Positions 1-53,402 of a stretch of 53,402 nucleotides of DNA are shown in pieces (within the stretch, counting starts at the first letter, position 1; each line of letters opens with the position of its first letter). This DNA is from Olsenella uli (GTDB taxonomy: Bacteria > Actinomycetota > Coriobacteriia > Coriobacteriales > Atopobiaceae). Under the pieces are notes generated by a model. It was not told the origin of the DNA and searched no databases. It saw nothing but the letters and a program-made list of their open reading frames with translations. The position numbers and the translations under genes are program-made. The stretch covers positions 1-53,402 of the forward strand of contig NZ_JACJKN010000018.1 in NCBI RefSeq assembly GCF_016900775.1, read 5' to 3'.

Positions 1-237
1 CATGAGCTCGGAGATGGAGAGCCCGAGCGCGTCTGCGAGCGGCACGAGCAGTGGCACGCTGGGCAGGCTGAGCCCGCGCTCCCACTTTGAGACGGTCTTG
101 TCGCTCACGTAGAGGCGCTCGGCGAGCTGTCGCTGCGTGAGGCCGCGCTCGGCGCGGACGCGGGCGACAAACGCGCCGAGGGTGGCGGCGTCGAGCTGCG
201 GGGCCTTTGGCTCGCGCGGTTCCGGGCTGTCTGTCAT
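1..237 (-). CDS. XRE-family HTH transcriptional regulator, C-terminus beyond window edge
   Basis: The first 79 codons of a Cro/C1-type helix-turn-helix protein are visible before the gene runs off the left edge. ATG at 237 is preceded by a GGAAGGAG ribosome-binding site about 5 bases away. After a roughly 20-residue proline/acid-rich lead comes a textbook HTH_3 domain: RGLTQRQLAERLYVSDKTVS followed by KWERG and the LPLADALGLSISEL-type end. It should bind a short palindromic operator as a dimer. The missing C-terminus would show whether it has a sensor or membrane domain, so its target cannot be named. It is divergent from nothing visible; the next gene (DUF2200) is on the same strand 110 bases upstream. 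Confidence 0.88.
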   Translation of the reverse strand, partial: MTDSPEPREPKAPQLDAATLGAFVARVRAERGLTQRQLAERLYVSDKTVSKWERGLSLPSVPLLVPLADALGLSISELM

Positions 238-347
238 GTGGTCTCCTTCCAGGGTCGGAACATGGCCACGATGCTGGCCCGAGGCTCGCGACGCGTCAAT
301 CGACCGTTGGGCGAGTTGGCGTCTACCTGCGAAAACGCATGCGGCAG

Positions 348-698
348 CTACGAGCGCAGGATCTTCTCCATGGCGCGCCCGCGGGCGAGCTCGTCGACGA
401 GCTTGTCGAGGTAGCGGGCGTTCTGCTCCACGGGGTCGGCGATGGCGGCAACGTCCACGCCGCAGACCTTGCCGGTGATGAGCGCCCTGTTGGGGTTGAG
501 CGCCGGCGCCTCCGAGAAGAACGTCTCGTAGTCCACGCCCGCGGCAATCTGGCGCTCCAGGCCGTCGGTGTCGTAGCCGGTGAGCCAGCAGGTCACCTCG
601 TCGACCTCCTCGCGCGTGCGGCCCTTGCGCTCGGCCTTTTGGACGAGCAGCGGGTAGACCTTGGCAAACGACATCTTCGCGATGGGCGCGCGCGGCAT
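348..698 (-). CDS. DUF2200 family protein
   Basis: A 116-residue protein matching the DUF2200 family over its full length: the N-terminus IAKMSFAKVYPLLVQKAERK and the following EEVDEVTCWLTGY segment are the family hallmark. The function of the family is unknown; no membrane segment or signal peptide is seen, so it is probably cytoplasmic. ATG at 698 has a good AAGGAG site 8 bases upstream; upstream in-frame codons are proline/arginine-rich shadow sequence, so this start is preferred. A TACACT -10-like box lies at 739-744 on the minus strand, about 40 bases upstream of the start. It appears monocistronic. Confidence 0.88.
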   Translation of the reverse strand: MPRAPIAKMSFAKVYPLLVQKAERKGRTREEVDEVTCWLTGYDTDGLERQIAAGVDYETFFSEAPALNPNRALITGKVCGVDVAAIADPVEQNARYLDKLVDELARGRAMEKILRS

Positions 699-738
699 GG
701 GGGACTCCTTCGCGTGGCGTGGGCGTGGGCGTGGGACC

Positions 739-744
739 AGTGTA
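739..744 (-). promoter_or_regulatory. Candidate -10 box for the DUF2200 gene
   Basis: Reading the minus strand there is GCTACACT with hexamer TACACT. The same GCTACACT context recurs upstream of gdx (7064), the ECF lipoprotein (14353) and comF (52455), which suggests a housekeeping -10 form in this genome. No clear -35 is visible. Confidence 0.4.
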
Positions 745-841
745 GCGTGCGGGCGTTGCCGCGGAGGCGGGCGGGGCCTGGAGGAGGCGCATAATTGGCT
801 GCGCGCGGGACTGCGCATCGTCGACAGAGAGAGGTACCCCC

Positions 842-1760
842 ATGCCCCAGCACGTCACCGTCGTTGACTACGACCCGTCCTGGCCGCAGCGCTTTTGGGA
901 GGAGCGCGACCGCCTTTGCGGCGCGCTCGGCGAGGCGGCGCTCGCGATCTGGCACATCGGGAGCACGTCGGTGCCGGGGCTAGCCGCCAAGCCGGTCGTG
1001 GACGTGCTCGTGGCGGCGCGCGGCCTCGAGGAGGTCGACGCCGCGGAGCCGCGTATGCGCGAGCTGGGCTACGAGTGCCTCGGCGAGTTCGGCATCCCGG
1101 GGCGGCGCTACTTTCGCAAGGGTGGCGACGAGCGCACGCACCAGGTCCACGTCTTTGACGCGGGCGACCGGGAGAACGTCATCCGTCACCTTGCGCTCTG
1201 CGACTACCTGCGCTCCCACGAGGGCACGCGTGACGAGTACGCCGCCCTCAAGCGCTCCCTCGCGAGGCGCTTTCCGTACGACATCGAGGGATACTGCGAC
1301 GGCAAGGACCGCTTCGTGCGCGCTGGAGGCTCGGGCGCTCGCGAGCTACGACGACGCGTGGGACCGCCTCTACCTCGCCGCCCGGCGCGTGCAGCGCCCC
1401 CGCGAGGTGTCCCCGCTCGTGGAGGCGGGCTCCGTCGCGGCGGCGCTGCTCACGGATGCCGGCAACGTCTACGTGGGCGTCTGCATCGACACGGCGTGCT
1501 CGCTCGGGATGTGCGCGGAGCGCTCGGCGATCGCAGCCATGGTCACGGCGGGGGAGTCGCGGATTCGAAGGATCGTCGCCGTCATGCCGGACGGGCGTGC
1601 CGGGATGCCGTGCGGGGCGTGCCGCGAGCTCATGATGCAGCTCGACCCCGCGGCGCGGGAGGTCGAGGTGCTTCTCGACTACGAGTCCCGACGCACGACC
1701 CGGCTCGGCGAGCTGGTGCCGGGATGGTGGGCGGACGCGCGCATGGCGCCGGAGGCCTAG
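842..1760 (+). pseudogene. GrpB-domain / cytidine deaminase fusion, interrupted by a frameshift near 1320
   Basis: Codons from 842 encode a GrpB (UPF0157) nucleotidyltransferase-like domain: VDYDPSW, HIGSTSVPGL, KPVVDVLV and the end YDIEGYCDGKDRFVR. At about 1319-1323 the reading frame is lost. The GrpB end (LEARALASYDDAW) and a complete cytidine deaminase continue one frame over to the TAG at 1758. The deaminase half has the zinc motifs CAERSA and PCGACRE and the typical SPLVEAGSVAAALLTD lead. Family alignment predicts Arg-Glu-Leu-Glu where the sequence reads CGCGCTGGAG, consistent with loss of two bases (AG) or gain of one. The deaminase half has no convincing start or ribosome-binding site of its own, so the intact ancestor was probably one fused protein of about 305 residues. 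It may be a true mutation or a sequencing error. Expression of the GrpB half alone (842 to a late stop) is possible. Confidence 0.75.
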
Positions 1761-2293
1761 CGGCCCCGCCGCGCGACGCCCGCGACGAGCTCCGCCACCT
1801 CTCGTGGCGTGCGCCCGGTGGTGTCCACGAGCTCGGAGCCGAGCCCTTGGTAGAGCGGCAGGTAGGCGAGGGCGCGCTCCACGGCGCCCGCGTCGCGCAG
1901 CCCGGCGGTCACGTCCCTCTCGACGCGTGCGCGCAGCGCCCCCTCGCCTGCCACGAGCGACGTCCAGCGCACCCGCGCACCGCACTCGGCGAGCGGAAGG
2001 CGCCCGAGGATCGTCTCGACGATCGCGCGCTCGTGCATCACCCAGCACAGGATCACGTTCTCGTAGGCGCTGCAGCGCAGGAAGTTGCCGAGCGCGTGAC
2101 AGATGTTGTCGAGCACCACCGCCTTTGTCTCTGGCGTCACCTGGAAGGGGTCCGCCTGCCAGCACCAGTCCCCGTCGAGAAGGACCGAGCGCGGCAGCAT
2201 GCGGTTGAGCTCGCGGCAGGCCGTCGACTTGCCGACGCCCATCGGCCCGCCGACGAGGTAGAGGGTCTTGCGCGCGGCGATGAGGTGGCTCAT
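1757..2293 (-). CDS. P-loop nucleotide kinase-like protein (AAA family ATPase)
   Basis: A 178-residue protein with an N-terminal Walker A, GGPMGVGKST (residues 15-24), and a following LLDGDWCWQADPF segment where small-molecule kinases place an acid/lid contact (D41). It resembles bacterial shikimate/gluconate/zeta-toxin-like kinases of unassigned substrate. It follows the upstream XRE/zinc-ribbon gene by only 12 bases, so the two form an operon, and its TAG overlaps the TAG of the converging deaminase fusion by 2-3 bases. The substrate cannot be read from the sequence; the Walker A assignment is secure. Confidence 0.8.
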   Translation of the reverse strand: MSHLIAARKTLYLVGGPMGVGKSTACRELNRMLPRSVLLDGDWCWQADPFQVTPETKAVVLDNICHALGNFLRCSAYENVILCWVMHERAIVETILGRLPLAECGARVRWTSLVAGEGALRARVERDVTAGLRDAGAVERALAYLPLYQGLGSELVDTTGRTPREVAELVAGVARRGR

Positions 2294-2305
2294 CTTCCGC
2301 CCGCC

Positions 2306-2755
2306 CTACGCGTCGCGCCAGCGCTCGAGGGTGGGCAGCACCGCGCCCAGAAGCGACGCGCTCTCGTCCACGGTCCAGCCCATCGCCTCGGCCATGCGCG
2401 GCGCGCAGTCCTCGATCATCTCGTCCATCGTGGTCTCGTAGGTGTAGGCGCCGCCGTCGTAGCACCAGCGGCAGAAGTCGGGGTTCTCGGCGCCGTCGGC
2501 GTCGTGCCCGAGCTGGTCGGGGCCGGTGAACATCATGCCGCAGCTCTGGCAGTAGTGCTCGGGCATCTCCAGCAGCTCGGTCACGGGGACGCCCAGCTCA
2601 CGCGCGATGAGCTTGGTCATGTCGACCCCGGGCGTGGTCTCACCGCGCTCCCAGCGACTCACCGCCTGGCGGGTGATGTAGAGCCTGCGCGCCAGCTCCT
2701 CCTGGGTGAGCCCGCGCTCGCGGCGCAGGCGGGGCAGCACGTCCTTGATGGCCAT
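2306..2755 (-). CDS. XRE regulator with C-terminal zinc-ribbon domain
   Basis: A 149-residue protein. Residues 1-62 form a Cro/C1 HTH (RERGLTQEELARRLYITRQA, VSRWERGETTPG). The second half is a putative zinc-ribbon/transcription-factor domain (PF12674 type) with CQSCGMMF and CRWC pairs and the helical end MDEMIEDCAPRMAEAMGW. This architecture is common in Firmicutes and Actinobacteria, usually beside small enzymes. ATG at 2755 is chosen because GGGAGGC lies about 7 bases upstream and it begins the HTH directly; an in-frame ATG at 2815 lacks these features. Cotranscribed with the P-loop kinase 12 bases downstream, which it may regulate. Confidence 0.87.
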   Translation of the reverse strand: MAIKDVLPRLRRERGLTQEELARRLYITRQAVSRWERGETTPGVDMTKLIARELGVPVTELLEMPEHYCQSCGMMFTGPDQLGHDADGAENPDFCRWCYDGGAYTYETTMDEMIEDCAPRMAEAMGWTVDESASLLGAVLPTLERWRDA

Positions 2756-2948
2756 GGGGCCTCCCTTCGGCTTGGTTGCTGGCACCAGTATCGCCGCACG
2801 AAGGCCCCGGTCCAAGCAACGCTCTGTTGCGCGGCGCTCGGATCTGCCTAGCCCGATTTGCCTAGTCCGACTCCTCGTACGGAACGGGGCGCCGAAGCGT
2901 GCGAAAGGATCGGGCCAAGGCGCCCCGGGCCAAGCGCCCGCGCCAGCC

Positions 2949-3521
2949 CTACTCGAGCCCCGCGTCTCCCTCGGCTCCCGCGTGGAAGCGCGCCCGGTAC
3001 GAGAGCTTGATGGCGAGCAGCGCCAGCGAGAGAAACACCAGCGTCGCGGCCACGGCCGCCATCGCCTCGAAGCTCACGAGCGCACCGGCGAAGATCGCCA
3101 CCACGGCGAGCGCGGGGATGGCCCGCACGAACGTCCGCGCCACCTCGCGCTCCATGTGGGCCGTGAGCTCGTCGTTCTCGCGCGCGTAGTAGCGGCGGAG
3201 CTCCCGCTCGTCTGCGAGCGCGCGCCTGAGCGCCGTGACTTGGCGGACGCTGACGACGCCCGCGACGCAGAAGAGGCCCATGAGGGCGCCGCTCAGAAAG
3301 CTGGACGAGAGCGTGCTGCCGCGCAGGGCGGGCAGGCTCTCGGTCACCGCGAGGACGCTCAGGGCGACGATTGAGGCGCCGATGACTGCCGCCGAGGCGC
3401 TCTCGCGGGCCAAGCGGCGCCGCGCGTCGGCGCGCAGCGCGTCGAGGGAGCGGGCGGGCTCGGGGTCCTTCTCGCCGGGGAAGAGGTCGAGGCCGCGGCG
3501 CAGGGTGTCAAGCTTGCTCAT
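2949..3521 (-). CDS. Four-helix integral membrane protein with cytoplasmic coiled middle
   Basis: A 190-residue protein with hydrophobic segments near residues 43-62, 69-90, 135-153 and 156-175, and a charged alpha-helical stretch between the second and third (RALADERELRRYYARENDELTAH). It overlaps the upstream XRE gene, and paired XRE-membrane genes of this layout are common autoregulated modules in Gram-positive bacteria. Start choice: ATG 3521 has AGGAG 11 bases upstream; GTG 3530 overlaps the XRE stop as GTGA but its ribosome-binding site is too close. The N-terminus carries a Gly-Glu-Lys-Asp copy of the dispersed 12-mer at 3465. Function unknown; I cannot assign a named family. Confidence 0.75.
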   Translation of the reverse strand: MSKLDTLRRGLDLFPGEKDPEPARSLDALRADARRRLARESASAAVIGASIVALSVLAVTESLPALRGSTLSSSFLSGALMGLFCVAGVVSVRQVTALRRALADERELRRYYARENDELTAHMEREVARTFVRAIPALAVVAIFAGALVSFEAMAAVAATLVFLSLALLAIKLSYRARFHAGAEGDAGLE

Positions 3522-3526
3522 GCTGA

Positions 3527-3736
3527 TCACAGCTCCTCGTCTATCTCGGAAAAGTCAAAGACCTCCTCGATGGTGAGCCCGAAGTACCGGGCTATCTTGT
3601 GGGCGAGCGGAAGCGATGCCGTGTACCTGCCCACCTCGATGGAGGTGATGGTCTGACGCGTGGTGCCCACGGCGTCGGCAAGCTCGGCCTGGGAGAGCCT
3701 CCGCTCCCGACGCAGCTCTCTGATCCTCGTTCGCAC
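3527..3736 (-). CDS. Small XRE-family HTH regulator
   Basis: A 69-residue stand-alone HTH_3 protein (RERRLSQAELADAVGTTRQT, then ITSIEVGRYTASLPLAHKIA), the length and end motif FGLTIEEVFDF typical of YgzD-like regulators paired with a membrane partner. GTG at 3736 is taken as start because GGGAGGCG sits 8 bases upstream and the HTH begins at once; the longer ATG-initiated reading frame has no such support. Its 3' end overlaps the membrane gene. The promoter at 3792-3820 is embedded in three GCTTTGCA repeats, so autoregulation is likely. Confidence 0.88.
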   Translation of the reverse strand: MRTRIRELRRERRLSQAELADAVGTTRQTITSIEVGRYTASLPLAHKIARYFGLTIEEVFDFSEIDEEL

Positions 3737-3768
3737 GGCATCGCCTCCCGGGGTCGTGGATGTGAAGT

Positions 3769-3832
3769 TGACAAGCGCGCTTTGCAAATCAAGCATAGTA
3801 CGCTTTGCACAAAATGACAAGTATGCTTTGCA
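3769..3832 (-). promoter_or_regulatory. Promoter and repeated operator of the XRE/membrane operon
   Basis: On the minus strand a near-ideal sigma-70 promoter reads TTGTCA (3820-3815), 17 bases, TATGCT (3797-3792). It is overlaid by repeats of GCTTTGCA on the plus strand: GACAAG-CGC-GCTTTGCA (3770-3786), CGCTTTGCA (3801-3809) and GACAAG-TAT-GCTTTGCA (3816-3832). Two copies share the longer GACAAGnnnGCTTTGCA form. Overlap of the repeats with -35, spacer and start region is what a repressor operator looks like; the encoded XRE protein is the obvious candidate ligand (inference). Confidence 0.72.
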
Positions 3833-3931
3833 TACGCCGGCGAACGGTGACAAAAGCGACGCGGGCGAGAAGGACCTGCAACCCGGGGAGCTGCGCTACC
3901 ATGGGGGACGACGCACGGAAGGGGAGGTCCC

Positions 3932-4435
3932 ATGGAGTACCGGATTCAGGAGATGCCGGCGTTCAGGTTCGCCGGCGTGGCGGCGCGGGTGCCCATGCAG
4001 TTCGAGGGCGAGAACCCGGCGATCGCGCGGCTGGCGGGGAGCATCACGGAGGAGCAGCGCGCCGAGATGCATCGCCTCATGGACCTTGACCCGCGCGAGG
4101 TGGTGAACGTCTCGTGGGACTCCGACACTGACTTCCAGCGCGAGGAGGGCGAGCTCACGCACCTGATCGGCGTGCTCACCACGCGTCCCGCGGCCGAGGT
4201 CGGCGCGGGGCTCGCGACGCTCGAGGCGGCGGCTGGCACGTGGGCAGTCTTCCCGAGCGACGGCCCCTTCCCCGAGGCCATGCAGCAGGCGACGGCGGAC
4301 ATCTACGGCACGTGGCTCGCGACGGCGCCCTACGAGCTCGACGGCTTCAGGATGTTCTCGTTCAGCCGCGTCCGCGATGACGGCACGGCATACAGCGAGG
4401 TCTGGGTGCCCGTCAGGCCCCGCTCCGGTCGGTAG
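3932..4435 (+). CDS. GyrI-like / AraC effector-binding domain protein
   Basis: A 167-residue protein consisting only of a GyrI-like small-molecule-binding domain: N-terminal strand EYRIQEMPAFRFAGVAARVP and C-terminal DIYGTWLATAPYELDGF, the conserved aromatic end of SOUL/GyrI-like domains, followed by SEVWVPV. In the family such stand-alone domains bind cationic drugs or act as gyrase-inhibitor-like antagonists. ATG at 3932 follows AGGGGAGG at about 6 bases. The dispersed 12-mer occurs just upstream at 3864-3875. Ligand unknown. Confidence 0.85.
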   Translation: MEYRIQEMPAFRFAGVAARVPMQFEGENPAIARLAGSITEEQRAEMHRLMDLDPREVVNVSWDSDTDFQREEGELTHLIGVLTTRPAAEVGAGLATLEAAAGTWAVFPSDGPFPEAMQQATADIYGTWLATAPYELDGFRMFSFSRVRDDGTAYSEVWVPVRPRSGR

Positions 4436-4491
4436 GCGAGGGGCGTAGAGCCCGTGGGCTAAACTATGGCTATCGGTGTCGGGAGGTGTCT

Positions 4492-5019
4492 ATGGTCTCC
4501 TATCAGATGGACCTGAACGACGAGCGGCGAGCCGTGGCGATCGAAGTTGCGCTGGAGAGCCCCGGCAACGTGCGCCGGCGTCGCATCGGCGGGCCCGTCC
4601 TCGTCGTCCTGGGGGCGCTGCTCGTCGCGATCGGGGCGCTGCTGCTCGGCTCGGGTTCGGACGTCCTCGGCGTCGCCTACCTCGTCCTCGGAGCCGCAGC
4701 AATCGTGCTCGGCGCGCGGGCGCGGGCGTTCCAACGCTTCGTGCTCAGGCGCGCGGAGACGTTCGTCGACGATGCCTTCCGCTCGGGGGAGGTTCGCTAC
4801 TCCTTCGACGAGGACGGCGTGACCGTCGATTCGCAGGTCGGTCACGGCGTGAGCTACTGGCCCTCCTTCACGGAGTGGGGGACCATGGGGGACTACCTCT
4901 ACCTCAGGCGCGGGGACAACAAGCTGGTGCTCGTGGACGGCGGCGAGCTTGCCCCGGGGGAGCTCGAGGAGGTCAGGGCGCTCGTTGAGCGCCACGTCGT
5001 GAACCGCCGGGACGCCTGA
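4492..5019 (+). CDS. YcxB-like membrane protein
   Basis: A 175-residue protein with two adjacent transmembrane segments (about 35-55 and 58-78: VLVVLGALLVAIGALLLGS and VLGVAYLVLGAAAIVLG), then a cytoplasmic YcxB-like domain (RYSFDEDGVTVDS, SYWPSFTEWGTMGDYLYLRR) as in the YcxB/PH-like family. ATG 4492 is preceded by GGGAGG with 5-base spacing; the GTG at 4486 overlaps that site and is unlikely. Role in the family is not established. A TAAACT-type -10 lies just upstream at about 4460. Confidence 0.75.
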   Translation: MVSYQMDLNDERRAVAIEVALESPGNVRRRRIGGPVLVVLGALLVAIGALLLGSGSDVLGVAYLVLGAAAIVLGARARAFQRFVLRRAETFVDDAFRSGEVRYSFDEDGVTVDSQVGHGVSYWPSFTEWGTMGDYLYLRRGDNKLVLVDGGELAPGELEEVRALVERHVVNRRDA

Positions 5020-5053
5020 GGGCAACCCTTTGCGCGCTCGCCGGCAACGGTCC

Positions 5054-5080
5054 TTGCAGGGGGGCTCGCGGGACTATAAT
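5054..5080 (+). promoter_or_regulatory. Candidate promoter of the duplicated membrane protein gene
   Basis: A perfect -10 hexamer TATAAT (5075-5080) with TTGCAG 15 bases upstream (5054-5059), about 63 bases before the next start. Spacing is short for sigma-70, so the -35 is uncertain; the -10 is unusually strong for this GC-rich window. Confidence 0.5.
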
Positions 5081-5142
5081 CCTTCCACCATATTCGGCCA
5101 TGTGCGCGCCCTGGAGCGAGGCGCTGTGGTTGGGAGGTTGTC

Positions 5143-5832
5143 ATGGAGGGCTTCATCGGCATCGCCGTCGCGGGGATCACGGCCCTTCTCGGTGCGTACA
5201 TGATCGTGACGGGGGACTGTCGCCTTCTGCATGGCTACCACTACGCCACCATCCCCGAGTCGGAGCGGCCCCGCCTTGCGCGAGAGACGGGGGCCTGGAT
5301 GGTGGTCCTGGCCGTGGCCATCGCGCTCATGATTCCGAGCTCCCTGCCGGACTGGGCAACGGTCGTGGGCGTGGTTCTGCTCGTGGCGGGGATTGCGGGG
5401 ACGCTGGTGACCATCGCCCGACACAACGGCGGTCTTGTCACCTCGGCCTCTGGGTCGGGCCTGGTCGGCCTGGGACCGCGCGCCTCGATGGCGGTCTGCG
5501 TTGCGGTGGGCGCGCTGCTCTCGCTCATGGGCGTCATACCGGGCGCGCATATGATCGTGACCGGGGACGTGAGCCTGCTGCACGGCTACCACTACGCCAA
5601 CGTGGCGCCGGCGGATGTTCCGGCGCTCGCGACCGGCGAGGGCCTGGCCATGGTGGGCCTTGGGGCGTCGGCTCTGATCTTCATGATCGGGATAGGCGGG
5701 CAGAGTGCGCTCCGATTTGCCTCGCGCTGGGCCAAGGTGCTCATGGTCGCGGGCGGCGCGCTCTTTGCCGCGAGCATCGTGGCCATGCTGCTGCTCATCG
5801 TCCACTTCAACGGCTCGCTCATGGGAGCATAG
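5143..5832 (+). CDS. DUF3784-like integral membrane protein with internal duplication
   Basis: A 229-residue, six-helix membrane protein built from two similar halves. Residues 17-36 (GAYMIVTGDCRLLHGYHYAT) recur as 134-153 (GAHMIVTGDVSLLHGYHYAN); in both halves the motif follows a first helix and precedes two more. The GxxMIVTGD...LLHGYHY motif is like that of DUF3784 proteins, which normally contain a single three-helix unit, so this is a tandem fusion. GGGAGG precedes ATG 5143. It ends at a strong hairpin shared with the converging antiporter gene. Function unknown. Confidence 0.8.
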   Translation: MEGFIGIAVAGITALLGAYMIVTGDCRLLHGYHYATIPESERPRLARETGAWMVVLAVAIALMIPSSLPDWATVVGVVLLVAGIAGTLVTIARHNGGLVTSASGSGLVGLGPRASMAVCVAVGALLSLMGVIPGAHMIVTGDVSLLHGYHYANVAPADVPALATGEGLAMVGLGASALIFMIGIGGQSALRFASRWAKVLMVAGGALFAASIVAMLLLIVHFNGSLMGA

Positions 5833-5833
5833 C

Positions 5834-5876
5834 GCGACGTGACCGCCCGCGGGAGCCTTGTGGGCGGTCACGTCGC
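5834..5876. terminator. Bidirectional terminator-like hairpin
   Basis: A perfect 15-base inverted repeat (GCGACGTGACCGCCC, 5834-5848, with its complement at 5862-5876) and a 13-base loop lies directly after the stop of the duplicated membrane gene and before the converging antiporter gene. No T tract follows, which is usual in this genome. Confidence 0.75.
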
Positions 5877-5931
5877 CCACGCCGTCCGGGCTCCCTGTGA
5901 CGGCGATGCGCCTCACGTCCCTCGGCGCCCG

Positions 5932-6900
5932 CTACCTCAGCACGGACGCCGCGATGTAGGCGGCGTAGAGCACCACGAAGATCACGCCGTTCACGCGGCT
6001 CATCTCGTGGCGCCTGCCCACGTAGCAGAAGCCCACGAGCGCAAGCGAGAACGCCGCCACGAGCGCGAGGTCCAGGTTGTATGCCGCGTCATAGGGGATG
6101 GACGAGAAGAGAGCGGGCCCGCCCATCACGAGCAGCAGGTTGGCGATGTTGGAGCCGGTGACGTTGCCCACGGCGATGTCGGAGTTGCCGCGCAGCGCGG
6201 CCACGACGCTCGTCACGAGCTCGGGCAGGCAGGTTCCGAGCGCCACCACGGTGATGCCGATGACGCGCTCGGAGATGCCGGCGGCGCTGGCGACGAGCGT
6301 GGCGTTGTCAACCACGAGGTCGGCGCCCACCTTGAGCATGACGGCGCCCACGACGACGAGCCACACCGCCCAGGCGACGCTCGGCTTCTTCGCGGGGGCC
6401 CCTGCCCCGGCGCCCTCCCGCGAGCCCGCGTCCTTCTCGTCCGCGCCCTCCTTCAGGCCCATCTGCGTGGTCTGCACGAGAAACGCCGCGAAGGCCAGGA
6501 GCAGCACGACTCCCTCGAACCGCGTGACCTCGCCTCCGGTGTTGGCGAGCAGCGCGAGCAGCGCGCAGGCCGCCACGCTCACCGGGATCTCGAAGCGAAT
6601 GGTGCCGCGCGAGAGCGCGACGGGGGCGATGACGGCGGAGAGGCCGAGGATGAGCAGCAGGTTGGCGAGGCAGCTGCCCACAACGTTGCCGAAGGCCATG
6701 TCGGCGTGGCCCGCGGCGGCCGAGGTGATGCTCACGACGAGCTCGGGCAGGGAGGTTCCGATGGCGACGACGGTGAGCCCCGCCACGCGCTCGGGCATGC
6801 CGAAGCGCGCGGCGAGCCGGCACGCGCCGTCCACGAGGAGGTTGGCGCCGCCCACGAGCAGGCCAAAGCCGACGACAATTGCGAGAAGGCTCAGAAGCAC
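5932..6900 (-). CDS. Calcium/sodium antiporter (CaCA family, YrbG-like)
   Basis: A ten-helix cation exchanger with the two inverted alpha-repeats of the CaCA superfamily: VVAIGTSLPELVVSITSA with GNVVGSCLANLLL in the first half and VVALGTCLPELVTSVVAA with GNVTGSNIANLLL in the second, carrying the ion-binding acidic residues. A charged cytoplasmic loop (KEGADEKDAGSREGAG) separates the halves, as in YrbG. GTG 6900 is preferred (AGGA 5 bases upstream; 322 residues); ATG 6930 would add ten residues but lacks a ribosome-binding site and abuts an AATACT -10-like box. It probably exports Ca2+ in exchange for Na+ or H+. Family assignment is firm; ion specificity is inferred. Confidence 0.9.
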   Translation of the reverse strand: MLLSLLAIVVGFGLLVGGANLLVDGACRLAARFGMPERVAGLTVVAIGTSLPELVVSITSAAAGHADMAFGNVVGSCLANLLLILGLSAVIAPVALSRGTIRFEIPVSVAACALLALLANTGGEVTRFEGVVLLLAFAAFLVQTTQMGLKEGADEKDAGSREGAGAGAPAKKPSVAWAVWLVVVGAVMLKVGADLVVDNATLVASAAGISERVIGITVVALGTCLPELVTSVVAALRGNSDIAVGNVTGSNIANLLLVMGGPALFSSIPYDAAYNLDLALVAAFSLALVGFCYVGRRHEMSRVNGVIFVVLYAAYIAASVLR

Positions 6901-7063
6901 GACGATCCTTTCGGGTCGGGGATACCACATCTAGTATTCCTGAGGGAAAACCGCCCAAGATGCGGTCGCCCTCCGACTCCCAAGCGAATCCACAGATGCG
7001 CGTCTACGCGCGCTCGCCCGGCGGGCACCGCCAGGCTGCGCCACCTCCACGCGCGCAGCGTGC

Positions 7064-7069
7064 TACACT
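7064..7069 (+). promoter_or_regulatory. -10 box upstream of the guanidine riboswitch
   Basis: TACACT in the recurrent GCTACACT context lies about 20 bases before the riboswitch aptamer, the right distance for transcription to start just ahead of it. No obvious -35. Confidence 0.5.
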
Positions 7070-7089
7070 GCCCCACGACCCGTGGGGGT

Positions 7090-7131
7090 CCCTGACGAGG
7101 GGCAGCCGTACCAGGAACGCAAAGACGGCGC
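7090..7131 (+). promoter_or_regulatory. Guanidine-III (ykkC-III) riboswitch
   Basis: The stretch matches the compact ykkC-III aptamer in order and spacing: CCTGACGAGGGGC, GCCGTACC, then AAGACGGCGC. The ACGAGG segment, the GCCGTAC strand and its pairing partner GACGGC (pseudoknot) are the conserved core known from guanidine-III riboswitches. It lies about 20 bases before the ATG of a Gdx-type SMR exporter, the canonical partner, and just upstream of the GAAGGAGG ribosome-binding site. Guanidinium binding to the pseudoknot should expose that site (known mechanism for the class). Confidence 0.85.
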
Positions 7132-7151
7132 ATCTACCGAAGGAGGCTTTC

Positions 7152-7475
7152 ATGGACTGGGTCGTGCTCGTGTGCTCCGGGATGCTTGAGGCGGTGTGGG
7201 CGCTGGCGCTCGACCGCGCGGAGGGCTTCACCAGGCTCCTGCCGTCGGTTGTCTTCGTGGCGGCGCTCGTGGCGAGCATGCTCGGCCTCAGCCATGCCGT
7301 GCGCACCATCCCCATCGGGACCGCGTACGCCGTCTGGGTTGGGATCGGGGCGGCGGTCACGGTAGGCTACGGCATCGCCACCGGGGCGGAGCCCTTCTCG
7401 TGGGCCAAGGTCCTGCTGCTCGCGGGGCTCGTCGGCTGCGTGGTGGGGCTCAAGCTCGTGGGCGAGTCCCACTAG
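7152..7475 (+). CDS. gdx: Guanidinium exporter, small multidrug resistance family (Gdx/SugE)
   Basis: A 107-residue, four-helix SMR protein. The first helix has the essential glutamate in the Gdx context (CSGMLEAVWALALDRAEGFT, E14), and helix 2-3 reads HAVRTIPIGTAYAVWVGIGA, characteristic of the SugE/Gdx branch rather than EmrE. It works as a dual-topology dimer exchanging guanidinium for two protons at the cytoplasmic membrane. GAAGGAGG lies 7 bases before ATG 7152. Only one SMR gene is present, consistent with a homodimer. Regulation by the guanidine-III riboswitch immediately upstream is strongly supported. Confidence 0.93.
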   Translation: MDWVVLVCSGMLEAVWALALDRAEGFTRLLPSVVFVAALVASMLGLSHAVRTIPIGTAYAVWVGIGAAVTVGYGIATGAEPFSWAKVLLLAGLVGCVVGLKLVGESH

Positions 7476-7512
7476 CTCGGGCAGAGGCCCGAAGACCCTT
7501 CTCGCGCTAAAC

Positions 7513-7560
7513 TGTGACAGGGGGACGGAGGTGTGACAAACCCTCCGTCCCCCTGTCACA
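7513..7560. repeat. 19-base perfect inverted repeat
   Basis: TGTGACAGGGGGACGGAGG (7513-7531) and its exact complement (7542-7560) enclose a 10-base loop that itself contains TGTGACA. It lies between gdx and the reductase gene and directly follows a TAAACT -10-like box at 7508, so it could be the gdx terminator, a 5'-UTR hairpin of the next gene, or a copy of a dispersed palindrome. GTGACAGGGGGACGG-type palindromes recur in intestinal actinobacterial and clostridial genomes (recollection, unchecked). Confidence 0.8.
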
Positions 7561-7579
7561 ACGGGGGCAGGAGGCGCGC

Positions 7580-8494
7580 ATGGCAATCGAGAGCGTGGCA
7601 ATCATCGGGCGCGGCGCGGTGGGGATGCTCTACGGCTCCATCGCCGAGAGGAACCTCGGGCCGGGCGCCGTCGAGTTCGTGATGGACGACGAGCGCTTTG
7701 CCCGTCACGCGGGGGAGGTGCCGACCGTCAACGGGGAGCCGCTGCGCGTGCGCACCCTTGCCGCGAGCGAGGCCGACCCCGTCGACCTGGTGATCCTCGC
7801 CACCAAGGCGACCGGCCTCGACCGGGCGCTCGACACCATGGAGCGGCTCGTGGGCCCGCGCACGGCAATCGCTTCGCTGCTCAACGGCATCACGAGCGAG
7901 GAGCGCGTGGCGGAGCGCTTTGGCTGGGGGCGCACCGTGCTCTCTGTCGCGCAGGGCATGGACGCCGTCTTCATCGGCGGCGAGATGACCTACACGCATC
8001 CCGGTGAGATCCGCTTCGGAGCCGCCCCGGGGACGGACCCGGGCGTGGTGGACGACGTCGCGGACCTCTACGGGCGCGCCGGCATCCCGCACGTGGTCGA
8101 GGAGGGCATCCGCCGCCGCATGTGGGTGAAGCTCATGCTCAACGTCGGGATAAACCAGACCTGCATGGCCTTCGGTGGCACGTACGGGACCGCGAGCGAG
8201 CCGGGAAGCGAGCAGAACCGCTGCTTCGTCGCCGCCATGCGCGAGGCGCTGGCCGTGGCGCGCGCCGAGGGGGTCGACGTCACGGAGGCCGACCTCGTGC
8301 AGATGGCCGACCTCGTCGCGGGCCTCGAGCCCGACGGCCTGCCGTCCATGGCGCAGGACCGCATCAACTGCAAGCCGACCGAGGTGGAGGAGTTCTCCGG
8401 CACCGTCATCCGGCTCGCCGAGAGGCACGGCATCCTCGTCCCCACCAACCGCTGGCTCTACGGGCGCATCCACGAGATCGAGGCTGGCTTCTAG
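7580..8494 (+). CDS. Ketopantoate reductase-like (ApbA/PanE family) oxidoreductase
   Basis: A 304-residue NADP-dependent reductase: N-terminal Rossmann motif in IIGRGAVGMLYG, VDLVILATKATG, the SLLNGITSEE segment (the N-G pair of the family), and the C-terminal helical ApbA domain with WVKLMLNVGINQTCMAF (catalytic lysine region, here K-L-M-L-N) and the end SMAQDRINCKPTEVEEFSG. The family reduces 2-oxo acids such as 2-dehydropantoate to D-pantoate for coenzyme A synthesis; several paralogues of other substrate exist, and no pan genes are adjacent, so panE is not assigned. AGGAGG precedes ATG 7580 with 6-base spacing. Confidence 0.87.
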   Translation: MAIESVAIIGRGAVGMLYGSIAERNLGPGAVEFVMDDERFARHAGEVPTVNGEPLRVRTLAASEADPVDLVILATKATGLDRALDTMERLVGPRTAIASLLNGITSEERVAERFGWGRTVLSVAQGMDAVFIGGEMTYTHPGEIRFGAAPGTDPGVVDDVADLYGRAGIPHVVEEGIRRRMWVKLMLNVGINQTCMAFGGTYGTASEPGSEQNRCFVAAMREALAVARAEGVDVTEADLVQMADLVAGLEPDGLPSMAQDRINCKPTEVEEFSGTVIRLAERHGILVPTNRWLYGRIHEIEAGF

Positions 8495-8763
8495 CCAGAG
8501 GGCCGCCGCGTTCTTCTCGCCAGGCGTTGGCTCGGGTGGGCAACTTCGGCGGCACCTCGAAATTAACGCACACAGTTTGTTTTCGTTTCATATATATGCA
8601 GTTGGCAAAAAAGGCAAAAGTCAAACTTTGCGCGTTATTTCCAGCGAGAAGAGCGAGAAGAGCGAGAAAAGCCGCGCTGCCCGCCAGGGACCCGACGTGT
8701 CGCAAAGTGGCACCGATGGGCGTCTGCGGCCCGCGCCCCGGAGGGTCCGTGCGCGGCGCCCCG
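8495..8763. other. Intergenic region between converging genes with AT-rich core
   Basis: A 269-base gap. It holds the dispersed 12-mer (8510-8521, minus orientation), then an AT-rich stretch (about 8560-8640) containing CATATATATG and several A/T runs that contrast with the surrounding ~70% GC, then three near-tandem copies of AGCGAGAAG at 8642-8669. No gene or RNA fold that I recognise is present. The AT-rich core may be a remnant of an inserted repeat. Confidence 0.6.
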
Positions 8764-9492
8764 CTACCGCTCGAACGCCCAGTCACGCGAGACCGCATTG
8801 GCGCCCAGCTCGAAGTGCAGGCGGGCGATGCCGAGGTCGACCCTCCCGCAGGAGAGCGCGGGCAGCGCGCGGGCGCGCACCGTGCGTCCGTCCTCGAGCA
8901 GCTCGAAGCGGAAGCGCTGCTGGTTCAGGGCCGTCGGGGCCAGGCGGGCGGCCTCGACGCCCGCGGTGAACCACGCGGGCGCCTCGCCGCTCACGCGGCA
9001 GAGCCGCTCGACCGGCTTGACCGGGTGCGCGGAGCCCGGCTTCTCGCCGAATCCCAGCGCCACGGCCAGCGCGTACTTCTCGCCCGCCCCCACGCGAGCG
9101 GGGCTCCTCCTGCGGTCGTAGGTGAGCGCCACCCAGCAGGAGTCCACGCCCAGGGCGCGCGCCAGCAGCACGACCTTCTCGCCGGCGTAGCCCACGGCCT
9201 CGTCCAGCCCGGGGCCGGCCGGGCCCACGAGGGCGAGGTGGTTGCGCACGTTGCGGAAGCTGCCATAGTGGGCGAGCGTGCCGTCGAAGGCGCCCGGGGT
9301 GTCGAGGCAGAGCTGCATGCTGAGACCCGCGCGCTCGTTCTCCGCCGCCATCTGGGCCTCCAGGGCCTCGCGCACCGCGCCCTCGATCGGGCGGTCGGTG
9401 AAGGCGCGCACGGAGTGGCGACTGCGCATGAGCTCGGCGAGGGCGTCGGCGTCGAGCGCGGCGACGCGGGCGTCAAAGGGAGTCGTGGTCAT
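8764..9492 (-). CDS. Nitroreductase-family protein
   Basis: A 242-residue FMN-dependent nitroreductase-like protein. The N-terminus LMRSRHSVRAFTDRPIEG carries the RxSxRxF FMN-phosphate motif; the middle has DEAVGYAGEKVVLLARALGVDSCW, and the C-terminal half has PVERLCR and AARLAPTALNQQRFRF, the usual second FMN-contact helix. Members reduce nitroaromatics, quinones or flavins with NAD(P)H. Its 5' end overlaps the ArsR gene by about 20 bases, so translation is probably coupled and the ArsR protein likely controls both. Substrate unknown. Confidence 0.87.
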   Translation of the reverse strand: MTTTPFDARVAALDADALAELMRSRHSVRAFTDRPIEGAVREALEAQMAAENERAGLSMQLCLDTPGAFDGTLAHYGSFRNVRNHLALVGPAGPGLDEAVGYAGEKVVLLARALGVDSCWVALTYDRRRSPARVGAGEKYALAVALGFGEKPGSAHPVKPVERLCRVSGEAPAWFTAGVEAARLAPTALNQQRFRFELLEDGRTVRARALPALSCGRVDLGIARLHFELGANAVSRDWAFER

Positions 9493-9904
9493 CTGGGCGT
9501 TCCTCTCGGTCGGATACGTCTTTTCCGTCTCGGCGGGAGCATCCCTCTCCGCGCGCCTCGAGCGCCACCATGGCGCGAACGAAGCGCTCCGCGTCGCTCG
9601 TCACGCGCGCGAGCTCGCCCCAGCGGTCGAGCCGGGTGCTCGCGTGGTAGAAGCTGCGCGTCCCCACCCGGTAGCTCTCCACCAGCCCGGCCTCGCGCAG
9701 GACCTTGAGGTGGTGGGAGGTCGCGGGGCGCGAGAGCCCCGCGCGCTCGGCGAGCTCGCCCACGCGGGCCCCGCCGTGGCTCTCGAGCAGCGCCATGAAG
9801 ATGAGCTGGCGGTTCTCGTTGCCCAACGCCACAAGCAGGTCGCGGCACGAGTCAAACTCGCGCGCGAGGTCGCGCATGGAGCGGGCGATGAGCTCCTGGT
9901 CCAC
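9473..9904 (-). CDS. ArsR-family winged-helix regulator
   Basis: A 143-residue ArsR/SmtB-type repressor: LVALGNENRQLIFMALLE, then the recognition helix region ERAGLSRPATSHHLKVLREA and the wing GLVESYRVGTRSFYH. The usual CVC metal site in the recognition helix is absent and no paired metal ligands are evident, so it may sense something other than metal, perhaps redox or a nitro compound given the overlapping nitroreductase. GTG 9904 is chosen (G-rich site 4 bases upstream); a TTG at 9916 is the only longer alternative. A GATAAT -10 lies upstream at 9954-9949. Confidence 0.87.
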   Translation of the reverse strand: MDQELIARSMRDLAREFDSCRDLLVALGNENRQLIFMALLESHGGARVGELAERAGLSRPATSHHLKVLREAGLVESYRVGTRSFYHASTRLDRWGELARVTSDAERFVRAMVALEARGEGCSRRDGKDVSDREERPDDHDSL

Positions 9905-9948
9905 ACTGCCCCCCAACGGTTCGCAAGGCCGAACGGATGTCGTGAGGG

Positions 9949-9976
9949 ATTATCCCCGCGGCCGGACCGTGCGTAA
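9949..9976 (-). promoter_or_regulatory. Promoter of the ArsR-nitroreductase operon
   Basis: On the minus strand, GATAAT (9954-9949) with TTACGC 16 bases upstream (9976-9971), about 45 bases before the ArsR start. GGGATAATCCC around the -10 is an 11-base palindrome (9947-9957) that could serve as the repressor half-site. Confidence 0.5.
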
Positions 9977-10020
9977 CCATCGGTAAAGAAAGGCGAGACG
10001 AACGGCGCGGGGTGGCGGAC

Positions 10021-13000
10021 TCAGCGCCCTCCGCGTCTTCTGACAATCGCGATGCCGGAGGCCGCAAGCGCCGTCCCGCACGCCCCCGCGGCGAGAAGGA
10101 CCGCAAGGGAGCTCGTTGCGTCGCCGGACTCGGGGAGGGGCTCGGCGTCCGTCTGGCCGTCGGTCACCTCGCCCGCGGGGGTGGGCGTCGGATCGGGCTC
10201 CGGGCCCGGCGTCGGATCGGGGCCGGGGTCGGGCCCGGGCGCTGGCTCTGAGCCCCTCTCGCGCACGTGAACGAAGTAGGCGGCGCTCACGGCGTCCCCG
10301 CCCGCAATGGCGCCCTCGGCGGAGGTCGCCTCCCTGCCCGAGGCCACCTCCTCGGCGCTCCCCGCGTAGATGGCGTATCCGTCGGCAATGAGCGCGTCGG
10401 CGTCAACCTCGCTCACCGCGTAGGAGGCCCCCTCGGGGAGCCCGGAGACGAGCACGCCCGAACCGCCCGTGAGTCCCTCGACGCGGGCCACGCCGTCGGT
10501 CCCTCCCCCCACGCGCGAGAACACGATTCGCTCCTCACTGACCTGGTCTCCCGCGCGGCGCGTCGCCTCGAAGGCGAGCGCGTCCTCGTCGGGGTGCGCC
10601 GCGAAGAGGCCTCGCACGACCACCTCGAACGAGACCGCGCGGTCGGGCTCGGCGTCGTTGCCGGCCATCACGCTGGCGATCCCCAGGTCGCCCGCGCTCC
10701 ACGCGTTGGTGAAGGAGGCGAGCGCCTCCCCATCAGCCTCGACCGCTCCCTCGCCGCCCGTTTGCAGGGAGAGGTAACCGGAGCCCGAGTAGTCGTCCTC
10801 CCGCACGAGGTAGCGCGTCCCGGCGGGAAGCCCCTCGACCACGAGCTCCTGGCCGCCAGCGAGCCTTGCCGAGAAGGACCCGTCCCCGTCGAGCGCGGCC
10901 GTCGCAGCGGAGTCGCCCACGCGATAGGTGACCTGGCCGGAGAGGGGCTCCCCGTCCTCGTCCCTGAGCGTGACGGAGAAGGAGAAGCTCGCTCCCGCCG
11001 GCCCGCCGTCGACGTCCTTGCGAACGCGCAGAGACCCCGTCCTGACCCCAAGGGGCACGACGAGCGCGCCGTTGTTCCCGAGGCTCGACACGAGGTGGAC
11101 GCCCCCGGACTCGGGGGCCTCCACGGAGAGGCGCTCCACGTAGGGCGCGCTCGCGGTGGCGTTGGGGTCCTTGCCCACGGACCCGAGGGCCTCCGCGGCG
11201 ATGCGGCGCGGGGTCCCGGCGAGCGCGACGCACTGCCCGTTCCTGACGGCAAAGTGCCTCGGGGCGTCCTCGTCGTCGACCGCCATCACATAGGGGGCGT
11301 ACGCCCGCTCGACGCGTGCCGGGACCGTGTCGTCGGGGGAGGGGAAGCTCGCCGAGTACACGGTCCTCTCGAAATAGTACGTCCTGCCGGCCACGGGCAT
11401 CGTGGCGAGCGGGACGTAGGCGTCGCCCCGGCGCTCGAACAGGGGCGTGTCCCTCGTGAAGGCGTAGTAGGGGTTGGCCTGGGACGCCCAGGCGCCTCCC
11501 GTCGCGCCCGCCTCGGCGGAGTCTCCCGACCCAGTGAACGCGCTCGCATAGACGAGACGGCCCGCGAGCCCGTTGCTCGCTGAGCTCTCGCCGAGCGCGC
11601 CCTCGAGCTCCGCGTCGCTCACGACCTCGCCGGCCTCCATGCGCTTGAGCAGCGTCGAGAGGGCGGGCGTCGGCTCCACCTGGTAGGCGAGGCGGATCGG
11701 GGTGGTCTCGAGCGCGTGGTCGAGACTCATGGTGGCGGAGCCGTCCTCCCGCACGCTCACGTCTGCGCGCAGGGCGGGCACGGCCTCCACGGGGACGGAG
11801 AGCAGGAGCTCCTGGCGACCCGTCGCGAGGTCGGTCTCCACCATCACGACGAAGTCGTACAGGGTGACGTCGCCGCCGTCGTACTGGCTTCGGTAGTTGC
11901 CGATATAGAAGTAGGTCTCGCAGACCGCGGCGGCACCCGCCGCCTGGGCGGCCTCGATGCGGGCGCGCACGTTCTCGGGGGCGCGATCCTTCCAGTCTCC
12001 GTCCGTCGCGGCGTCGACCTCCTCCTGCGTGGCGAAGGTGTACGAGCGGCCCTGCGAGGGGACCATCCCGTGCGCCCCGTTGACGTACCAGGAGGCGTGG
12101 TTGGAGAAGTCGTCGTCACTCGCATAGGAGAACTGCCCGTCGGCGAGGGCCTGGTAGAAGAGGTCGTACGTCTCGTTGCCCAGTCCGTAGCGCGCGTTCA
12201 TGGCCTCCACGAGGTAGCTGAACTCGTGGGTGGCGTCGGGGTGGTAGGGGTCCTCCAGGCTGATCTTCACCGCCTGCGCGGCGAGCGCGCCGCTGAGCAG
12301 GTGAGAGCCGTAAACGATGCCGTCAACGCGCGCGACCCGCATGCCCGCGCCCACCCGGTCGGAGAGCTGGACGCGGCTGCCGCCCGGCATGTCCTCGTCC
12401 GGCCCTCCCGAGGCAGGAGCGGCGTACGAGATGCCGAGCGAGCGACCCACCGCCGAGCCGAGCGCCCAGGTGAGCGCCCGGGCGCTGCGGGCGGGAAGGT
12501 AGTCGTCGACGGGGGAGAGCGCGAGCGGGTCACCTGCCGGGACCAGGCCGTCCTTTGTGGGGAGCGTCACGCTTGCGGCGACAAGCCCGCCCGCGCCCGA
12601 GCCAAAGAGGTCGAGCGTCACGCTCTGCTCGCCCGCGGCTGCCGCGGCCGCGTATGCCTGGGCCGCGCCCCTGAGGTTGTCGCGCAGGTCCTGGCCGGCG
12701 GCCGTCCCCGAGCCCGGCAGCTCGTGGGCCGCCTGCTCGAGCGGGGTCTCCAGCAGGTAGGCCGCCGTCTCGCTCGTGTCGAGGCCAACGGTGTAGAGGC
12801 TGAGCTCGCCTCCGGCGCCGCCCCAGGCATCGCTCACGCGGCCCGCCTCGTAGCGCATGGTGAGCAGCGTGGCGAGGAGCGCGTCGGTGCCGTAGCCGGT
12901 CTGCCGGCTCCCGGGGAGGGGCCCGAGAAACCCGGTGCCGTCCCCCTCGTAGGAGGGAGGGTCGAAGAGGCTCGTGCTCGCCATGGGCGGCGTCTCGATC

Positions 13001-13779
13001 CCCATGGCAACGAGGACCGGCTCGCGCGACCCGGAGCCCTGGTCCCCGGCCGCGCCGACGAGCTCGTCCGCGGCGACGTGCACGGCCCGCTGCAGGTAGG
13101 ATCCGCTGCCGAGCGCGGCGTTCTCGGTGCCCGAGCCGCTCATCGAGGAGGCGACGACCTCAAGCGACCCGGGGGCGCCGCCCGTCCCCGGGGAGAAGCG
13201 CACGTAGTGTCCCTCTGCGTCGGGCTCGTAGACGTCAAGCGGCATGAGGGTGACGACGTCGGAGCTGTATCCGACCACGCCGACGCGCGTCGGGACGGGC
13301 GCCCCGTCGTTTTGCTCCATGAGGCGCGCGATGGAGGCGTTGAGCGCGTCGGCGAGGTAGGCCGCCTGGGGCCGCCCGCCGTAGGGCAGGTCGGAGAGGA
13401 CGCGGTTCGTGCTCACGACGAAGATGACGTCATGGGCGGGACCGCCCTCCTCGCGAACGGAGACGGCTGAAGAGAGCGCAGAGAGTCCCACCACGAATCC
13501 GTGCTGCTCGTCCTCGAGCGTGACGTCGAGCCCGGCGTTGCGGGCCTCCTGGGAGCTCGCGTAGACGGACTTGTCGACCCAGATGCGTCCCGCCTGGTCG
13601 GTTGAGTAGCCCCCTTCGGATCCGTCCCCGAAGACCGAGGTCCACCGAGAGGAGGTGTCCGGGTCGACGACCTTGGAGACGGGCTGGCCCAGGGCGTGGC
13701 GGGGGCCGAGGCAAGCGAGGAGGGCTGCGAGCGCCACGCTGGCGAGAAGGGCTGAGGTGCGGCGGGGGTTGCGCGACAT
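10021..13779 (-). CDS. Sortase-anchored surface protein with degenerate VWA and pilin-like repeats
   Basis: A 1252-residue exported protein. Residues 1-31 are a signal peptide (basic RNPRR, then LLASVALAALLACL). Around residue 117 begins a von Willebrand A-like core, DVIFVVSTNRVLS, but the MIDAS DxSxS is replaced, so metal-dependent adhesion through this site is doubtful. A helical/beta insert follows. The C-terminal third has two prealbumin/T-antigen-like domains (TGSLRVRKDVDGG with FSFSVTLRDEDGE; then DRAVSFEVVVRG), the type that forms isopeptide bonds. After a Pro-Asp/Pro-Thr spacer comes the sorting signal LPESG (1215-1219), a hydrophobic stretch and RRRGGR. It is probably a pilin tip or backbone-like adhesin, cell-wall linked by a sortase not in this window. 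ATG 13779 is chosen because it starts the signal peptide; the longer frame lacks support. Confidence 0.85.
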   Translation of the reverse strand: MSRNPRRTSALLASVALAALLACLGPRHALGQPVSKVVDPDTSSRWTSVFGDGSEGGYSTDQAGRIWVDKSVYASSQEARNAGLDVTLEDEQHGFVVGLSALSSAVSVREEGGPAHDVIFVVSTNRVLSDLPYGGRPQAAYLADALNASIARLMEQNDGAPVPTRVGVVGYSSDVVTLMPLDVYEPDAEGHYVRFSPGTGGAPGSLEVVASSMSGSGTENAALGSGSYLQRAVHVAADELVGAAGDQGSGSREPVLVAMGIETPPMASTSLFDPPSYEGDGTGFLGPLPGSRQTGYGTDALLATLLTMRYEAGRVSDAWGGAGGELSLYTVGLDTSETAAYLLETPLEQAAHELPGSGTAAGQDLRDNLRGAAQAYAAAAAAGEQSVTLDLFGSGAGGLVAASVTLPTKDGLVPAGDPLALSPVDDYLPARSARALTWALGSAVGRSLGISYAAPASGGPDEDMPGGSRVQLSDRVGAGMRVARVDGIVYGSHLLSGALAAQAVKISLEDPYHPDATHEFSYLVEAMNARYGLGNETYDLFYQALADGQFSYASDDDFSNHASWYVNGAHGMVPSQGRSYTFATQEEVDAATDGDWKDRAPENVRARIEAAQAAGAAAVCETYFYIGNYRSQYDGGDVTLYDFVVMVETDLATGRQELLLSVPVEAVPALRADVSVREDGSATMSLDHALETTPIRLAYQVEPTPALSTLLKRMEAGEVVSDAELEGALGESSASNGLAGRLVYASAFTGSGDSAEAGATGGAWASQANPYYAFTRDTPLFERRGDAYVPLATMPVAGRTYYFERTVYSASFPSPDDTVPARVERAYAPYVMAVDDEDAPRHFAVRNGQCVALAGTPRRIAAEALGSVGKDPNATASAPYVERLSVEAPESGGVHLVSSLGNNGALVVPLGVRTGSLRVRKDVDGGPAGASFSFSVTLRDEDGEPLSGQVTYRVGDSAATAALDGDGSFSARLAGGQELVVEGLPAGTRYLVREDDYSGSGYLSLQTGGEGAVEADGEALASFTNAWSAGDLGIASVMAGNDAEPDRAVSFEVVVRGLFAAHPDEDALAFEATRRAGDQVSEERIVFSRVGGGTDGVARVEGLTGGSGVLVSGLPEGASYAVSEVDADALIADGYAIYAGSAEEVASGREATSAEGAIAGGDAVSAAYFVHVRERGSEPAPGPDPGPDPTPGPEPDPTPTPAGEVTDGQTDAEPLPESGDATSSLAVLLAAGACGTALAASGIAIVRRRGGR

Positions 13780-13905
13780 GTGGGCTCGATTCTGTGGGAG
13801 GGGGCACAAATGCCCCTTCTCTACCCGCATGGGATGTGGTTCATTCATGAGGAGGGAGACGGGCCCGCCGACGGTGCCGGCGGCTCGGCGGCTCGTCCGC
13901 GACCC

Positions 13906-14010
13906 CTAACCCCGGCGCGCCGGCAGGCGCACCTCGAAGACCGACCCCCTGCCCGGCGTGCTCTGCACGTCGATTGAGCCGCGGTGCAGCTCGACGATGC
14001 GCGCGGCGAG
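13906..14010 (-). pseudogene. Remnant: C-terminus of a sensor histidine kinase
   Basis: Only the last ~33 residues of a HATPase domain are recognisable: LAARIVELHRGSIDVQSTPG then RGSVFEVRLPARRG and a TAG at 13908-13906. This is the usual G2-box-to-end segment of OmpR-partner kinases. Upstream on this strand the sequence is not a kinase but the antisense of a response-regulator fragment, so the gene is cut at about 14000-14010. It cannot be functional. Confidence 0.7.
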
Positions 14011-14313
14011 CGCCGGCTCGAGGTGGGCCGCGTGGTGCTCGACGCCGATGCGCTCGTGGTGGTGCGCGGCACCGAGGAGGTCCGCCTGCCGCCCAAGGAG
14101 TTCCGGCTGCTCCAGTTCCTCCTGCAGAGCCCGGGGCGCACCTACACGCGCATGCAGCTTCTTGACGAGATATGGGGCTGGGACACCGAGGGCGCCGAGC
14201 GCACCGTGGACGTGCACGTCAACCGCCTGCGCACGCGCTTCGCGGGCTGGGGGGAGTTCTCCATCGAGACGATCCGCGGCCTGGGGTACCGGGCCGTGGT
14301 GCCGGGGGAGTGA
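14000..14313 (+). pseudogene. Remnant: OmpR/PhoB-type DNA-binding domain without receiver
   Basis: A complete winged-helix effector domain: RRLEVGRVVLDADALVVV, LPPKEFRLLQFLLQSPGRTY, MQLLDEIWGWD, ERTVDVHVNRLRTRF, ETIRGLGYRAV. The receiver domain is missing: upstream sequence switches to an inverted kinase tail within GCGCGCGGCGAGCGC. A GTG at 13984 could permit a 109-residue stand-alone DNA-binding protein but has no clear ribosome-binding site. Most simply this is the survivor of a deletion or inversion that fused the ends of a response regulator and its kinase in opposite orientation; a free DNA-binding domain acting on the neighbouring surface-protein gene is a less likely alternative. Confidence 0.68.
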
Positions 14314-14352
14314 GCCCCGCGGCCCGCCGCGCTTCTCGTCGGTCCAAGCTGC

Positions 14353-14358
14353 TACACT
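14353..14358 (+). promoter_or_regulatory. -10 box of the ECF transporter operon
   Basis: TACACT in the GCTACACT context, just ahead of the putative riboswitch leader. No clear -35. Confidence 0.45.
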
Positions 14359-14361
14359 GAG

Positions 14362-14505
14362 GTCCCCAACCGCATAGAGGGCACGGTTCGAAGAGCTGCT
14401 ACGCCTAGTAGATGAAAAAAGGATTCCGGTTTGACTCCGGATCAGCACACGGCTGTGTCGAGGAAGGCGACCGCGCGGGTCGTCGGTCCTGCCTTGCCCT
14501 CACGA
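14362..14505 (+). promoter_or_regulatory. Probable cobalamin riboswitch
   Basis: The roughly 170-base leader contains the cobalamin-aptamer core in order: GATGAAAAAAGGATTCCGG, a small hairpin CCGG-TTTGACT-CCGG, then CAGCACACGGCTGTGTCGA (a helix CAGCACA/TGTG and CGGCTGTG like the CCGCTGTGA strand), GAGGAAGGCGACC and a 3' TCCTGCC closing segment like the usual ACCTGCC. The distal GCCACTG element is not obvious, so it would be a divergent or reduced class. The downstream genes (DUF4430 lipoprotein and ECF importer) fit vitamin B12 control. No covariance search was possible. Confidence 0.55.
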
Positions 14506-14535
14506 CGCCCCCCAAGGGGGAGAGAGCGAGGCATC

Positions 14536-15009
14536 ATGTCCAAGAAGAACAGCACTGTCGAGAAGAACCTGCTCACGCGCCTCGGCGCCGCCTTCGCGGC
14601 GCTCGTGCTTGCCGTGGGCCTGGCCGCGTGCGGCGCCGCGCCTGCCACGGACGGCTCCGCGGCCTCCGGCGCAGATGAGTCCCAGGAGCAGCAGGCAACC
14701 ATCTCCGTCACCGTGGAGATTGACGCCACGGCTGGCGAGGGCGGGTCGACCACCGCTGACGTCGACCTTCCCGAGGGAGCCACGGTCTACGACGCGCTGG
14801 TCGCAACCGGCGCCGACGTCAATGCCACCGACTCCGACTACGGCATGTACGTCCAGGGCATCAACGGCCTCGCCGGAGGGGACTTCGGCGACATGAGCGG
14901 CTGGATGTTCGAGGTCAACGGCGAGATGGCCGAGGTCGGCTGCTCCCAGTACGAGCTCAAGGCCGGCGACGTGGTGACCTGGACCTACGTGACCGAGTTC
15001 ACCGAGTAG
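14536..15009 (+). CDS. DUF4430-domain lipoprotein
   Basis: A 157-residue lipoprotein: basic N-terminus, hydrophobic AAFAALVLAVGLAAC with lipobox cysteine at about residue 34, a Ser/Ala/Gln linker, then a DUF4430 domain (VDLPEGATVYDALVATGADV, YGMYVQGINGLAGGDFGDMS, GWMFEVNGEMAEVG, YELKAGDVVTWTYV). DUF4430 is structurally akin to the beta-domain of intrinsic factor/transcobalamin and is often found with ECF-type cobalamin importers (known for the family). It probably captures substrate at the outer membrane face and passes it to the S component. ATG 14536 follows a GGGGGAG site. First gene of the operon. Confidence 0.85.
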   Translation: MSKKNSTVEKNLLTRLGAAFAALVLAVGLAACGAAPATDGSAASGADESQEQQATISVTVEIDATAGEGGSTTADVDLPEGATVYDALVATGADVNATDSDYGMYVQGINGLAGGDFGDMSGWMFEVNGEMAEVGCSQYELKAGDVVTWTYVTEFTE

Positions 15010-15017
15010 CCCCTGCG

Positions 15018-15893
15018 ATGGCGCGTCCGCGCTCCACAGCCTTCGACGCCTGCCACGCGGCCGTCCCCGCGATGCTCTTTGCGGGGGTGGCCGTGCTCTC
15101 GATGCTGGCGGTCCATCCCGTCCTCGTGACGCTCTCGCTTTCGGGCGCGCTGGCCTTCTCGCTGGTCGCCCGAGGCGCGGCGGCCACGGTGCGCGGGCTC
15201 GCCTGGCAGCTGCCGCTGCTCGTGCTCGTGTGCCTGCTCAACCCGTTCTTCTCGGCCTCCGGGTCCACGCTGCTCCTCAAGGTGGGGCCTCGGAGCGTCT
15301 ACCTGGAGAGCCTTGCGTACGGCGCCACGATGGGGGCCCTTCTGGTCGCGACGGTCCTGTGGTTCGAGGACGCCGCGGCGGTTCTCACGCAGGATCGCCT
15401 GCTCGCGCTCGCAGGTAGGCGCGCTCGCTCGGTGCCGCTCGTGGCGTCCATGGCGGCCCAGCTCGTGCCGCAGATGCTGGGCAGGGCTCGCTCGGTGCGC
15501 GCGGCGGCGCGCGCCTGCACGGCGGCGGGCCCGCGCCCGCCCGCGCGCGACGAGCTGCTCCGCACGTCGACGATGCTGCTCTCCTGGTCGCTCGAGGACT
15601 CCCTCGAGCGGGCTGACGCCATGCGGGCGCGGGGCTGGGAGTCCGGCAGCCCGCGGACGCGCTACCGGCCCGAGCGGTTCCGCGCGCGCGATGCCGTGGC
15701 GGCCGCGGGGATCGCGGCTCTTCTCGCCCTGGGCGCGGCGGGCGCGTGGGCGGCCTGCTCCTCCTGGGAGTTCTACCCGAGGATGTCCGGGCTCGCTCTC
15801 TGGTGGTGCTACCTGCCGTTTGCCTTGCTCGCCCTGCTGCCCGCCGTCGCGGAGCTTGCGGCGAGGTGGGCCGAGCGAGGGGAGGCGGGATGA
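15018..15893 (+). CDS. ECF transporter transmembrane component EcfT
   Basis: A 291-residue CbiQ/EcfT protein: hydrophobic N-terminal helices (LFAGVAVLSMLAVHPVLVTL and others), a cytoplasmic coupling region with SLERADAMRARGW containing the second Ala-Arg-Gly signature, and an earlier ARSVRAAARA-type first signature. These helices dock into the grooves of the two ATPase subunits. It begins 8 bases after the lipoprotein stop and its TGA overlaps the ATPase start (ATGA). Being next to one S component, it may be a dedicated (group I-like) rather than shared module. Confidence 0.88.
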   Translation: MARPRSTAFDACHAAVPAMLFAGVAVLSMLAVHPVLVTLSLSGALAFSLVARGAAATVRGLAWQLPLLVLVCLLNPFFSASGSTLLLKVGPRSVYLESLAYGATMGALLVATVLWFEDAAAVLTQDRLLALAGRRARSVPLVASMAAQLVPQMLGRARSVRAAARACTAAGPRPPARDELLRTSTMLLSWSLEDSLERADAMRARGWESGSPRTRYRPERFRARDAVAAAGIAALLALGAAGAWAACSSWEFYPRMSGLALWWCYLPFALLALLPAVAELAARWAERGEAG

Positions 15894-17389
15894 GCGCGCT
15901 CGAGTTCCGCGACGTGACGTTCTCGTACCCCGGCGGCGCGGACGTCCTGCGCGGCATCTCCCTCGATGTGCCCGAGGGCGCCTTTGCCCTGCTCGTTGGC
16001 GCAACGGGGTCAGGAAAGTCCACGATGCTGCGTCTCGTCAAGCCTGAGATCGCCCCTGCCGGCGAGCTCTCCGGCGCGGTGCGCGCCTTCGGGGAGGACG
16101 TGCGCTCGCTGGGGCCGCTCGCCTCCGCGCGCGCCGTGGGCTACGTCTTCCAGAGCCCGGACGCGCAGGTCGTCTGCGAGACCGTCTGGCACGAGATGGC
16201 CTTCGGCCTGGAGAACCTCGGAGTCCCCGAGCCGGAGACGCGCCGGCGCGTGGCGGAGACATGCTCGTTCTTTGGCATGGGGCCGTGGTTCCGCGAGCGC
16301 ACGGCGGAGCTCTCCGGCGGGCAGCGCCAGCTTCTCGCCCTCGCATCGACGCTCGCCATGCGGCCGCGCCTGCTTCTGCTTGACGAGCCTACGAGCATGC
16401 TCGACCCCCTTGCCGAGAAGGACTTCCTCGCGATGCTCTTCCGCGTGAACCGCGAGCTGGGCGTCACCGTGGTGGTGGCCACCCACGCGCCCGAGGCGAT
16501 GCTTGACTACGCGACGTGCGCGTTCGAGCTCGCGGAGGGGCGCGTGCGGGAGGTCCCGCTGGAGGAGGTGGCTCGTCCCGAGCCGCTGCGCGCCGCCCCA
16601 CGTCAAGTCCGCCCACGGGGTCCTGACGCTCCCGGCGCAGGGTGCGGGGCAGGGAGCGCCAAAAGCCCGCGGGCAGATTCGCTGCAAGGGGGATGCGCGC
16701 CCGACGGGCCCTCGGGAGGGCGCTTCGAAGAGAGGGGCCTGATCGTCGCAGACGACCTCTGGTTCCGCTATGACCGCGACGGACGGTGGGTCCTGCGCGA
16801 GCTGGACCTCGATCTGGGCGCGGGCGAGGTTCGTGCCGTAGTGGGCGCCAACGGGTGCGGCAAGTCGACGCTGCTTGCGGCGATGGCGGGGGTCGTGCGC
16901 CCTCGGCGGGGGCGGGTGCGCAACGCCGCCGCGACGAGCCAGGCGCTGCTGCCGCAAAGCCCCAAGGCGCTCCTCTCCCGCGAGACGGTGCGCGACGAGC
17001 TCATGGAGTGGTCGCATGCTGGCGGGTATGGCGCGCGGGAGGTGGGGGCGTCCCTCGCCGAGCTCGGTCTCGACGTCGCCGCCGACCGGCATCCCTACGA
17101 CCTCTCCGGAGGCCAGCAGCAGCTGCTCGCGCTGGAGAAGCTGCTGCTCGTGCGCCCGCGCCTGCTGCTGCTCGACGAGCCGACCAAGGGGCTCGACCGC
17201 CCGGCGCGCGAGCGGGTGGCTGCCCGCGTGGCCCGGGCGCGCGCCGAGGGCGCCACGGTCCTTCTCGCCACGCACGACATGGCCTTCGTGCGCGCCGTGG
17301 CGGACCGCGTCTCCCTCATGTTTGACGGCGGCATCGCCGTGACCGAACCCACCGAGGAGTTCTTCAAAAACTCCTGGCTGTATCGCTGA
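15890..17389 (+). CDS. Fused tandem ECF ATPase (EcfA-EcfA')
   Basis: A 499-residue protein carrying two complete ABC ATPases. The first: Walker A VGATGSGKST, Q-loop FQSPDAQVV, signature LSGGQRQ, Walker B LLLLDEPTSMLD, switch His VVVATHAP. The second: VGANGCGKST, signature LSGGQQQ, LLLLDEPTKGLD, LLATHDM. They are joined by a low-complexity Gly/Pro/Arg linker of about 55 residues (around 225-285). Fusion of the two EcfA subunits is seen in several Actinobacteria. ATG 15890 overlaps the EcfT stop by 4 bases, ensuring coupled translation. It powers substrate import with EcfT and the S component. Confidence 0.92.
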   Translation: MSALEFRDVTFSYPGGADVLRGISLDVPEGAFALLVGATGSGKSTMLRLVKPEIAPAGELSGAVRAFGEDVRSLGPLASARAVGYVFQSPDAQVVCETVWHEMAFGLENLGVPEPETRRRVAETCSFFGMGPWFRERTAELSGGQRQLLALASTLAMRPRLLLLDEPTSMLDPLAEKDFLAMLFRVNRELGVTVVVATHAPEAMLDYATCAFELAEGRVREVPLEEVARPEPLRAAPRQVRPRGPDAPGAGCGAGSAKSPRADSLQGGCAPDGPSGGRFEERGLIVADDLWFRYDRDGRWVLRELDLDLGAGEVRAVVGANGCGKSTLLAAMAGVVRPRRGRVRNAAATSQALLPQSPKALLSRETVRDELMEWSHAGGYGAREVGASLAELGLDVAADRHPYDLSGGQQQLLALEKLLLVRPRLLLLDEPTKGLDRPARERVAARVARARAEGATVLLATHDMAFVRAVADRVSLMFDGGIAVTEPTEEFFKNSWLYR

Positions 17390-17403
17390 ATGCTCGGCTC
17401 GCC

Positions 17404-17847
17404 CTAGAACAGCAGGAACGGGTCGCTCTCCACGAGGTCGTCCTCGTCGATGTCCTCGAAGGAGACGTCGTCGTGGTCGCCGTCGTGCTCGTGGTCGTGC
17501 TCGTCCTCGTCGTCGCCCCAGGCATAGGCGTTCGCGAAGTCGCTCTCCTCGTCCACGACGGGCAGCGCGCTCGTGACGCTGCACAGTCCGTCCATCGCCG
17601 GTACGATCTTCTGCCACTGGCAGATCACGGGCTCCGCGGGCGCGGCCTCGAGCTCGGCAAGGGAGTCAAGATAGATCTCGTGCGCCCCGTCGAGCAGGTC
17701 GGAGTTCTTGCGGACCTCGTGGAAGTGCGTGGCGAACTTCTCCATAGCCTCGTCGGCGCTCGCTGCCTCGACGACGCAGGGCATGAGGCAGTAGTTGTCC
17801 TTGCTGTCGGCGTCGTCGTTGTAGCTGAAGTTCCCGATGTACAGCAT
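17404..17847 (-). CDS. Uncharacterised protein with acidic, His/Asp-rich C-terminus
   Basis: A 147-residue soluble protein I do not recognise. The first ~90 residues look folded (MLYIGNFSYNDDADSKDNY, CLMPCVVEAASADEAMEKFA, ICQWQKIVPAM). The tail is extremely acidic with DEDEHDHEHDGDHDD, which looks like a metal-sequestering segment of the kind seen in some nickel/cobalt/zinc-handling proteins. ATG 17847 has GCGAGGAGG about 6 bases upstream. It is divergently transcribed from the ECF S-component gene across 57 bases, inside an importer locus whose probable cargo contains cobalt; a role in cobalt or cobalamin handling is speculation from that placement. Confidence 0.75.
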   Translation of the reverse strand: MLYIGNFSYNDDADSKDNYCLMPCVVEAASADEAMEKFATHFHEVRKNSDLLDGAHEIYLDSLAELEAAPAEPVICQWQKIVPAMDGLCSVTSALPVVDEESDFANAYAWGDDEDEHDHEHDGDHDDVSFEDIDEDDLVESDPFLLF

Positions 17848-17904
17848 GGTGCCTCCTCGCTCGCGGGCGCCCTCCCGGCGGGTGCCTATGGCACACTGAT
17901 ACCC

Positions 17905-18615
17905 ATGATGGAAGGAAAGCAGACAGCCACGCCCGCCCACCGGCTCCCTGCGGTCGCCGAGGCGCTCGCCCTCGCGGCCGTCCCCGCGGCGCTCGTGGCG
18001 CTTGCGGCGGCGGGGGTGCGCGCGACGGCGGGCCTCACGCTGCTCGTGGCGGCCGCCGCCCTGGCGGTGGCGCTCGCGGGCTTCGAGGCGTCGCGCCCGC
18101 CGCTGCGCCAGCTCATGCCCACGGCCGTCCTCGCCGCGCTCGCCGCGGCGGGACGCGTGCTCTTTGCCCCGCTTCCCGACGTCAAGCCCGTCTCGGCCGT
18201 CGCCATCGTGGCCGGGGCCGCGCTCGGTCGCAGGAGCGGCTTTGTGGTCGGCGCGCTCGCCGCGCTGCTCTCCAACTTCTTCTTCGGACAGGGCCCGTGG
18301 ACGCCCTGGCAGATGTATGCGTGGGGCCTCGTTGGCTACATCGGGGGCGTCCTCGGCGAGAGGGGCCTGCTCGCGCACGATGCCGTGCTGTACGGCTGGG
18401 GCCTTCTCTCGGGACTGGTCTATGGCCTCATCCTGAACGGATATCACGTGCTTGGCTACGTCCAGCCCCTCACCTGGCCGGCAGCGCTTGCGGCCTGCGT
18501 GGCCAGCCTGCCGCTCGACGTCACGCACGGCGTGGCGACGGTCGCGTTTCTCGCTGCGATCTGGCTGTCGTGGGGGAGGGCGATCCGCCGCGTGGTGGCG
18601 AAGTACGACCTCTGA
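17905..18615 (+). CDS. ECF transporter S component (substrate-binding membrane subunit)
   Basis: A 236-residue protein with about seven hydrophobic segments. The segment RSGFVVGALAALLSNFFFGQ and GPWTPWQMYAWGLVGYIGG is the classic ECF S-component signature also seen in CbrT-type cobalamin S proteins. It should bind the vitamin in the membrane and associate with EcfT/EcfA encoded just upstream. Two adjacent ATGs (17905, 17908) have no ribosome-binding site, and a GGCACACT -10-like box lies only about 12 bases upstream, so the message may be leaderless. It is separated from ecfT/ecfA by the divergent acidic-protein gene. Confidence 0.85.
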   Translation: MMEGKQTATPAHRLPAVAEALALAAVPAALVALAAAGVRATAGLTLLVAAAALAVALAGFEASRPPLRQLMPTAVLAALAAAGRVLFAPLPDVKPVSAVAIVAGAALGRRSGFVVGALAALLSNFFFGQGPWTPWQMYAWGLVGYIGGVLGERGLLAHDAVLYGWGLLSGLVYGLILNGYHVLGYVQPLTWPAALAACVASLPLDVTHGVATVAFLAAIWLSWGRAIRRVVAKYDL

Positions 18616-18855
18616 CGGCCCGGCGTTCTTCTCGCCCATCGTTGCCCCGCGCGATCCCGGCGAGCATGCCTCCGCGCACGGAGTCGCGACCTTGGCGTGA
18701 AGAGCCGTGCGCAGAGGCGTGCTCGCGCCAAGTGGGATCGCGCCCCTTTACAACTCACGCCGTCTCCGCTATCGTGGGCACGTTTCATGCCGTGAATCAC
18801 TGTCGAGGGTTCCGCGCGCGGGGGCAGCCGTCCGCGGGGCAAGAAGGAGATGTGC

Positions 18856-19653
<798 letters not shown>

Positions 19654-19677
19654 GCGCTCTCCCATACGCACCTGGGG

Positions 19678-19747
19678 GCGCCCCCGTTCTTCTCTCCGGC
19701 TCACTGCGCTGCGCGCAGAAATCGCCGGGCGAGAAGAACGGGGGCGC
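19678..19747 (+). terminator. yebC terminator hairpin containing the dispersed 12-mer
   Basis: GCGCCCCCGTTCTTCTC (19678-19694) pairs perfectly with GAGAAGAACGGGGGCGC (19731-19747), and an inner CCGGC/GCCGG pair extends the stem. The right arm is an exact copy of the 12-mer (19728-19739) and the left arm its complement with one base changed, so the terminator is built from two facing copies, as uptake-sequence terminators are in Neisseria and Haemophilus. Confidence 0.75.
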
Positions 19748-19880
19748 TCGCGTGTGCGGGGCGAATGTCGCCAACCGCAGGAAACTGCCGGCTGTGCGGG
19801 CGCGTGAGGTCTGAGGGACGTTGCGTTTGTTGGGGTTATGGCAGCCGCGCCACGGCGTCAACTGGGCGTTCTTCTTGGCC

Positions 19881-19940
19881 CGTTGCCGGATTGGGGGTTG
19901 TGGCAGCGCAAAAACTGCCACAACCCCCAATCCGGCAACG
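19881..19940. repeat. 26-base perfect inverted repeat in a 377-base gene-free region
   Basis: CGTTGCCGGATTGGGGGTTG... (19881-19906) is exactly complementary to 19915-19940, with an 8-base loop CGCAAAAA. The gap 19654-20030 holds this, the yebC terminator and degenerate copies of the same arm: TTGTTGGGGTTATGGCAG near 19828-19845 and TTGCCCCAACCCC near 19956-19968. The nesting suggests repeated insertion or decay of a palindromic element. No gene is seen in the gap. Confidence 0.8.
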
Positions 19941-20030
19941 TCTCTTCGGTGAGAATTGCCCCAACCCCGTTTTTGACAGCGCATAGGGATGCGGGCGCCC
20001 AGCCATGCCCCCGCCCGCCGGCCCCCGGGG

Positions 20031-20291
20031 CTACTCTACCGTCCCGTAGTAGGCGCCCCAGCCGTGGCCGGAGAGGATGGAGTTGATCTGGTCGCAGAGG
20101 CGGGTGCGGGTGAAGCTGCCGGAGGGGAGGAGCTCCACCACCTCGATGAGGTCGTCGTTCAGGTCGAAGGCGTCCGCGCGCACGAGGATGTCTATCTTGG
20201 AGACCGTGGCGCGCGCCGAGACGCCGGGCGCAAAGAGCGCGTCCACGAGCCGCTGCAGCTCGCCGTAGTCCTCCGACCGCACCTCGAACAT
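20031..20291 (-). CDS. Uncharacterised 86-residue protein
   Basis: A small soluble protein I do not recognise: MFEVRSEDYGELQRLVDALF, then SKIDILVRADAFDLNDDLIEVVELLPSG and a basic helix FTRTRLCDQINSILSGHGW. Composition and codon use resemble real genes here, and ATG 20291 is preceded by an AGGGAGG site at 8 bases. It is divergent from the aminotransferase gene across 99 bases. No membrane segment or cofactor motif is visible. Confidence 0.72.
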   Translation of the reverse strand: MFEVRSEDYGELQRLVDALFAPGVSARATVSKIDILVRADAFDLNDDLIEVVELLPSGSFTRTRLCDQINSILSGHGWGAYYGTVE

Positions 20292-20357
20292 GGCGTCCTC
20301 CCTGTAAGCGTTCCTTTTCGTGGGGAACATGGTAGCAGCCCGCGCGCGTTTTGCATC

Positions 20358-20363
20358 TATACT
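20358..20363 (+). promoter_or_regulatory. -10 box of the aminotransferase gene
   Basis: TATACT, 28 bases before the start codon. The -35 is not recognisable. Confidence 0.5.
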
Positions 20364-20390
20364 CTCACTGGACCCTACAGAGGAGGAACC

Positions 20391-21680
20391 ATGCCCAACG
20401 CGTATCAGAACATGACCGACGCCCAGCTCGACGCCGCCGTCGCGGAGCTCGAGCGCCAGGCGGACGACCTGCGCGCCCTCAACCTCAAGCTCGACATGGC
20501 CCGCGGCAAGCCGAGCCCCGAGCAGACCGCGCTCTCCAAGCCCATGCTCGACCTGCTCACCAGCGAGAGCGACCTCTCCGACCAGGGCGTGGACGCCGAC
20601 AACTACGGCGCGCCCGACGGCCTGCCCTCCGCCCGCGCGCTCGCGGCGGAGCTCCTTGGCGTGGACGCCGCCAACGTCTCCGTCATGGGCTCCTCGAGCC
20701 TCAACATCATGTACGACTGCGTGGAGCACGGCTACGTCCACGGCATCGGCGGCAACGCGCCCTGGTGCCAGCAGGGCGAGGTCAAGTTCCTCTGCCCCGC
20801 GCCCGGCTACGACCGCCACTTCACCGTGACGGAGAGCTTTGGCATCAAGAACGTGCCCGTTCCCATGCGCGAGGACGGCCCGGACATGGACGTGGTCCGC
20901 GAGTACGTTGAGAAGGACGCCACGGTCAAGGGCATCTGGTGCGTGCCCAAGTACGCCAACCCCACGGGCGTCACCTACTCCGACGACGTGGTGCGCGCCT
21001 TCGCGACGCTCAAGCCCGCCGCGCCCGACTTCCGCATCTTCTGGGACAACGCCTACGCCGTCCACACCTTCGAGGGCGAGGGCGACGAGCTCCTCAACAT
21101 CTTTGACGCCCTGGCCGAGCAGGGCGGCGAGAAGAACCTCGTCTACGAGTTCGCCTCCACGGCCAAGGTGACCTTCCCCAGCTCCGGCATGGCGTGGGTC
21201 ACCGCGAGCCCGGCCGACATGGCGGAGCTGCGCCGCGCCTTCGCCGCGATGCGCGTCTCGCCGGAGAAGATCTCCCAGCTCGCGCACGTCCGCTTCCTGA
21301 AGGACGCCGCCGGCGTGGCCGAGCACATGAAGAAGCACGCCGCGCTCGTGGCCCCGCGCTTCGCCCTCGTGGAGGAGAAGCTCTCGGCGGGCCTCGGCGA
21401 GCTGGACTGCGCCACGTGGACCCACCCCAAGGGCGGCTACTTCGTCTCCTTCGAGGGGCCGGAGGGCTCGGCCAAGGCCATTGTCTCGCTCGCCAAGGAG
21501 CTCGGCGTCACGCTCACGCCCGCCGGCGCCCCCTGGCCCTACGGAGCCGACCCGCGCGACACCAACATCCGCATCGCGCCCACCTACCCCTCGCTCGAGG
21601 AGCTCGGTCAGGCGCTCGACGTTTTCGTCGTGGCGGTCAAGCTGGTGTCCGCGCGCCTCGCGCGCGCCGAGCGCGGCTAG
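20391..21680 (+). CDS. Class I aminotransferase (MocR-like aspartate aminotransferase fold)
   Basis: A 429-residue PLP-dependent enzyme of the Aminotran_MocR group (no HTH). Visible motifs: LDMARGKPSPEQ at the N-terminus, NYGAPDGLPSARALAAELLG, CPAPGYDRHF (PLP-stacking Tyr), KYANPTGVTYSDD, FWDNAYAVHTF (Asp and Tyr to pyridine N and O), and the Schiff-base lysine in FASTAKVTFPSSG. The C-terminus NIRIAPTYPSLEEL holds the substrate-carboxylate Arg. Related enzymes act on aspartate or aromatic amino acids. GAGGAGGAACC precedes ATG 20391. Single-gene unit ending in a strong hairpin. Confidence 0.9.
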   Translation: MPNAYQNMTDAQLDAAVAELERQADDLRALNLKLDMARGKPSPEQTALSKPMLDLLTSESDLSDQGVDADNYGAPDGLPSARALAAELLGVDAANVSVMGSSSLNIMYDCVEHGYVHGIGGNAPWCQQGEVKFLCPAPGYDRHFTVTESFGIKNVPVPMREDGPDMDVVREYVEKDATVKGIWCVPKYANPTGVTYSDDVVRAFATLKPAAPDFRIFWDNAYAVHTFEGEGDELLNIFDALAEQGGEKNLVYEFASTAKVTFPSSGMAWVTASPADMAELRRAFAAMRVSPEKISQLAHVRFLKDAAGVAEHMKKHAALVAPRFALVEEKLSAGLGELDCATWTHPKGGYFVSFEGPEGSAKAIVSLAKELGVTLTPAGAPWPYGADPRDTNIRIAPTYPSLEELGQALDVFVVAVKLVSARLARAERG

Positions 21681-21684
21681 GTGC

Positions 21685-21767
21685 CCAAAATTAATCCGCC
21701 CTGTGGGACGCCCGTCTGACGTTTTCCCAGTTGGCTCGCGAGCAGAAGTGCCACAGGGCGGATTATT
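21685..21767 (+). terminator. Terminator-like inverted repeat after the aminotransferase gene
   Basis: AAAATTAATCCGCCCTGTGG (21685-21704) pairs with 21749-21767 (one base unpaired) across a 44-base spacer and ends in TTATTTTC. The AT-rich flanks and long spacer are unlike a minimal terminator and resemble an inserted palindromic element that now serves as one. Confidence 0.65.
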
Positions 21768-21959
21768 TTCGAGGGACGCTCCAAGACGCCCGCCTGAGTC
21801 CGGGGGCGGGCGGCGCCGTGCCCGGCGAAACTCTTGGCAAAGTTCTGTTATTATCGCCGCGCGTGCGTCATGCTGCGCCGACGCGGTGTCGCGTGGCATA
21901 TGCTAGCAATTTGCGGGCGTGACGCCCGCGCGGACCGAGCGGGGAAGGGTGTCGACAGG

Positions 21960-22769
21960 ATGGCAGGAAAGACGGTGGCCAAGGCAGGCAAGCAGGAGGG
22001 CTCCAAGCGGGGCTCCAAGAAGCGCGAGCGCAAGCCGGGCGAGCTCTCTCGCTTCCAGAAGGTCGTCATCGTCCTTTTCATCTGCGTCTTCGCGCTCTCC
22101 ACGCTGGCGGGCGCGCTCGCCTCGGTCTTCCAGGGCCAGCAGACGCAGGCCGAGGGGCAGAGCCAGGAGGACGTGACCATCGAGTCGCTCGACGAGGACT
22201 ACCAGCCCGTCATCTCCGACCTCGAGGCCAAGGTCGCCGAGAACGCCGAGGACACGGCGTCGCTGCTCGCGCTCGGCCGCTACTACTTCTCGTGGGGCGC
22301 GAGCGTGGCCCAGCTCGCCCAGATCGACTCCGAGACCTCGCACGCCAACGAGCTCCTCGGCAAGGCCGTGGAGTACTACGACAAGTACCTCGCGCTCGAG
22401 GACTCGGACGCCGCGCGCGTGGACCGCGCCCTGTGCTTCTACTACGAGGGCGACACCACGACCGCGCTCAACGACCTCGAGCAGATCACCCAGAGCTCGC
22501 CGGACTACGCGCCCGCCTGGGCCAACCTCGGCATGCTCTACGAGGTCCGCGGGGACACCGACAACGCCAAGTCCGCCTACCAGAAGGCGGCCGAGCTCGA
22601 CCCGAATGACGACTACAGCGCCAAGTCCTTCGCCGAGCAGCGCCTCGACGCCATCGCCCAGGCCGAGGCCGACGCAGAGGCCCAGGAGTCGCTCGGCACC
22701 GGTGACATCACCTCGAGCACCGGCAACATCGGCGACGACCTCACGGGCGCCACCGGCACGGGCCTCTAG
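21960..22769 (+). CDS. Membrane-anchored TPR protein
   Basis: A 269-residue protein: a Lys/Arg-rich cytoplasmic N-terminus (SKRGSKKRERKPGE), one transmembrane helix (VVIVLFICVFALSTLAGALA, about 40-59), then an extracytoplasmic region with TPR repeats (LLALGRYYFSWG; AVEYYDKYLALEDSD; APAWANLGMLYEVRGDTDNAKSAYQKAAELDPND) and a Gly/Thr/Ser-rich tail. It probably scaffolds envelope proteins. ATG 21960 is chosen because it precedes the basic segment; longer frames are not conserved-looking. It lies 23 bases before the STAS gene in one operon with tatA and tatC. Confidence 0.82.
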   Translation: MAGKTVAKAGKQEGSKRGSKKRERKPGELSRFQKVVIVLFICVFALSTLAGALASVFQGQQTQAEGQSQEDVTIESLDEDYQPVISDLEAKVAENAEDTASLLALGRYYFSWGASVAQLAQIDSETSHANELLGKAVEYYDKYLALEDSDAARVDRALCFYYEGDTTTALNDLEQITQSSPDYAPAWANLGMLYEVRGDTDNAKSAYQKAAELDPNDDYSAKSFAEQRLDAIAQAEADAEAQESLGTGDITSSTGNIGDDLTGATGTGL

Positions 22770-22792
22770 TCCGGGCCAGACAAGGAGAAGAC

Positions 22793-23122
22793 ATGAGCCT
22801 TTCGATAACCGTCACCAACACCGTCACGGAGGCGGGCGTCTCCGAGAGCGTCGTCCTCGTGGACGGCGAGGTGGACGTCTCCAACGCAGACCAGCTGCGC
22901 GACGCCATCGACGCGCGGCTCGAGGCGGGGACGGCGCAGGTCGTCGTCGACCTCTCGCGCGTGCCGTACATCGACTCTACCGGCATCGGCGTCCTCGTGG
23001 GCGCGGCCCATCGTGCGGGCGAGAAGAACGTCCGGCTGGAGGTCGCCCGCCCGCAGAGGAACGTGGCCCGCGTGCTCGGCCTTCTGGGCGTGGGCGCCGA
23101 CCTCAACATCCGCGAGGCGTAG
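22793..23122 (+). CDS. STAS-domain anti-sigma factor antagonist
   Basis: A 109-residue SpoIIAA/RsbV-like protein: LVDGEVDVSNADQLRDAID and the phospho-acceptor loop VPYIDSTGIGVLVGAAHRA with the regulatory serine. Such proteins release a sigma factor by binding an anti-sigma kinase. No kinase or sigma gene is adjacent, so its partner lies elsewhere. AAGGAG lies 6 bases before ATG 22793. One loop, AGEKNVRL, contains the dispersed 12-mer (23018-23029). Confidence 0.9.
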   Translation: MSLSITVTNTVTEAGVSESVVLVDGEVDVSNADQLRDAIDARLEAGTAQVVVDLSRVPYIDSTGIGVLVGAAHRAGEKNVRLEVARPQRNVARVLGLLGVGADLNIREA

Positions 23123-23157
23123 GCCCGCGGCGGGCCCCAGAGGGAAAGGAACCAAGC

Positions 23158-23808
23158 GTGTTAGGCATCGGAGAAGGCGAGCTCCTCCTCATAGTCCTCT
23201 TCGCGTTCATGATCTTCGGCCCGGACAAGCTCCCGGGCATGGGCAGGACGCTCGGGCGCGCGCTGCGCCAGTTCAGGAACGCCCAGGAGGGCTTCACCGA
23301 GGTCGTCCAGACCAACATCGTGGACCCGGCCGCGGAGGCCATCAGCGACACACCCAAGAAGCCCAACCGCAACCGTGCGGCCGAGCTCGAGGAGGACGCC
23401 GACATCGAGACCCCCGAGGGCGAGGAGGCCCCCGCGCCGCGCCGCACGGAGACCTTCGCCGAGCGCAAGAAGCGCCTCGCCGCCGAGAAGGCCGCCCGCG
23501 AGCAGGCCGAGAAGGACGCCGCGGCCGCAGCGGCGGAGGAGACGGGCGACGATGCCGTCGCCCCCGCCGGCTCTGCCGCAAAGGAGCCCGCGACCCCGGC
23601 CTCTGCCCCCAGCAAGCCGTCGGCAGCCGACCTCTACGCCATGCACCGTCCTTCTCGTCCCGCGGAGCCCGCCGGCGCTGACGCCGAGCCCTCCCTCGAC
23701 GCGACTCGCGAAGCGAGCGAGGAGCGAAGCGACGAGCGTGGAGCGGTCGAGGGAGGGCTCGGCGTCAGCGCCGGCCCCGCCACGACGACCAACGAGAAGG
23801 AGGCGTAA
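23158..23808 (+). CDS. Twin-arginine translocase subunit TatA/TatB
   Basis: A 216-residue Tat component: N-terminal helix GIGEGELLLIVLFAFMIFGP, hinge DKLPGMGRTLGRALRQFRN (amphipathic helix) and a long, disordered Glu/Lys/Ala-rich tail. Length and tail favour TatB, but the G-E/F-G-P hinge alone cannot separate TatA from TatB. GTG 23158 has AAAGGA 8 bases upstream. The tail carries a 35-residue insertion (residues about 172-206) encoded by a perfect palindrome, see 23671-23775. It precedes tatC by 3 bases. Confidence 0.88.
   Translation: MLGIGEGELLLIVLFAFMIFGPDKLPGMGRTLGRALRQFRNAQEGFTEVVQTNIVDPAAEAISDTPKKPNRNRAAELEEDADIETPEGEEAPAPRRTETFAERKKRLAAEKAAREQAEKDAAAAAAEETGDDAVAPAGSAAKEPATPASAPSKPSAADLYAMHRPSRPAEPAGADAEPSLDATREASEERSDERGAVEGGLGVSAGPATTTNEKEA
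23671..23775. repeat. 105-base in-frame palindromic element inside the tatA/B gene
   Basis: A perfect 30-base inverted repeat (left arm 23671-23700 beginning GCCGGCGCTGACGCCGAGCC, right arm 23746-23775) encloses a 45-base core with an inner hairpin CTCGCGAAGCGAG. Length 105 is a multiple of three and keeps the frame open, adding about 35 residues (AEPSLDATREASEERSDERG and onward) to the disordered tail. This resembles Rickettsia palindromic elements that insert in genes without disrupting them. Confidence 0.85.
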
Positions 23809-23811
23809 GCG

Positions 23812-24600
23812 ATGCCGATCGGTCCCGCACGCATGCCCATCATGGATCATCTGGGCGAACTGAGGCGCCGCGTCACGATCATCGTGGTCGCGGTCATCGT
23901 CTGCGCGCTCATCGTCTACATGGCCACGCCCACGCTGATCGAGCTCATGATGGGCCAGATCGAGTCCGCCATGCGCGGGCAGGAGCTCGTGGTCATCTCG
24001 GTGCTCGGCGGCTTCACCATCCGCTTCAAGGTCGCCCTGTTCTTCTCGGTGATCATCTGCTGCCCGATCATCATCTGGGAGATCATGGCCTTCTTCCTGC
24101 CGGCGCTCAAGCCCAAGGAGCGCAAGTGGGTCGTGCCGACCGTCGCCGCCATGGTGGCGCTCTTCTTCCTGGGCATGATCTTCTGCTTCTTTGTCATCCA
24201 GCCGGCGGCCTTTGGCTGGCTGCTCGACCAGTCCTTCGAGATCGGCGCCATCATGCCCAACGCGGAGGACTACCTGGACATCTACATGCTGCTGGAGATC
24301 GGCTTTGGCATCGCCTTCCAGCTGCCGCTGGTGATCTTCTACCTCTCCGTCTTCCACCTCGTGCCGTACAAGACGTTCCGCGCGCAGTGGCGCTTCGTGT
24401 ACGTGGGCCTCATGGTGCTCTCCGCCGTGGTCACGCCGGACGCCTCGCCCATGACCATGATTCTCATGTTCGCCGCCCTCATCGGCCTCTACGAGGTCGC
24501 GCTCGCCGTGGCGCGCTTCATCATCGTGGCGCGCGACGGCAAGGAGGCCCTCAAGTGGAGCCGCGAGGACTACGAGCAGCACGAGTTTGACAAGCAGTAA
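23812..24600 (+). CDS. tatC: Sec-independent protein translocase TatC
   Basis: A 262-residue, six-helix TatC: N-terminal MDHLGELRRRVTI (the LGELRRR signature), the periplasmic-loop FFLPALKPKERKW, EDYLDIYMLLEIGFGIAFQLPLVIF and the P-D rich VVTPDASPMTMIL motif. It recognises twin-arginine signal peptides and, with TatA/B just upstream, exports folded proteins. GAAGGAGGCG lies about 7 bases before ATG 23812. Confidence 0.96.
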   Translation: MPIGPARMPIMDHLGELRRRVTIIVVAVIVCALIVYMATPTLIELMMGQIESAMRGQELVVISVLGGFTIRFKVALFFSVIICCPIIIWEIMAFFLPALKPKERKWVVPTVAAMVALFFLGMIFCFFVIQPAAFGWLLDQSFEIGAIMPNAEDYLDIYMLLEIGFGIAFQLPLVIFYLSVFHLVPYKTFRAQWRFVYVGLMVLSAVVTPDASPMTMILMFAALIGLYEVALAVARFIIVARDGKEALKWSREDYEQHEFDKQ

Positions 24601-24603
24601 GGA

Positions 24604-27111
24604 ATGCCCTTGAAGCTCATCGTCACCGAGAAGAACGACGCCGCCCAGCAGATCGCCCGCCTGCTCTCCGAGTCGGGCAAGCCCACGGCCGACAAGGTCT
24701 ACAACACCCCGGTCTACCGCTTCCGCATGGGCGGGGAGGACTGCGTGACCATCGGCCTGCGCGGGCACATCCTGAAGGTGGACTTCCCGGTGCAGCTGAC
24801 CTTCGACGACAAGAACGGCTGGCAGGGCCTCACGGCCGACGGCGAGCTCATTCCCGCCGACGTTCCGGACGGCCTGGCGCGCCCGCCGTACAAGTCCCGC
24901 CGCAAGCCCTTCCTCGCGGACGGCGTGGACCTCAAGGGCTGGAAGATCGCCAGCCTGCCGTACCTGGTGTGGGCGCCCATCGAGAAGCTCCCGGCCGAGA
25001 AGGAGATCATCCGCGCCCTCAAGAACCTCGCCAAGAAGGCTGACAGCGTGGTCATTGGCACGGACTTCGACCGCGAGGGCGAGCTCATCGGCTCAGACGC
25101 CCTGCGCCAGATCCGCGAGGTCGCGCCCGACGTGCCCGTCTCGCGCGCCCGCTACTCCGCCTTCACCAAGGCCGAGATCGACCACGCCTTCGCCAACCTC
25201 GTGAGCCTCGACCAGGACCTTGCCGACGCCGGCGAGTCCCGCCAGTACATCGACCTCATCTGGGGCGCCGTCCTCACCCGCTACCTCACGGCGGCGCGCT
25301 GGAGCGGCCTTGGCAACGTGCGCTCGGCCGGCCGCGTCCAGACGCCCACGCTCGCCCTCGTGGTGGAGCGCGAGCGCGAGCGGCTTGCCTTCAAGCCGGA
25401 GGACTACTGGGTCATCCAGGGCCAGGGCGAGAAGGACGGCGCGGACTTCCGCATCGCGCACGCGACCGGCCGCTTCTGGGAGAAGGACGCTGCCGACGCC
25501 GCGTACGGACACGTGGCGGACGCCACCGAGGGCCGCGTCACGGCCGTCGAGCGCAAGAGCCGCACGCAGCGCCCGCCCGCGCCGTTCAACACCACCTCGC
25601 TCCAGGCCGCCGCCGCGGCCGAGGGCATCAGCCCGGCGCGCACGATGCGCCTCGCCGAGAGCCTCTACATGGACGGCCTCATCTCCTACCCGCGTGTGGA
25701 CAACACGGTCTACCCCTCCTCGCTCGACCTGCGCGACTGCGTGCGTACGCTCTCCAAGGTCCCGCAGTACGCCGGCACCTGCCAGGCGCTGCTCTCCCAG
25801 GGCAAGCTCACCGCCACGCGCGGCAAGCAGGAGACCACCGACCACCCGCCAATCTACCCCACGGCGGCCGCCTCGCCGGACGCGCTCCAGCCCGCCGCGT
25901 GGAAGCTCTACAACCTCATCGCGCGGCGCTTCCTGGCCACGCTCATGGGCCCGGCCACGATTGAGGGGACCAAGGTCTCGATCGACGTCGCGGGCGAGCC
26001 CTTCACGGTCTCGGGCTCCGTGCTCGCGAGCCCCGGCTTCCGCGCGATCTACCCCTACGGCCTCAAGAAGGACGACCAGCTCCCGGCCCTTGCCGAGGGC
26101 GACGTGGTGGGCGTCTCCCAGATGGAGCTCCTGGCCAAGCAGACCGAGCCGCCCGCGCGCTACAGCCAGGGCAAGCTCATCCAGGAGATGGAGAAGCGCG
26201 GCCTCGGCACCAAGTCCACGCGCGCGAGCATCATCGACACCCTCTACGAGCGCAAGTACTTCCGCGGCGACCCGGTGGAGCCGAGCCAGCTCGGCATGGC
26301 CATCATCGACGCGCTGACCCAGTACGCGCCGCGCATCACCAGCCCGGACATGACGGCCGAGCTCGAGGACGACATGACCAAGGTGGCCGACGGTGCCCAG
26401 ACGCAGGAGCAGGTCGTGAACCACTCGCGGGCGCTGCTCGCCGGCCTCATGGACGCCCTCGTGGAGCACACCGACGACCTCTCCGAGCAGATCGCCGACG
26501 CCGTGACCGCGGACGCCAAGATCGGCGTCTGCCCCAAGTGCGGCAAGGACCTCGTGGTCAAGAGCTCGGCCAAGACGCGCGGCAGCTTCGTGGGCTGCAT
26601 GGGCTGGCCGGACTGCGACGTCACCTACCCGCTCCCGCAGGGCAAGATCATCGCCCTCGAGGGCGAGGCCGCGGTCTGCCCGGAGTGCGGCGCGCCGCGC
26701 GTGAAGGTGCAGCCGTTCCGCAGCCGCGCCTACGAGGTCTGCGTGAACCCGGCCTGCGCCACCAACCGCGAGCCCGACGTCGACGTGGGGGCGTGCCCCG
26801 CGTGCGCCGCGGCCGGGCGCGAGGGGCGCCTCGTGGCCCACAAGTCCGAGAAGAGCGGCAAGCGCTTCATCCGCTGCACCAACTACGACGAGTGCGGGAC
26901 CAGCTACCCGCTGCCCGCCCGCGGCGCGCTCGAGGCCACCGGCGAGACCTGCCCGGACTGCGGAGCGCCGCTCGTGGTGGTGACCACCGCGCGCGGGCCG
27001 TGGAAGCTCTGCCCCAACATGGACTGCCCGGGGCGCGAGAAGAAGGCCGCGTCGCCGCGGCGCGGCGGCCGTCGTGCTGGGGGCGCCCGCGGGTCCCGAA
27101 AGAAGTCCTAG
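24604..27111 (+). CDS. topA: DNA topoisomerase I (type IA) with zinc-ribbon tail
   Basis: An 835-residue type IA topoisomerase. N-terminal Toprim begins KLIVTEKNDAAQQIARLL and has the metal-binding DFDREGELIG; the active-site tyrosine is Y362 in LISYPRVDNT; GLGTKSTRASIIDTLYERKY is the conserved C-terminal core helix. Four cysteine clusters follow (CPKCGKD, CPECGAP, CPACAAAGRE/CTNYDECG, CPDCGAP/CPNMDC). The N-terminal wording (VTEKNDAAQQIA, SEKP-like) and fold order resemble archaeal TopA more than the usual bacterial MGKKLVIVESP start, which hints at transfer or a lineage-specific replacement. ATG 24604 lies 3 bases after tatC. It removes negative supercoils. Confidence 0.93.
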   Translation: MPLKLIVTEKNDAAQQIARLLSESGKPTADKVYNTPVYRFRMGGEDCVTIGLRGHILKVDFPVQLTFDDKNGWQGLTADGELIPADVPDGLARPPYKSRRKPFLADGVDLKGWKIASLPYLVWAPIEKLPAEKEIIRALKNLAKKADSVVIGTDFDREGELIGSDALRQIREVAPDVPVSRARYSAFTKAEIDHAFANLVSLDQDLADAGESRQYIDLIWGAVLTRYLTAARWSGLGNVRSAGRVQTPTLALVVERERERLAFKPEDYWVIQGQGEKDGADFRIAHATGRFWEKDAADAAYGHVADATEGRVTAVERKSRTQRPPAPFNTTSLQAAAAAEGISPARTMRLAESLYMDGLISYPRVDNTVYPSSLDLRDCVRTLSKVPQYAGTCQALLSQGKLTATRGKQETTDHPPIYPTAAASPDALQPAAWKLYNLIARRFLATLMGPATIEGTKVSIDVAGEPFTVSGSVLASPGFRAIYPYGLKKDDQLPALAEGDVVGVSQMELLAKQTEPPARYSQGKLIQEMEKRGLGTKSTRASIIDTLYERKYFRGDPVEPSQLGMAIIDALTQYAPRITSPDMTAELEDDMTKVADGAQTQEQVVNHSRALLAGLMDALVEHTDDLSEQIADAVTADAKIGVCPKCGKDLVVKSSAKTRGSFVGCMGWPDCDVTYPLPQGKIIALEGEAAVCPECGAPRVKVQPFRSRAYEVCVNPACATNREPDVDVGACPACAAAGREGRLVAHKSEKSGKRFIRCTNYDECGTSYPLPARGALEATGETCPDCGAPLVVVTTARGPWKLCPNMDCPGREKKAASPRRGGRRAGGARGSRKKS

Positions 27112-27201
27112 CGAGCACGGGGTCGAGGTCCTTCTCGGCCCCGCGTTTTTTGCGGCGCGTTCGGCCCCGCGTTCTTCTCGCCCCCTCCGGAATCGCCCGC
27201 G

Positions 27202-27340
27202 ATTGGGCATATGGTTTGATGTTGAGCCCGCACTCGATGGCCTCGCGGGAGAATGCGGGCAGAGAAAGTGCAGGTCAGGGCCTCGGGCAAATGGAGTGCG
27301 GCCCGGGAGTGCGGCCTCAGCATCAAGGATGCCACCCAAT
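27202..27340. repeat. Imperfect inverted-repeat element in a 327-base gap
   Basis: The gap 27112-27438 contains ATTGGG...TTGATGTTGAG (27202-27226) facing CTCAGCATCAAGGATGCCAC... (27316-27340), whose complement begins ATTGGGTGGCATCCTTGATG. The same ATTGGGTGGCATnnTTGATG unit occurs three times at 47279-47402. An inner GCCCGCA/TGCGGGC pair lies between. The dispersed 12-mer precedes it (27171-27182), and GACAAT at 27399 may be the -10 of the glycosidase gene. No gene is present. Confidence 0.65.
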
Positions 27341-27438
27341 AGCGGGACGCGCGCGGCTGTCCGCCGCCCCCTGCGCCCCGAGGCGCCGGGGTATGTGCGA
27401 CAATCGGGCCATGTTGGACGCCGCGGCGGGAGGACGAG

Positions 27439-29283
27439 ATGCTGGACCTGAGGCGCGTGCTCAAGAGCAAGCCCAAGCCGCCGGAGAACGTGGAGCTCAC
27501 GCCGCTCTGGACCCCGTGGGGCGAGAAGATCGCGGCGGGCCGCGCGGTCCCGGCGGGCGAGAAGGACCTCGATCCGCCGTCCCACCCCCGGCCGCTTCTG
27601 GCCCGGGGCGCCTGGACCTCCCTCAACGGCATCTGGGAGTGCGCCTTCGCCCCCGCGCCGGACGCCGCCACGGCCTGGCGGACCGCCCCTGTCCCGGACG
27701 GGCCCTGGGAGCCGGTCCGCGTGCCCTTCTCGCCCGAGGCGCCGCTCTCCGGCATGGGCCGCCAGCTCCGCCCGGACGAGCTCCTCTGGTACCGCCGCCC
27801 CCTCGAGGCGCCGGCGCTTGGCCCGGGAGAGCGCCTCGTCCTGCACCTCGACGCCGTCGACTGGGCCTGCGCGGTCTACGTGAACGGCGTCCGCGTGGCC
27901 GAGCACACGGGCGGCTACCTGCCCTTCTCCGCAGACGTCACGGACGCGCTGCGTCCCGGCGAGAAGAACGGGCTCGCCGTGTGCGTCCACGACCCGTCCG
28001 ATGCCGGCACGCAGCTCCGCGGCAAGCAGCGCCTTGCGCGGGGCGGCATCTGGTACACGGCCCAGAGCGGCATCTGGCGCGATGCCTGGTACGAGGTCGT
28101 GCCCGCCGCGCGCGTGACGTCGCTCGCCGCCGAGGCGCGCCCCGCCGAGGGGCGGGTCCTGCTCGCCGTCGGCGTGGCGGGGGAGGGGACGGTGACGGCC
28201 CGCGTCCTGGACGGGGGCTCGGAGGTGGCCCGCGGCTCGGCGCCGGTGCGCGAGGGCCGCTGCGAGCTTGCCCTCGACGTCCCCGCGCCGCGCCTCTGGA
28301 GCCCGGCCGACCCGCATCTCTATGACATCGAGCTCGCCTTTGGCGCCGACCGCGTCCGCAGCTACTGCGCCTTCCGCACGGTGGAGGTGCGCCCGGACGC
28401 GCGCGGCGTCCCCCGTGTGCACCTCAACGGCGAGCCCCTCTTCCTGCGCGGCGTGCTCGACCAGGGCTGGTGGCCGGACGGCCTCATGACGCCGCCCTCG
28501 GAGGCGGCGCTCGCCCATGACGTCCGCGCGGCGTGCGAGCTGGGCTTCAACCTGCTGCGCATGCACATCAAGGTCGAGCAGCCGCGCTTCTACGCCCTGT
28601 GCGACCGGGAGGGCATGCTCGTCTGGCAGGACATGGTCTCCGGCGGCGGCCCCTACAGCGCGCTTCACACGAGCTACGTGCCCACGCTCCTGCGCGCGAG
28701 CTGGACGCGCCGCACCGACGAGGGCCCGCGCGCCCGCCGGAGGCTCTCCGCGGCAGACCCGGCCTACCGCCGTGAGTGGCGCGAGACCTGCGCCGGCACG
28801 GTGGGCCTGCTCGCGGGGTACCCCAGCGTGATTGGCTGGACGCTCTTCAACGAGGGCTGGGGCCAGTTTGACGCGCGCGCCGCGTGCGACGCCGTGCGCG
28901 CGCTCGACCCCACGCGCCCCGTGAGCGCCACGAGCGGCTGGTACGACCGCGCCTGCGGCGACCTCTTCAGCGTGCACAACTACTTCCGCCCGCTCGAGGT
29001 CTGGCCCGACCGCGCCCGGCCGCGGCGCGCCTTCGTGATCTCCGAGTTCGGCGGCGTGAGCTGGGCCGTCCCCGGGCACGTCTCGCTCGGGACGTCCTAC
29101 GGCTACGAGGCGGCCTCCGGGGCCGCCGACTTTGCGCGCGAGGTCCGCGGGCTTCTCGCCCGGGCGGACGCGCTCGAGGCCGAGGGCCTCGCCGGCTACG
29201 TCTACACCCAGCTCAGCGACGTGGAGGAGGAGACCAACGGCCTTCTCACCTACGACCGCCGCGTGAACAAGCTCCTAACCTGA
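27439..29283 (+). CDS. Glycoside hydrolase family 2 (beta-galactosidase/glucuronidase-like)
   Basis: A 614-residue GH2 enzyme: N-terminal jelly-roll (LNGIWECAF, LWYRRPLE, VYVNGVRVAEHTGGYLPF, DVTDALRPGEKN), an immunoglobulin-like middle, and a TIM barrel starting HLNGEPLFLRGVLDQGWWPDG. The acid/base is Glu472 in LFNEGWGQFD and the nucleophile Glu536 in VISEFGGVS, both in family context. No signal peptide, so it is intracellular and acts on imported oligosaccharides or glycosides; exact sugar unknown. Shorter than LacZ and lacking its C-terminal domain. Two copies of the dispersed 12-mer encode GEKD and GEKN in loops (27556, 27958). GGGAGGACG precedes ATG 27439. Confidence 0.9.
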   Translation: MLDLRRVLKSKPKPPENVELTPLWTPWGEKIAAGRAVPAGEKDLDPPSHPRPLLARGAWTSLNGIWECAFAPAPDAATAWRTAPVPDGPWEPVRVPFSPEAPLSGMGRQLRPDELLWYRRPLEAPALGPGERLVLHLDAVDWACAVYVNGVRVAEHTGGYLPFSADVTDALRPGEKNGLAVCVHDPSDAGTQLRGKQRLARGGIWYTAQSGIWRDAWYEVVPAARVTSLAAEARPAEGRVLLAVGVAGEGTVTARVLDGGSEVARGSAPVREGRCELALDVPAPRLWSPADPHLYDIELAFGADRVRSYCAFRTVEVRPDARGVPRVHLNGEPLFLRGVLDQGWWPDGLMTPPSEAALAHDVRAACELGFNLLRMHIKVEQPRFYALCDREGMLVWQDMVSGGGPYSALHTSYVPTLLRASWTRRTDEGPRARRRLSAADPAYRREWRETCAGTVGLLAGYPSVIGWTLFNEGWGQFDARAACDAVRALDPTRPVSATSGWYDRACGDLFSVHNYFRPLEVWPDRARPRRAFVISEFGGVSWAVPGHVSLGTSYGYEAASGAADFAREVRGLLARADALEAEGLAGYVYTQLSDVEEETNGLLTYDRRVNKLLT

Positions 29284-29307
29284 CAAAGGTGTCAGGGGCG
29301 TTTGTCA
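29281..29307. repeat. 27-base palindromic repeat, copy 1
   Basis: TGACAAAGGTGTCAGGGGCG and a final TTTGTCA: arms TGACAAA/TTTGTCA enclose a GC-rich core. The first three bases are the glycosidase stop codon. A second copy, 25 of 27 bases identical in opposite orientation, sits inside the transglutaminase-like gene at 37314-37340. Confidence 0.8.
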
Positions 29308-29375
29308 TGACCGCGCGCCCGGGCGCTGCGGCGCGGTATGCTCTTCGGTGACCAAACGCGACGAGAGGGGACGCC

Positions 29376-29999
29376 ATGAAGGTACTGCTGGTCAACGGAA
29401 GTCCGCACGAGCACGGCTGCACGGACCGCGCGCTCCAGGAGGTGGCGGGCGCGCTCGAGGCCGAGGGCGTAGAGACGGAGATCTTCTGGATTGGCCCGCG
29501 CCCGGTGGGCGGGTGCGCGGCCTGCGGCGCGTGCGGGAAGCTCGGCCGCTGCGCCTTCGAGGACGGCGGCGTCAACGAGTTTGCGGCCAAGGCCGCGGAC
29601 GCCGACGGCTTTGTCTTCGGCGCGCCAACGCACTACGCGCACGCCGGGGCGTCGCTGCTCGGCTTCATGGACCGGCTCTTCTACTCGGCGGGCGCGGCGT
29701 TTGCCCACAAGCCGGCCGCGGCCGTGACCTCGGCTAGGCGCGCCGGCACCACCACGGCGCTCGCGGACATCGAGAAGTTCTTCACCATCTCGCAGATGCC
29801 CATCGTGAGCAGCCGCTACTGGAACATGGTCCACGGCAACAGCGCCGAGGAGGCCGCGCAGGACGCCGAGGGCCTCTGGACCATGCGCCAGCTCGGGCGC
29901 AACATGGCGTGGCTGCTCGGGTGCATCGAGGCCGGCCGCGCGGCGGGCGTCCCCGCGCCGGCGAGCGAGCCCGGCGTGCGGACGAACTTCATCCGCTAG
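29376..29999 (+). CDS. NADPH-dependent FMN reductase (flavodoxin-fold)
   Basis: A 207-residue flavodoxin-like reductase: KVLLVNGSPHEHGCTDRALQ (FMN phosphate loop), GGCAACGACGKLGRCAFED (cysteine-rich segment seen in iron-sulfur-flavoprotein relatives), and DGFVFGAPTHYAHAGASLLGFMDR (second FMN loop). It belongs to the NADPH-dependent FMN reductase/multimeric flavodoxin family; physiological acceptor unknown. The CAACGACGK cysteines match those used in ISF-type proteins but lack the full compact spacing. AGAGGGGACGCC precedes ATG 29376. Single gene. Confidence 0.87.
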   Translation: MKVLLVNGSPHEHGCTDRALQEVAGALEAEGVETEIFWIGPRPVGGCAACGACGKLGRCAFEDGGVNEFAAKAADADGFVFGAPTHYAHAGASLLGFMDRLFYSAGAAFAHKPAAAVTSARRAGTTTALADIEKFFTISQMPIVSSRYWNMVHGNSAEEAAQDAEGLWTMRQLGRNMAWLLGCIEAGRAAGVPAPASEPGVRTNFIR

Positions 30000-30166
30000 G
30001 CGCGGCGCCACAGATCATCGGGCCCCTCTCGGCTCGCCTCGGCGCGCGGCGAGAAGAACCGGCGAGAAGGGCGGCCCGCCCTGGCACCGTGGTTTTCTCG
30101 CGGGCCGGGGCGGGGCATGCCCGGACGCGCTACCATGGAAAGACTACGGACCCACGGAGGGGGCAC

Positions 30167-30784
30167 ATGGCGCGCGGCATCTTCATCACGCTCGAGGGGG
30201 CTGACGGCTGCGGAAAGTCGACGCAGGCCGAGCTGCTGGCGGAGGTTCTTCTCGCCCGCGGGCGCGAGGTCGTGCGCCTGCGCGAGCCGGGCGGCACCCC
30301 CATCTCCGAGAAGATCCGCGCGCTCCTTCTGGATTCGGCCAACGCGGAGATGGTGCCGGAGGCGGAGCTTCTGCTCTACGAGGCCAGCCGCGCGCAGCTC
30401 ACGCGCCAGGTGATCGAGCCGGCCCTCGCGCGCGGTGCCGTCGTCCTGTGCGACCGCTACTACGACTCCACCTATGCCTACCAGGCCGGCGGCCGCGGGC
30501 TGGACGAGACGCTCGTCCGCCAGTCCAACGTCCTCGGCAGCTGCGGGCGCGTGCCCGACCGCACGCTCGTGCTCGACCTTGATCCCGCGATCGGCTACGC
30601 GCGCGCCACGGCCGGCGGCGCCGACCGCATGGAGGCCGAGGGGCTTGCCTTCCAGGAGCGCGTCCGCGCGGCCTACCTGCGCCTTGCGGCCGAGGAGCCG
30701 GCCCGCGTGCGCGTGGTGGATGCCGCGGGTGAGAAGGACGCGGTCACGGCCCGCCTGGCCGCCGCGCTGGGGGACCTGCTGTGA
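30167..30784 (+). CDS. tmk: Thymidylate kinase
   Basis: A 205-residue dTMP kinase: P-loop LEGADGCGKSTQ, LREPGGTPISEKIRALLL (DR/E-P-G motif), CDRYYDSTYAYQAGGRGL (DRY motif) and a lid ending RVRAAYLRLA. It phosphorylates dTMP to dTDP. GGAGGGGGC precedes ATG 30167. Its TGA overlaps the holB start as GTGA, and tmk-holB-ricT is the conserved bacterial order. The dispersed 12-mer is read as Val-Leu-Leu-Ala at 30245. Confidence 0.96.
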   Translation: MARGIFITLEGADGCGKSTQAELLAEVLLARGREVVRLREPGGTPISEKIRALLLDSANAEMVPEAELLLYEASRAQLTRQVIEPALARGAVVLCDRYYDSTYAYQAGGRGLDETLVRQSNVLGSCGRVPDRTLVLDLDPAIGYARATAGGADRMEAEGLAFQERVRAAYLRLAAEEPARVRVVDAAGEKDAVTARLAAALGDLL

Positions 30785-31950
30785 GCGCCGCCCAGAGCAC
30801 CGCCAGCGCCGGTGCCCCGGCCGTCCCCGCCGCGCTCGACGCCCTCGCCGACCAGCCGCGCGTGCGCGACCTCCTTGCCACCGCGGTGGCGGAGGGCCGC
30901 CTCTCCCACGCCTACCTCTTCGTGGGCGCGCCCGGCTCCGGCAAGCACGAGGCGGCCGAGGCGCTCGCCGAGTGCGTGGTCTGCCCCCACGGCGGGGACG
31001 CCACCTGCGACGAGTGCCGCCGCGTGCGCCATCGCACGCACCCGGACGTCCGCTGGCTCAGGCCGGGGAGCGCCACGGGCTACCTCGTGGCCCAGGTTCG
31101 CGAGGTCATCGAGGACGCGAGCCTCGCCCCCGTGCGCGCCCGCACCAAGGTCTACGTGCTCGAGCGCGCCGAGCTCCTGCGCGGCACGGCGGCAAACGCC
31201 CTGCTCAAGACCCTCGAGGAACCGCCCGAGGGCGTGATGTTCATCCTCTGCGCCCGCACCACGGCCTCAATGCTGCCCACCATCGTCTCCCGCTGCCAGC
31301 AGGTGCCCTTCCGCGCGGTCTCGCTGGACGAGGGCGTGGACGCCGTCATGCGCTCCTGCGCCGCCACGCGGGAGGAGGCGCGCGTGGCCCTCGCCGTGGC
31401 GGGCACGCCCGCGCGCGCGACGGAGTTTCTGCAGTCGACGGGCCGCCGCCAGGTGCGCCGCCTTGTGGTGGGCACGCTCGACGCGCTCGCCCGCGACGAC
31501 TCGTGGGACGTGCTCCTGGCCGCGCGCGAGCTCGTGGCCGCCGTGGCCGTGCCGCTCGCCGACGTCAAGGAGGCCCAGGAGGCCGCCCTGCAGGAGAGCC
31601 AGGACTTCCTCACCGCCGCCGCCCTCAAGCAGGTGGAGGACGCCAACAAGCGCGAGCTCACCGCGCGGGAGCGTTCGGGTATGATGGAGGCCCTGACCGC
31701 GGCCGAGTCCGTCCTGCGCGACGTGCTCGTCCGCTGCGAGGGGGTCGGCCAGCCCATCGTCAACGAGGACGCGGCCGCCACCGTGGACCGCATCGCCGCC
31801 GGCTGCGACACCGCCGGCGCGCTCAGGGCGCTCGGGGCCGTGGCGCGCGCTGCGGACGACCTCGCCCACAACGTATCGCCGCAGCTGACCCTCGAGGTCA
31901 TGCTGCTTTCCGTCAAGGAGGCACTCGCATGCCCACCGTCATCCCGGTGA
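30781..31950 (+). CDS. holB: DNA polymerase III delta-prime subunit
   Basis: A 389-residue clamp-loader subunit: SHAYLFVGAPGSGKHEAAEALA (P-loop), zinc-module cysteines CPHGGDATCDECRRV, RTKVYVLERAELLRGTAANA, LLKTLEEPPEGVMFIL and the SRC motif IVSRCQQVPF. It couples ATP hydrolysis to loading of the sliding clamp. GTG 30781 overlaps tmk by 4 bases. The C-terminal collar domain includes the ERSGMMEAL region. Confidence 0.93.
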   Translation: MSAAQSTASAGAPAVPAALDALADQPRVRDLLATAVAEGRLSHAYLFVGAPGSGKHEAAEALAECVVCPHGGDATCDECRRVRHRTHPDVRWLRPGSATGYLVAQVREVIEDASLAPVRARTKVYVLERAELLRGTAANALLKTLEEPPEGVMFILCARTTASMLPTIVSRCQQVPFRAVSLDEGVDAVMRSCAATREEARVALAVAGTPARATEFLQSTGRRQVRRLVVGTLDALARDDSWDVLLAARELVAAVAVPLADVKEAQEAALQESQDFLTAAALKQVEDANKRELTARERSGMMEALTAAESVLRDVLVRCEGVGQPIVNEDAAATVDRIAAGCDTAGALRALGAVARAADDLAHNVSPQLTLEVMLLSVKEALACPPSSR

Positions 31951-33443
31951 AGTTCACCTATGCCGCCCGCGACTTCTGGTTCAGCCCGGCGGGCACCGGC
32001 GCCCAGGAGGGCGACCACGTCATCTGCCAGACCGAGCGCGGCCGCGAGATCGGCCTTGCCACCGCGGACGCCCGCGAGGTGAGCGAGGAGGAGCTCGCCG
32101 GCACCATCGGCCACGCCACCCTGCGCGACGTGGTGCGTATCGCCACCGAGGACGACCTCGCGCGCGCCGAGCGCCTGGCCCATCGCGGCGAGGACTCCAT
32201 GCCCGCCTTCCGCCGGCACGTCAAGGAGTCGGGGCTGGACATGAAGCCCGTGGGCGTGGAGTACCTCTTCGACGGCGAGAAGGCCGTCTGCTACTTCGCC
32301 GCCGAGGAGCGCGTGGACTTTCGCCAGCTCGTGCGCGACCTCTCGCGCGAGTTCCACGTCCGCATTGACATGCGCCAGATCGGCGTGCGCGAGGAGGCCG
32401 CCATCGTGGGCGGCTACGGCCACTGTGGCCAGGAGCTCTGCTGCCGCCGCTTTGCCACGGGCTTCGACCCGGTCTCCATCCGCATGGCCAAGGAGCAGGA
32501 CCTCCCGCTCAACTCCACCAAGATCTCCGGCGCGTGCGGGCGGCTCATGTGTTGCCTGCGCTACGAGTTCGAGGCCTACCGCGACTTCAAGGGCCGCGCA
32601 CCCAAGCGCAACGCCGTGATCGACACGCCGCTCGGTAAGGGCAAGATCGTGGAGTACGACACGCCCAAGGAGCAGATCGTCCTGCGCCTTGAGAGCGGAA
32701 AGCAGATTCGCGTGGCGCTTGCGGACATGACCGCCTCCGAGGCCGCGCACAAGAAGAGCGAGGAGCTCGGCTGCCCGTGCCGCCCGGACACCGTCACGCG
32801 CGAGGTTCTGGACCGCCTGGAGTCCCCGGACGTGCAGATGGCCCTCGCCGAGCTGGACCGCAAGATGGGCGTGCTGCCCGAGCAGGGGCCGGATGCCTCG
32901 GACATCTTCGTGGAGCCCAAGCGCAAGCGCCGTCGCCCCTCCAACGGGGCCCCGGCCGGTGAGAAGGGCCCACAGGGCGAGAAGAACGCGCGGCGCGAGG
33001 CCGGCACGCCCTCCGGCGACGAGGCGCCCGCGCGCAGGCGCCGCAAGCGCCGCCCGGGTGATGGCGGGGGAGCGGCCGCCCCGGCGCCCGCGCACATGGC
33101 GCCCGAGGCGGGGGCGGGCTCTGCGCCCGCGCGCCGTCGTCGTCACCACCAGGCTGCGGAGGGCGCCGCGGAGGCGGGCGCCGCCAGTGGGCAGCAGCCC
33201 GTCAAGCGCACCCGCCGGCCCGGCGACAAGGGCGGCCAGGCCGAGAAGGGCGCGCAGCCGCGCGGCATGCAGCCCTCGCGCAAGAAGCGCGCCCAGCAGC
33301 AGGGCAAGGCCGGCGAGCACGGGCCGCAGGCCGCGCGTCCGCAGGGGGCCGATGACGCCTCCAAGCCGCGTCGCCGTCGCCGTCGCGGGGGGCGTGGGCG
33401 CGGTGGCGCCGGCGCCGAGGGCGGCGCGTCAGCGGGCGAGTAG
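31929..33443 (+). CDS. ricT: PSP1-domain protein RicT/YaaT with long basic tail
   Basis: A 504-residue protein. Residues 1-280 form the PSP1 domain of RicT: VKFTYAARDFWFSP, VIRGREIGLATAD-like region, VGGYGHCGQELCCRRFATGF and KISGACGRLMCCLRYEFEAY (the conserved cysteine pairs that ligate Fe-S in the Ric complex). The remaining ~200 residues are a disordered Arg/Lys/Ala/Gly tail (RKRRRPSNG, RRRRRRGGRGRGG), absent from B. subtilis YaaT and suggestive of RNA binding. In Bacillus the Ric complex stimulates RNase Y-dependent RNA maturation. It overlaps holB by 22 bases. The tail contains two Gly-Glu-Lys units from the dispersed motif. Confidence 0.9.
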   Translation: MPTVIPVKFTYAARDFWFSPAGTGAQEGDHVICQTERGREIGLATADAREVSEEELAGTIGHATLRDVVRIATEDDLARAERLAHRGEDSMPAFRRHVKESGLDMKPVGVEYLFDGEKAVCYFAAEERVDFRQLVRDLSREFHVRIDMRQIGVREEAAIVGGYGHCGQELCCRRFATGFDPVSIRMAKEQDLPLNSTKISGACGRLMCCLRYEFEAYRDFKGRAPKRNAVIDTPLGKGKIVEYDTPKEQIVLRLESGKQIRVALADMTASEAAHKKSEELGCPCRPDTVTREVLDRLESPDVQMALAELDRKMGVLPEQGPDASDIFVEPKRKRRRPSNGAPAGEKGPQGEKNARREAGTPSGDEAPARRRRKRRPGDGGGAAAPAPAHMAPEAGAGSAPARRRRHHQAAEGAAEAGAASGQQPVKRTRRPGDKGGQAEKGAQPRGMQPSRKKRAQQQGKAGEHGPQAARPQGADDASKPRRRRRRGGRGRGGAGAEGGASAGE

Positions 33444-33492
33444 GCCTTGAGCGCCGGCATCCGGGTGCGGGGTTGCCGAGCTTCGCTACATT

Positions 33493-33526
33493 ACGGGGCC
33501 CGAGCGCGTTTCCGCTCGGGCTCCGT
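33493..33526 (+). terminator. Terminator hairpin after ricT
   Basis: ACGGGGCCCGAGCG (33493-33506) pairs with CGCTCGGGCTCCGT (33513-33526), one mismatch, loop CGTTTC. A T-rich stretch follows within the adjacent repeat. Confidence 0.75.
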
Positions 33527-33527
33527 G

Positions 33528-33653
33528 CCGTTTCTAGGTGTTTTTTCGGGTGATCACAGAGTATCGGTGATTCCCGTTGTCACAAATGAGCAGGTAGATG
33601 AGGTGACTATTCAGGCGATAGATTCGGTCCTGCTGAAAAACACCTAGAAACGG
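33528..33653. repeat. 126-base element with 18-base perfect terminal inverted repeats
   Basis: CCGTTTCTAGGTGTTTTT (33528-33545) and its complement (33636-33653) bound a core of about 90 bases that is far less GC-rich than the window. Two opposite reading frames pass open through most of it, and its length is a multiple of three. This looks like a non-autonomous MITE-type element or a mobile coding palindrome inserted between ricT and the PASTA operon end. Confidence 0.75.
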
Positions 33654-33696
33654 AAATGCTCGCCGGTTAGGTCGTTCTGAGGTCGTGCGAGCGGGC

Positions 33697-34260
33697 CTAC
33701 GCCCCCTCGGAGAGCCACTCCTGCGCGAGTGTGAGGGCGGACTGGCCGCGCACGAGCAGCTCGTCGTCCCAGTCGACGTTGCGCCAGGGGTTGTCGCTCT
33801 CAAGCTCGATCCACGTCTCGCCCTCGCCCCAGCCGAGGTCGACGGCGTCGGTGAGGTAGGCGAGCCGCGTGAGCGTCCCGTCCGCGGCGGTCTGCTGCAG
33901 GGCGACGACCTTCCACGTCGCGCCATCCTTCTCGGTGACGTCCACGGAGACGTCCCGGTCGAAGATGCCAAAGCGGAGGGTGAGGGACTCGAGCTGCTCC
34001 GGCGTCAGCGGCACGCACGTCATCGAGGCCATGACGTCCTCGTCGGGCTCCACGTCCTTGGGCTCGTCATCGTTTCTGCTGAGGATCTCCTCCACGATGG
34101 CCTCGCCGTCGGGCTGCGCGTCCTCGTCCTCAACGACCGTCTCGGCAGGCGGCTCCTCCGGGGCGGGGTCGGGCTCTGTCGCTGGGGCCCCGCCGCATCC
34201 CACGAGCAGCAGCGAGGTGGCGAGCGTGGCGCAGGCGAGCGCAGTCTTGAGGAGCCTCAT
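33697..34260 (-). CDS. Uncharacterised lipoprotein of the LuxR-PASTA operon
   Basis: A 187-residue lipoprotein: signal LLKTALACATLATSLLLVGC with lipobox cysteine 22, a Pro/Glu/Asp-rich disordered linker to about residue 60, then a compact domain (CVPLTPEQLESLTLRFGIFD, ATWKVVALQQTAADG, ETWIELESDNPWRNVDWDDE). No named domain recognised. Last gene of a three-gene minus-strand operon; 15 bases separate it from the membrane-protein gene. It may be the extracytoplasmic partner or output of the PASTA regulator. Confidence 0.8.
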   Translation of the reverse strand: MRLLKTALACATLATSLLLVGCGGAPATEPDPAPEEPPAETVVEDEDAQPDGEAIVEEILSRNDDEPKDVEPDEDVMASMTCVPLTPEQLESLTLRFGIFDRDVSVDVTEKDGATWKVVALQQTAADGTLTRLAYLTDAVDLGWGEGETWIELESDNPWRNVDWDDELLVRGQSALTLAQEWLSEGA

Positions 34261-34275
34261 CAGAACCTCCGTCCC

Positions 34276-34728
34276 CTACATGATTCTGAGCATAAAGAGT
34301 ACAACAATAAGCAGTGGGAGTGCCCAGACGGCACCGAAGAAGCCGGGGAGCATGTCGCGGTGCGTCTCCCGCACCGCCGGGTCGAGTCGCAGCTGGTCGA
34401 TGAAGAAGAGGACGAGGCTCGCCGCCCAGAGCCCGCAGAAGCCGATTCCAAGCCAGAAGGGCGCCTGATAGCTCCAAGAGAGCGCGTGCGCGATTCCGTA
34501 CGTCACGCCAAACGCGAGCGGGGCCAGGATGAGGTTGACGAAGGAGGCGTCCCGCACGAGCCGGTTGACTCCCGGATGGCTCTTGCGGGCGGAGCGCTCC
34601 CACAGGAGCACGGCCACGAGGAGGGGCAGGCCGTAGAAGGGAGAGAGGACTACGACAACGTCAAAGAAGCTCGACACGAGCTCAAGCGGGTTGGGGCATG
34701 TCTCTGGCGAGAGGCTGGAGGGGAACAT
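34276..34728 (-). CDS. Four-helix membrane protein of the LuxR-PASTA operon
   Basis: A 150-residue protein with hydrophobic segments near 20-43, 62-83, 88-110 and 125-149 (LSPFYGLPLLVAVLLW; NLILAPLAFGVTYGIAHAL; FWLGIGFCGLWAASLVLFF; WALPLLIVVLFMLRIM). No family recognised. ATG 34728 has AAGGAGA 7 bases upstream; the codon at 34749 does not. It lies 35 bases downstream of the regulator gene, so the three genes are probably cotranscribed. Confidence 0.78.
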   Translation of the reverse strand: MFPSSLSPETCPNPLELVSSFFDVVVVLSPFYGLPLLVAVLLWERSARKSHPGVNRLVRDASFVNLILAPLAFGVTYGIAHALSWSYQAPFWLGIGFCGLWAASLVLFFIDQLRLDPAVRETHRDMLPGFFGAVWALPLLIVVLFMLRIM

Positions 34729-34763
34729 GGGGTCTCCTTGGGGCTTCACATCGGGGGATGGGA

Positions 34764-36017
34764 CTACTCTTCCAGCGGGCGGTCGAAGATGATGTGCACT
34801 GTGTCTCCCGCACGTGCGGTCTCACCACACATCGGGTCGGTGGCGATTGCGACGGGCGTGCCCTCGCCGTCCAAGTTGAAGCTCCATCCCGTAACGTAGG
34901 GGTCGGGAGTGAGCCCGGCGAAGAAGATTTCGCTCGAGGCCTCAACCGGCGTCATGAAGAGCACGTCGGGCACCATGACGTCGCTCGTGACGGTAAGCTC
35001 CACCGGCTCGTTGGGAGACGCCCAGGATCCGGAGGGAGACTGCGCGAGGATGACCCGATTGTCGCTCGGGTCAACGTCTCCTTGATACGTGACCTCTACG
35101 TTCGAGAAGCCCGTCCCCTCAAGCAGCTCCCGGGCATCGCGCTCGGAGCAGTTGAGGGTGACCTGGGGAATCTGCCGCAGGCCCGAGACGCTCACAATCG
35201 CCTTTGCCTTCCACGACGCCTTGTTGAGCTCGGCGTGAATGGCGCCGCTTGGGTCGAGGGGCATCGAGATGCCCATGTTCTCGGGAAGCGCCTGCACGTC
35301 GACGTCCACCACCGTCCCGGGGCTCTCGGTGGAGCGCGACTCCTGGATGACGGGGAAGTAGCCCTCGGCGACGAGCGCCTCCCATGCGCTCTGGGGGTCC
35401 ATGCCAACGACGTTGGGCATCTCGCCGAACTCGGTCTCCACCACGGCAGGCGGCCGCGAGCCGAGGTACGCCGCTGCCGCCACCGCCACGGCGACGACCA
35501 TCGCCGCCGCCAGGCACGCGGCCGCGAGGCGCGCGGCGCGCCGGCGGCGCGGGGCCGCGGCCTCGCGCTCGAGGAGGGCGGCGAGCTCCTCGCGGGAGTG
35601 CACGCCGAGCATGCGGTAGCCCGTCGCGCGGGCGGCGCGCACGGTTCCCTCCGCCAGGTGGAGCTTGCCGGCGATCTGCGCGGTGGAGCGCCCGGAGCAG
35701 GCGAGCGAGAGTACGGAGGCCTGCGTCTCGGAGAGCCCGCGGGCACGGAGCGCGGGCCGCCAGTCCTTCTCGCCCGCGTCCTTGTCGGCGCTTTTCTCAG
35801 CGTATTTGCTAACGAGGCCGGCGGCGCCGCTGACGCCGAGCTTCTGGTACGCGCGCTGGCAGAGGCTCCCTACGGTGGAGGCGCCGATGCCCATCTCAAG
35901 CGCCGCGGCCGCGGCCGTCATGCCGGCGAGCGCCGAGCGCGCCGCCTCGGCCTCGCGCTCGGTGAGCCCGCGCTCGCGGAAGTCCCGCTCCGCCGCCTGC
36001 GACGCCGTGGGAATCAT
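34764..36017 (-). CDS. Membrane-bound regulator: two LuxR-type HTH domains, one TM helix, PASTA-like repeats
   Basis: A 417-residue protein with an unusual architecture. Two tandem LuxR/GerE-like HTH domains lie in the cytoplasm: residues 17-72 (GLTEREAEAARSALAG, GASTVGSLCQRAYQKLGV) and 94-148 (GLSETQASVLSLACSG, STAQIAGKLHLAEGTVRAAR). After a basic RRRR stretch comes a single helix (162-184), then three extracellular PASTA-like units: 199-262 (MPNVVGMDPQSAWEALVAEG), 283-345 (PQVTLNCSERDARELLEGTG) and 347-413 (MVPDVLFMTPVEASSEIFFA). PASTA domains bind peptidoglycan fragments in Ser/Thr kinases and PBPs; here a transcription factor appears directly wired to that sensor. The HTH linker carries the dispersed motif as AGEKDW. 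AGGAGG lies 5 bases before ATG 36017. Confidence 0.85.
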   Translation of the reverse strand: MIPTASQAAERDFRERGLTEREAEAARSALAGMTAAAAALEMGIGASTVGSLCQRAYQKLGVSGAAGLVSKYAEKSADKDAGEKDWRPALRARGLSETQASVLSLACSGRSTAQIAGKLHLAEGTVRAARATGYRMLGVHSREELAALLEREAAAPRRRRAARLAAACLAAAMVVAVAVAAAAYLGSRPPAVVETEFGEMPNVVGMDPQSAWEALVAEGYFPVIQESRSTESPGTVVDVDVQALPENMGISMPLDPSGAIHAELNKASWKAKAIVSVSGLRQIPQVTLNCSERDARELLEGTGFSNVEVTYQGDVDPSDNRVILAQSPSGSWASPNEPVELTVTSDVMVPDVLFMTPVEASSEIFFAGLTPDPYVTGWSFNLDGEGTPVAIATDPMCGETARAGDTVHIIFDRPLEE

Positions 36018-36113
36018 GCCGCCTCCTCTCCGCAGCCGATTACCGGAAGCGTACACGAGCGCGCGCCCCTGCGTCGTGGCAACGCGGTATGCACCCGGGC
36101 CATAGGGACAAAA

Positions 36114-36182
36114 GCGCGCCCTCTGCGCGGGCTCTCCCGCATCGTCGCAGATGGCGAGAAGAACGTCCGGCAGAGGGCGCGC
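36114..36182 (-). terminator. Terminator of the transglutaminase-like gene, containing the 12-mer
   Basis: GCGCGCCCTCTGC (36114-36126) pairs with GCAGAGGGCGCGC (36170-36182); on the minus strand the stem is followed by TTTTG. The loop holds a second hairpin (GCGGG/CCCGC) and an exact copy of the dispersed 12-mer (36153-36164). Confidence 0.7.
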
Positions 36183-36202
36183 CTTGCGGAGTCGGCTCCC
36201 CG

Positions 36203-38761
36203 CTACGCCAGCGCGGCGAGGCGCAGTGCGAGCTCCACGGTGCCCACGGCGTAGCCGCCGCGCGCGAAGAGCCCCGCGGGCGCCTCCGCTGCCGGCCGCG
36301 CGTCAACGAGGACGGCGAGCGGCAGCAGCTCCGGGTTGGCGAACATGCGGCGCGCGAGGCGCTCCGGCAGCTCGGAGAAGTCGTCGCGCGTAAGGGTCAC
36401 GGGCACGCCGGCAGTACCCAGCGCCGCGAGCGCGCGCCCGAGTGTGGGGTCGCCCGCCGCGTCCTCGCGGGTCACGAGCGTGAGGGAGAGCCCGGCCGCC
36501 GCGACGGCCTCCGCCGCGTCCGCAAGCTCGTTCAGCAGGTGCTCCGTCGGCTCCTCCGCCGGCTCCAGGAACGCGAGGAGCGCAAGGCCGCCGCGCTCGC
36601 CGAGCAGCGGCGCCGCGTCGGGGAGCGGGATGCGCTGGAGCATGTCCTCCGGGCGCGGGGTGCGCCGGCGGGCGCGGACCTCGGTGGGGCCGTCCACGGA
36701 GAACACGAGCTCGGTGGCCTGCTGGTTGCCGTTGGGCAGGCGCGTCGTGGTGGTGAGGCGGTAGGTCCCGGCCGGCACCTCGAGCGCGGCCGGGTCGCAG
36801 CCCCAGAGGTCAAGCTGGTGGAAGCCCCAGAGCTCCTGGCCGCCCACCTGCATGGCGCGGCCCAGGCGGGCGAGCCCCCAGTCGGTGCCGTAGACAAGGG
36901 GGGCGCCGTTGGGGGCGTCTACGCGCAGCGGCCAGGCGCGCTCGCTCGCGGCCTCGCCCTCGACGCAGGACCAGCGCCCGTCCGCGAGCACCTCGGCGCG
37001 CCCGTCGGCAGGCGCCAGCCGCGCGGGCACCCCGAGGCTGCGGCACGCGGCCACGAAGAGCGTCCGCAGCGTCACCTCGGAGGCCTCGCCGCACGCGAGC
37101 GCTCCCATCGGCGTGCCCACGAGCTTGGCCAGGTGCTCGGCGGGCGAGAAGGACATGCGCCCGGCAAGCCACGCCCACGCGGCGGCGGGGTCGTCCGCGA
37201 CGAGGCACGCGAGCTCCTCCGGCAGCGCGCCGGGGAAGGCCGGCCGCCAGGCGCTCAGGTGCTCGAGGCCGATGCGCGGGCAGAGGACATAACGCTCCCA
37301 GGTCTCGCGATCCTGACAAACGCCCCCGGCACCTTTGTCAGGAAGGTGGCCTTCCAGGAGGGCGGGGTCGGCGTCCAGGTAGTCCTTCTCGGCGAGGCCG
37401 GCGAGAAGCGCCAGGCGCTCCGGCTCCGCGCCCGCGGTGAGGAACTCGTAGATAGCGTCGGCGTTGCCGCGCGCGGCGCCCAGGATGTGCGCCACGAGCT
37501 CGGCGTCGTCGTCCGGGCGGGCGAGCGCCGCCTGGCGGGCGAGCTGCTCGGCGTGCGAGCGCATGGCGGAGACGCGCATCCCGCGCGACTCGTCCGCCAC
37601 GGCCTTGCGCACGCGCCCGCGCGCCGCGGCCTCGGGCGAGAGCGGCTGGGAGGGCGCGGGGTGGTCCTCGGGCGCGCGGACGTCCACGTCATGCCAGGAG
37701 CCGGCGGACTCGGGCGCCCCGGCGGCGGCGAGCACGAGCCCCACCTCGGAGACCTCCGCCGCGTCCACGTCCTTCTCGGCCATGAGCGCGCCGGCCGAGG
37801 CGTGCACGCGCACGCTCCCCAGCCCCAGCTCCGCCGAGCAGCGGCCCTCGTCGTCCGCCGTGAGCACGCAGAGCGGGCGCCACCCGGCCATGTTGAGCAC
37901 CTCAAAGGCCACGGTGGCCCCCGCGGCCGGCGCGCCGTCCGGGAGCGCCACGCGCACGGCGAGGCGCGTCGTGGCGGCGTAGCTTCCCGTCACGTTGACG
38001 AGCACGGTGCAGCCCGCGCGGCCCACCACGTCGGCCGGGTCGCAGCCAAAGTCCGAGAAGAGCCGCGTGGCCACCATGGGCGCGCGCCCGGAGGCGGCGG
38101 TGAACCAGCCGCGGTCGAGCGCCTCCTCGGGCTCGCACGCGCCGAGGTAGTGCCAGCGGCCGCCCGCCCAGGCCTCCACCCAGGCGTGGTTGTCGTCGCA
38201 GTGCGCCCACCAGGGCACGTAGAGCTGCCGGGCGGGGATGCCCACCGCGCGCAGCGCCGTCACGAGGAGCGTGGACTCCTCGCCGCAGCGTCCGGCCGCG
38301 GCCGCGATGACGCCGGGCGCCCCGAGGGTGCGGCCGTCCGTGGACTGGTACGTGGCCATCTCGGCGCACCAGTAGTTGACCTCGATGACGGCGCGCTCGG
38401 GGTCGAGCGCGGCCACGCGGGGCGCGAGCTCGGCCCAGAGCGCGCCCCGGCAGTCCTGGAGCGGCTCGTTGTTGACGCGCGCCGTGGCCACGTAGTGGAC
38501 GAAGAGGTCCTCGGGCAGGCCCGCCGCCGGCCCCTCGCGGAGCATGAGGGCGTGGCGCGCGAAGGCGAGAAGGACCTCGAGCGGCGCGTCCACGGCGTCC
38601 GTGAGCGGCAGCGTGGCCAGGTGGTAGCGCAGGAGCGCGGCCTCGTCGGGCGAAAGCGTGGGGAAGAGCGCCTCGGCCTCCATGGCCCGCTCTCCCAGAA
38701 GGGCGCGGCGGGCGTCGAGGCGGCGGGCGGCATAGGTGGCGAGCTGCTCGGAAAGCGGCAT
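36203..38761 (-). CDS. Large cytoplasmic transglutaminase-like domain protein
   Basis: An 852-residue protein without signal peptide or membrane helices. After an all-alpha N-terminus comes a transglutaminase/cysteine-protease-like core: Cys159 in AAGRCGEESTLLVTALRAVG, His192 in HCDDNHAWVEAWAGG, and the acid region WHYLGACEPEEALDRGWF, which has Glu where Asp is usual. Beta-sandwich-like segments follow (VLVNVTGSYAATTRLAVRVA), a second helical part and a C-terminal thioredoxin-like region (LALLAFLEPAEEPTEHLLNE, PLAVLVDARPAAEAPAGLF) without redox cysteines. Related large proteins occur in gut Firmicutes and Bacteroidetes, with no established function. ATG 38761 has AAGGAGGC upstream. A 27-base repeat is inserted in frame at 37314-37340. 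Confidence 0.82.
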   Translation of the reverse strand: MPLSEQLATYAARRLDARRALLGERAMEAEALFPTLSPDEAALLRYHLATLPLTDAVDAPLEVLLAFARHALMLREGPAAGLPEDLFVHYVATARVNNEPLQDCRGALWAELAPRVAALDPERAVIEVNYWCAEMATYQSTDGRTLGAPGVIAAAAGRCGEESTLLVTALRAVGIPARQLYVPWWAHCDDNHAWVEAWAGGRWHYLGACEPEEALDRGWFTAASGRAPMVATRLFSDFGCDPADVVGRAGCTVLVNVTGSYAATTRLAVRVALPDGAPAAGATVAFEVLNMAGWRPLCVLTADDEGRCSAELGLGSVRVHASAGALMAEKDVDAAEVSEVGLVLAAAGAPESAGSWHDVDVRAPEDHPAPSQPLSPEAAARGRVRKAVADESRGMRVSAMRSHAEQLARQAALARPDDDAELVAHILGAARGNADAIYEFLTAGAEPERLALLAGLAEKDYLDADPALLEGHLPDKGAGGVCQDRETWERYVLCPRIGLEHLSAWRPAFPGALPEELACLVADDPAAAWAWLAGRMSFSPAEHLAKLVGTPMGALACGEASEVTLRTLFVAACRSLGVPARLAPADGRAEVLADGRWSCVEGEAASERAWPLRVDAPNGAPLVYGTDWGLARLGRAMQVGGQELWGFHQLDLWGCDPAALEVPAGTYRLTTTTRLPNGNQQATELVFSVDGPTEVRARRRTPRPEDMLQRIPLPDAAPLLGERGGLALLAFLEPAEEPTEHLLNELADAAEAVAAAGLSLTLVTREDAAGDPTLGRALAALGTAGVPVTLTRDDFSELPERLARRMFANPELLPLAVLVDARPAAEAPAGLFARGGYAVGTVELALRLAALA
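37314..37340. repeat. 27-base palindromic repeat, copy 2, in frame in a gene
   Basis: TGACAAACGCCCCCGGCACC then TTTGTCA. It is 25/27 identical to the complement of 29281-29307. On the coding (minus) strand it adds nine codons (Asp-Lys-Gly-Ala-Gly-Gly-Val-Cys-Gln) to the transglutaminase-like protein without breaking the frame. Confidence 0.82.
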
Positions 38762-38873
38762 GGGGCCTCCTTGGGTCGTCGTGTGCCCGACCATGGTACG
38801 CCGCGCGCGACGCCGCGTCACGCGCTGGAGCCGGCCCGCGCGCCCCGCGTCGCGCGGCGGATGAGGGCGGGCG

Positions 38874-38902
38874 TTGTTAAGGCGCGTGTAAAGTCCTATC
38901 CT
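38874..38902 (+). promoter_or_regulatory. Promoter of the purine-salvage operon
   Basis: TTGTTA (38874-38879), 17-base spacer, TATCCT (38897-38902), 34 bases before the ribokinase start. One of the best sigma-70 matches in the window. Confidence 0.65.
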
Positions 38903-38936
38903 TACGACGCCTATGTCAGTCGGAAGGGAGGCGCTC

Positions 38937-39839
38937 ATGAGCGGCGTCGTGGTGTTTGGCAGTCTCAACATGGACCTCGCCATAGAGAGCGACCGCATGC
39001 CCCAGAAGGGCGAGACCATCCCCGGGCGCGACTTCATCGTGAACCCGGGCGGCAAGGGGGCCAACCAGGCCGTGGCCGCCGCCAAGGCGGGCGTCCCCAC
39101 GCGGATGATCGGCGCCGTGGGCGAGGACCTCTTCGGCGACCGGCTCCTCGCGGAGCTCGCGGGCTACGGCGTGGACTGCGCGGGCGTAGCGCGCGCCGCG
39201 GGCGTTGAGACCGGCGTTGCCGTGATCTTGCGCTCGGGCGGGGACAACCGCATCGTGCTCTCCGCCGGCGCCAACGGGGCCATCGCTCCGGGGGACGCCG
39301 AGGCGGCGCTCGAGCGCCTCGCCGCGCCCGGCGACGTCTTCGTGACGCAGATGGAGTGCGACGCCGCCGCCACCGAGGCCGCCATCAGGCGCGCCCGCGC
39401 GCTCGGGCTCTACGTGATGGTCAACGTGGCGCCGCCCCGCGAGCTCCCGCGCGAGCTCTGGTCCTGCGTGGACCTCGTCTGCGTGAACGAGACGGAGTGC
39501 GCGGCCGTGACGGGGGTCCTCCCCGAGGGGGAGGACGACCTGCCCCGCGCCCTCGAGGCGCTCTGCGCGCTCGGCCCCGCGGCGGCCGTGATCACGCTCG
39601 GCGAGCGCGGCTCGGTGGCGCTTGCCGACGGGGTCGTGACGCGCGTGGCCGCCGTGCCCGTTAAGGCCGTGGACACCACGGCCGCCGGGGACACCTACCT
39701 TGGATACCTCGCCGCCGCGCGCGTGCGGGGCGCGTCGCTGCCGGAGGCCATGCGCACGGCCGCGCGCGCCGCCGCGCTCACGGCCACGCGCGTGGGCGCC
39801 CAGCAGGCCATCCCCACGGCCGAGGAGCTGGGCCTCTAG
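38937..39839 (+). CDS. rbsK: Ribokinase (PfkB family)
   Basis: A 300-residue sugar kinase: VVVFGSLNMDLAIESDRMPQ, GGKGANQAVAAAKAG (first PfkB signature), FVTQMECDAAATEAAI, VCVNETECAAVTG and AVDTTAAGDTYLGYLAA (second signature with catalytic Asp). All fit ribokinase. It would phosphorylate ribose released by the nucleoside hydrolase encoded downstream, feeding the pentose phosphate pathway. GGAAGGGAGG lies 6 bases before ATG 38937. First gene of a six-gene operon. Confidence 0.92.
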   Translation: MSGVVVFGSLNMDLAIESDRMPQKGETIPGRDFIVNPGGKGANQAVAAAKAGVPTRMIGAVGEDLFGDRLLAELAGYGVDCAGVARAAGVETGVAVILRSGGDNRIVLSAGANGAIAPGDAEAALERLAAPGDVFVTQMECDAAATEAAIRRARALGLYVMVNVAPPRELPRELWSCVDLVCVNETECAAVTGVLPEGEDDLPRALEALCALGPAAAVITLGERGSVALADGVVTRVAAVPVKAVDTTAAGDTYLGYLAAARVRGASLPEAMRTAARAAALTATRVGAQQAIPTAEELGL

Positions 39840-39903
39840 CCTGTCCGCGACGCCGCCCCGCCCGCTGTCGCAGTCCGTCACACCCCTGTCCCAAGGAGCG
39901 CAC

Positions 39904-41733
39904 ATGAAAAAGAGCTTTGGCACGACCCCGCTCTGGGAGTGCAATCGCCGCCTCGCGCAGGTGGCGCTCGGCGAGGAGCCGGCCGACCTCGTGATCCGGG
40001 GCGCCCGCCTCGTGAACGTGGCCACCGGCGAGGTCCTCTACCCCGCGGACGTCGCCGTGGCGGCCGGCCGCGTGGCCTACCTCGGCCTCGACGGCGCCAC
40101 CGCCGAGCACTGCGTGGGGGAGGGGACCACCGTCGTGGACGCCGGGGGCCGCTACCTCACCCCCGGCCTCATCGACGGCCACGTGCACGTGGAGAGCTCG
40201 ATGGTGGGCGCCGCCGAGTTCGCCCGCGCCGTGGTGGCGCGCGGCACCACGGCCATCTGCTGGGACCCGCACGAGGTCGCCAACGTGGCCGGCCTCGCGG
40301 GCGTGCGCACGATGCTCGCCGACGCGGCGCGCACCCCGCTCAAGGTCCTCGTGACCCCGCCCTCCTGCGTGCCCTCGGCCCCCGGCTTCGAGGACTCCGG
40401 CGCCACCATCGACGCGGCGCAGATCGCCGAGGCCGTGAGCTGGGACGACGCGGTGGCCCTCGGCGAGCTCATGAACTACTCCGGCCTCATCTCCGGGGAC
40501 GACAACCTCCTCGGCGAGGTCGCGGCCACGCTGGAGGTCGGCCTTCCCGTGACGGGCCACTACCCCGTGCCCGAGTGCGACCGCAACCTCAACGCCTACG
40601 TCGCCTCCGGCGTCTCGGCCGACCACGAGAGCCAGCGGCCCGAGGACGTGCTCGCCAAGCTGCGCCTGGGCATGTACGCGCAGCTGCGCCAGGGCTCGAC
40701 GGGCAACGGCCTCTCCCGCGTCATCCGCGCGGTCACCGAGCATCCGGTGGACACGCGCCTGTGCATGCTCTGCTCGGACGACTCCTCGCCGCGCGTGGTG
40801 CTTGCCGAGGGCCACATGGACCGCCTCGCGCGCCTGGCCGTGTCCTACGGCGTGGACCCCGTCGCCGCGGTCCAGATGTCGAGCCTCAACTGCGCCACCT
40901 ACCTCCACCTGGAGCGCGAGCTCGGCATGGTGGCGCCCGGCCGCTGCGCGGACATGGTCCTCTTCGACGACCTCGAGTCCTTCTCGGCGCACATGGTCTT
41001 CATCGACGGCGCACTCGTGGCCAAGGACGGCCGCGCCCTCTTCGACGTGCCCGCCTACGCCTGGCCCGAGGAGGCCACCCACACGGTCCACGTGGGCCAG
41101 AAGATTGAGCCGGCCACCTTCCGCATCCCCACGGAGCGCCCGGACGGCCCTGTGCGCGTTCACGCGATCGGCCTCGTGCCCACGGACACCCGCATGCGCG
41201 ACCTCGAGCTCGAGGTGCCGGCCCGCCGCGGCGAGCTTCTCGCCGACCCCGCGGCCGACGTCCTCAAGATCTGCGTCTTCGAGCGCCACCACGCCACGCC
41301 CGGCTGCGCGCGGGGCTTCGTCAACGGCTTCGGCATCCACGGCGCCCTCGCCCAGACCGTCTCCCACGACTGCCACAACCTGCTCGTGATCGGCGACAAC
41401 GACGAGGACATGGCCCTCGCGGCCAACGCGCTTGTCGAGTGCGGGGGCGGCGAGGTCGCCGTCATGGACGGCCGCGTGCTCGCGCGCGTGGAGCTGCCGG
41501 TCTTCGGCCTCATCTCCGACCGCCCCGTCGAGGAGGTCGCGGCCAAGATCGAGCGCGTGGAGGCCGCGTGGGCCGAGATGGGCTGCGCGCTGCCCTCGCC
41601 CTTCATGCGGCTCGGCGTCATCTGCCTGGCCTGCGCGCCGGTCCTGCGCATCACCAACCGCGGATACCTCAACTGCGTCACATACCAGCCCGTGCCCCTC
41701 GAGGTCGAGGAGGTGGAGGAGGAGAGGGGCTGA
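39904..41733 (+). CDS. ade: Adenine deaminase
   Basis: A 609-residue amidohydrolase of the AdeC type: ADLVIRGARLVNVATGEVL, the metal motif LIDGHVHVESSMV, CWDPHEVANVAG, MNYSGLISGDD, GHYPVPECDRNLNAYVASGV with DHES, LCMLCSDDSSPR, and the C-terminal domain GFVNGFGIHGALAQTVSHDCHN and NLLVIGDNDEDMALAAN. It converts adenine to hypoxanthine and ammonia. In this operon it would act on adenine freed by the nucleoside hydrolase. AAGGAGCG precedes ATG 39904; 64 bases separate it from rbsK. Confidence 0.95.
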   Translation: MKKSFGTTPLWECNRRLAQVALGEEPADLVIRGARLVNVATGEVLYPADVAVAAGRVAYLGLDGATAEHCVGEGTTVVDAGGRYLTPGLIDGHVHVESSMVGAAEFARAVVARGTTAICWDPHEVANVAGLAGVRTMLADAARTPLKVLVTPPSCVPSAPGFEDSGATIDAAQIAEAVSWDDAVALGELMNYSGLISGDDNLLGEVAATLEVGLPVTGHYPVPECDRNLNAYVASGVSADHESQRPEDVLAKLRLGMYAQLRQGSTGNGLSRVIRAVTEHPVDTRLCMLCSDDSSPRVVLAEGHMDRLARLAVSYGVDPVAAVQMSSLNCATYLHLERELGMVAPGRCADMVLFDDLESFSAHMVFIDGALVAKDGRALFDVPAYAWPEEATHTVHVGQKIEPATFRIPTERPDGPVRVHAIGLVPTDTRMRDLELEVPARRGELLADPAADVLKICVFERHHATPGCARGFVNGFGIHGALAQTVSHDCHNLLVIGDNDEDMALAANALVECGGGEVAVMDGRVLARVELPVFGLISDRPVEEVAAKIERVEAAWAEMGCALPSPFMRLGVICLACAPVLRITNRGYLNCVTYQPVPLEVEEVEEERG

Positions 41734-41769
41734 GTCATAGGCCACCCAGCAACCACAGGAAAGGTGAAC

Positions 41770-42615
41770 ATGGAAAAGGAACTCACAAGCCAGGGCGAGA
41801 AGGGCCAGGGCGAGAAGAACGACCTTCTCGACAAGGTCGCGTTCTTCGTCTTCATCCTCGCGGTCATCTTCGTCTCCGAGATGATCGGCGCCCAGCGCAT
41901 CTCCCTCGGCAGCCTCGGCATCTCGATCCAGCCGCTCGTCTTTGCCGTCCTCATCGCCATGGTCTTCGGCATCCCGGCCATCCGCAAGGGCGTGCTGACC
42001 CGCATCTACAGCGCCGAGAACATCAAGTACGCCGGCAGCAACCTCATCTTCGTCATGCTGCCGCTCATGGCCCGCTACGGCGCCGACGTGGCGCCCAAGA
42101 TCCAGGAGATCCTCTCCATCGGCTGGGTCTTCCTGCTCCAGAGCGTGGGCAACATCGGCACCGTCCTGCTCGGCCTGCCCATCGCCCTGGCCCTCGGCCT
42201 CGGCCGCGAGGCCATCGGCGCCACGCTCGGCATCGGCCGCGAGGGCGAGCTCACCTACATCTCCGAGAAGTTCGGCCTGAACGGCGGCGAGGGCCGCGGC
42301 ATCCTCTCGATGTATCTCGTGGGCACCATCTTCGGCTCGATCTTCTTCAGCTTCATCCCGCCCGTCTTCGCGGCGCTCGGCTTCAGCCCCGAGGCGCTCG
42401 CCATCGGCTGCGGCCTTGGGTCGGCCTCCATGATGACGGCCGCCTCGACCTCGCTCATGGGCATCTTCCCCGAGGCCGCCGAGACCATCACGTCCTTCTC
42501 GGCCGCCTCGCAGCTCGTCACGAGCTTCATGGGGACCTACGTCATGGTGTTCCTCTCCGTCCCGCTCATGAACTTCATCTTCAAGCGGGTCAAGAAGGAG
42601 CGCGCGATAGACTAG
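41770..42615 (+). CDS. DUF3100 integral membrane protein (candidate nucleoside/nucleobase transporter subunit)
   Basis: A 281-residue protein with about eight hydrophobic segments after a charged N-terminus holding two dispersed-motif units (SQGEKGQGEKND). It fits DUF3100: ISLGSLGISIQPLVFAVLIA, YAGSNLIFVMLPLMARYG, GREGELTYISEKFGLNGGEG, GCGLGSASMMTAASTSL. The function of the family is unknown. Its position between adenine deaminase and nucleoside hydrolase, and translational closeness to a second small membrane protein, make it a good candidate for importing nucleosides or purine bases. AAAGGTG precedes ATG 41770. Confidence 0.82.
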   Translation: MEKELTSQGEKGQGEKNDLLDKVAFFVFILAVIFVSEMIGAQRISLGSLGISIQPLVFAVLIAMVFGIPAIRKGVLTRIYSAENIKYAGSNLIFVMLPLMARYGADVAPKIQEILSIGWVFLLQSVGNIGTVLLGLPIALALGLGREAIGATLGIGREGELTYISEKFGLNGGEGRGILSMYLVGTIFGSIFFSFIPPVFAALGFSPEALAIGCGLGSASMMTAASTSLMGIFPEAAETITSFSAASQLVTSFMGTYVMVFLSVPLMNFIFKRVKKERAID

Positions 42616-42655
42616 CGCGCCCGCCACGACGTCTCCGGATCTAGGAAGGAATCAC

Positions 42656-43132
42656 ATGGAACTCCTCAAGTCCCAGCTCCCCAAGCTCAAGATGCTCCTC
42701 ATCGGGGCCGTGCTCATCCTCTTCACCCAGTTCGTCAAGAGCCTGCGCGACCCGGCCGCCTACTCGGTGACCCCGCAGACCTTCTCGGGCCTCGTGGTGC
42801 TCGTGCTCTTCTCGTTCATCGGCATCCTGGTGGGCGAGCTCGCCAAGAAGTCGGGCGTCAAGATCCTCGCGGACTTCCCCGTCCTCGGCTGGGTCTCGCT
42901 CGCCTCGCTGCTCTTCTGCCTGCTCTCCAACGTCTTCGTGGACGCCATCGGCGGCGTGAGCCTGCTCTCCATCACCACCCCGGTCCTCGCCTACGCGGGC
43001 ATCTCGGTGGCCAACAGCCTGGGCGACCTCACCAAGAACTCCTGGAAGTACCTCATCGTCGCCCTCTTCGTCTTTGTGGGCAGCTACCTGGGCCGCATCC
43101 TCATCGCGCAGCTCGGCGTGGCCATCTCCTAG
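42656..43132 (+). CDS. Small membrane partner of the DUF3100 protein
   Basis: A 158-residue protein with four to five hydrophobic segments (MLLIGAVLILFTQFV, FSGLVVLVLFSFIGILVG, VLGWVSLASLLFCLLSNVF, YLIVALFVFVGSYLGRILIA). It starts 40 bases after the DUF3100 gene with AGGAAGG upstream and ends 9 bases before the hydrolase gene. A large-plus-small membrane pair encoded together suggests a heteromeric or split carrier. No named family assigned. Confidence 0.8.
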   Translation: MELLKSQLPKLKMLLIGAVLILFTQFVKSLRDPAAYSVTPQTFSGLVVLVLFSFIGILVGELAKKSGVKILADFPVLGWVSLASLLFCLLSNVFVDAIGGVSLLSITTPVLAYAGISVANSLGDLTKNSWKYLIVALFVFVGSYLGRILIAQLGVAIS

Positions 43133-43141
43133 GAGGCGCGC

Positions 43142-44086
43142 ATGAAGATCGTCCTGGACCTCGACACCGGCATCGACGACGCGCTGGCCCTCGCCCTCGC
43201 GGTGGGCCGCGCGGACGCCGAGCTCATCGGCATCACCTGCGCCTACGGCAACATAGACGTGGACTCCGCGGCGAGAAACACCCTCGACCTCCTCGCGCTG
43301 CTCGGCGCCGAGGGGGTGCCGGTGGCCCGCGGCTGCGCGGGCCCGCTCTCCGGCGCGCCCTACGAGCGCAAGCGCGGCAGCCTCGTCTTCCACGGCGAGA
43401 ACGGCATCGGCGGCGTGGCGCTGCCGGCCTCCGCGCAGGAGGTGGACGCGCGCCCCGCGGCGGAGTTTCTCGTTGAGGTGGCCCGCGCGCACGGCCCCGA
43501 GCTCGCGATCGTGCCCACGGGGCCCCTCACCAACATCGCGCGCGCCATCGAGCTCGACCCCGCGGCCATGGCGGGCGTGGGCAAGATCGTGCTCATGGGC
43601 GGCGCGCTCGCCGTCCCCGGCAACGTGAGCCCCGTGGCCGAGGCCAACGTCTCCTACGACCCGGAGGCCGCCAACGTGGTCTTTGGGTGCTGCGCGCCCG
43701 TGGTCATGGTGGGACTCGACGTCACGCTGCGCGCCACGCTCTCGCGCGCCGAGACCGAGTCCTGGGCCGCGCTCGGCCCGCGCGGGCAGGCCTACGCCAA
43801 GATCCTCGCGCACTACCTCGACGCCACCGAGATGGTCTCCCCGGGCGCCACCGGCTGCGCGCTGCACGACCCGCTCGCCCTGGCCGTCGCGCTCGACCCG
43901 AGCTACGTGGACGCGCTGCCGTGCGCGGTCACGGCGCGCGTGGACGAGGCGCAGCGCGGCCGCACGGTGCTCGACCAGGCGGCGATGGACGCGGGCGCCC
44001 GCGGCGTCGCCGTGGCGCTCGACGTGGACGCGTCGCGCTTCTCGGCCGACTTCCTCCAGACGATGCGGACCGTTCTGGCGGGCTAG
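43142..44086 (+). CDS. Inosine-uridine-preferring nucleoside hydrolase
   Basis: A 314-residue enzyme of the IUNH fold: KIVLDLDTGIDDALALALA (calcium-binding DxDxxxDD cluster), ITCAYGNIDVDSAARN, FHGENGIGG, VPTGPLTNIARAIELDP, VLMGGALAVPGNVSPVAEAN, and HDPLALAVALDP with the catalytic-site His-Asp. It splits nucleosides to base plus ribose. With ribokinase and adenine deaminase in the same operon the pathway is nucleoside to ribose-5-phosphate plus hypoxanthine. AGGAGGC precedes ATG 43142. Confidence 0.94.
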   Translation: MKIVLDLDTGIDDALALALAVGRADAELIGITCAYGNIDVDSAARNTLDLLALLGAEGVPVARGCAGPLSGAPYERKRGSLVFHGENGIGGVALPASAQEVDARPAAEFLVEVARAHGPELAIVPTGPLTNIARAIELDPAAMAGVGKIVLMGGALAVPGNVSPVAEANVSYDPEAANVVFGCCAPVVMVGLDVTLRATLSRAETESWAALGPRGQAYAKILAHYLDATEMVSPGATGCALHDPLALAVALDPSYVDALPCAVTARVDEAQRGRTVLDQAAMDAGARGVAVALDVDASRFSADFLQTMRTVLAG

Positions 44087-44105
44087 CGTGCGGGGCGAGA
44101 AGGAC

Positions 44106-44564
44106 ATGCGGATCATCGACGGCAACGGCCGGCTCCGGGAGATGCGCGAGCTCGTGCGCGAGTACGTGGCCAACCTCGGCCGCGACCTCACCTTCCAGGG
44201 GATAGAGGCCGAGCTCGCCGACCTGTCCGGCAAGTACGCCCCACCCAGCGGGCGCACCCTCGTGGCCGTGGACGGGTCCGACCGCGTCGTGGGGTGCGTG
44301 GCCTACCACCGGCTCACGGACGTGCGCTGCGAGCTCAAGCGCCTCTACGTGCGTCCCGCGGCGCGCGGCCGCCACGTCGGGCGCGCCCTCGTGACGCGGA
44401 TGCTCGCGGTGGCCCGCGCCGACGGCTTCAAGGAGATGGTGCTCGACACCTTCTCCGACCTCGCCTCGGCCGTCCACCTCTACCACGCGCTCGGCTTCAG
44501 GGAGTGCGAGGCCTACTACGAGAACCCCCTGAGCGGCGCCCTCTACATGCGCCGCGACCTCTAG
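44106..44564 (+). CDS. GNAT-family acetyltransferase
   Basis: A 152-residue GNAT: ELKRLYVRPAARGRHVGRALVTRML is motif A with the acetyl-CoA pyrophosphate loop, followed by MVLDTFSDLASAVHLYHALGFRE (motif B). Substrate unknown. Start is uncertain: ATG 44106 has GAGAAGGA from the dispersed 12-mer (44094-44105) as a close ribosome-binding site, while an in-frame GTG at 44088 would add VRGEKD. It closes the purine operon and is followed by a strong terminator; its role there is unclear. Confidence 0.85.
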   Translation: MRIIDGNGRLREMRELVREYVANLGRDLTFQGIEAELADLSGKYAPPSGRTLVAVDGSDRVVGCVAYHRLTDVRCELKRLYVRPAARGRHVGRALVTRMLAVARADGFKEMVLDTFSDLASAVHLYHALGFRECEAYYENPLSGALYMRRDL

Positions 44565-44629
44565 CCCGGCGCCGGGCCCGCGATGCCGGGGCTGCGATGC
44601 CAGGACTGCGCCGCCGGGCCCACGACGAC

Positions 44630-44700
44630 AGAGTGACGGTTTTTGGACGAAAGACCGCCTTTTGGAGGCCCCGTTCGTCCAAAACCCGTCACTCTCTTTT
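44630..44700 (+). terminator. Strong terminator of the purine operon
   Basis: AGAGTGACGGTTTTTGGACG.. (44630-44651) pairs with 44674-44695 (22 bases, one mismatch), loop 22 bases, followed by CTTTTTAT. The long arms are more than a terminator needs and resemble a palindromic insertion. Confidence 0.8.
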
Positions 44701-44756
44701 TATCGCCCCGAGGCGGGCGCGCCCTGCCGCCGGGGGCACGACGAGAGGAGAAACCC

Positions 44757-45185
44757 ATGTACGGACTCAAGAGCGAGGCGTGCTTCGACTCCGCCCACTT
44801 CCTCGCGGACTACTACGGCAAGTGCGAGAACCTCCACGGGCACCGCTGGCGCGTCGTGGCGTACCTCAGCGCGCCCGAGCTGGGCGGCGCGGGGACCGAG
44901 CGCGACATGGTCATGGACTTCGGCGCCTTCAAGCGCGCCCTGCGCGAGCTCGCCGAGGAGTTCGACCACACCTTCCTCGTTGAGGAGGGGACGCTCGGCC
45001 CGGCCACGATCGAGGCGCTCGAGGGCGAGGGCTTCTCGCTCAAGCTGCTGCCCTTCCGCACCACGGCCGAGAACCTCGCCCGGCACTTCTGCGAGCGCCT
45101 GTGCGAGCGCGGCCTTCCGTGCGCGCAGGTGGACGTCTACGAGACGCCGCTCAATTGCGCCACATATGTCCGGGACGGGGCGTAG
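44757..45185 (+). CDS. queD: 6-carboxytetrahydropterin synthase QueD family
   Basis: A 142-residue PTPS/QueD protein: ACFDSAHFLADYYGKCENLHGHRWRV contains the zinc histidines and catalytic cysteine, MDFGAFKRALRELAEEFDHTFL and ENLARHFCERL follow. QueD makes the precursor of queuosine/7-deazaguanine. No queC, queE or queF neighbour is visible, so the pathway genes lie elsewhere. GAGGAGAAACCC precedes ATG 44757. Confidence 0.9.
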   Translation: MYGLKSEACFDSAHFLADYYGKCENLHGHRWRVVAYLSAPELGGAGTERDMVMDFGAFKRALRELAEEFDHTFLVEEGTLGPATIEALEGEGFSLKLLPFRTTAENLARHFCERLCERGLPCAQVDVYETPLNCATYVRDGA

Positions 45186-45194
45186 GATTCATCC

Positions 45195-45200
45195 TATACT
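45195..45200 (+). promoter_or_regulatory. -10 box of the GH5-like gene
   Basis: TATACT, 62 bases before the start codon, just after the queD stop. No clear -35. Confidence 0.45.
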
Positions 45201-45262
45201 CAGGGAAGGGGGATGCGGAAAGGGCGATGCGGCCCCGCGGCCGCGGGAGGCGAAGGTGTGAC

Positions 45263-46306
45263 ATGGGCAATCGTTCCCTGCACGGGGTCAACCTCACCGG
45301 ATGGCTGACGCTCGAGTCGTGGGTCACCCCCGAGCTCTTCGCCGGCGCCGGCGCGCTGGACGAGGAGTCGCTCGCCGCGACCCTGGGGGAGCGGCGCTAC
45401 GCCGACTGCGTCCGCGCCCACCGGCGCGAGTTCGTGACGCGCGACGACTTCGCCAAGATCGCCTCGCGCGGGTTCAACGCGGTGCGCCTGCCCGTCCCCT
45501 GGTACGTCTACGGGGACGAGGGCCCCGAGCCCGGGCCGTACGTCGGCTGCATCGAGCTCGTCGACCAGGCGCTCGACTGGGCGGAGGAGATCGGCCTCAA
45601 GGTGATCTTCGCGCTGGCGATAAACCCGGGCGCGCCCCACACGGACAACGGCACCTCTCCTGACAACGCGGACTGCCACGTCACGCGCGAGGAGACGCTC
45701 GACGTGGTCTTTGCCCTCTCCAAGCGCTACGCCTCGCGCGTGGGCTTCTTCGGGATCGAGCTCGCCGACGACCCGGTGGTCCAGGTCCGCCACGGTCTCA
45801 TGCTCTCCGACGGCGTGCCCATACACCGCCTGCGCAACTACTACCGCGAGGCCTACGAGCTCGTGCGCAGCGCCGCGGGGGAGGACCCCGTGGTCATCAT
45901 GCCCGACGCGGCCTTGCCCAGCGGCTGGAGCCGCTTCATGGCGCAGCGCCACTACAAGAACGTCTGGCTCGACTGCCATCTCGACCGGCCGAACGTCCAC
46001 GTTGACGTCTCCGGCCCCTCCGGCGTGCGCCGTCTCGTGGCCGCGCTCGAGCGCCGCGTCCGCGACGTCCGCCGCTCCGGCATGCCGGTCATGGTGGGCA
46101 AGTGGTCCTCGTCGCTGCCGATCGCGGACTCCCAGATGACGCCCGAGGGCCGCATCGCGCTCGAGCGCGTCTACACCTCGGAGCAGATCGGGGCGTATGA
46201 GAAGTGCCCCGCCTGGTTCTTCAACACCTGGAAGACCTCCGGCAAGCTCGCGAGCTGGGACGCCCGGGTGGCGCTCGCCACCTTCGAGCGCGGGATGATC
46301 GTCTGA
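45263..46306 (+). CDS. GH5-like protein with both catalytic glutamates replaced
   Basis: A 347-residue TIM-barrel protein related to GH5 exo-1,3-glucanases: HGVNLTGWLTLESWVTP, FAKIASRGFNAVRLPVPWY, VDQALDWAEEIGLKVIFAL, VWLDCHLD, and AWFFNTWKTSGKLASWD at the end. The acid/base motif, normally ELxNEP, reads GIELADDP (Asp170 in place of Glu), and the nucleophile motif, normally GEWS, reads VGKWSSSLP (Lys280 in place of Glu). Retaining glycosidase activity is therefore unlikely; a carbohydrate-binding or regulatory role is possible. No signal peptide, so cytoplasmic. ATG 45263; its TGA overlaps the rsmI start. Confidence 0.82.
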   Translation: MGNRSLHGVNLTGWLTLESWVTPELFAGAGALDEESLAATLGERRYADCVRAHRREFVTRDDFAKIASRGFNAVRLPVPWYVYGDEGPEPGPYVGCIELVDQALDWAEEIGLKVIFALAINPGAPHTDNGTSPDNADCHVTREETLDVVFALSKRYASRVGFFGIELADDPVVQVRHGLMLSDGVPIHRLRNYYREAYELVRSAAGEDPVVIMPDAALPSGWSRFMAQRHYKNVWLDCHLDRPNVHVDVSGPSGVRRLVAALERRVRDVRRSGMPVMVGKWSSSLPIADSQMTPEGRIALERVYTSEQIGAYEKCPAWFFNTWKTSGKLASWDARVALATFERGMIV

Positions 46307-47160
46307 TGGCGGGAGTCCTGAGCGTCGTCGGCACCCCCATCGGCAACCTCGAGGACGCCTCGCCGCGCGTGCGGCGGGTCCTCGGCGAGGCCGACGCGGT
46401 CCTGTGCGAGGACACGCGCGTGACGGGCCGGCTCATGAGCGCCTTCGGGCTCTCCGCGCGCCTCGAGCGCTGCGACGAGAACGTCATGGAGGCCCGGGCT
46501 GCGGGCGTGCTCGAGCGCGTGGCGGCCGGCGAGCGCGTGGCCTTCGTCTCGGACGCCGGCATGCCGGGCGTGTCCGACCCGGGGCAGCGCCTCGTGGACG
46601 CCGCGCTCGACGCGGGGCTGCCCGTGGAGGTGATCCCGGGGCCGAGCGCCGTGACCTGCGCGCTCGTGGCGTCGGGCCTCGCGAGCGAGCACTTCTTCTT
46701 CGAGGGGTTCCTGCCGCGGAAGCGCGGCGCGCAGCTCGCGCGCCTGGCGGAGCTGGCGCCCATCCCCGGCACGCTCGTCATCTACGAGTCCCCCCGCCGC
46801 GTGGCCGAGACCCTCGCCAACGTCGCCGAGGTCTTCCCCGGGCGGCGCGTGGCGCTCGTGCGCGAGCTCACCAAGCTCCACGAGGAGGTCGTGCGCGGAG
46901 AGGCGGCGGAGCTCGCCGCGGCGGTGGCCGCCCGGGACGAGGTCCGCGGCGAGTGCGTCATCGTGATCGCGGCGCCCGGGGCCGAGGAGCTCGAGGCGCG
47001 CCGCGCGGCCGCCGCGGGGCCGGGGAGGAGCCTCGAGGAGGAGATCGCCGCCGGGCTCGCCGCGGGTGAGCCCAAGAGCGCGCTCGCCAAGCGGCTCGCC
47101 AGGTCCTTCTCGCTTTCGCGCGCCGAGGCCTACGACGCCGTGGTGGCCGCCGCGCGCTAG
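46306..47160 (+). CDS. rsmI: 16S rRNA (cytidine-1402-2'-O)-methyltransferase RsmI
   Basis: A 284-residue tetrapyrrole-methylase-fold enzyme: LSVVGTPIGNLEDASPRVRR, VLCEDTRVTGRLM, AFVSDAGMPGVSDPGQRLV, VIPGPSAVTCALVASGL, EHFFFEGFLPRKRGAQ and TLVIYESPRRVAETL. It uses SAM to 2'-O-methylate C1402 in 16S rRNA. ATG 46306 overlaps the GH5-like stop (TGATG), so the two are cotranscribed. C-terminus ends in an HTH-like helix KSALAKRLARSFSLSRAEAY, usual for the family. Confidence 0.95.
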   Translation: MAGVLSVVGTPIGNLEDASPRVRRVLGEADAVLCEDTRVTGRLMSAFGLSARLERCDENVMEARAAGVLERVAAGERVAFVSDAGMPGVSDPGQRLVDAALDAGLPVEVIPGPSAVTCALVASGLASEHFFFEGFLPRKRGAQLARLAELAPIPGTLVIYESPRRVAETLANVAEVFPGRRVALVRELTKLHEEVVRGEAAELAAAVAARDEVRGECVIVIAAPGAEELEARRAAAAGPGRSLEEEIAAGLAAGEPKSALAKRLARSFSLSRAEAYDAVVAAAR

Positions 47161-47278
47161 GGCGGCTCGCGCCCGGCGTCCCCGCCGAGCCTCTGCCCGC
47201 CATAAACTCCCTCCGATTGGGTGTCTGCCCTCTCCCGCGCCGTGCCGCCTGCCCCTCCGGGCAGAAACCCCGGGCGAC

Positions 47279-47402
47279 TGGGTGGCATGTTTGATGCCCG
47301 GCGCCCTCCCGTCGAGGAAATCGGCCTAAAACGCCACGTTCTTCTCGCCATTGGGTGGCATGTTTGATGCAGGTGGGGGATCGGCATCAAACATGCCACC
47401 CA
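47279..47402. repeat. Three copies of TGGGTGGCATGTTTGATGC in a 386-base gap
   Basis: Direct copies at 47279-47297 and 47352-47370 and an inverted copy at 47384-47402; the last two form a perfect 19-base hairpin with a 13-base loop. The dispersed 12-mer sits at 47338 just before the second copy and again at 47472. A decayed form lies at 27202-27340. The rest of the gap 47161-47546 has a GGGCAG hairpin near 47250-47265 and no gene. Confidence 0.82.
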
Positions 47403-47501
47403 GTCGCAGGGGGTTCTTGCGGACCTGCGGGCTCTTGCGGGGCAGCGGGTTCGTGCGGGCCCGGGGCACGCGGCGAGAAGGACGCGCGGGCCGGCAAAGA
47501 G

Positions 47502-47507
47502 TACAAT
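47502..47507 (+). promoter_or_regulatory. -10 box of metG
   Basis: TACAAT, 40 bases before the metG start. No recognisable -35; no T-box leader is seen. Confidence 0.5.
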
Positions 47508-47546
47508 CGACTCCGCATGCCAACGTCCGTCATGAGGAGTCGTCAC

Positions 47547-49157
47547 ATGGCAGAGAAGCCGTCCTACTTCGTCACCACCCCCATCTACTACGTCAACGCC
47601 GCCCCGCACCTGGGGACCGCCTACTGCACGCTGCTCGCGGACGTCCAGGCGCGCTTCCGTCGCGCGGCAGGTTACGACGTCAAGTTCCTGACCGGCATGG
47701 ACGAGCACGGCGAGAAGGTCGCGGAGGCCGCCGCCGAGCACGGCATGACCCCGCAGGAGTGGTGCGACTCCCAGGCCCCGCTCTTCCAGGACCTCTGGCG
47801 CGAGCTCGAGGTCTCCAACGACGACTTCATCCGCACCACCGAGCCCCGCCAGCACCACGCGGTCCAGTACCTGTGGGACCGCATGCTCGAGAGCGGCTAC
47901 CTCTACAAGGGCTCCTACGACGGCTGGTACTGCGTCCCGGAGGAGACCTACTTCACCGAGACCCAGGTCGAGAAGGCAGACGAGGAGCGCGGCACCAAGG
48001 GGCAGCACCTCTGCCCGGACTGCGGCCGGCCGCTCGAGCGCGTCCAGGAGGAGTCCTACTTCTTCAAGCTCTCCGCCTTCCAGGACCGCCTCCTGGCGCT
48101 CTACGACGAGCACCCCGACTTCGTCCAGCCCGACTTCCGCATGAACGAGGTGCGCTCCTTCGTGGAGGGCGGCCTCACGGACACCTCGGTCTCCCGCACG
48201 ACCTTCGACTGGGGCATCAAGGTGCCCTTTGACGACAAGCACGTCACCTACGTGTGGTTTGACGCCCTGCTCAACTACATGACCGCCGTGGGCTACAGCC
48301 TGGACGACCCCGCCTCCGCGGCCGAGCTCGCGCGCCGCTGGCCCGCCCAGTGCCACCTCATCGGCAAGGACATCATCCGCTTCCACTGCATCCTCTGGCC
48401 CGCCATGCTCATGGCCATCGACGAGGCCCTGCCCGAGCACGTCTTCGTGCACGGCTTCCTCACGGTGCGCAACCCCGAGACCGGCCAGGCCGAGAAGATG
48501 TCCAAGTCCCGCGGCAACGCGATCGCCCCGCGCGACGTCATCGAGCTTTTGGGCGTGGAGGGCTACCGCTACTACTTCATGACCGACGTCATCCACGGCG
48601 AGGACTCCGCCATCTCCTTCGAGCGCATGGAGCAGGTCTACAACGCCGACCTGGCCAACAGCTGGGGCAACCTCGTGAGCCGCGCGCTCAACATGAGCGC
48701 CAAGTACTTCGACGGCAAGACGCCCGCGCTCGCCGACGGCTGGGCCGAGAAGGACGGCGCGCTCAAGGGCGTTGCCGAGGGCATCTACGAGCGCTACGCG
48801 AGCCGCATGGAGGTCTTCGACTACGTGGGCGCCAAGGACCAGGTGATGGAGCTCGTCCACGCCGCCAACCACTACATCGAGGACTCCGCGCCCTGGGCCG
48901 TGGCCAAGGACCCGGAGCGCGCCGGCGAGCTCGCGGACATCATCTCGAGCCTGCTCGAGTCCATCCGCATCAGCGCGCACCTGCTCGCCCCCTTCATGCC
49001 CGAGACCTCGGCCGAGGTCCTGCGCCGCATGTCGCTCGAGGGCGAGGTCGCCACGGACGACCTCGCCGCCGCCTGCGCGTGGGGCGGCCTTGCGGGCGGC
49101 GTGCCCGTGACCAAGGGCGACGCGCTCTTCCCGCGCCTGGACACCAAGAAGAAGTAG
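47547..49157 (+). CDS. metG: Methionyl-tRNA synthetase
   Basis: A 536-residue class I synthetase: FVTTPIYYVNAAPHLGTAYCTL (HIGH as HLGT), MDEHGEKVAEAA, the connective peptide with a single CPDC knuckle, VTYVWFDALLNYMTAVG, FLTVRNPETGQAEKMSKSRGN (KMSKS) and the anticodon domain with WAVAKDPERAGELADII. It lacks the C-terminal tRNA-binding EMAP-like domain found in some homologues. ATG 47547 has GAGGAG 9 bases upstream; ATG 47532 is possible. rsmI-metG-rsmA-tatD is a common neighbourhood. Confidence 0.96.
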   Translation: MAEKPSYFVTTPIYYVNAAPHLGTAYCTLLADVQARFRRAAGYDVKFLTGMDEHGEKVAEAAAEHGMTPQEWCDSQAPLFQDLWRELEVSNDDFIRTTEPRQHHAVQYLWDRMLESGYLYKGSYDGWYCVPEETYFTETQVEKADEERGTKGQHLCPDCGRPLERVQEESYFFKLSAFQDRLLALYDEHPDFVQPDFRMNEVRSFVEGGLTDTSVSRTTFDWGIKVPFDDKHVTYVWFDALLNYMTAVGYSLDDPASAAELARRWPAQCHLIGKDIIRFHCILWPAMLMAIDEALPEHVFVHGFLTVRNPETGQAEKMSKSRGNAIAPRDVIELLGVEGYRYYFMTDVIHGEDSAISFERMEQVYNADLANSWGNLVSRALNMSAKYFDGKTPALADGWAEKDGALKGVAEGIYERYASRMEVFDYVGAKDQVMELVHAANHYIEDSAPWAVAKDPERAGELADIISSLLESIRISAHLLAPFMPETSAEVLRRMSLEGEVATDDLAAACAWGGLAGGVPVTKGDALFPRLDTKKK

Positions 49158-49163
49158 GCGAGC

Positions 49164-50021
49164 GTGACCGGTTCTCCTCTCGCACATCCCGGCGCCACGC
49201 GCGCCCTGCTCGAGGCGTACGGCCTTGCGACCAAGCACAGCCTGGGCCAGAACTTCCTGGTGAGCAACCACGTGATCGAGAAGATCATGGGGCTGGCGGA
49301 GCTTGGGCGAGAAGACTGCGTGCTCGAGGTGGGCCCCGGCATCGGCACGCTCACGCTGGCGCTGCTCGCCGGGGCCGGGCGCGTGGTCTCCGTCGAGATG
49401 GACCGCGAGCTCGAGCCCGTGCTCTCCGCGCACGCCGCGGCGCACCCGAACTTCTCGTTCATCATGGGCGACGCGCTGCGCGTGACGCCGGGGGAGATCG
49501 CGGAGGCGGCAGGCGGCGAGCCCGACGTCCTTGTCGCCAACCTGCCCTACAACGTGGCGGCCACGGTGATCCTGCGTTACCTGCAGGAGGTGCCGAGCCT
49601 GCGCCGCCTGGTGGTGATGGTGCAGGCCGAGGTGGCCGACCGCATCTGCGCGGCGTCCGGCAGCCGCACCTACGGCGCCTACACGGCCAAGCTCGCGCTG
49701 CTCGCCCAGGTGACCGGGCGCTTTGAGGTGGGTCCGGGCAACTTCATGCCGCCCCCGCACGTGGACTCCGCCGTCGTGCGCATCGACCGCGCGCCGCTCG
49801 TGGACGCCGCGCGCGCGACGGAGGTGTCCGCCGTGATCGACGCCGCGTTCGCGCAGCGCCGCAAGACCATCCGCAACTCCATGTCCGCCTCCGGCTTCGA
49901 CAAGGCGGCCCTCGACGCCGCCTTCGCCGCGTGCGGGATCGCGCCCACGCGCCGGGCCGAGACCCTCGCGCCGGAGGACTTCGTCCTTCTCGCCTCAGCA
50001 CTCTCCCGACGTCAGGAGTAA
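49164..50021 (+). CDS. rsmA: 16S rRNA dimethyladenosine transferase RsmA
   Basis: A 285-residue KsgA: KHSLGQNFLVSNHVIEKIM, SAM-binding VLEVGPGIGTLTLALL, VVSVEMDRELEPVL, the catalytic VANLPYNVAATVILRYL (NLPY), MVQAEVADRI and VDSAVVRIDR. It dimethylates A1518 and A1519 of 16S rRNA. GTG 49164 begins 6 bases after metG. Near its end the dispersed 12-mer is read as Val-Leu-Leu-Ala (49983). Confidence 0.95.
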   Translation: MTGSPLAHPGATRALLEAYGLATKHSLGQNFLVSNHVIEKIMGLAELGREDCVLEVGPGIGTLTLALLAGAGRVVSVEMDRELEPVLSAHAAAHPNFSFIMGDALRVTPGEIAEAAGGEPDVLVANLPYNVAATVILRYLQEVPSLRRLVVMVQAEVADRICAASGSRTYGAYTAKLALLAQVTGRFEVGPGNFMPPPHVDSAVVRIDRAPLVDAARATEVSAVIDAAFAQRRKTIRNSMSASGFDKAALDAAFAACGIAPTRRAETLAPEDFVLLASALSRRQE

Positions 50022-50023
50022 CC

Positions 50024-51031
50024 ATGTCCCAGAACGCGCTCGATGACCTCACGCTCGCCGACGGCGAGCTCTTCCACAACCGAAAGGGGGAGGCCTGCCC
50101 GCTGCCGGCGCCCCTCGCGCCGCTCGCGGACACCCACGGGCACCTCACGAGCTTTCGCTCCCTCGATCCGGCGGCCGCGATAGCCCGCGCCGCGCTCGCG
50201 GGCGTGCGCCTGCTCGTGGTGCCGCTCGACCCCATCGACGACGTCCCGCGCAGGTGGGAGAGCGTCCCGGCCCTCCTCTCCTGGCTCGACGCGCAGGTCG
50301 AGGCCGCGCGGGCGTGCCTCGCGGAGTGCGCGGAGCGGGGCTTCGAGCCGCCCGCCTTCGCGGGGCGCGACCTCCCCGAGCTCGTGGACAACGTCCGCAT
50401 CGTGGCCGGCGCGCACCCCTACGGCGCCGCCGAGCTCGACGATGACGCCATGGCCCGCCTGCGCGAGCTCCTGGCGAGCCCGCGCTGCGTGGGCGTGGGC
50501 GAGATCGGCCTCGACTACGGCCCCAACAGCAAGATCGCCTACCCCGTCCAGGAGGAGGCCTTCCGCCGGCAGCTCCGCGTGGCGCACGAGCTGGGGCTGC
50601 CCGTCGAGCTCCACATCCGCGACGCCGTGGGCGACATCCGCTGCGGCGCGCACCGCGACGCCGCGCGGATCCTGCAGGAGGAGGGCGTGCCCGAGGCGGG
50701 CTGCGACCTGCACTGCTTCACCTCGGACCTCAAGGTGATGGAGATGTTTACGGGCCTTGGCTGCCACATCGCCTTTGGCGGGGCGGCCACGTTCTCCCGC
50801 TCCGACGAGATCCGCAAGGCGGCCACGTTCTGCGCCGAGCGGTTCCTCCTCACCGAGACCGACAGCCCCTACATGGCGCCCGTGCCCCTGCGCGGCGAGG
50901 AGTGCGAGCCCGCCATGGTGGGCTTCACGGCCGCCCGCGTGGCGGACGTGCGCGAGGCCGGCGGGCGCGGGAGCCGCCAGGCCACCTACGACGCCCTCTG
51001 GGACAACGCCTGCGCCCTCTTCGGGCGGTAG
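50024..51031 (+). CDS. tatD: TatD-family metal-dependent DNase
   Basis: A 335-residue TatD hydrolase: LADTHGHLTSF (HxH metal motif, D-T-H-G-H), VGVGEIGLDYGPNSK, VAHELGLPVELHIRDAVGD, LHCFTSDLKVMEMFTGLG and LLTETDSPYMAPVPLRG. It is longer than usual (about 260) because of an insertion at about 75-110 (PRRWESVPALLSWLDAQVEA). Family members are 3'-5' exonucleases or D-aminoacyl-tRNA deacylases. AGGAGTAACC precedes ATG 50024, 2 bases after rsmA. Confidence 0.9.
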   Translation: MSQNALDDLTLADGELFHNRKGEACPLPAPLAPLADTHGHLTSFRSLDPAAAIARAALAGVRLLVVPLDPIDDVPRRWESVPALLSWLDAQVEAARACLAECAERGFEPPAFAGRDLPELVDNVRIVAGAHPYGAAELDDDAMARLRELLASPRCVGVGEIGLDYGPNSKIAYPVQEEAFRRQLRVAHELGLPVELHIRDAVGDIRCGAHRDAARILQEEGVPEAGCDLHCFTSDLKVMEMFTGLGCHIAFGGAATFSRSDEIRKAATFCAERFLLTETDSPYMAPVPLRGEECEPAMVGFTAARVADVREAGGRGSRQATYDALWDNACALFGR

Positions 51032-51036
51032 CCGCC

Positions 51037-51468
51037 GTGCCTGCCTCGCTGGTCGTCGCCCTTCTTGCCATCCTGGCGTGCTGCGTCGCCATGGTCGCGC
51101 TGCTCGTGGCCGCGTGGCGCCGGACGCTGGCGGAGGTTGATGCCTCGGGGCTCGTCTATCGCATGCGCTGCGAGAGCTGCGGGGCGGAGTTCGACCTCTC
51201 CCCGCGAGAGTTCGCGCGGAGCAAGATGCAGCGCTCCCGCTCGACCACGCGGACGCGCGTGAAGGGCGTCGCGCTCGTGAGCGAGCCGCACTACCACTAC
51301 GTAGCAAAGCGCTTCGACTGCCCCGCGTGCGGCGAGCGGGCCTGGTGCGAGAACCTCAACGTCAACGAGGCCCAAGACGCGGTCAACCCGATCGCTCTGC
51401 GCAACTTCGGGGGAGCCCTCCTGATCATGGTGGTCGTGGGGTCCGTGCTGAGCGCGGTCTTCTCGTAG
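51037..51468 (+). CDS. Zinc-ribbon membrane protein, uncharacterised
   Basis: A 143-residue protein with a helix at each end (SLVVALLAILACCVAMVALL near 4-25; GALLIMVVVGSVLSAVF at 125-141) and a cytoplasmic zinc-ribbon-like centre with two cysteine pairs, MRCESCGAEFDL and FDCPACGERAWC. GTG 51037 lies 5 bases after tatD, so it belongs to the same operon. Function unknown; zinc binding is inferred from the cysteine spacing. Confidence 0.78.
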   Translation: MPASLVVALLAILACCVAMVALLVAAWRRTLAEVDASGLVYRMRCESCGAEFDLSPREFARSKMQRSRSTTRTRVKGVALVSEPHYHYVAKRFDCPACGERAWCENLNVNEAQDAVNPIALRNFGGALLIMVVVGSVLSAVFS

Positions 51469-51487
51469 GGCCTTCTGGCCGAAGAAC

Positions 51488-51593
51488 GTCGCCACTCCCC
51501 CGTAGACCCCCGTTGCGGGGGAGTGGCGACATACGTGACGAGAAAAACGTCGCCTCGCCCCCGCGCGGCAACTCCGCGGGGGCGAGGCGACGT
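51488..51593. repeat. Pair of REP-like hairpins
   Basis: Hairpin 1: GTCGCCACTCCCCCG (51488-51502) with its complement at 51516-51530. Hairpin 2: ACGTCGCCTCGCCCCCGCG (51547-51565) with 51575-51593, loop CGGCAACTC. Each is immediately preceded by a degenerate 12-mer (GGCCGAAGAAC; GACGAGAAAAAC). The pair probably also terminates the converging genes. A second pair of the same family lies at 53263-53368. Confidence 0.8.
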
Positions 51594-51645
51594 TTGCATG
51601 CCCGCGTTCGAACCCCCGCGTCCGCGCGCCCGGCCTGGGTCCGGC

Positions 51646-52290
51646 TCACGCGGAGGGCTCCGGCCCCCTGTCGCCCCGGCGGGCAAGCCGGTAGGCCCAC
51701 CTCGGCACGGCGGGATGCGCGAGGACGACCCCTGTCTCGGCGCCCGAGAGGATTGCCACGACGAGCCGGTCGATGGCCTCTGACCTGCGACGTCTCCAGA
51801 TGCCCATGCGCGGCGCCCCCGCCGTGGGGAGGACCAGCTCGCCCCCGCCCACGGCCACGCCGCCCATCCAGCGCGCCCCGTGCGCCGGGCAGGACCGCTC
51901 GATCGCGTCGAGGGAGGGGAGCGCCCGCTCGGGCTCGTAGCGTCCCGTGACACAGAGGGCGTAGACGCGCGCGCCGGGCGCGAGGGTGCCTCGCGGGTCC
52001 TCGAGCAGGTCGAGCAGCCGCGCGGGCGGCGCGTCCGCGCGGGACTCGCATCCCAGGACGATGGCGCCCCGGCCGGAGGGCGCACCCTCCGTCACCTCGG
52101 GCGCCTCCACGCCGGCCATGCGGGCGTACACGGGAAGGGCCTCGGCGAGGTCCGCGAGCAGGTGGGCCGTGGCGGACCGCGCGTCGCGGGGGCCCGCGTT
52201 GACGAGCGTCACCCGGCGCGGCGCCCAAGGGGCGGCGGGGGTCGCCGCGGGGCCGCCGTCCCCCTCGGCGCGCATGTCCTTCTCGCGCAC
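51646..52290 (-). CDS. Flavodoxin-like (NAD(P)H-dependent FMN reductase-related) protein
   Basis: A 214-residue protein with a Rossmann-like flavodoxin layout: RRVTLVNAGPRDARSATAHL at the phosphate-loop position, GAIVLGCESRADAPPARLLD, RVYALCVTGRYEPERALPSL and ERSCPAHGARWMGGVAVGGG, the last typical of flavodoxin-family proteins of Firmicutes and Coriobacteria. The usual Ser/Thr-rich FMN loop is altered (AGPRDARSAT), so flavin binding is uncertain. GTG 52290 has AGGAGGG 4 bases upstream and encodes a VREKDM start from a degenerate 12-mer. Function unknown. Confidence 0.68.
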   Translation of the reverse strand: MREKDMRAEGDGGPAATPAAPWAPRRVTLVNAGPRDARSATAHLLADLAEALPVYARMAGVEAPEVTEGAPSGRGAIVLGCESRADAPPARLLDLLEDPRGTLAPGARVYALCVTGRYEPERALPSLDAIERSCPAHGARWMGGVAVGGGELVLPTAGAPRMGIWRRRRSEAIDRLVVAILSGAETGVVLAHPAVPRWAYRLARRGDRGPEPSA

Positions 52291-52454
52291 GCTTCCCTCC
52301 TCTCGCCGCGCCCGCCCGCGCAGGCTCCGGTGGCAGATTCTCCCCCCAGCATAGTCCATTTGCGTTTCCGCAGCTAGAAGGCCTGTTCCTGCAGTCTGTC
52401 CCGGGGAGGGGCCCGCGGCGGCGGACAAGGGGGACGCGCGGGCCTGCGGCGTGC

Positions 52455-52460
52455 TACACT
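52455..52460 (+). promoter_or_regulatory. -10 box of comF
   Basis: TACACT in the recurrent GCTACACT context, 40 bases before the comF start. Confidence 0.5.
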
Positions 52461-52500
52461 GCCCTCACCGAGCGACCCCCATCCGACGGAAGGGGGTCGC

Positions 52501-53232
52501 ATGTCGTTTCTCGCCGCGATGCGCGCGGCCGGGGACGCGGCCGCGGAGCTCGTGAGCCCCACGCGGTGCGTGGGCTGCGAGCAGCCGGGCGAGCTCGTCT
52601 GCGAGGAGTGCCGCGCCGCGCTGCCCTGGGTGGAGCAGCGCCTGGCGTGCCCGGTCTGCGGCGCGCCCTACGGCTTTCTCACCTGCACGGAGTGCCGGGG
52701 CGACTGGCCCGTGCGCGCAACGGTGGCCGCGCTCGGCTTCCGCGGGACGCCGGCGCGCATGGTCACCTGCCTCAAGGACGCCCACGAGCTGCGCCTCGCG
52801 CCGGTGATGGCGGCCGCCATGCTCTGCGCGCTCGAGGAGGCCGCGGCCTGGCCCGCCGCGGACGGCGCGCCGCGCTTCGACGCCGCGGCGACCGACGCGG
52901 TCTGCTTCGTGCCCGCCACGGCGGAGGCGTTTCGGCGGCGCGGCTTCGACCACATGGAGCTCGTCGCCCGGCCCCTCGCGGTCCAGCTGGGGCTGCCCCT
53001 CGCGGACGTGCTCGTGCGCGGCCCCGCCCGCGACCAGCGCGCGCTCGGGCGCGAGGCGCGCGCGGCCAACCTCGCGGGGACCACGCGGGCGGCGGGCGAC
53101 GTCGCGGGCGCACGGCTGCTGCTGCTCGACGACGTGGCGACGACGGGCGCTTCGCTCGCCGAGGCGGCGCGCGCCCTCGCGGCCCGCGGCGCGGCGTCGG
53201 TCACGGCCTGCGTGCTCGCGCGCGTCTGGTGA
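52501..53232 (+). CDS. comF: ComF family (ComFC-like) phosphoribosyltransferase-fold protein
   Basis: A 243-residue ComFC: N-terminal zinc finger CVGCEQPGELVCEECRAALP and CPVCGAPYGFLTCTEC, then the PRTase fold with FVPATAEAFRRRGFDHMELVA, RDQRALGREARAAN and the PRPP loop LLLLDDVATTGASLAEAARA. In naturally competent bacteria ComFC is needed for uptake of transforming DNA, although it is widespread in species of unknown competence. GGAAGGGGGTC precedes ATG 52501. The right end of the window carries REP-like hairpins just after it. Confidence 0.93.
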   Translation: MSFLAAMRAAGDAAAELVSPTRCVGCEQPGELVCEECRAALPWVEQRLACPVCGAPYGFLTCTECRGDWPVRATVAALGFRGTPARMVTCLKDAHELRLAPVMAAAMLCALEEAAAWPAADGAPRFDAAATDAVCFVPATAEAFRRRGFDHMELVARPLAVQLGLPLADVLVRGPARDQRALGREARAANLAGTTRAAGDVAGARLLLLDDVATTGASLAEAARALAARGAASVTACVLARVW

Positions 53233-53262
53233 GCCGGGGAGGCCCTCGGGGAGCCCCAGGAC

Positions 53263-53368
53263 CGTCGCCTTGCCCCCGCACGGCAACTCCGCGGGGGCAA
53301 GGCGACGCTTGAGGCGAGAAGAACGTCGTCTCGCCCCCGCACGGCGGCTCCGCGGGGGAGAGACGACG
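53263..53368. repeat. Second pair of REP-like hairpins flanking a 12-mer
   Basis: CGTCGCCTTGCCCCCGC (53263-53279) pairs perfectly with 53291-53307; CGTCGTCTCGCCCCCGC (53324-53340) pairs with 53352-53368 (one mismatch). The loop ACGGCAACTCC is nearly that of 51566-51574. Between the hairpins lies an exact 12-mer (53313-53324) that runs straight into the second stem. Confidence 0.82.
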
Positions 53369-53402
53369 GTTGCCCGCCCCGCCCCGCGGAGCCGCCGTGC
53401 GG

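What the first reader, a model, noticed from the sequence alone, without database searches (positions are those of the whole stretch)
3465..53324. A strongly over-represented 12-mer, GGCGAGAAGRAC, in genes, intergenic hairpins and terminators
About 23 exact copies were counted by hand. At roughly 70% GC a 12-mer of this composition would be expected far less than once in 53 kb on both strands. Favoured codons (GGC GAG AAG AAC/GAC) could explain some coding copies, but close to half are intergenic, several form terminator arms or loops (19678-19747, 36114-36182) or abut REP-like hairpins (53313), and coding copies occur in two reading registers in unrelated proteins, mostly at linkers and termini. 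That pattern (both strands, paired as terminators, tolerated in coding) is what DNA uptake sequences show in Neisseria and Pasteurellaceae. comF in the window is compatible but not proof. Alternatives: binding site of a nucleoid or segregation protein, or a mobile micro-element.
Basis: partly seen in the sequence, partly recalled or inferred. Interest (0 to 1): 0.8.

Follow-up and report, generated by a model that had tools for sequence, protein, structure and literature searches.

The report
Candidate self-DNA uptake tag in Actinobacteria
Hundreds of copies of one short DNA word are scattered through the genomes of a group of gut and mouth bacteria, most likely as a tag that lets them recognise and take up DNA of their own kind, something so far known only in two unrelated bacterial families.

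Summary
The host is a Thermophilibacter near T. provencensis (Atopobiaceae, Actinomycetota). Codon usage explains only part of the sense-strand copies. Copies lie in both orientations, are about 5.6 times denser between genes, favour convergent gene ends and sometimes form inverted pairs. Similarity fades within about 18 bp, so they are not copies of a mobile element. Single copies turn over between species, yet abundance persists in 30 of 31 genomes of the genus. Two further genera carry related words with a shared CGAGAA core and other flanks, including oral Atopobium parvulum at 0.63 per kb. This resembles the dialects of Neisseria DNA uptake sequences. The genomes carry ComEA-ComEC and a Tad/Flp pilus, as used for transformation by Micrococcus luteus. 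I judge it a self-DNA uptake sequence, the first in Gram-positives (0.65). No uptake has been shown. Motif-poor relatives have matching pilus genes, one motif-poor species keeps the genes tested, and single sites are not conserved above their flanks.

The parts
3465..3476 (-). motif copy GGCGAGAAGGAC, sense in gene 2949-3530(-), reads GEKD
3864..3875 (+). motif copy GGCGAGAAGGAC, intergenic
8510..8521 (-). motif copy GGCGAGAAGAAC, intergenic, between called convergent genes
10090..10101 (+). motif copy GGCGAGAAGGAC, antisense in gene 10021-13779(-), reads VLLA
17258..17269 (-). motif copy GGCGAGAAGGAC, antisense in gene 15890-17389(+), reads VLLA
18625..18636 (-). motif copy GGCGAGAAGAAC, intergenic, 10 bp after a called stop codon
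19728..19739 (+). motif copy GGCGAGAAGAAC, intergenic, right arm of a hairpin between called convergent genes
19676..19749 (.). hairpin with a motif arm and a one-mismatch partner arm, -62.2 kcal/mol, z -9.6
   Evidence: sequence
21126..21137 (+). motif copy GGCGAGAAGAAC, sense GEKN in an aminotransferase gene
23018..23029 (+). motif copy GGCGAGAAGAAC, sense GEKN
25426..25437 (+). motif copy GGCGAGAAGGAC, sense GEKD in topA
27171..27182 (-). motif copy GGCGAGAAGAAC, intergenic, downstream of topA
27556..27567 (+). motif copy GGCGAGAAGGAC, sense GEKD
27958..27969 (+). motif copy GGCGAGAAGAAC, sense GEKN; exact in 8 of 22 sibling loci, 3-6 mismatches in the other 14
30048..30059 (+). motif copy GGCGAGAAGAAC, intergenic
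30245..30256 (-). motif copy GGCGAGAAGAAC, antisense VLLA
32976..32987 (+). motif copy GGCGAGAAGAAC, sense GEKN in a PSP1-domain gene
35763..35774 (-). motif copy GGCGAGAAGGAC, sense GEKD
36153..36164 (+). motif copy GGCGAGAAGAAC, intergenic, inside a hairpin (36114-36182)
37143..37154 (+). motif copy GGCGAGAAGGAC, antisense, other register (MSFSP)
38564..38575 (+). motif copy GGCGAGAAGGAC, antisense VLLA
41809..41820 (+). motif copy GGCGAGAAGAAC, sense GEKN
44094..44105 (+). motif copy GGCGAGAAGGAC, sense GEKD
47338..47349 (-). motif copy GGCGAGAAGAAC, intergenic
47472..47483 (+). motif copy GGCGAGAAGGAC, intergenic
49983..49994 (-). motif copy GGCGAGAAGGAC, antisense VLLA
53313..53324 (+). 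motif copy GGCGAGAAGAAC, intergenic, in a weak hairpin
52501..53229 (+). phosphoribosyltransferase gene, ComF type inferred; compatible with competence but not specific to it
   Evidence: PF00156

Best explanation
The motif is a self-DNA uptake sequence of Atopobiaceae. In Thermophilibacter the form is GGCGAGAAGAAC followed by S, with AAC favoured between genes; GAC is tolerated and common in genes. Shown here: the excess, both orientations, the intergenic and 3'-end preference, short motif edges, turnover of sites with persistence of abundance, dialects around a CGAGAA core in at least three genera, and a ComEA-ComEC operon and a Tad/Flp-type pilus operon. Inferred: a surface protein of the Tad pilus or the ComEA complex binds the word in extracellular DNA, the marked DNA is drawn in and passes through ComEC as single strand, and recombination replaces the matching locus. 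Preferential uptake of DNA carrying the word makes new copies accumulate wherever they are tolerated, which is why many copies exist while no single site is strictly kept. The receptor is unknown.
For: 657 copies in 2,475,799 bp, reversed control 2. 227-855 copies in 29 of 30 other genomes of the genus and 40 in the remaining one. Intergenic 54 copies in 49.5 kb, order-3 Markov expectation 0.15; antisense-coding frame 0: 25 against 0.69 in 200 synonymous-codon shuffles; T. provencensis antisense 20 against 0.71. Intergenic information mainly at positions 1-13 with a weak tail to about 18. In 393 kb of G000 plus 400 kb of T. provencensis: convergent spacers 1.37 copies/kb, tandem 1.04, divergent 0.60; orientation to transcription 28 same, 29 opposite. 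Inverted pairs within 30 bp in 27 of 31 genus genomes, reversed control 0 in all 31. T. provencensis intergenic leading/lagging 21/17, p 0.63. Dialects: intergenic 7-mer CGAGAAG ranks first in G000, T. provencensis, G026, G135 and two pools of loci, and fourth in two oral Atopobium genomes where GCGAGAA ranks first and second. GCGAGAARNNC 0.61-0.72/kb in five genomes of three genera against 0.04-0.07 in three other sets; in A. parvulum genes 30 sense and 31 antisense against 2.7 and 3.4 in 100 shuffles. ComEC in 31 of 31 genus genomes. G000's only T2SSE match is TadA in a Tad-type operon. ComEA-ComEC operon. M. luteus needs ComEC and Flp pili for transformation (PMC4322843 and PMC6370729, passages).
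Against: No uptake or transformation was tested, and my paper searches found no report of natural transformation in this group (listings only). At least two T2SSF matches, as for TadB plus TadC, occur in 138 of 140 family genomes, so motif-poor genera probably have the pilus too and presence does not track the motif. G026 has only 40 copies (23 of the A form), yet its ComEA, ComEC and Tad genes look intact. Motif sites are not better conserved than flanks across 22 sibling loci (identity 0.757 against 0.79), and only mildly so against T. provencensis (divergence 0.112 against 0.151). All copies together lean weakly to the leading strand (48 to 30, p 0.054). Copy number is below that of Neisseria (about 1900 10-mers, PMC3630211 section 6). 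G140, which I count as negative, has CGAGAAGNNC at 0.65/kb against 0.05 reversed, mostly on one strand (36 and 16). No receptor was found. The prophage test was too small to use.
Confidence: 0.65

Rival explanations
1. The motif is the binding site of a chromosome-organising or segregation protein (nucleoid-associated, SMC-loading or macrodomain type), kept abundant for genome architecture.
For: Copies in 18 of 20 sampled T. provencensis stretches, both orientations, intergenic preference, turnover of single sites with kept abundance. The indifference of the motif to pilus presence and the intact com and tad genes of G026 are no problem for it.
Against: A shift of flanks around a fixed core between genera would need repeated co-evolution of a DNA-binding protein with hundreds of sites; uptake bias supplies a spreading mechanism, an architectural site does not (inference). 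Preference for convergent gene ends and inverted pairs are uptake-sequence habits. No clear clustering on the chromosome in 20 stretches.
Confidence: 0.17
2. It is a recombination or segregation signal of Chi or KOPS type, read by a helicase or translocase in one orientation.
For: Abundant, non-palindromic, present in genes and between genes. In T. provencensis coding copies lean to the leading strand (27 against 13, p 0.04) and all copies together 48 against 30, p 0.054.
Against: Intergenic copies show no strand bias (21 against 17, p 0.63). The coding lean goes with gene orientation (228 kb of genes leading against 108 kb lagging). The replichores were inferred from gene strand, not from a mapped origin, and only 78 copies were tested.
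Confidence: 0.06
3. It is an RNA-level element: part of intrinsic terminators or mRNA-stability hairpins.
For: Strong hairpins at 19676-19749 and 36114-36182; convergent spacers are densest.
Against: Few copies are paired: 12 adjacent pairs within 40 bp among 199 copies, 8 of them inverted. Antisense coding copies far exceed synonymous shuffles. Two of five intergenic copies folded have no structure (z -0.27 and -0.15).
Confidence: 0.05
4. Codon usage or amino-acid composition alone (GEKN/GEKD in a 70% GC genome).
For: Sense frame-0 copies are largely matched by synonymous shuffles: 34 observed, 22.6 expected.
Against: Intergenic copies 54 against 0.15 and antisense frame 0 25 against 0.69; A. 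parvulum at 46% GC shows the same core.
Confidence: 0.01
5. A mobile micro-element or REP-type family that copies itself.
For: Some copies abut hairpins.
Against: Little similarity beyond about 18 bp around 147 intergenic copies; copies sit inside conserved genes such as topA.
Confidence: 0.02

Closest known systems
DNA uptake sequences (DUS) of Neisseriaceae, with dialects
   Same: Short word of 10-13 bp in hundreds of copies, both orientations, intergenic and paired copies at gene ends (the last recalled for DUS), tolerated in genes, dialects with a constant core, some family members without it.
   Different: Core CGAGAA instead of CTG; Gram-positive Actinomycetota; Tad/Flp-type pilus instead of type IVa pilus; fewer copies (657 in 2.48 Mb against about 1900 10-mers in N. 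meningitidis); no receptor known; no uptake assay.
Uptake signal sequences (USS) of Pasteurellaceae
   Same: Same suspected role and spread pattern; two dialect types with a constant core are described there (PMC12616744, passages).
   Different: USS core is GCGG, absent here; USS has discontinuous downstream elements, while here only a weak S-rich tail to about position 18 is seen.
Flp/Tad pilus-dependent transformation of Micrococcus luteus
   Same: ComEA, ComEC and a Tad operon, no other T2SSE ATPase found in G000; same phylum.
   Different: The words 'uptake sequence' do not occur in the main text of the M. luteus paper (PMC4322843); the Thermophilibacter operon has a TadZ-like gene, which M. 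luteus lacks according to that paper.
Chi / KOPS / HIP1 genome words
   Same: Over-represented short words spread around a chromosome.
   Different: No intergenic strand bias (Chi, KOPS); not palindromic (HIP1, recalled); dialects with a shared core.

Membership tests
Neisseriaceae DUS | Hundreds to thousands of copies of a 10-13 bp word | tested here: met
   657 in G000, 227-855 in 29 of 30 other genomes of the genus
Neisseriaceae DUS | CTG core common to all dialects | tested here: not met
   Constant part is CGAGAA, no CTG in the dialect logos; DUS core from PMC3630211 abstract and section 6
Neisseriaceae DUS | Dialects: lineage-specific flanks around a constant inner core | tested here: met
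   Flank logos differ between Thermophilibacter, g46 and g35; small samples outside Thermophilibacter
Neisseriaceae DUS | Dialects follow the phylogeny | tested here: inconclusive
   TopA tree of 29 rows: genus clade 100/100 with 333-855 copies, nearest lineages 38-129, but 5 in L090 just outside, and 44-103 in the distant L050/L061; dialect logos exist for few lineages
Neisseriaceae DUS | Copies at gene 3' ends, often as inverted pairs (recalled feature) | tested here: met
   Convergent 1.37/kb against divergent 0.60/kb; pairs in 27 of 31 genomes, but a small minority of copies
Neisseriaceae DUS | The word raises DNA uptake and transformation | not testable with these tools
   needs an experiment
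Neisseriaceae DUS | ComP-type minor pilin receptor | not tested
   No ComP search was made; the pilin-like genes seen in G000 belong to a Tad-type operon
Pasteurellaceae USS | GCGG core | tested here: not met
   No GCGG in the dialect logos
Pasteurellaceae USS | Discontinuous conserved downstream segments | tested here: not met
   Only a weak S-rich tail to about position 18
Flp pilus-dependent competence (M. luteus type) | ComEA and ComEC genes | tested here: met
   ComEC 31 of 31 genomes; ComEA-ComEC operon in G000 and G026
Flp pilus-dependent competence (M. luteus type) | Tad/Flp pilus operon | tested here: met
   G000:C1:273588-282260: T2SSE, two T2SSF and TadE over Pfam's cut-offs; Flp and CpaB only by matches below cut-off and by position
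Flp pilus-dependent competence (M. luteus type) | DprA gene | not tested
Chi / KOPS | Orientation bias with respect to replication | tested here: not met
   Intergenic 21 leading, 17 lagging (p 0.63); coding 27 and 13 (p 0.04); all 48 and 30 (p 0.054); replichores inferred from gene strand
REP or mobile micro-element | Conserved unit longer than the word | tested here: not met
   147 intergenic copies, little signal beyond about 18 bp

The most novel reading that the evidence does not exclude
Atopobiaceae (and perhaps a neighbouring Coriobacteriaceae lineage) evolved, independently of Neisseria and Haemophilus, a self-DNA uptake sequence read by a Tad/Flp-pilus competence machine. It would be the first in Gram-positive bacteria and the third known origin, with dialects that wall off genera of gut and oral bacteria from each other's DNA.
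Probability: 0.62. Interest if true: 0.92.

Novelty: new variant of a known kind. Interest (0 to 1): 0.82.

Why it matters
[quoted passage not shown] A third, unrelated case in Gram-positive anaerobes would show that such mate choice evolves repeatedly and without an outer membrane or type IVa pilus. It would also point to natural transformation, and so to a genetic tool, in a group for which my searches found no report of it: mark the donor DNA with the word. The dialects make the open question of whether uptake words arise by selection or by drive testable in a new clade.

Tried and rejected
Codon usage alone: rejected by synonymous shuffles and by intergenic counts. Mobile element: rejected, little flank similarity. 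Strand-polar signal (Chi, KOPS): no intergenic bias, weak coding lean. A hidden full dialect in G026: none found in 440 kb, only the CGAGAAG core with weak flanks. Loss of competence genes as the reason for G026: not supported, the tad and com genes compared are all present. Pilus presence against motif presence: no contrast, at least two T2SSF matches in 138 of 140 genomes. A Tad-operon protein of 143 aa as word-specific receptor: not discriminating, found in 133 of 140 genomes. Higher conservation of single motif sites: not seen across siblings, slight against T. provencensis. Prophage depletion: PF04860 0 of 31 genomes, PF05065 3 of 31; the four phage loci sum to 11.3 kb with 0 copies where I estimate about 2 from the hosts' genome counts, inconclusive. 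My first gene caller settled on shadow frames and was replaced before any count. Genus g53 (G165) yielded mostly a CRISPR-like array on small contigs, so its dialect is unresolved. The shuffle and intergenic tests used 393 kb of the 2.48-Mb genome, not all of it. The short piece L171 (4.8 kb of G135) was but not.
Full report
WHAT WAS CHECKED. GGCGAGAAGRAC occurs 26 times in the 53,402-base window, 17 on + and 9 on -, against a mean of 0.01 in 100 dinucleotide-preserving shuffles. In the whole genome (2,475,799 bases, 66 contigs) it occurs 657 times (347 forward, 310 reverse), while the same pattern read backwards occurs twice. The window's TopA is 99% identical to that of Thermophilibacter provencensis Marseille-P2912T, and 17.3 kb aligned around it is 93.8% identical in DNA, so the host is a Thermophilibacter, family Atopobiaceae, phylum Actinomycetota.

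IT IS NOT CODON USAGE. On my own gene calls for 393 kb (340 kb of contig C1 plus the window), the 121 copies divide into 54 intergenic (in 49.5 kb; an order-3 Markov model of the intergenic DNA expects 0.15), 37 sense and 30 antisense coding. With the proteins held fixed and synonymous codons shuffled 200 times, sense frame 0 (GEKN/GEKD) expects 22.6 against 34 observed, but antisense frame 0 (VLLA) expects 0.69 against 25 observed; the reversed pattern occurs 0 times. In T. provencensis (400 kb) the antisense count is 20 against 0.71 and the sense count 20 against 11.1. So about a fifth of the copies are what the GEK peptides would give anyway, and the rest are a true excess. Against a stricter order-5 Markov model of all 393 kb, which already contains much of the motif, the AAC form is still 18 times and the GAC form 14 times over expectation. 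Between genes the AAC form dominates (43 against 11).

ANATOMY. Around 147 intergenic copies of CGAGAAGRAC (G000 and T. provencensis) the information lies mainly at positions 1-13 (about RGCGAGAAGAACS), with a weak tail to about 18 and only faint composition effects upstream. Single-base variants in 393 kb show positions 3-9 and 12 to be strict and 1, 2, 10 and 11 looser. In the same 393 kb plus 400 kb of T. provencensis, copies favour gene ends: 19 in 13.9 kb of convergent spacers (1.37/kb), 57 in 54.8 kb of tandem spacers (1.04/kb), 15 in 25.2 kb of divergent spacers (0.60/kb); in tandem spacers 36 lie nearer the stop and 21 nearer the start, and orientation to transcription is even, 28 to 29. 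Inverted pairs with at most 30 bases between them exist in 27 of 31 genomes of the genus, 1 to 17 per genome, with none for the reversed control. This is a small minority of copies: 8 inverted among 12 close pairs in 199 copies. The hairpin at window 19676-19749 is a near-perfect case (z -9.6).

SPREAD AND TURNOVER. 29 of the 30 other genomes of the genus hold 227-855 copies and one, G026, holds 40. Six genomes of other genera in the family hold 3-38 and 23 of other families 0-14. Among 140 family genomes searched with GCGAGAAGAACS, the genus holds 104-530 in 30 of 31 (G026 has 23); g46 holds 74-157 (3 genomes), g35 36-75 (5), g53 20-38 (8), g40 36 (1), g47 20 and 37 (2); single genomes G103, G129 and G189 hold 22, 22 and 26; most others lie near the reversed control. 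Among 395 genomes of the order, the only genus outside the family that stands out is g55 of family f10, with 29-37 in its 4 genomes; single genomes G051 (18) and G243 (15) are also above their controls. In the TopA tree of 29 rows the genus is one clade (100/100) with 333-855 copies. The nearest lineages have 38-129, but L090 just outside them has 5 and the distant L050 and L061 have 103 and 44. Fifteen window sites could be aligned to at least one of 22 sibling loci; many are exact in some species and strongly changed in others. Across those alignments the motif is no better conserved than its flanks (0.757 against 0.79). Against T. provencensis it diverges by 0.112 against 0.151 in flanks, and 28 of 55 sites are identical, against 44% of ordinary 12-mers. 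Abundance is kept, single sites are not.

DIALECTS. Ranking all 7-mers between genes by excess over an order-2 Markov model, CGAGAAG is first in G000 (103 against 8.7), T. provencensis (106 against 13.3), G026 (46 against 15.9), G135 of g46 (25 against 3.2), pooled Tractidigestivibacter-group loci (34 against 3.3) and the pool L050/58/60/61 (20 against 1.7). In two oral genomes, G105 and G073, GCGAGAA is first and second and CGAGAAG fourth in both. It is not enriched in G121 (g6) or the Collinsella pool (ranks 4445 and 1765); G070, G140 and four other pools lie between, at ranks 9 to 240. The pools hold orthologous loci around topA, so their counts are not independent. Flank logos differ by lineage: Thermophilibacter GGCGAGAAGAACS; g46 CGGGCGAGAAGRRCG; G105 TGGCGAGAARNNC; G073 GCGAGAAGANC. 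In all sets examined except G070 (15 cores, no downstream signal) CGAGAA plus three bases is followed by a preferred C. G105 is a single contig of 1,543,805 bases, the length published for the Atopobium parvulum type strain (PMC3035223, abstract). G073 is Atopobium sp. oral taxon 199 (L051) and is probably genome G107 of the same genus g35, since many of their copies have the same coordinates apart from the one-base shift between the two patterns. GCGAGAARNNC occurs at 0.61-0.72/kb in G000, T. provencensis, G135, G105 and G073, 0.33 in G070, 0.24 in G026, and 0.04-0.07 in G121, G140 and the Collinsella pool, with reversed controls of 0.03-0.10. G140 does have CGAGAAGNNC at 0.65/kb against 0.05, lopsided by strand (36 and 16), so it may not be a clean negative. 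In A. parvulum genes GCGAGAARNNC occurs 30 times sense and 31 antisense against 2.7 and 3.4 in 100 synonymous shuffles.

MACHINERY. All 31 genomes of the genus have one ComEC match and one strong T2SSE ATPase, and six have a second T2SSE over the cut-off. In G000 that ATPase is TadA in a Tad-type operon (C1:273588-282260: CpaB-like, TadZ-like, TadA, TadB, TadC, Flp-like, further pilin-like genes, TadE). Pfam supports TadA, TadB, TadC and TadE over the cut-offs; Flp and CpaB rest on weaker matches and position. ComEA (SLBB and helix-hairpin-helix) and ComEC form an operon at C64:28431-31377. The tad operon has the same neighbours in A. parvulum and G026. In M. luteus ComEC and Flp pili are required for transformation, and ComEA/ComEC with tad is said to be frequent in Actinobacteria (PMC4322843 and PMC6370729, passages). 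At least two T2SSF matches occur in 138 of 140 family genomes, so the machine alone does not predict the word.

INTERPRETATION. Excess in intergenic and antisense-coding DNA, no intergenic strand bias (21 leading, 17 lagging; coding 27 and 13; replichores inferred from gene strand), gene-end preference, short edges, turnover with kept abundance and dialects around a constant core together match what is described for DUS: eight dialects in Neisseriaceae with CTG constant, distributed with phylogeny, and five family genomes without an obvious DUS (PMC3630211, abstract and section 6). By sequence it is not a member of DUS (no CTG) or USS (no GCGG); that it works like them is inference. An architectural site remains the main rival.

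LITERATURE. 'DNA uptake sequence' with 'Coriobacteri': 0 papers. 'Uptake sequence' with 'Tad pilus': 0. 'Uptake sequence' with 'Atopobium': 1, a gonococcal efflux paper by its listing. 'DNA uptake sequence' with 'overrepresented', 'competence' and 'Actinobacteria': 0. A broader search listed 20 of 976 papers, none with 'DNA uptake sequence'. A search on uptake words and Gram-positive listed 25 of 69 papers, none with a title about a Gram-positive uptake word. 'Natural transformation' with 'Coriobacteri': 9 papers, by title none on transformation of this group. 'Natural competence' with 'Olsenella': 0. The word itself with 'uptake' gave 41 papers, of which the 10 listed are unrelated by title. 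The library holds open-licence PubMed Central papers only. PMC12616744 (2025, passages) says that Neisseriaceae and Pasteurellaceae are the only families known with such specificity.

WEAK POINTS. No uptake data. G026 keeps the genes but has lost nearly all full words. Dialect logos outside Thermophilibacter rest on 15-46 intergenic cores each from samples of 67-440 kb. Gene calls are my own and starts are rough. Two of 20 T. provencensis stretches have no copies; one of them is mostly rRNA operons. DprA and ComP were not sought.

Noticed in passing
L001-L017 (G000:C1) and window, mostly intergenic: Other repeated words: CCTTGGTGCGAA and CACCTTTGTCAG (20 copies each in 393 kb) and, between genes, GGGGTTATGGCA (14), perhaps REP-like elements.
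   Followed up: no
L108-L113 (G070, Tractidigestivibacter scatoligenes): A palindromic repeat around TGAGACAAAGGGACAGTCCC, 6-16 copies of its 11-mers in 120 kb, mostly intergenic.
   Followed up: no
L179-L182 (G165): A CRISPR-like repeat with 84 copies, ending GTGGATTGAAAC.
   Followed up: no
31 genomes of the genus: Few prophage markers: PF04860 portal in 0 of 31 and PF05065 capsid in 3 of 31 genomes.
   Followed up: partly
G005, G007, G017, G019, G021, G025: Six genomes carry a second T2SSE ATPase over the cut-off; five of them (not G017) also carry extra T2SSF matches, perhaps a second pilus or secretion locus.
   Followed up: no
window 10021-13779, strand -: A 1252-aa protein with a DUF7601 domain, perhaps a large surface protein.
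   Followed up: no
L136 (T. provencensis NZ_LT671417.1:262001-282000): Three 23S-5S units in direct repeat about 6.6 kb apart, with 16S genes (the third cut by the end), and no motif copies.
   Followed up: yes
L141 (T. provencensis 917001-937000): A second 20-kb stretch without any motif copy, all called genes on one strand, GC 0.70.
   Followed up: no
L050, L058, L060, L061: CGAGAAG is first among intergenic 7-mers in this pool; L050 and L061 branch next to Collinsella in the TopA tree, while the Collinsella pool lacks the core: a patchy pattern.
   Followed up: partly
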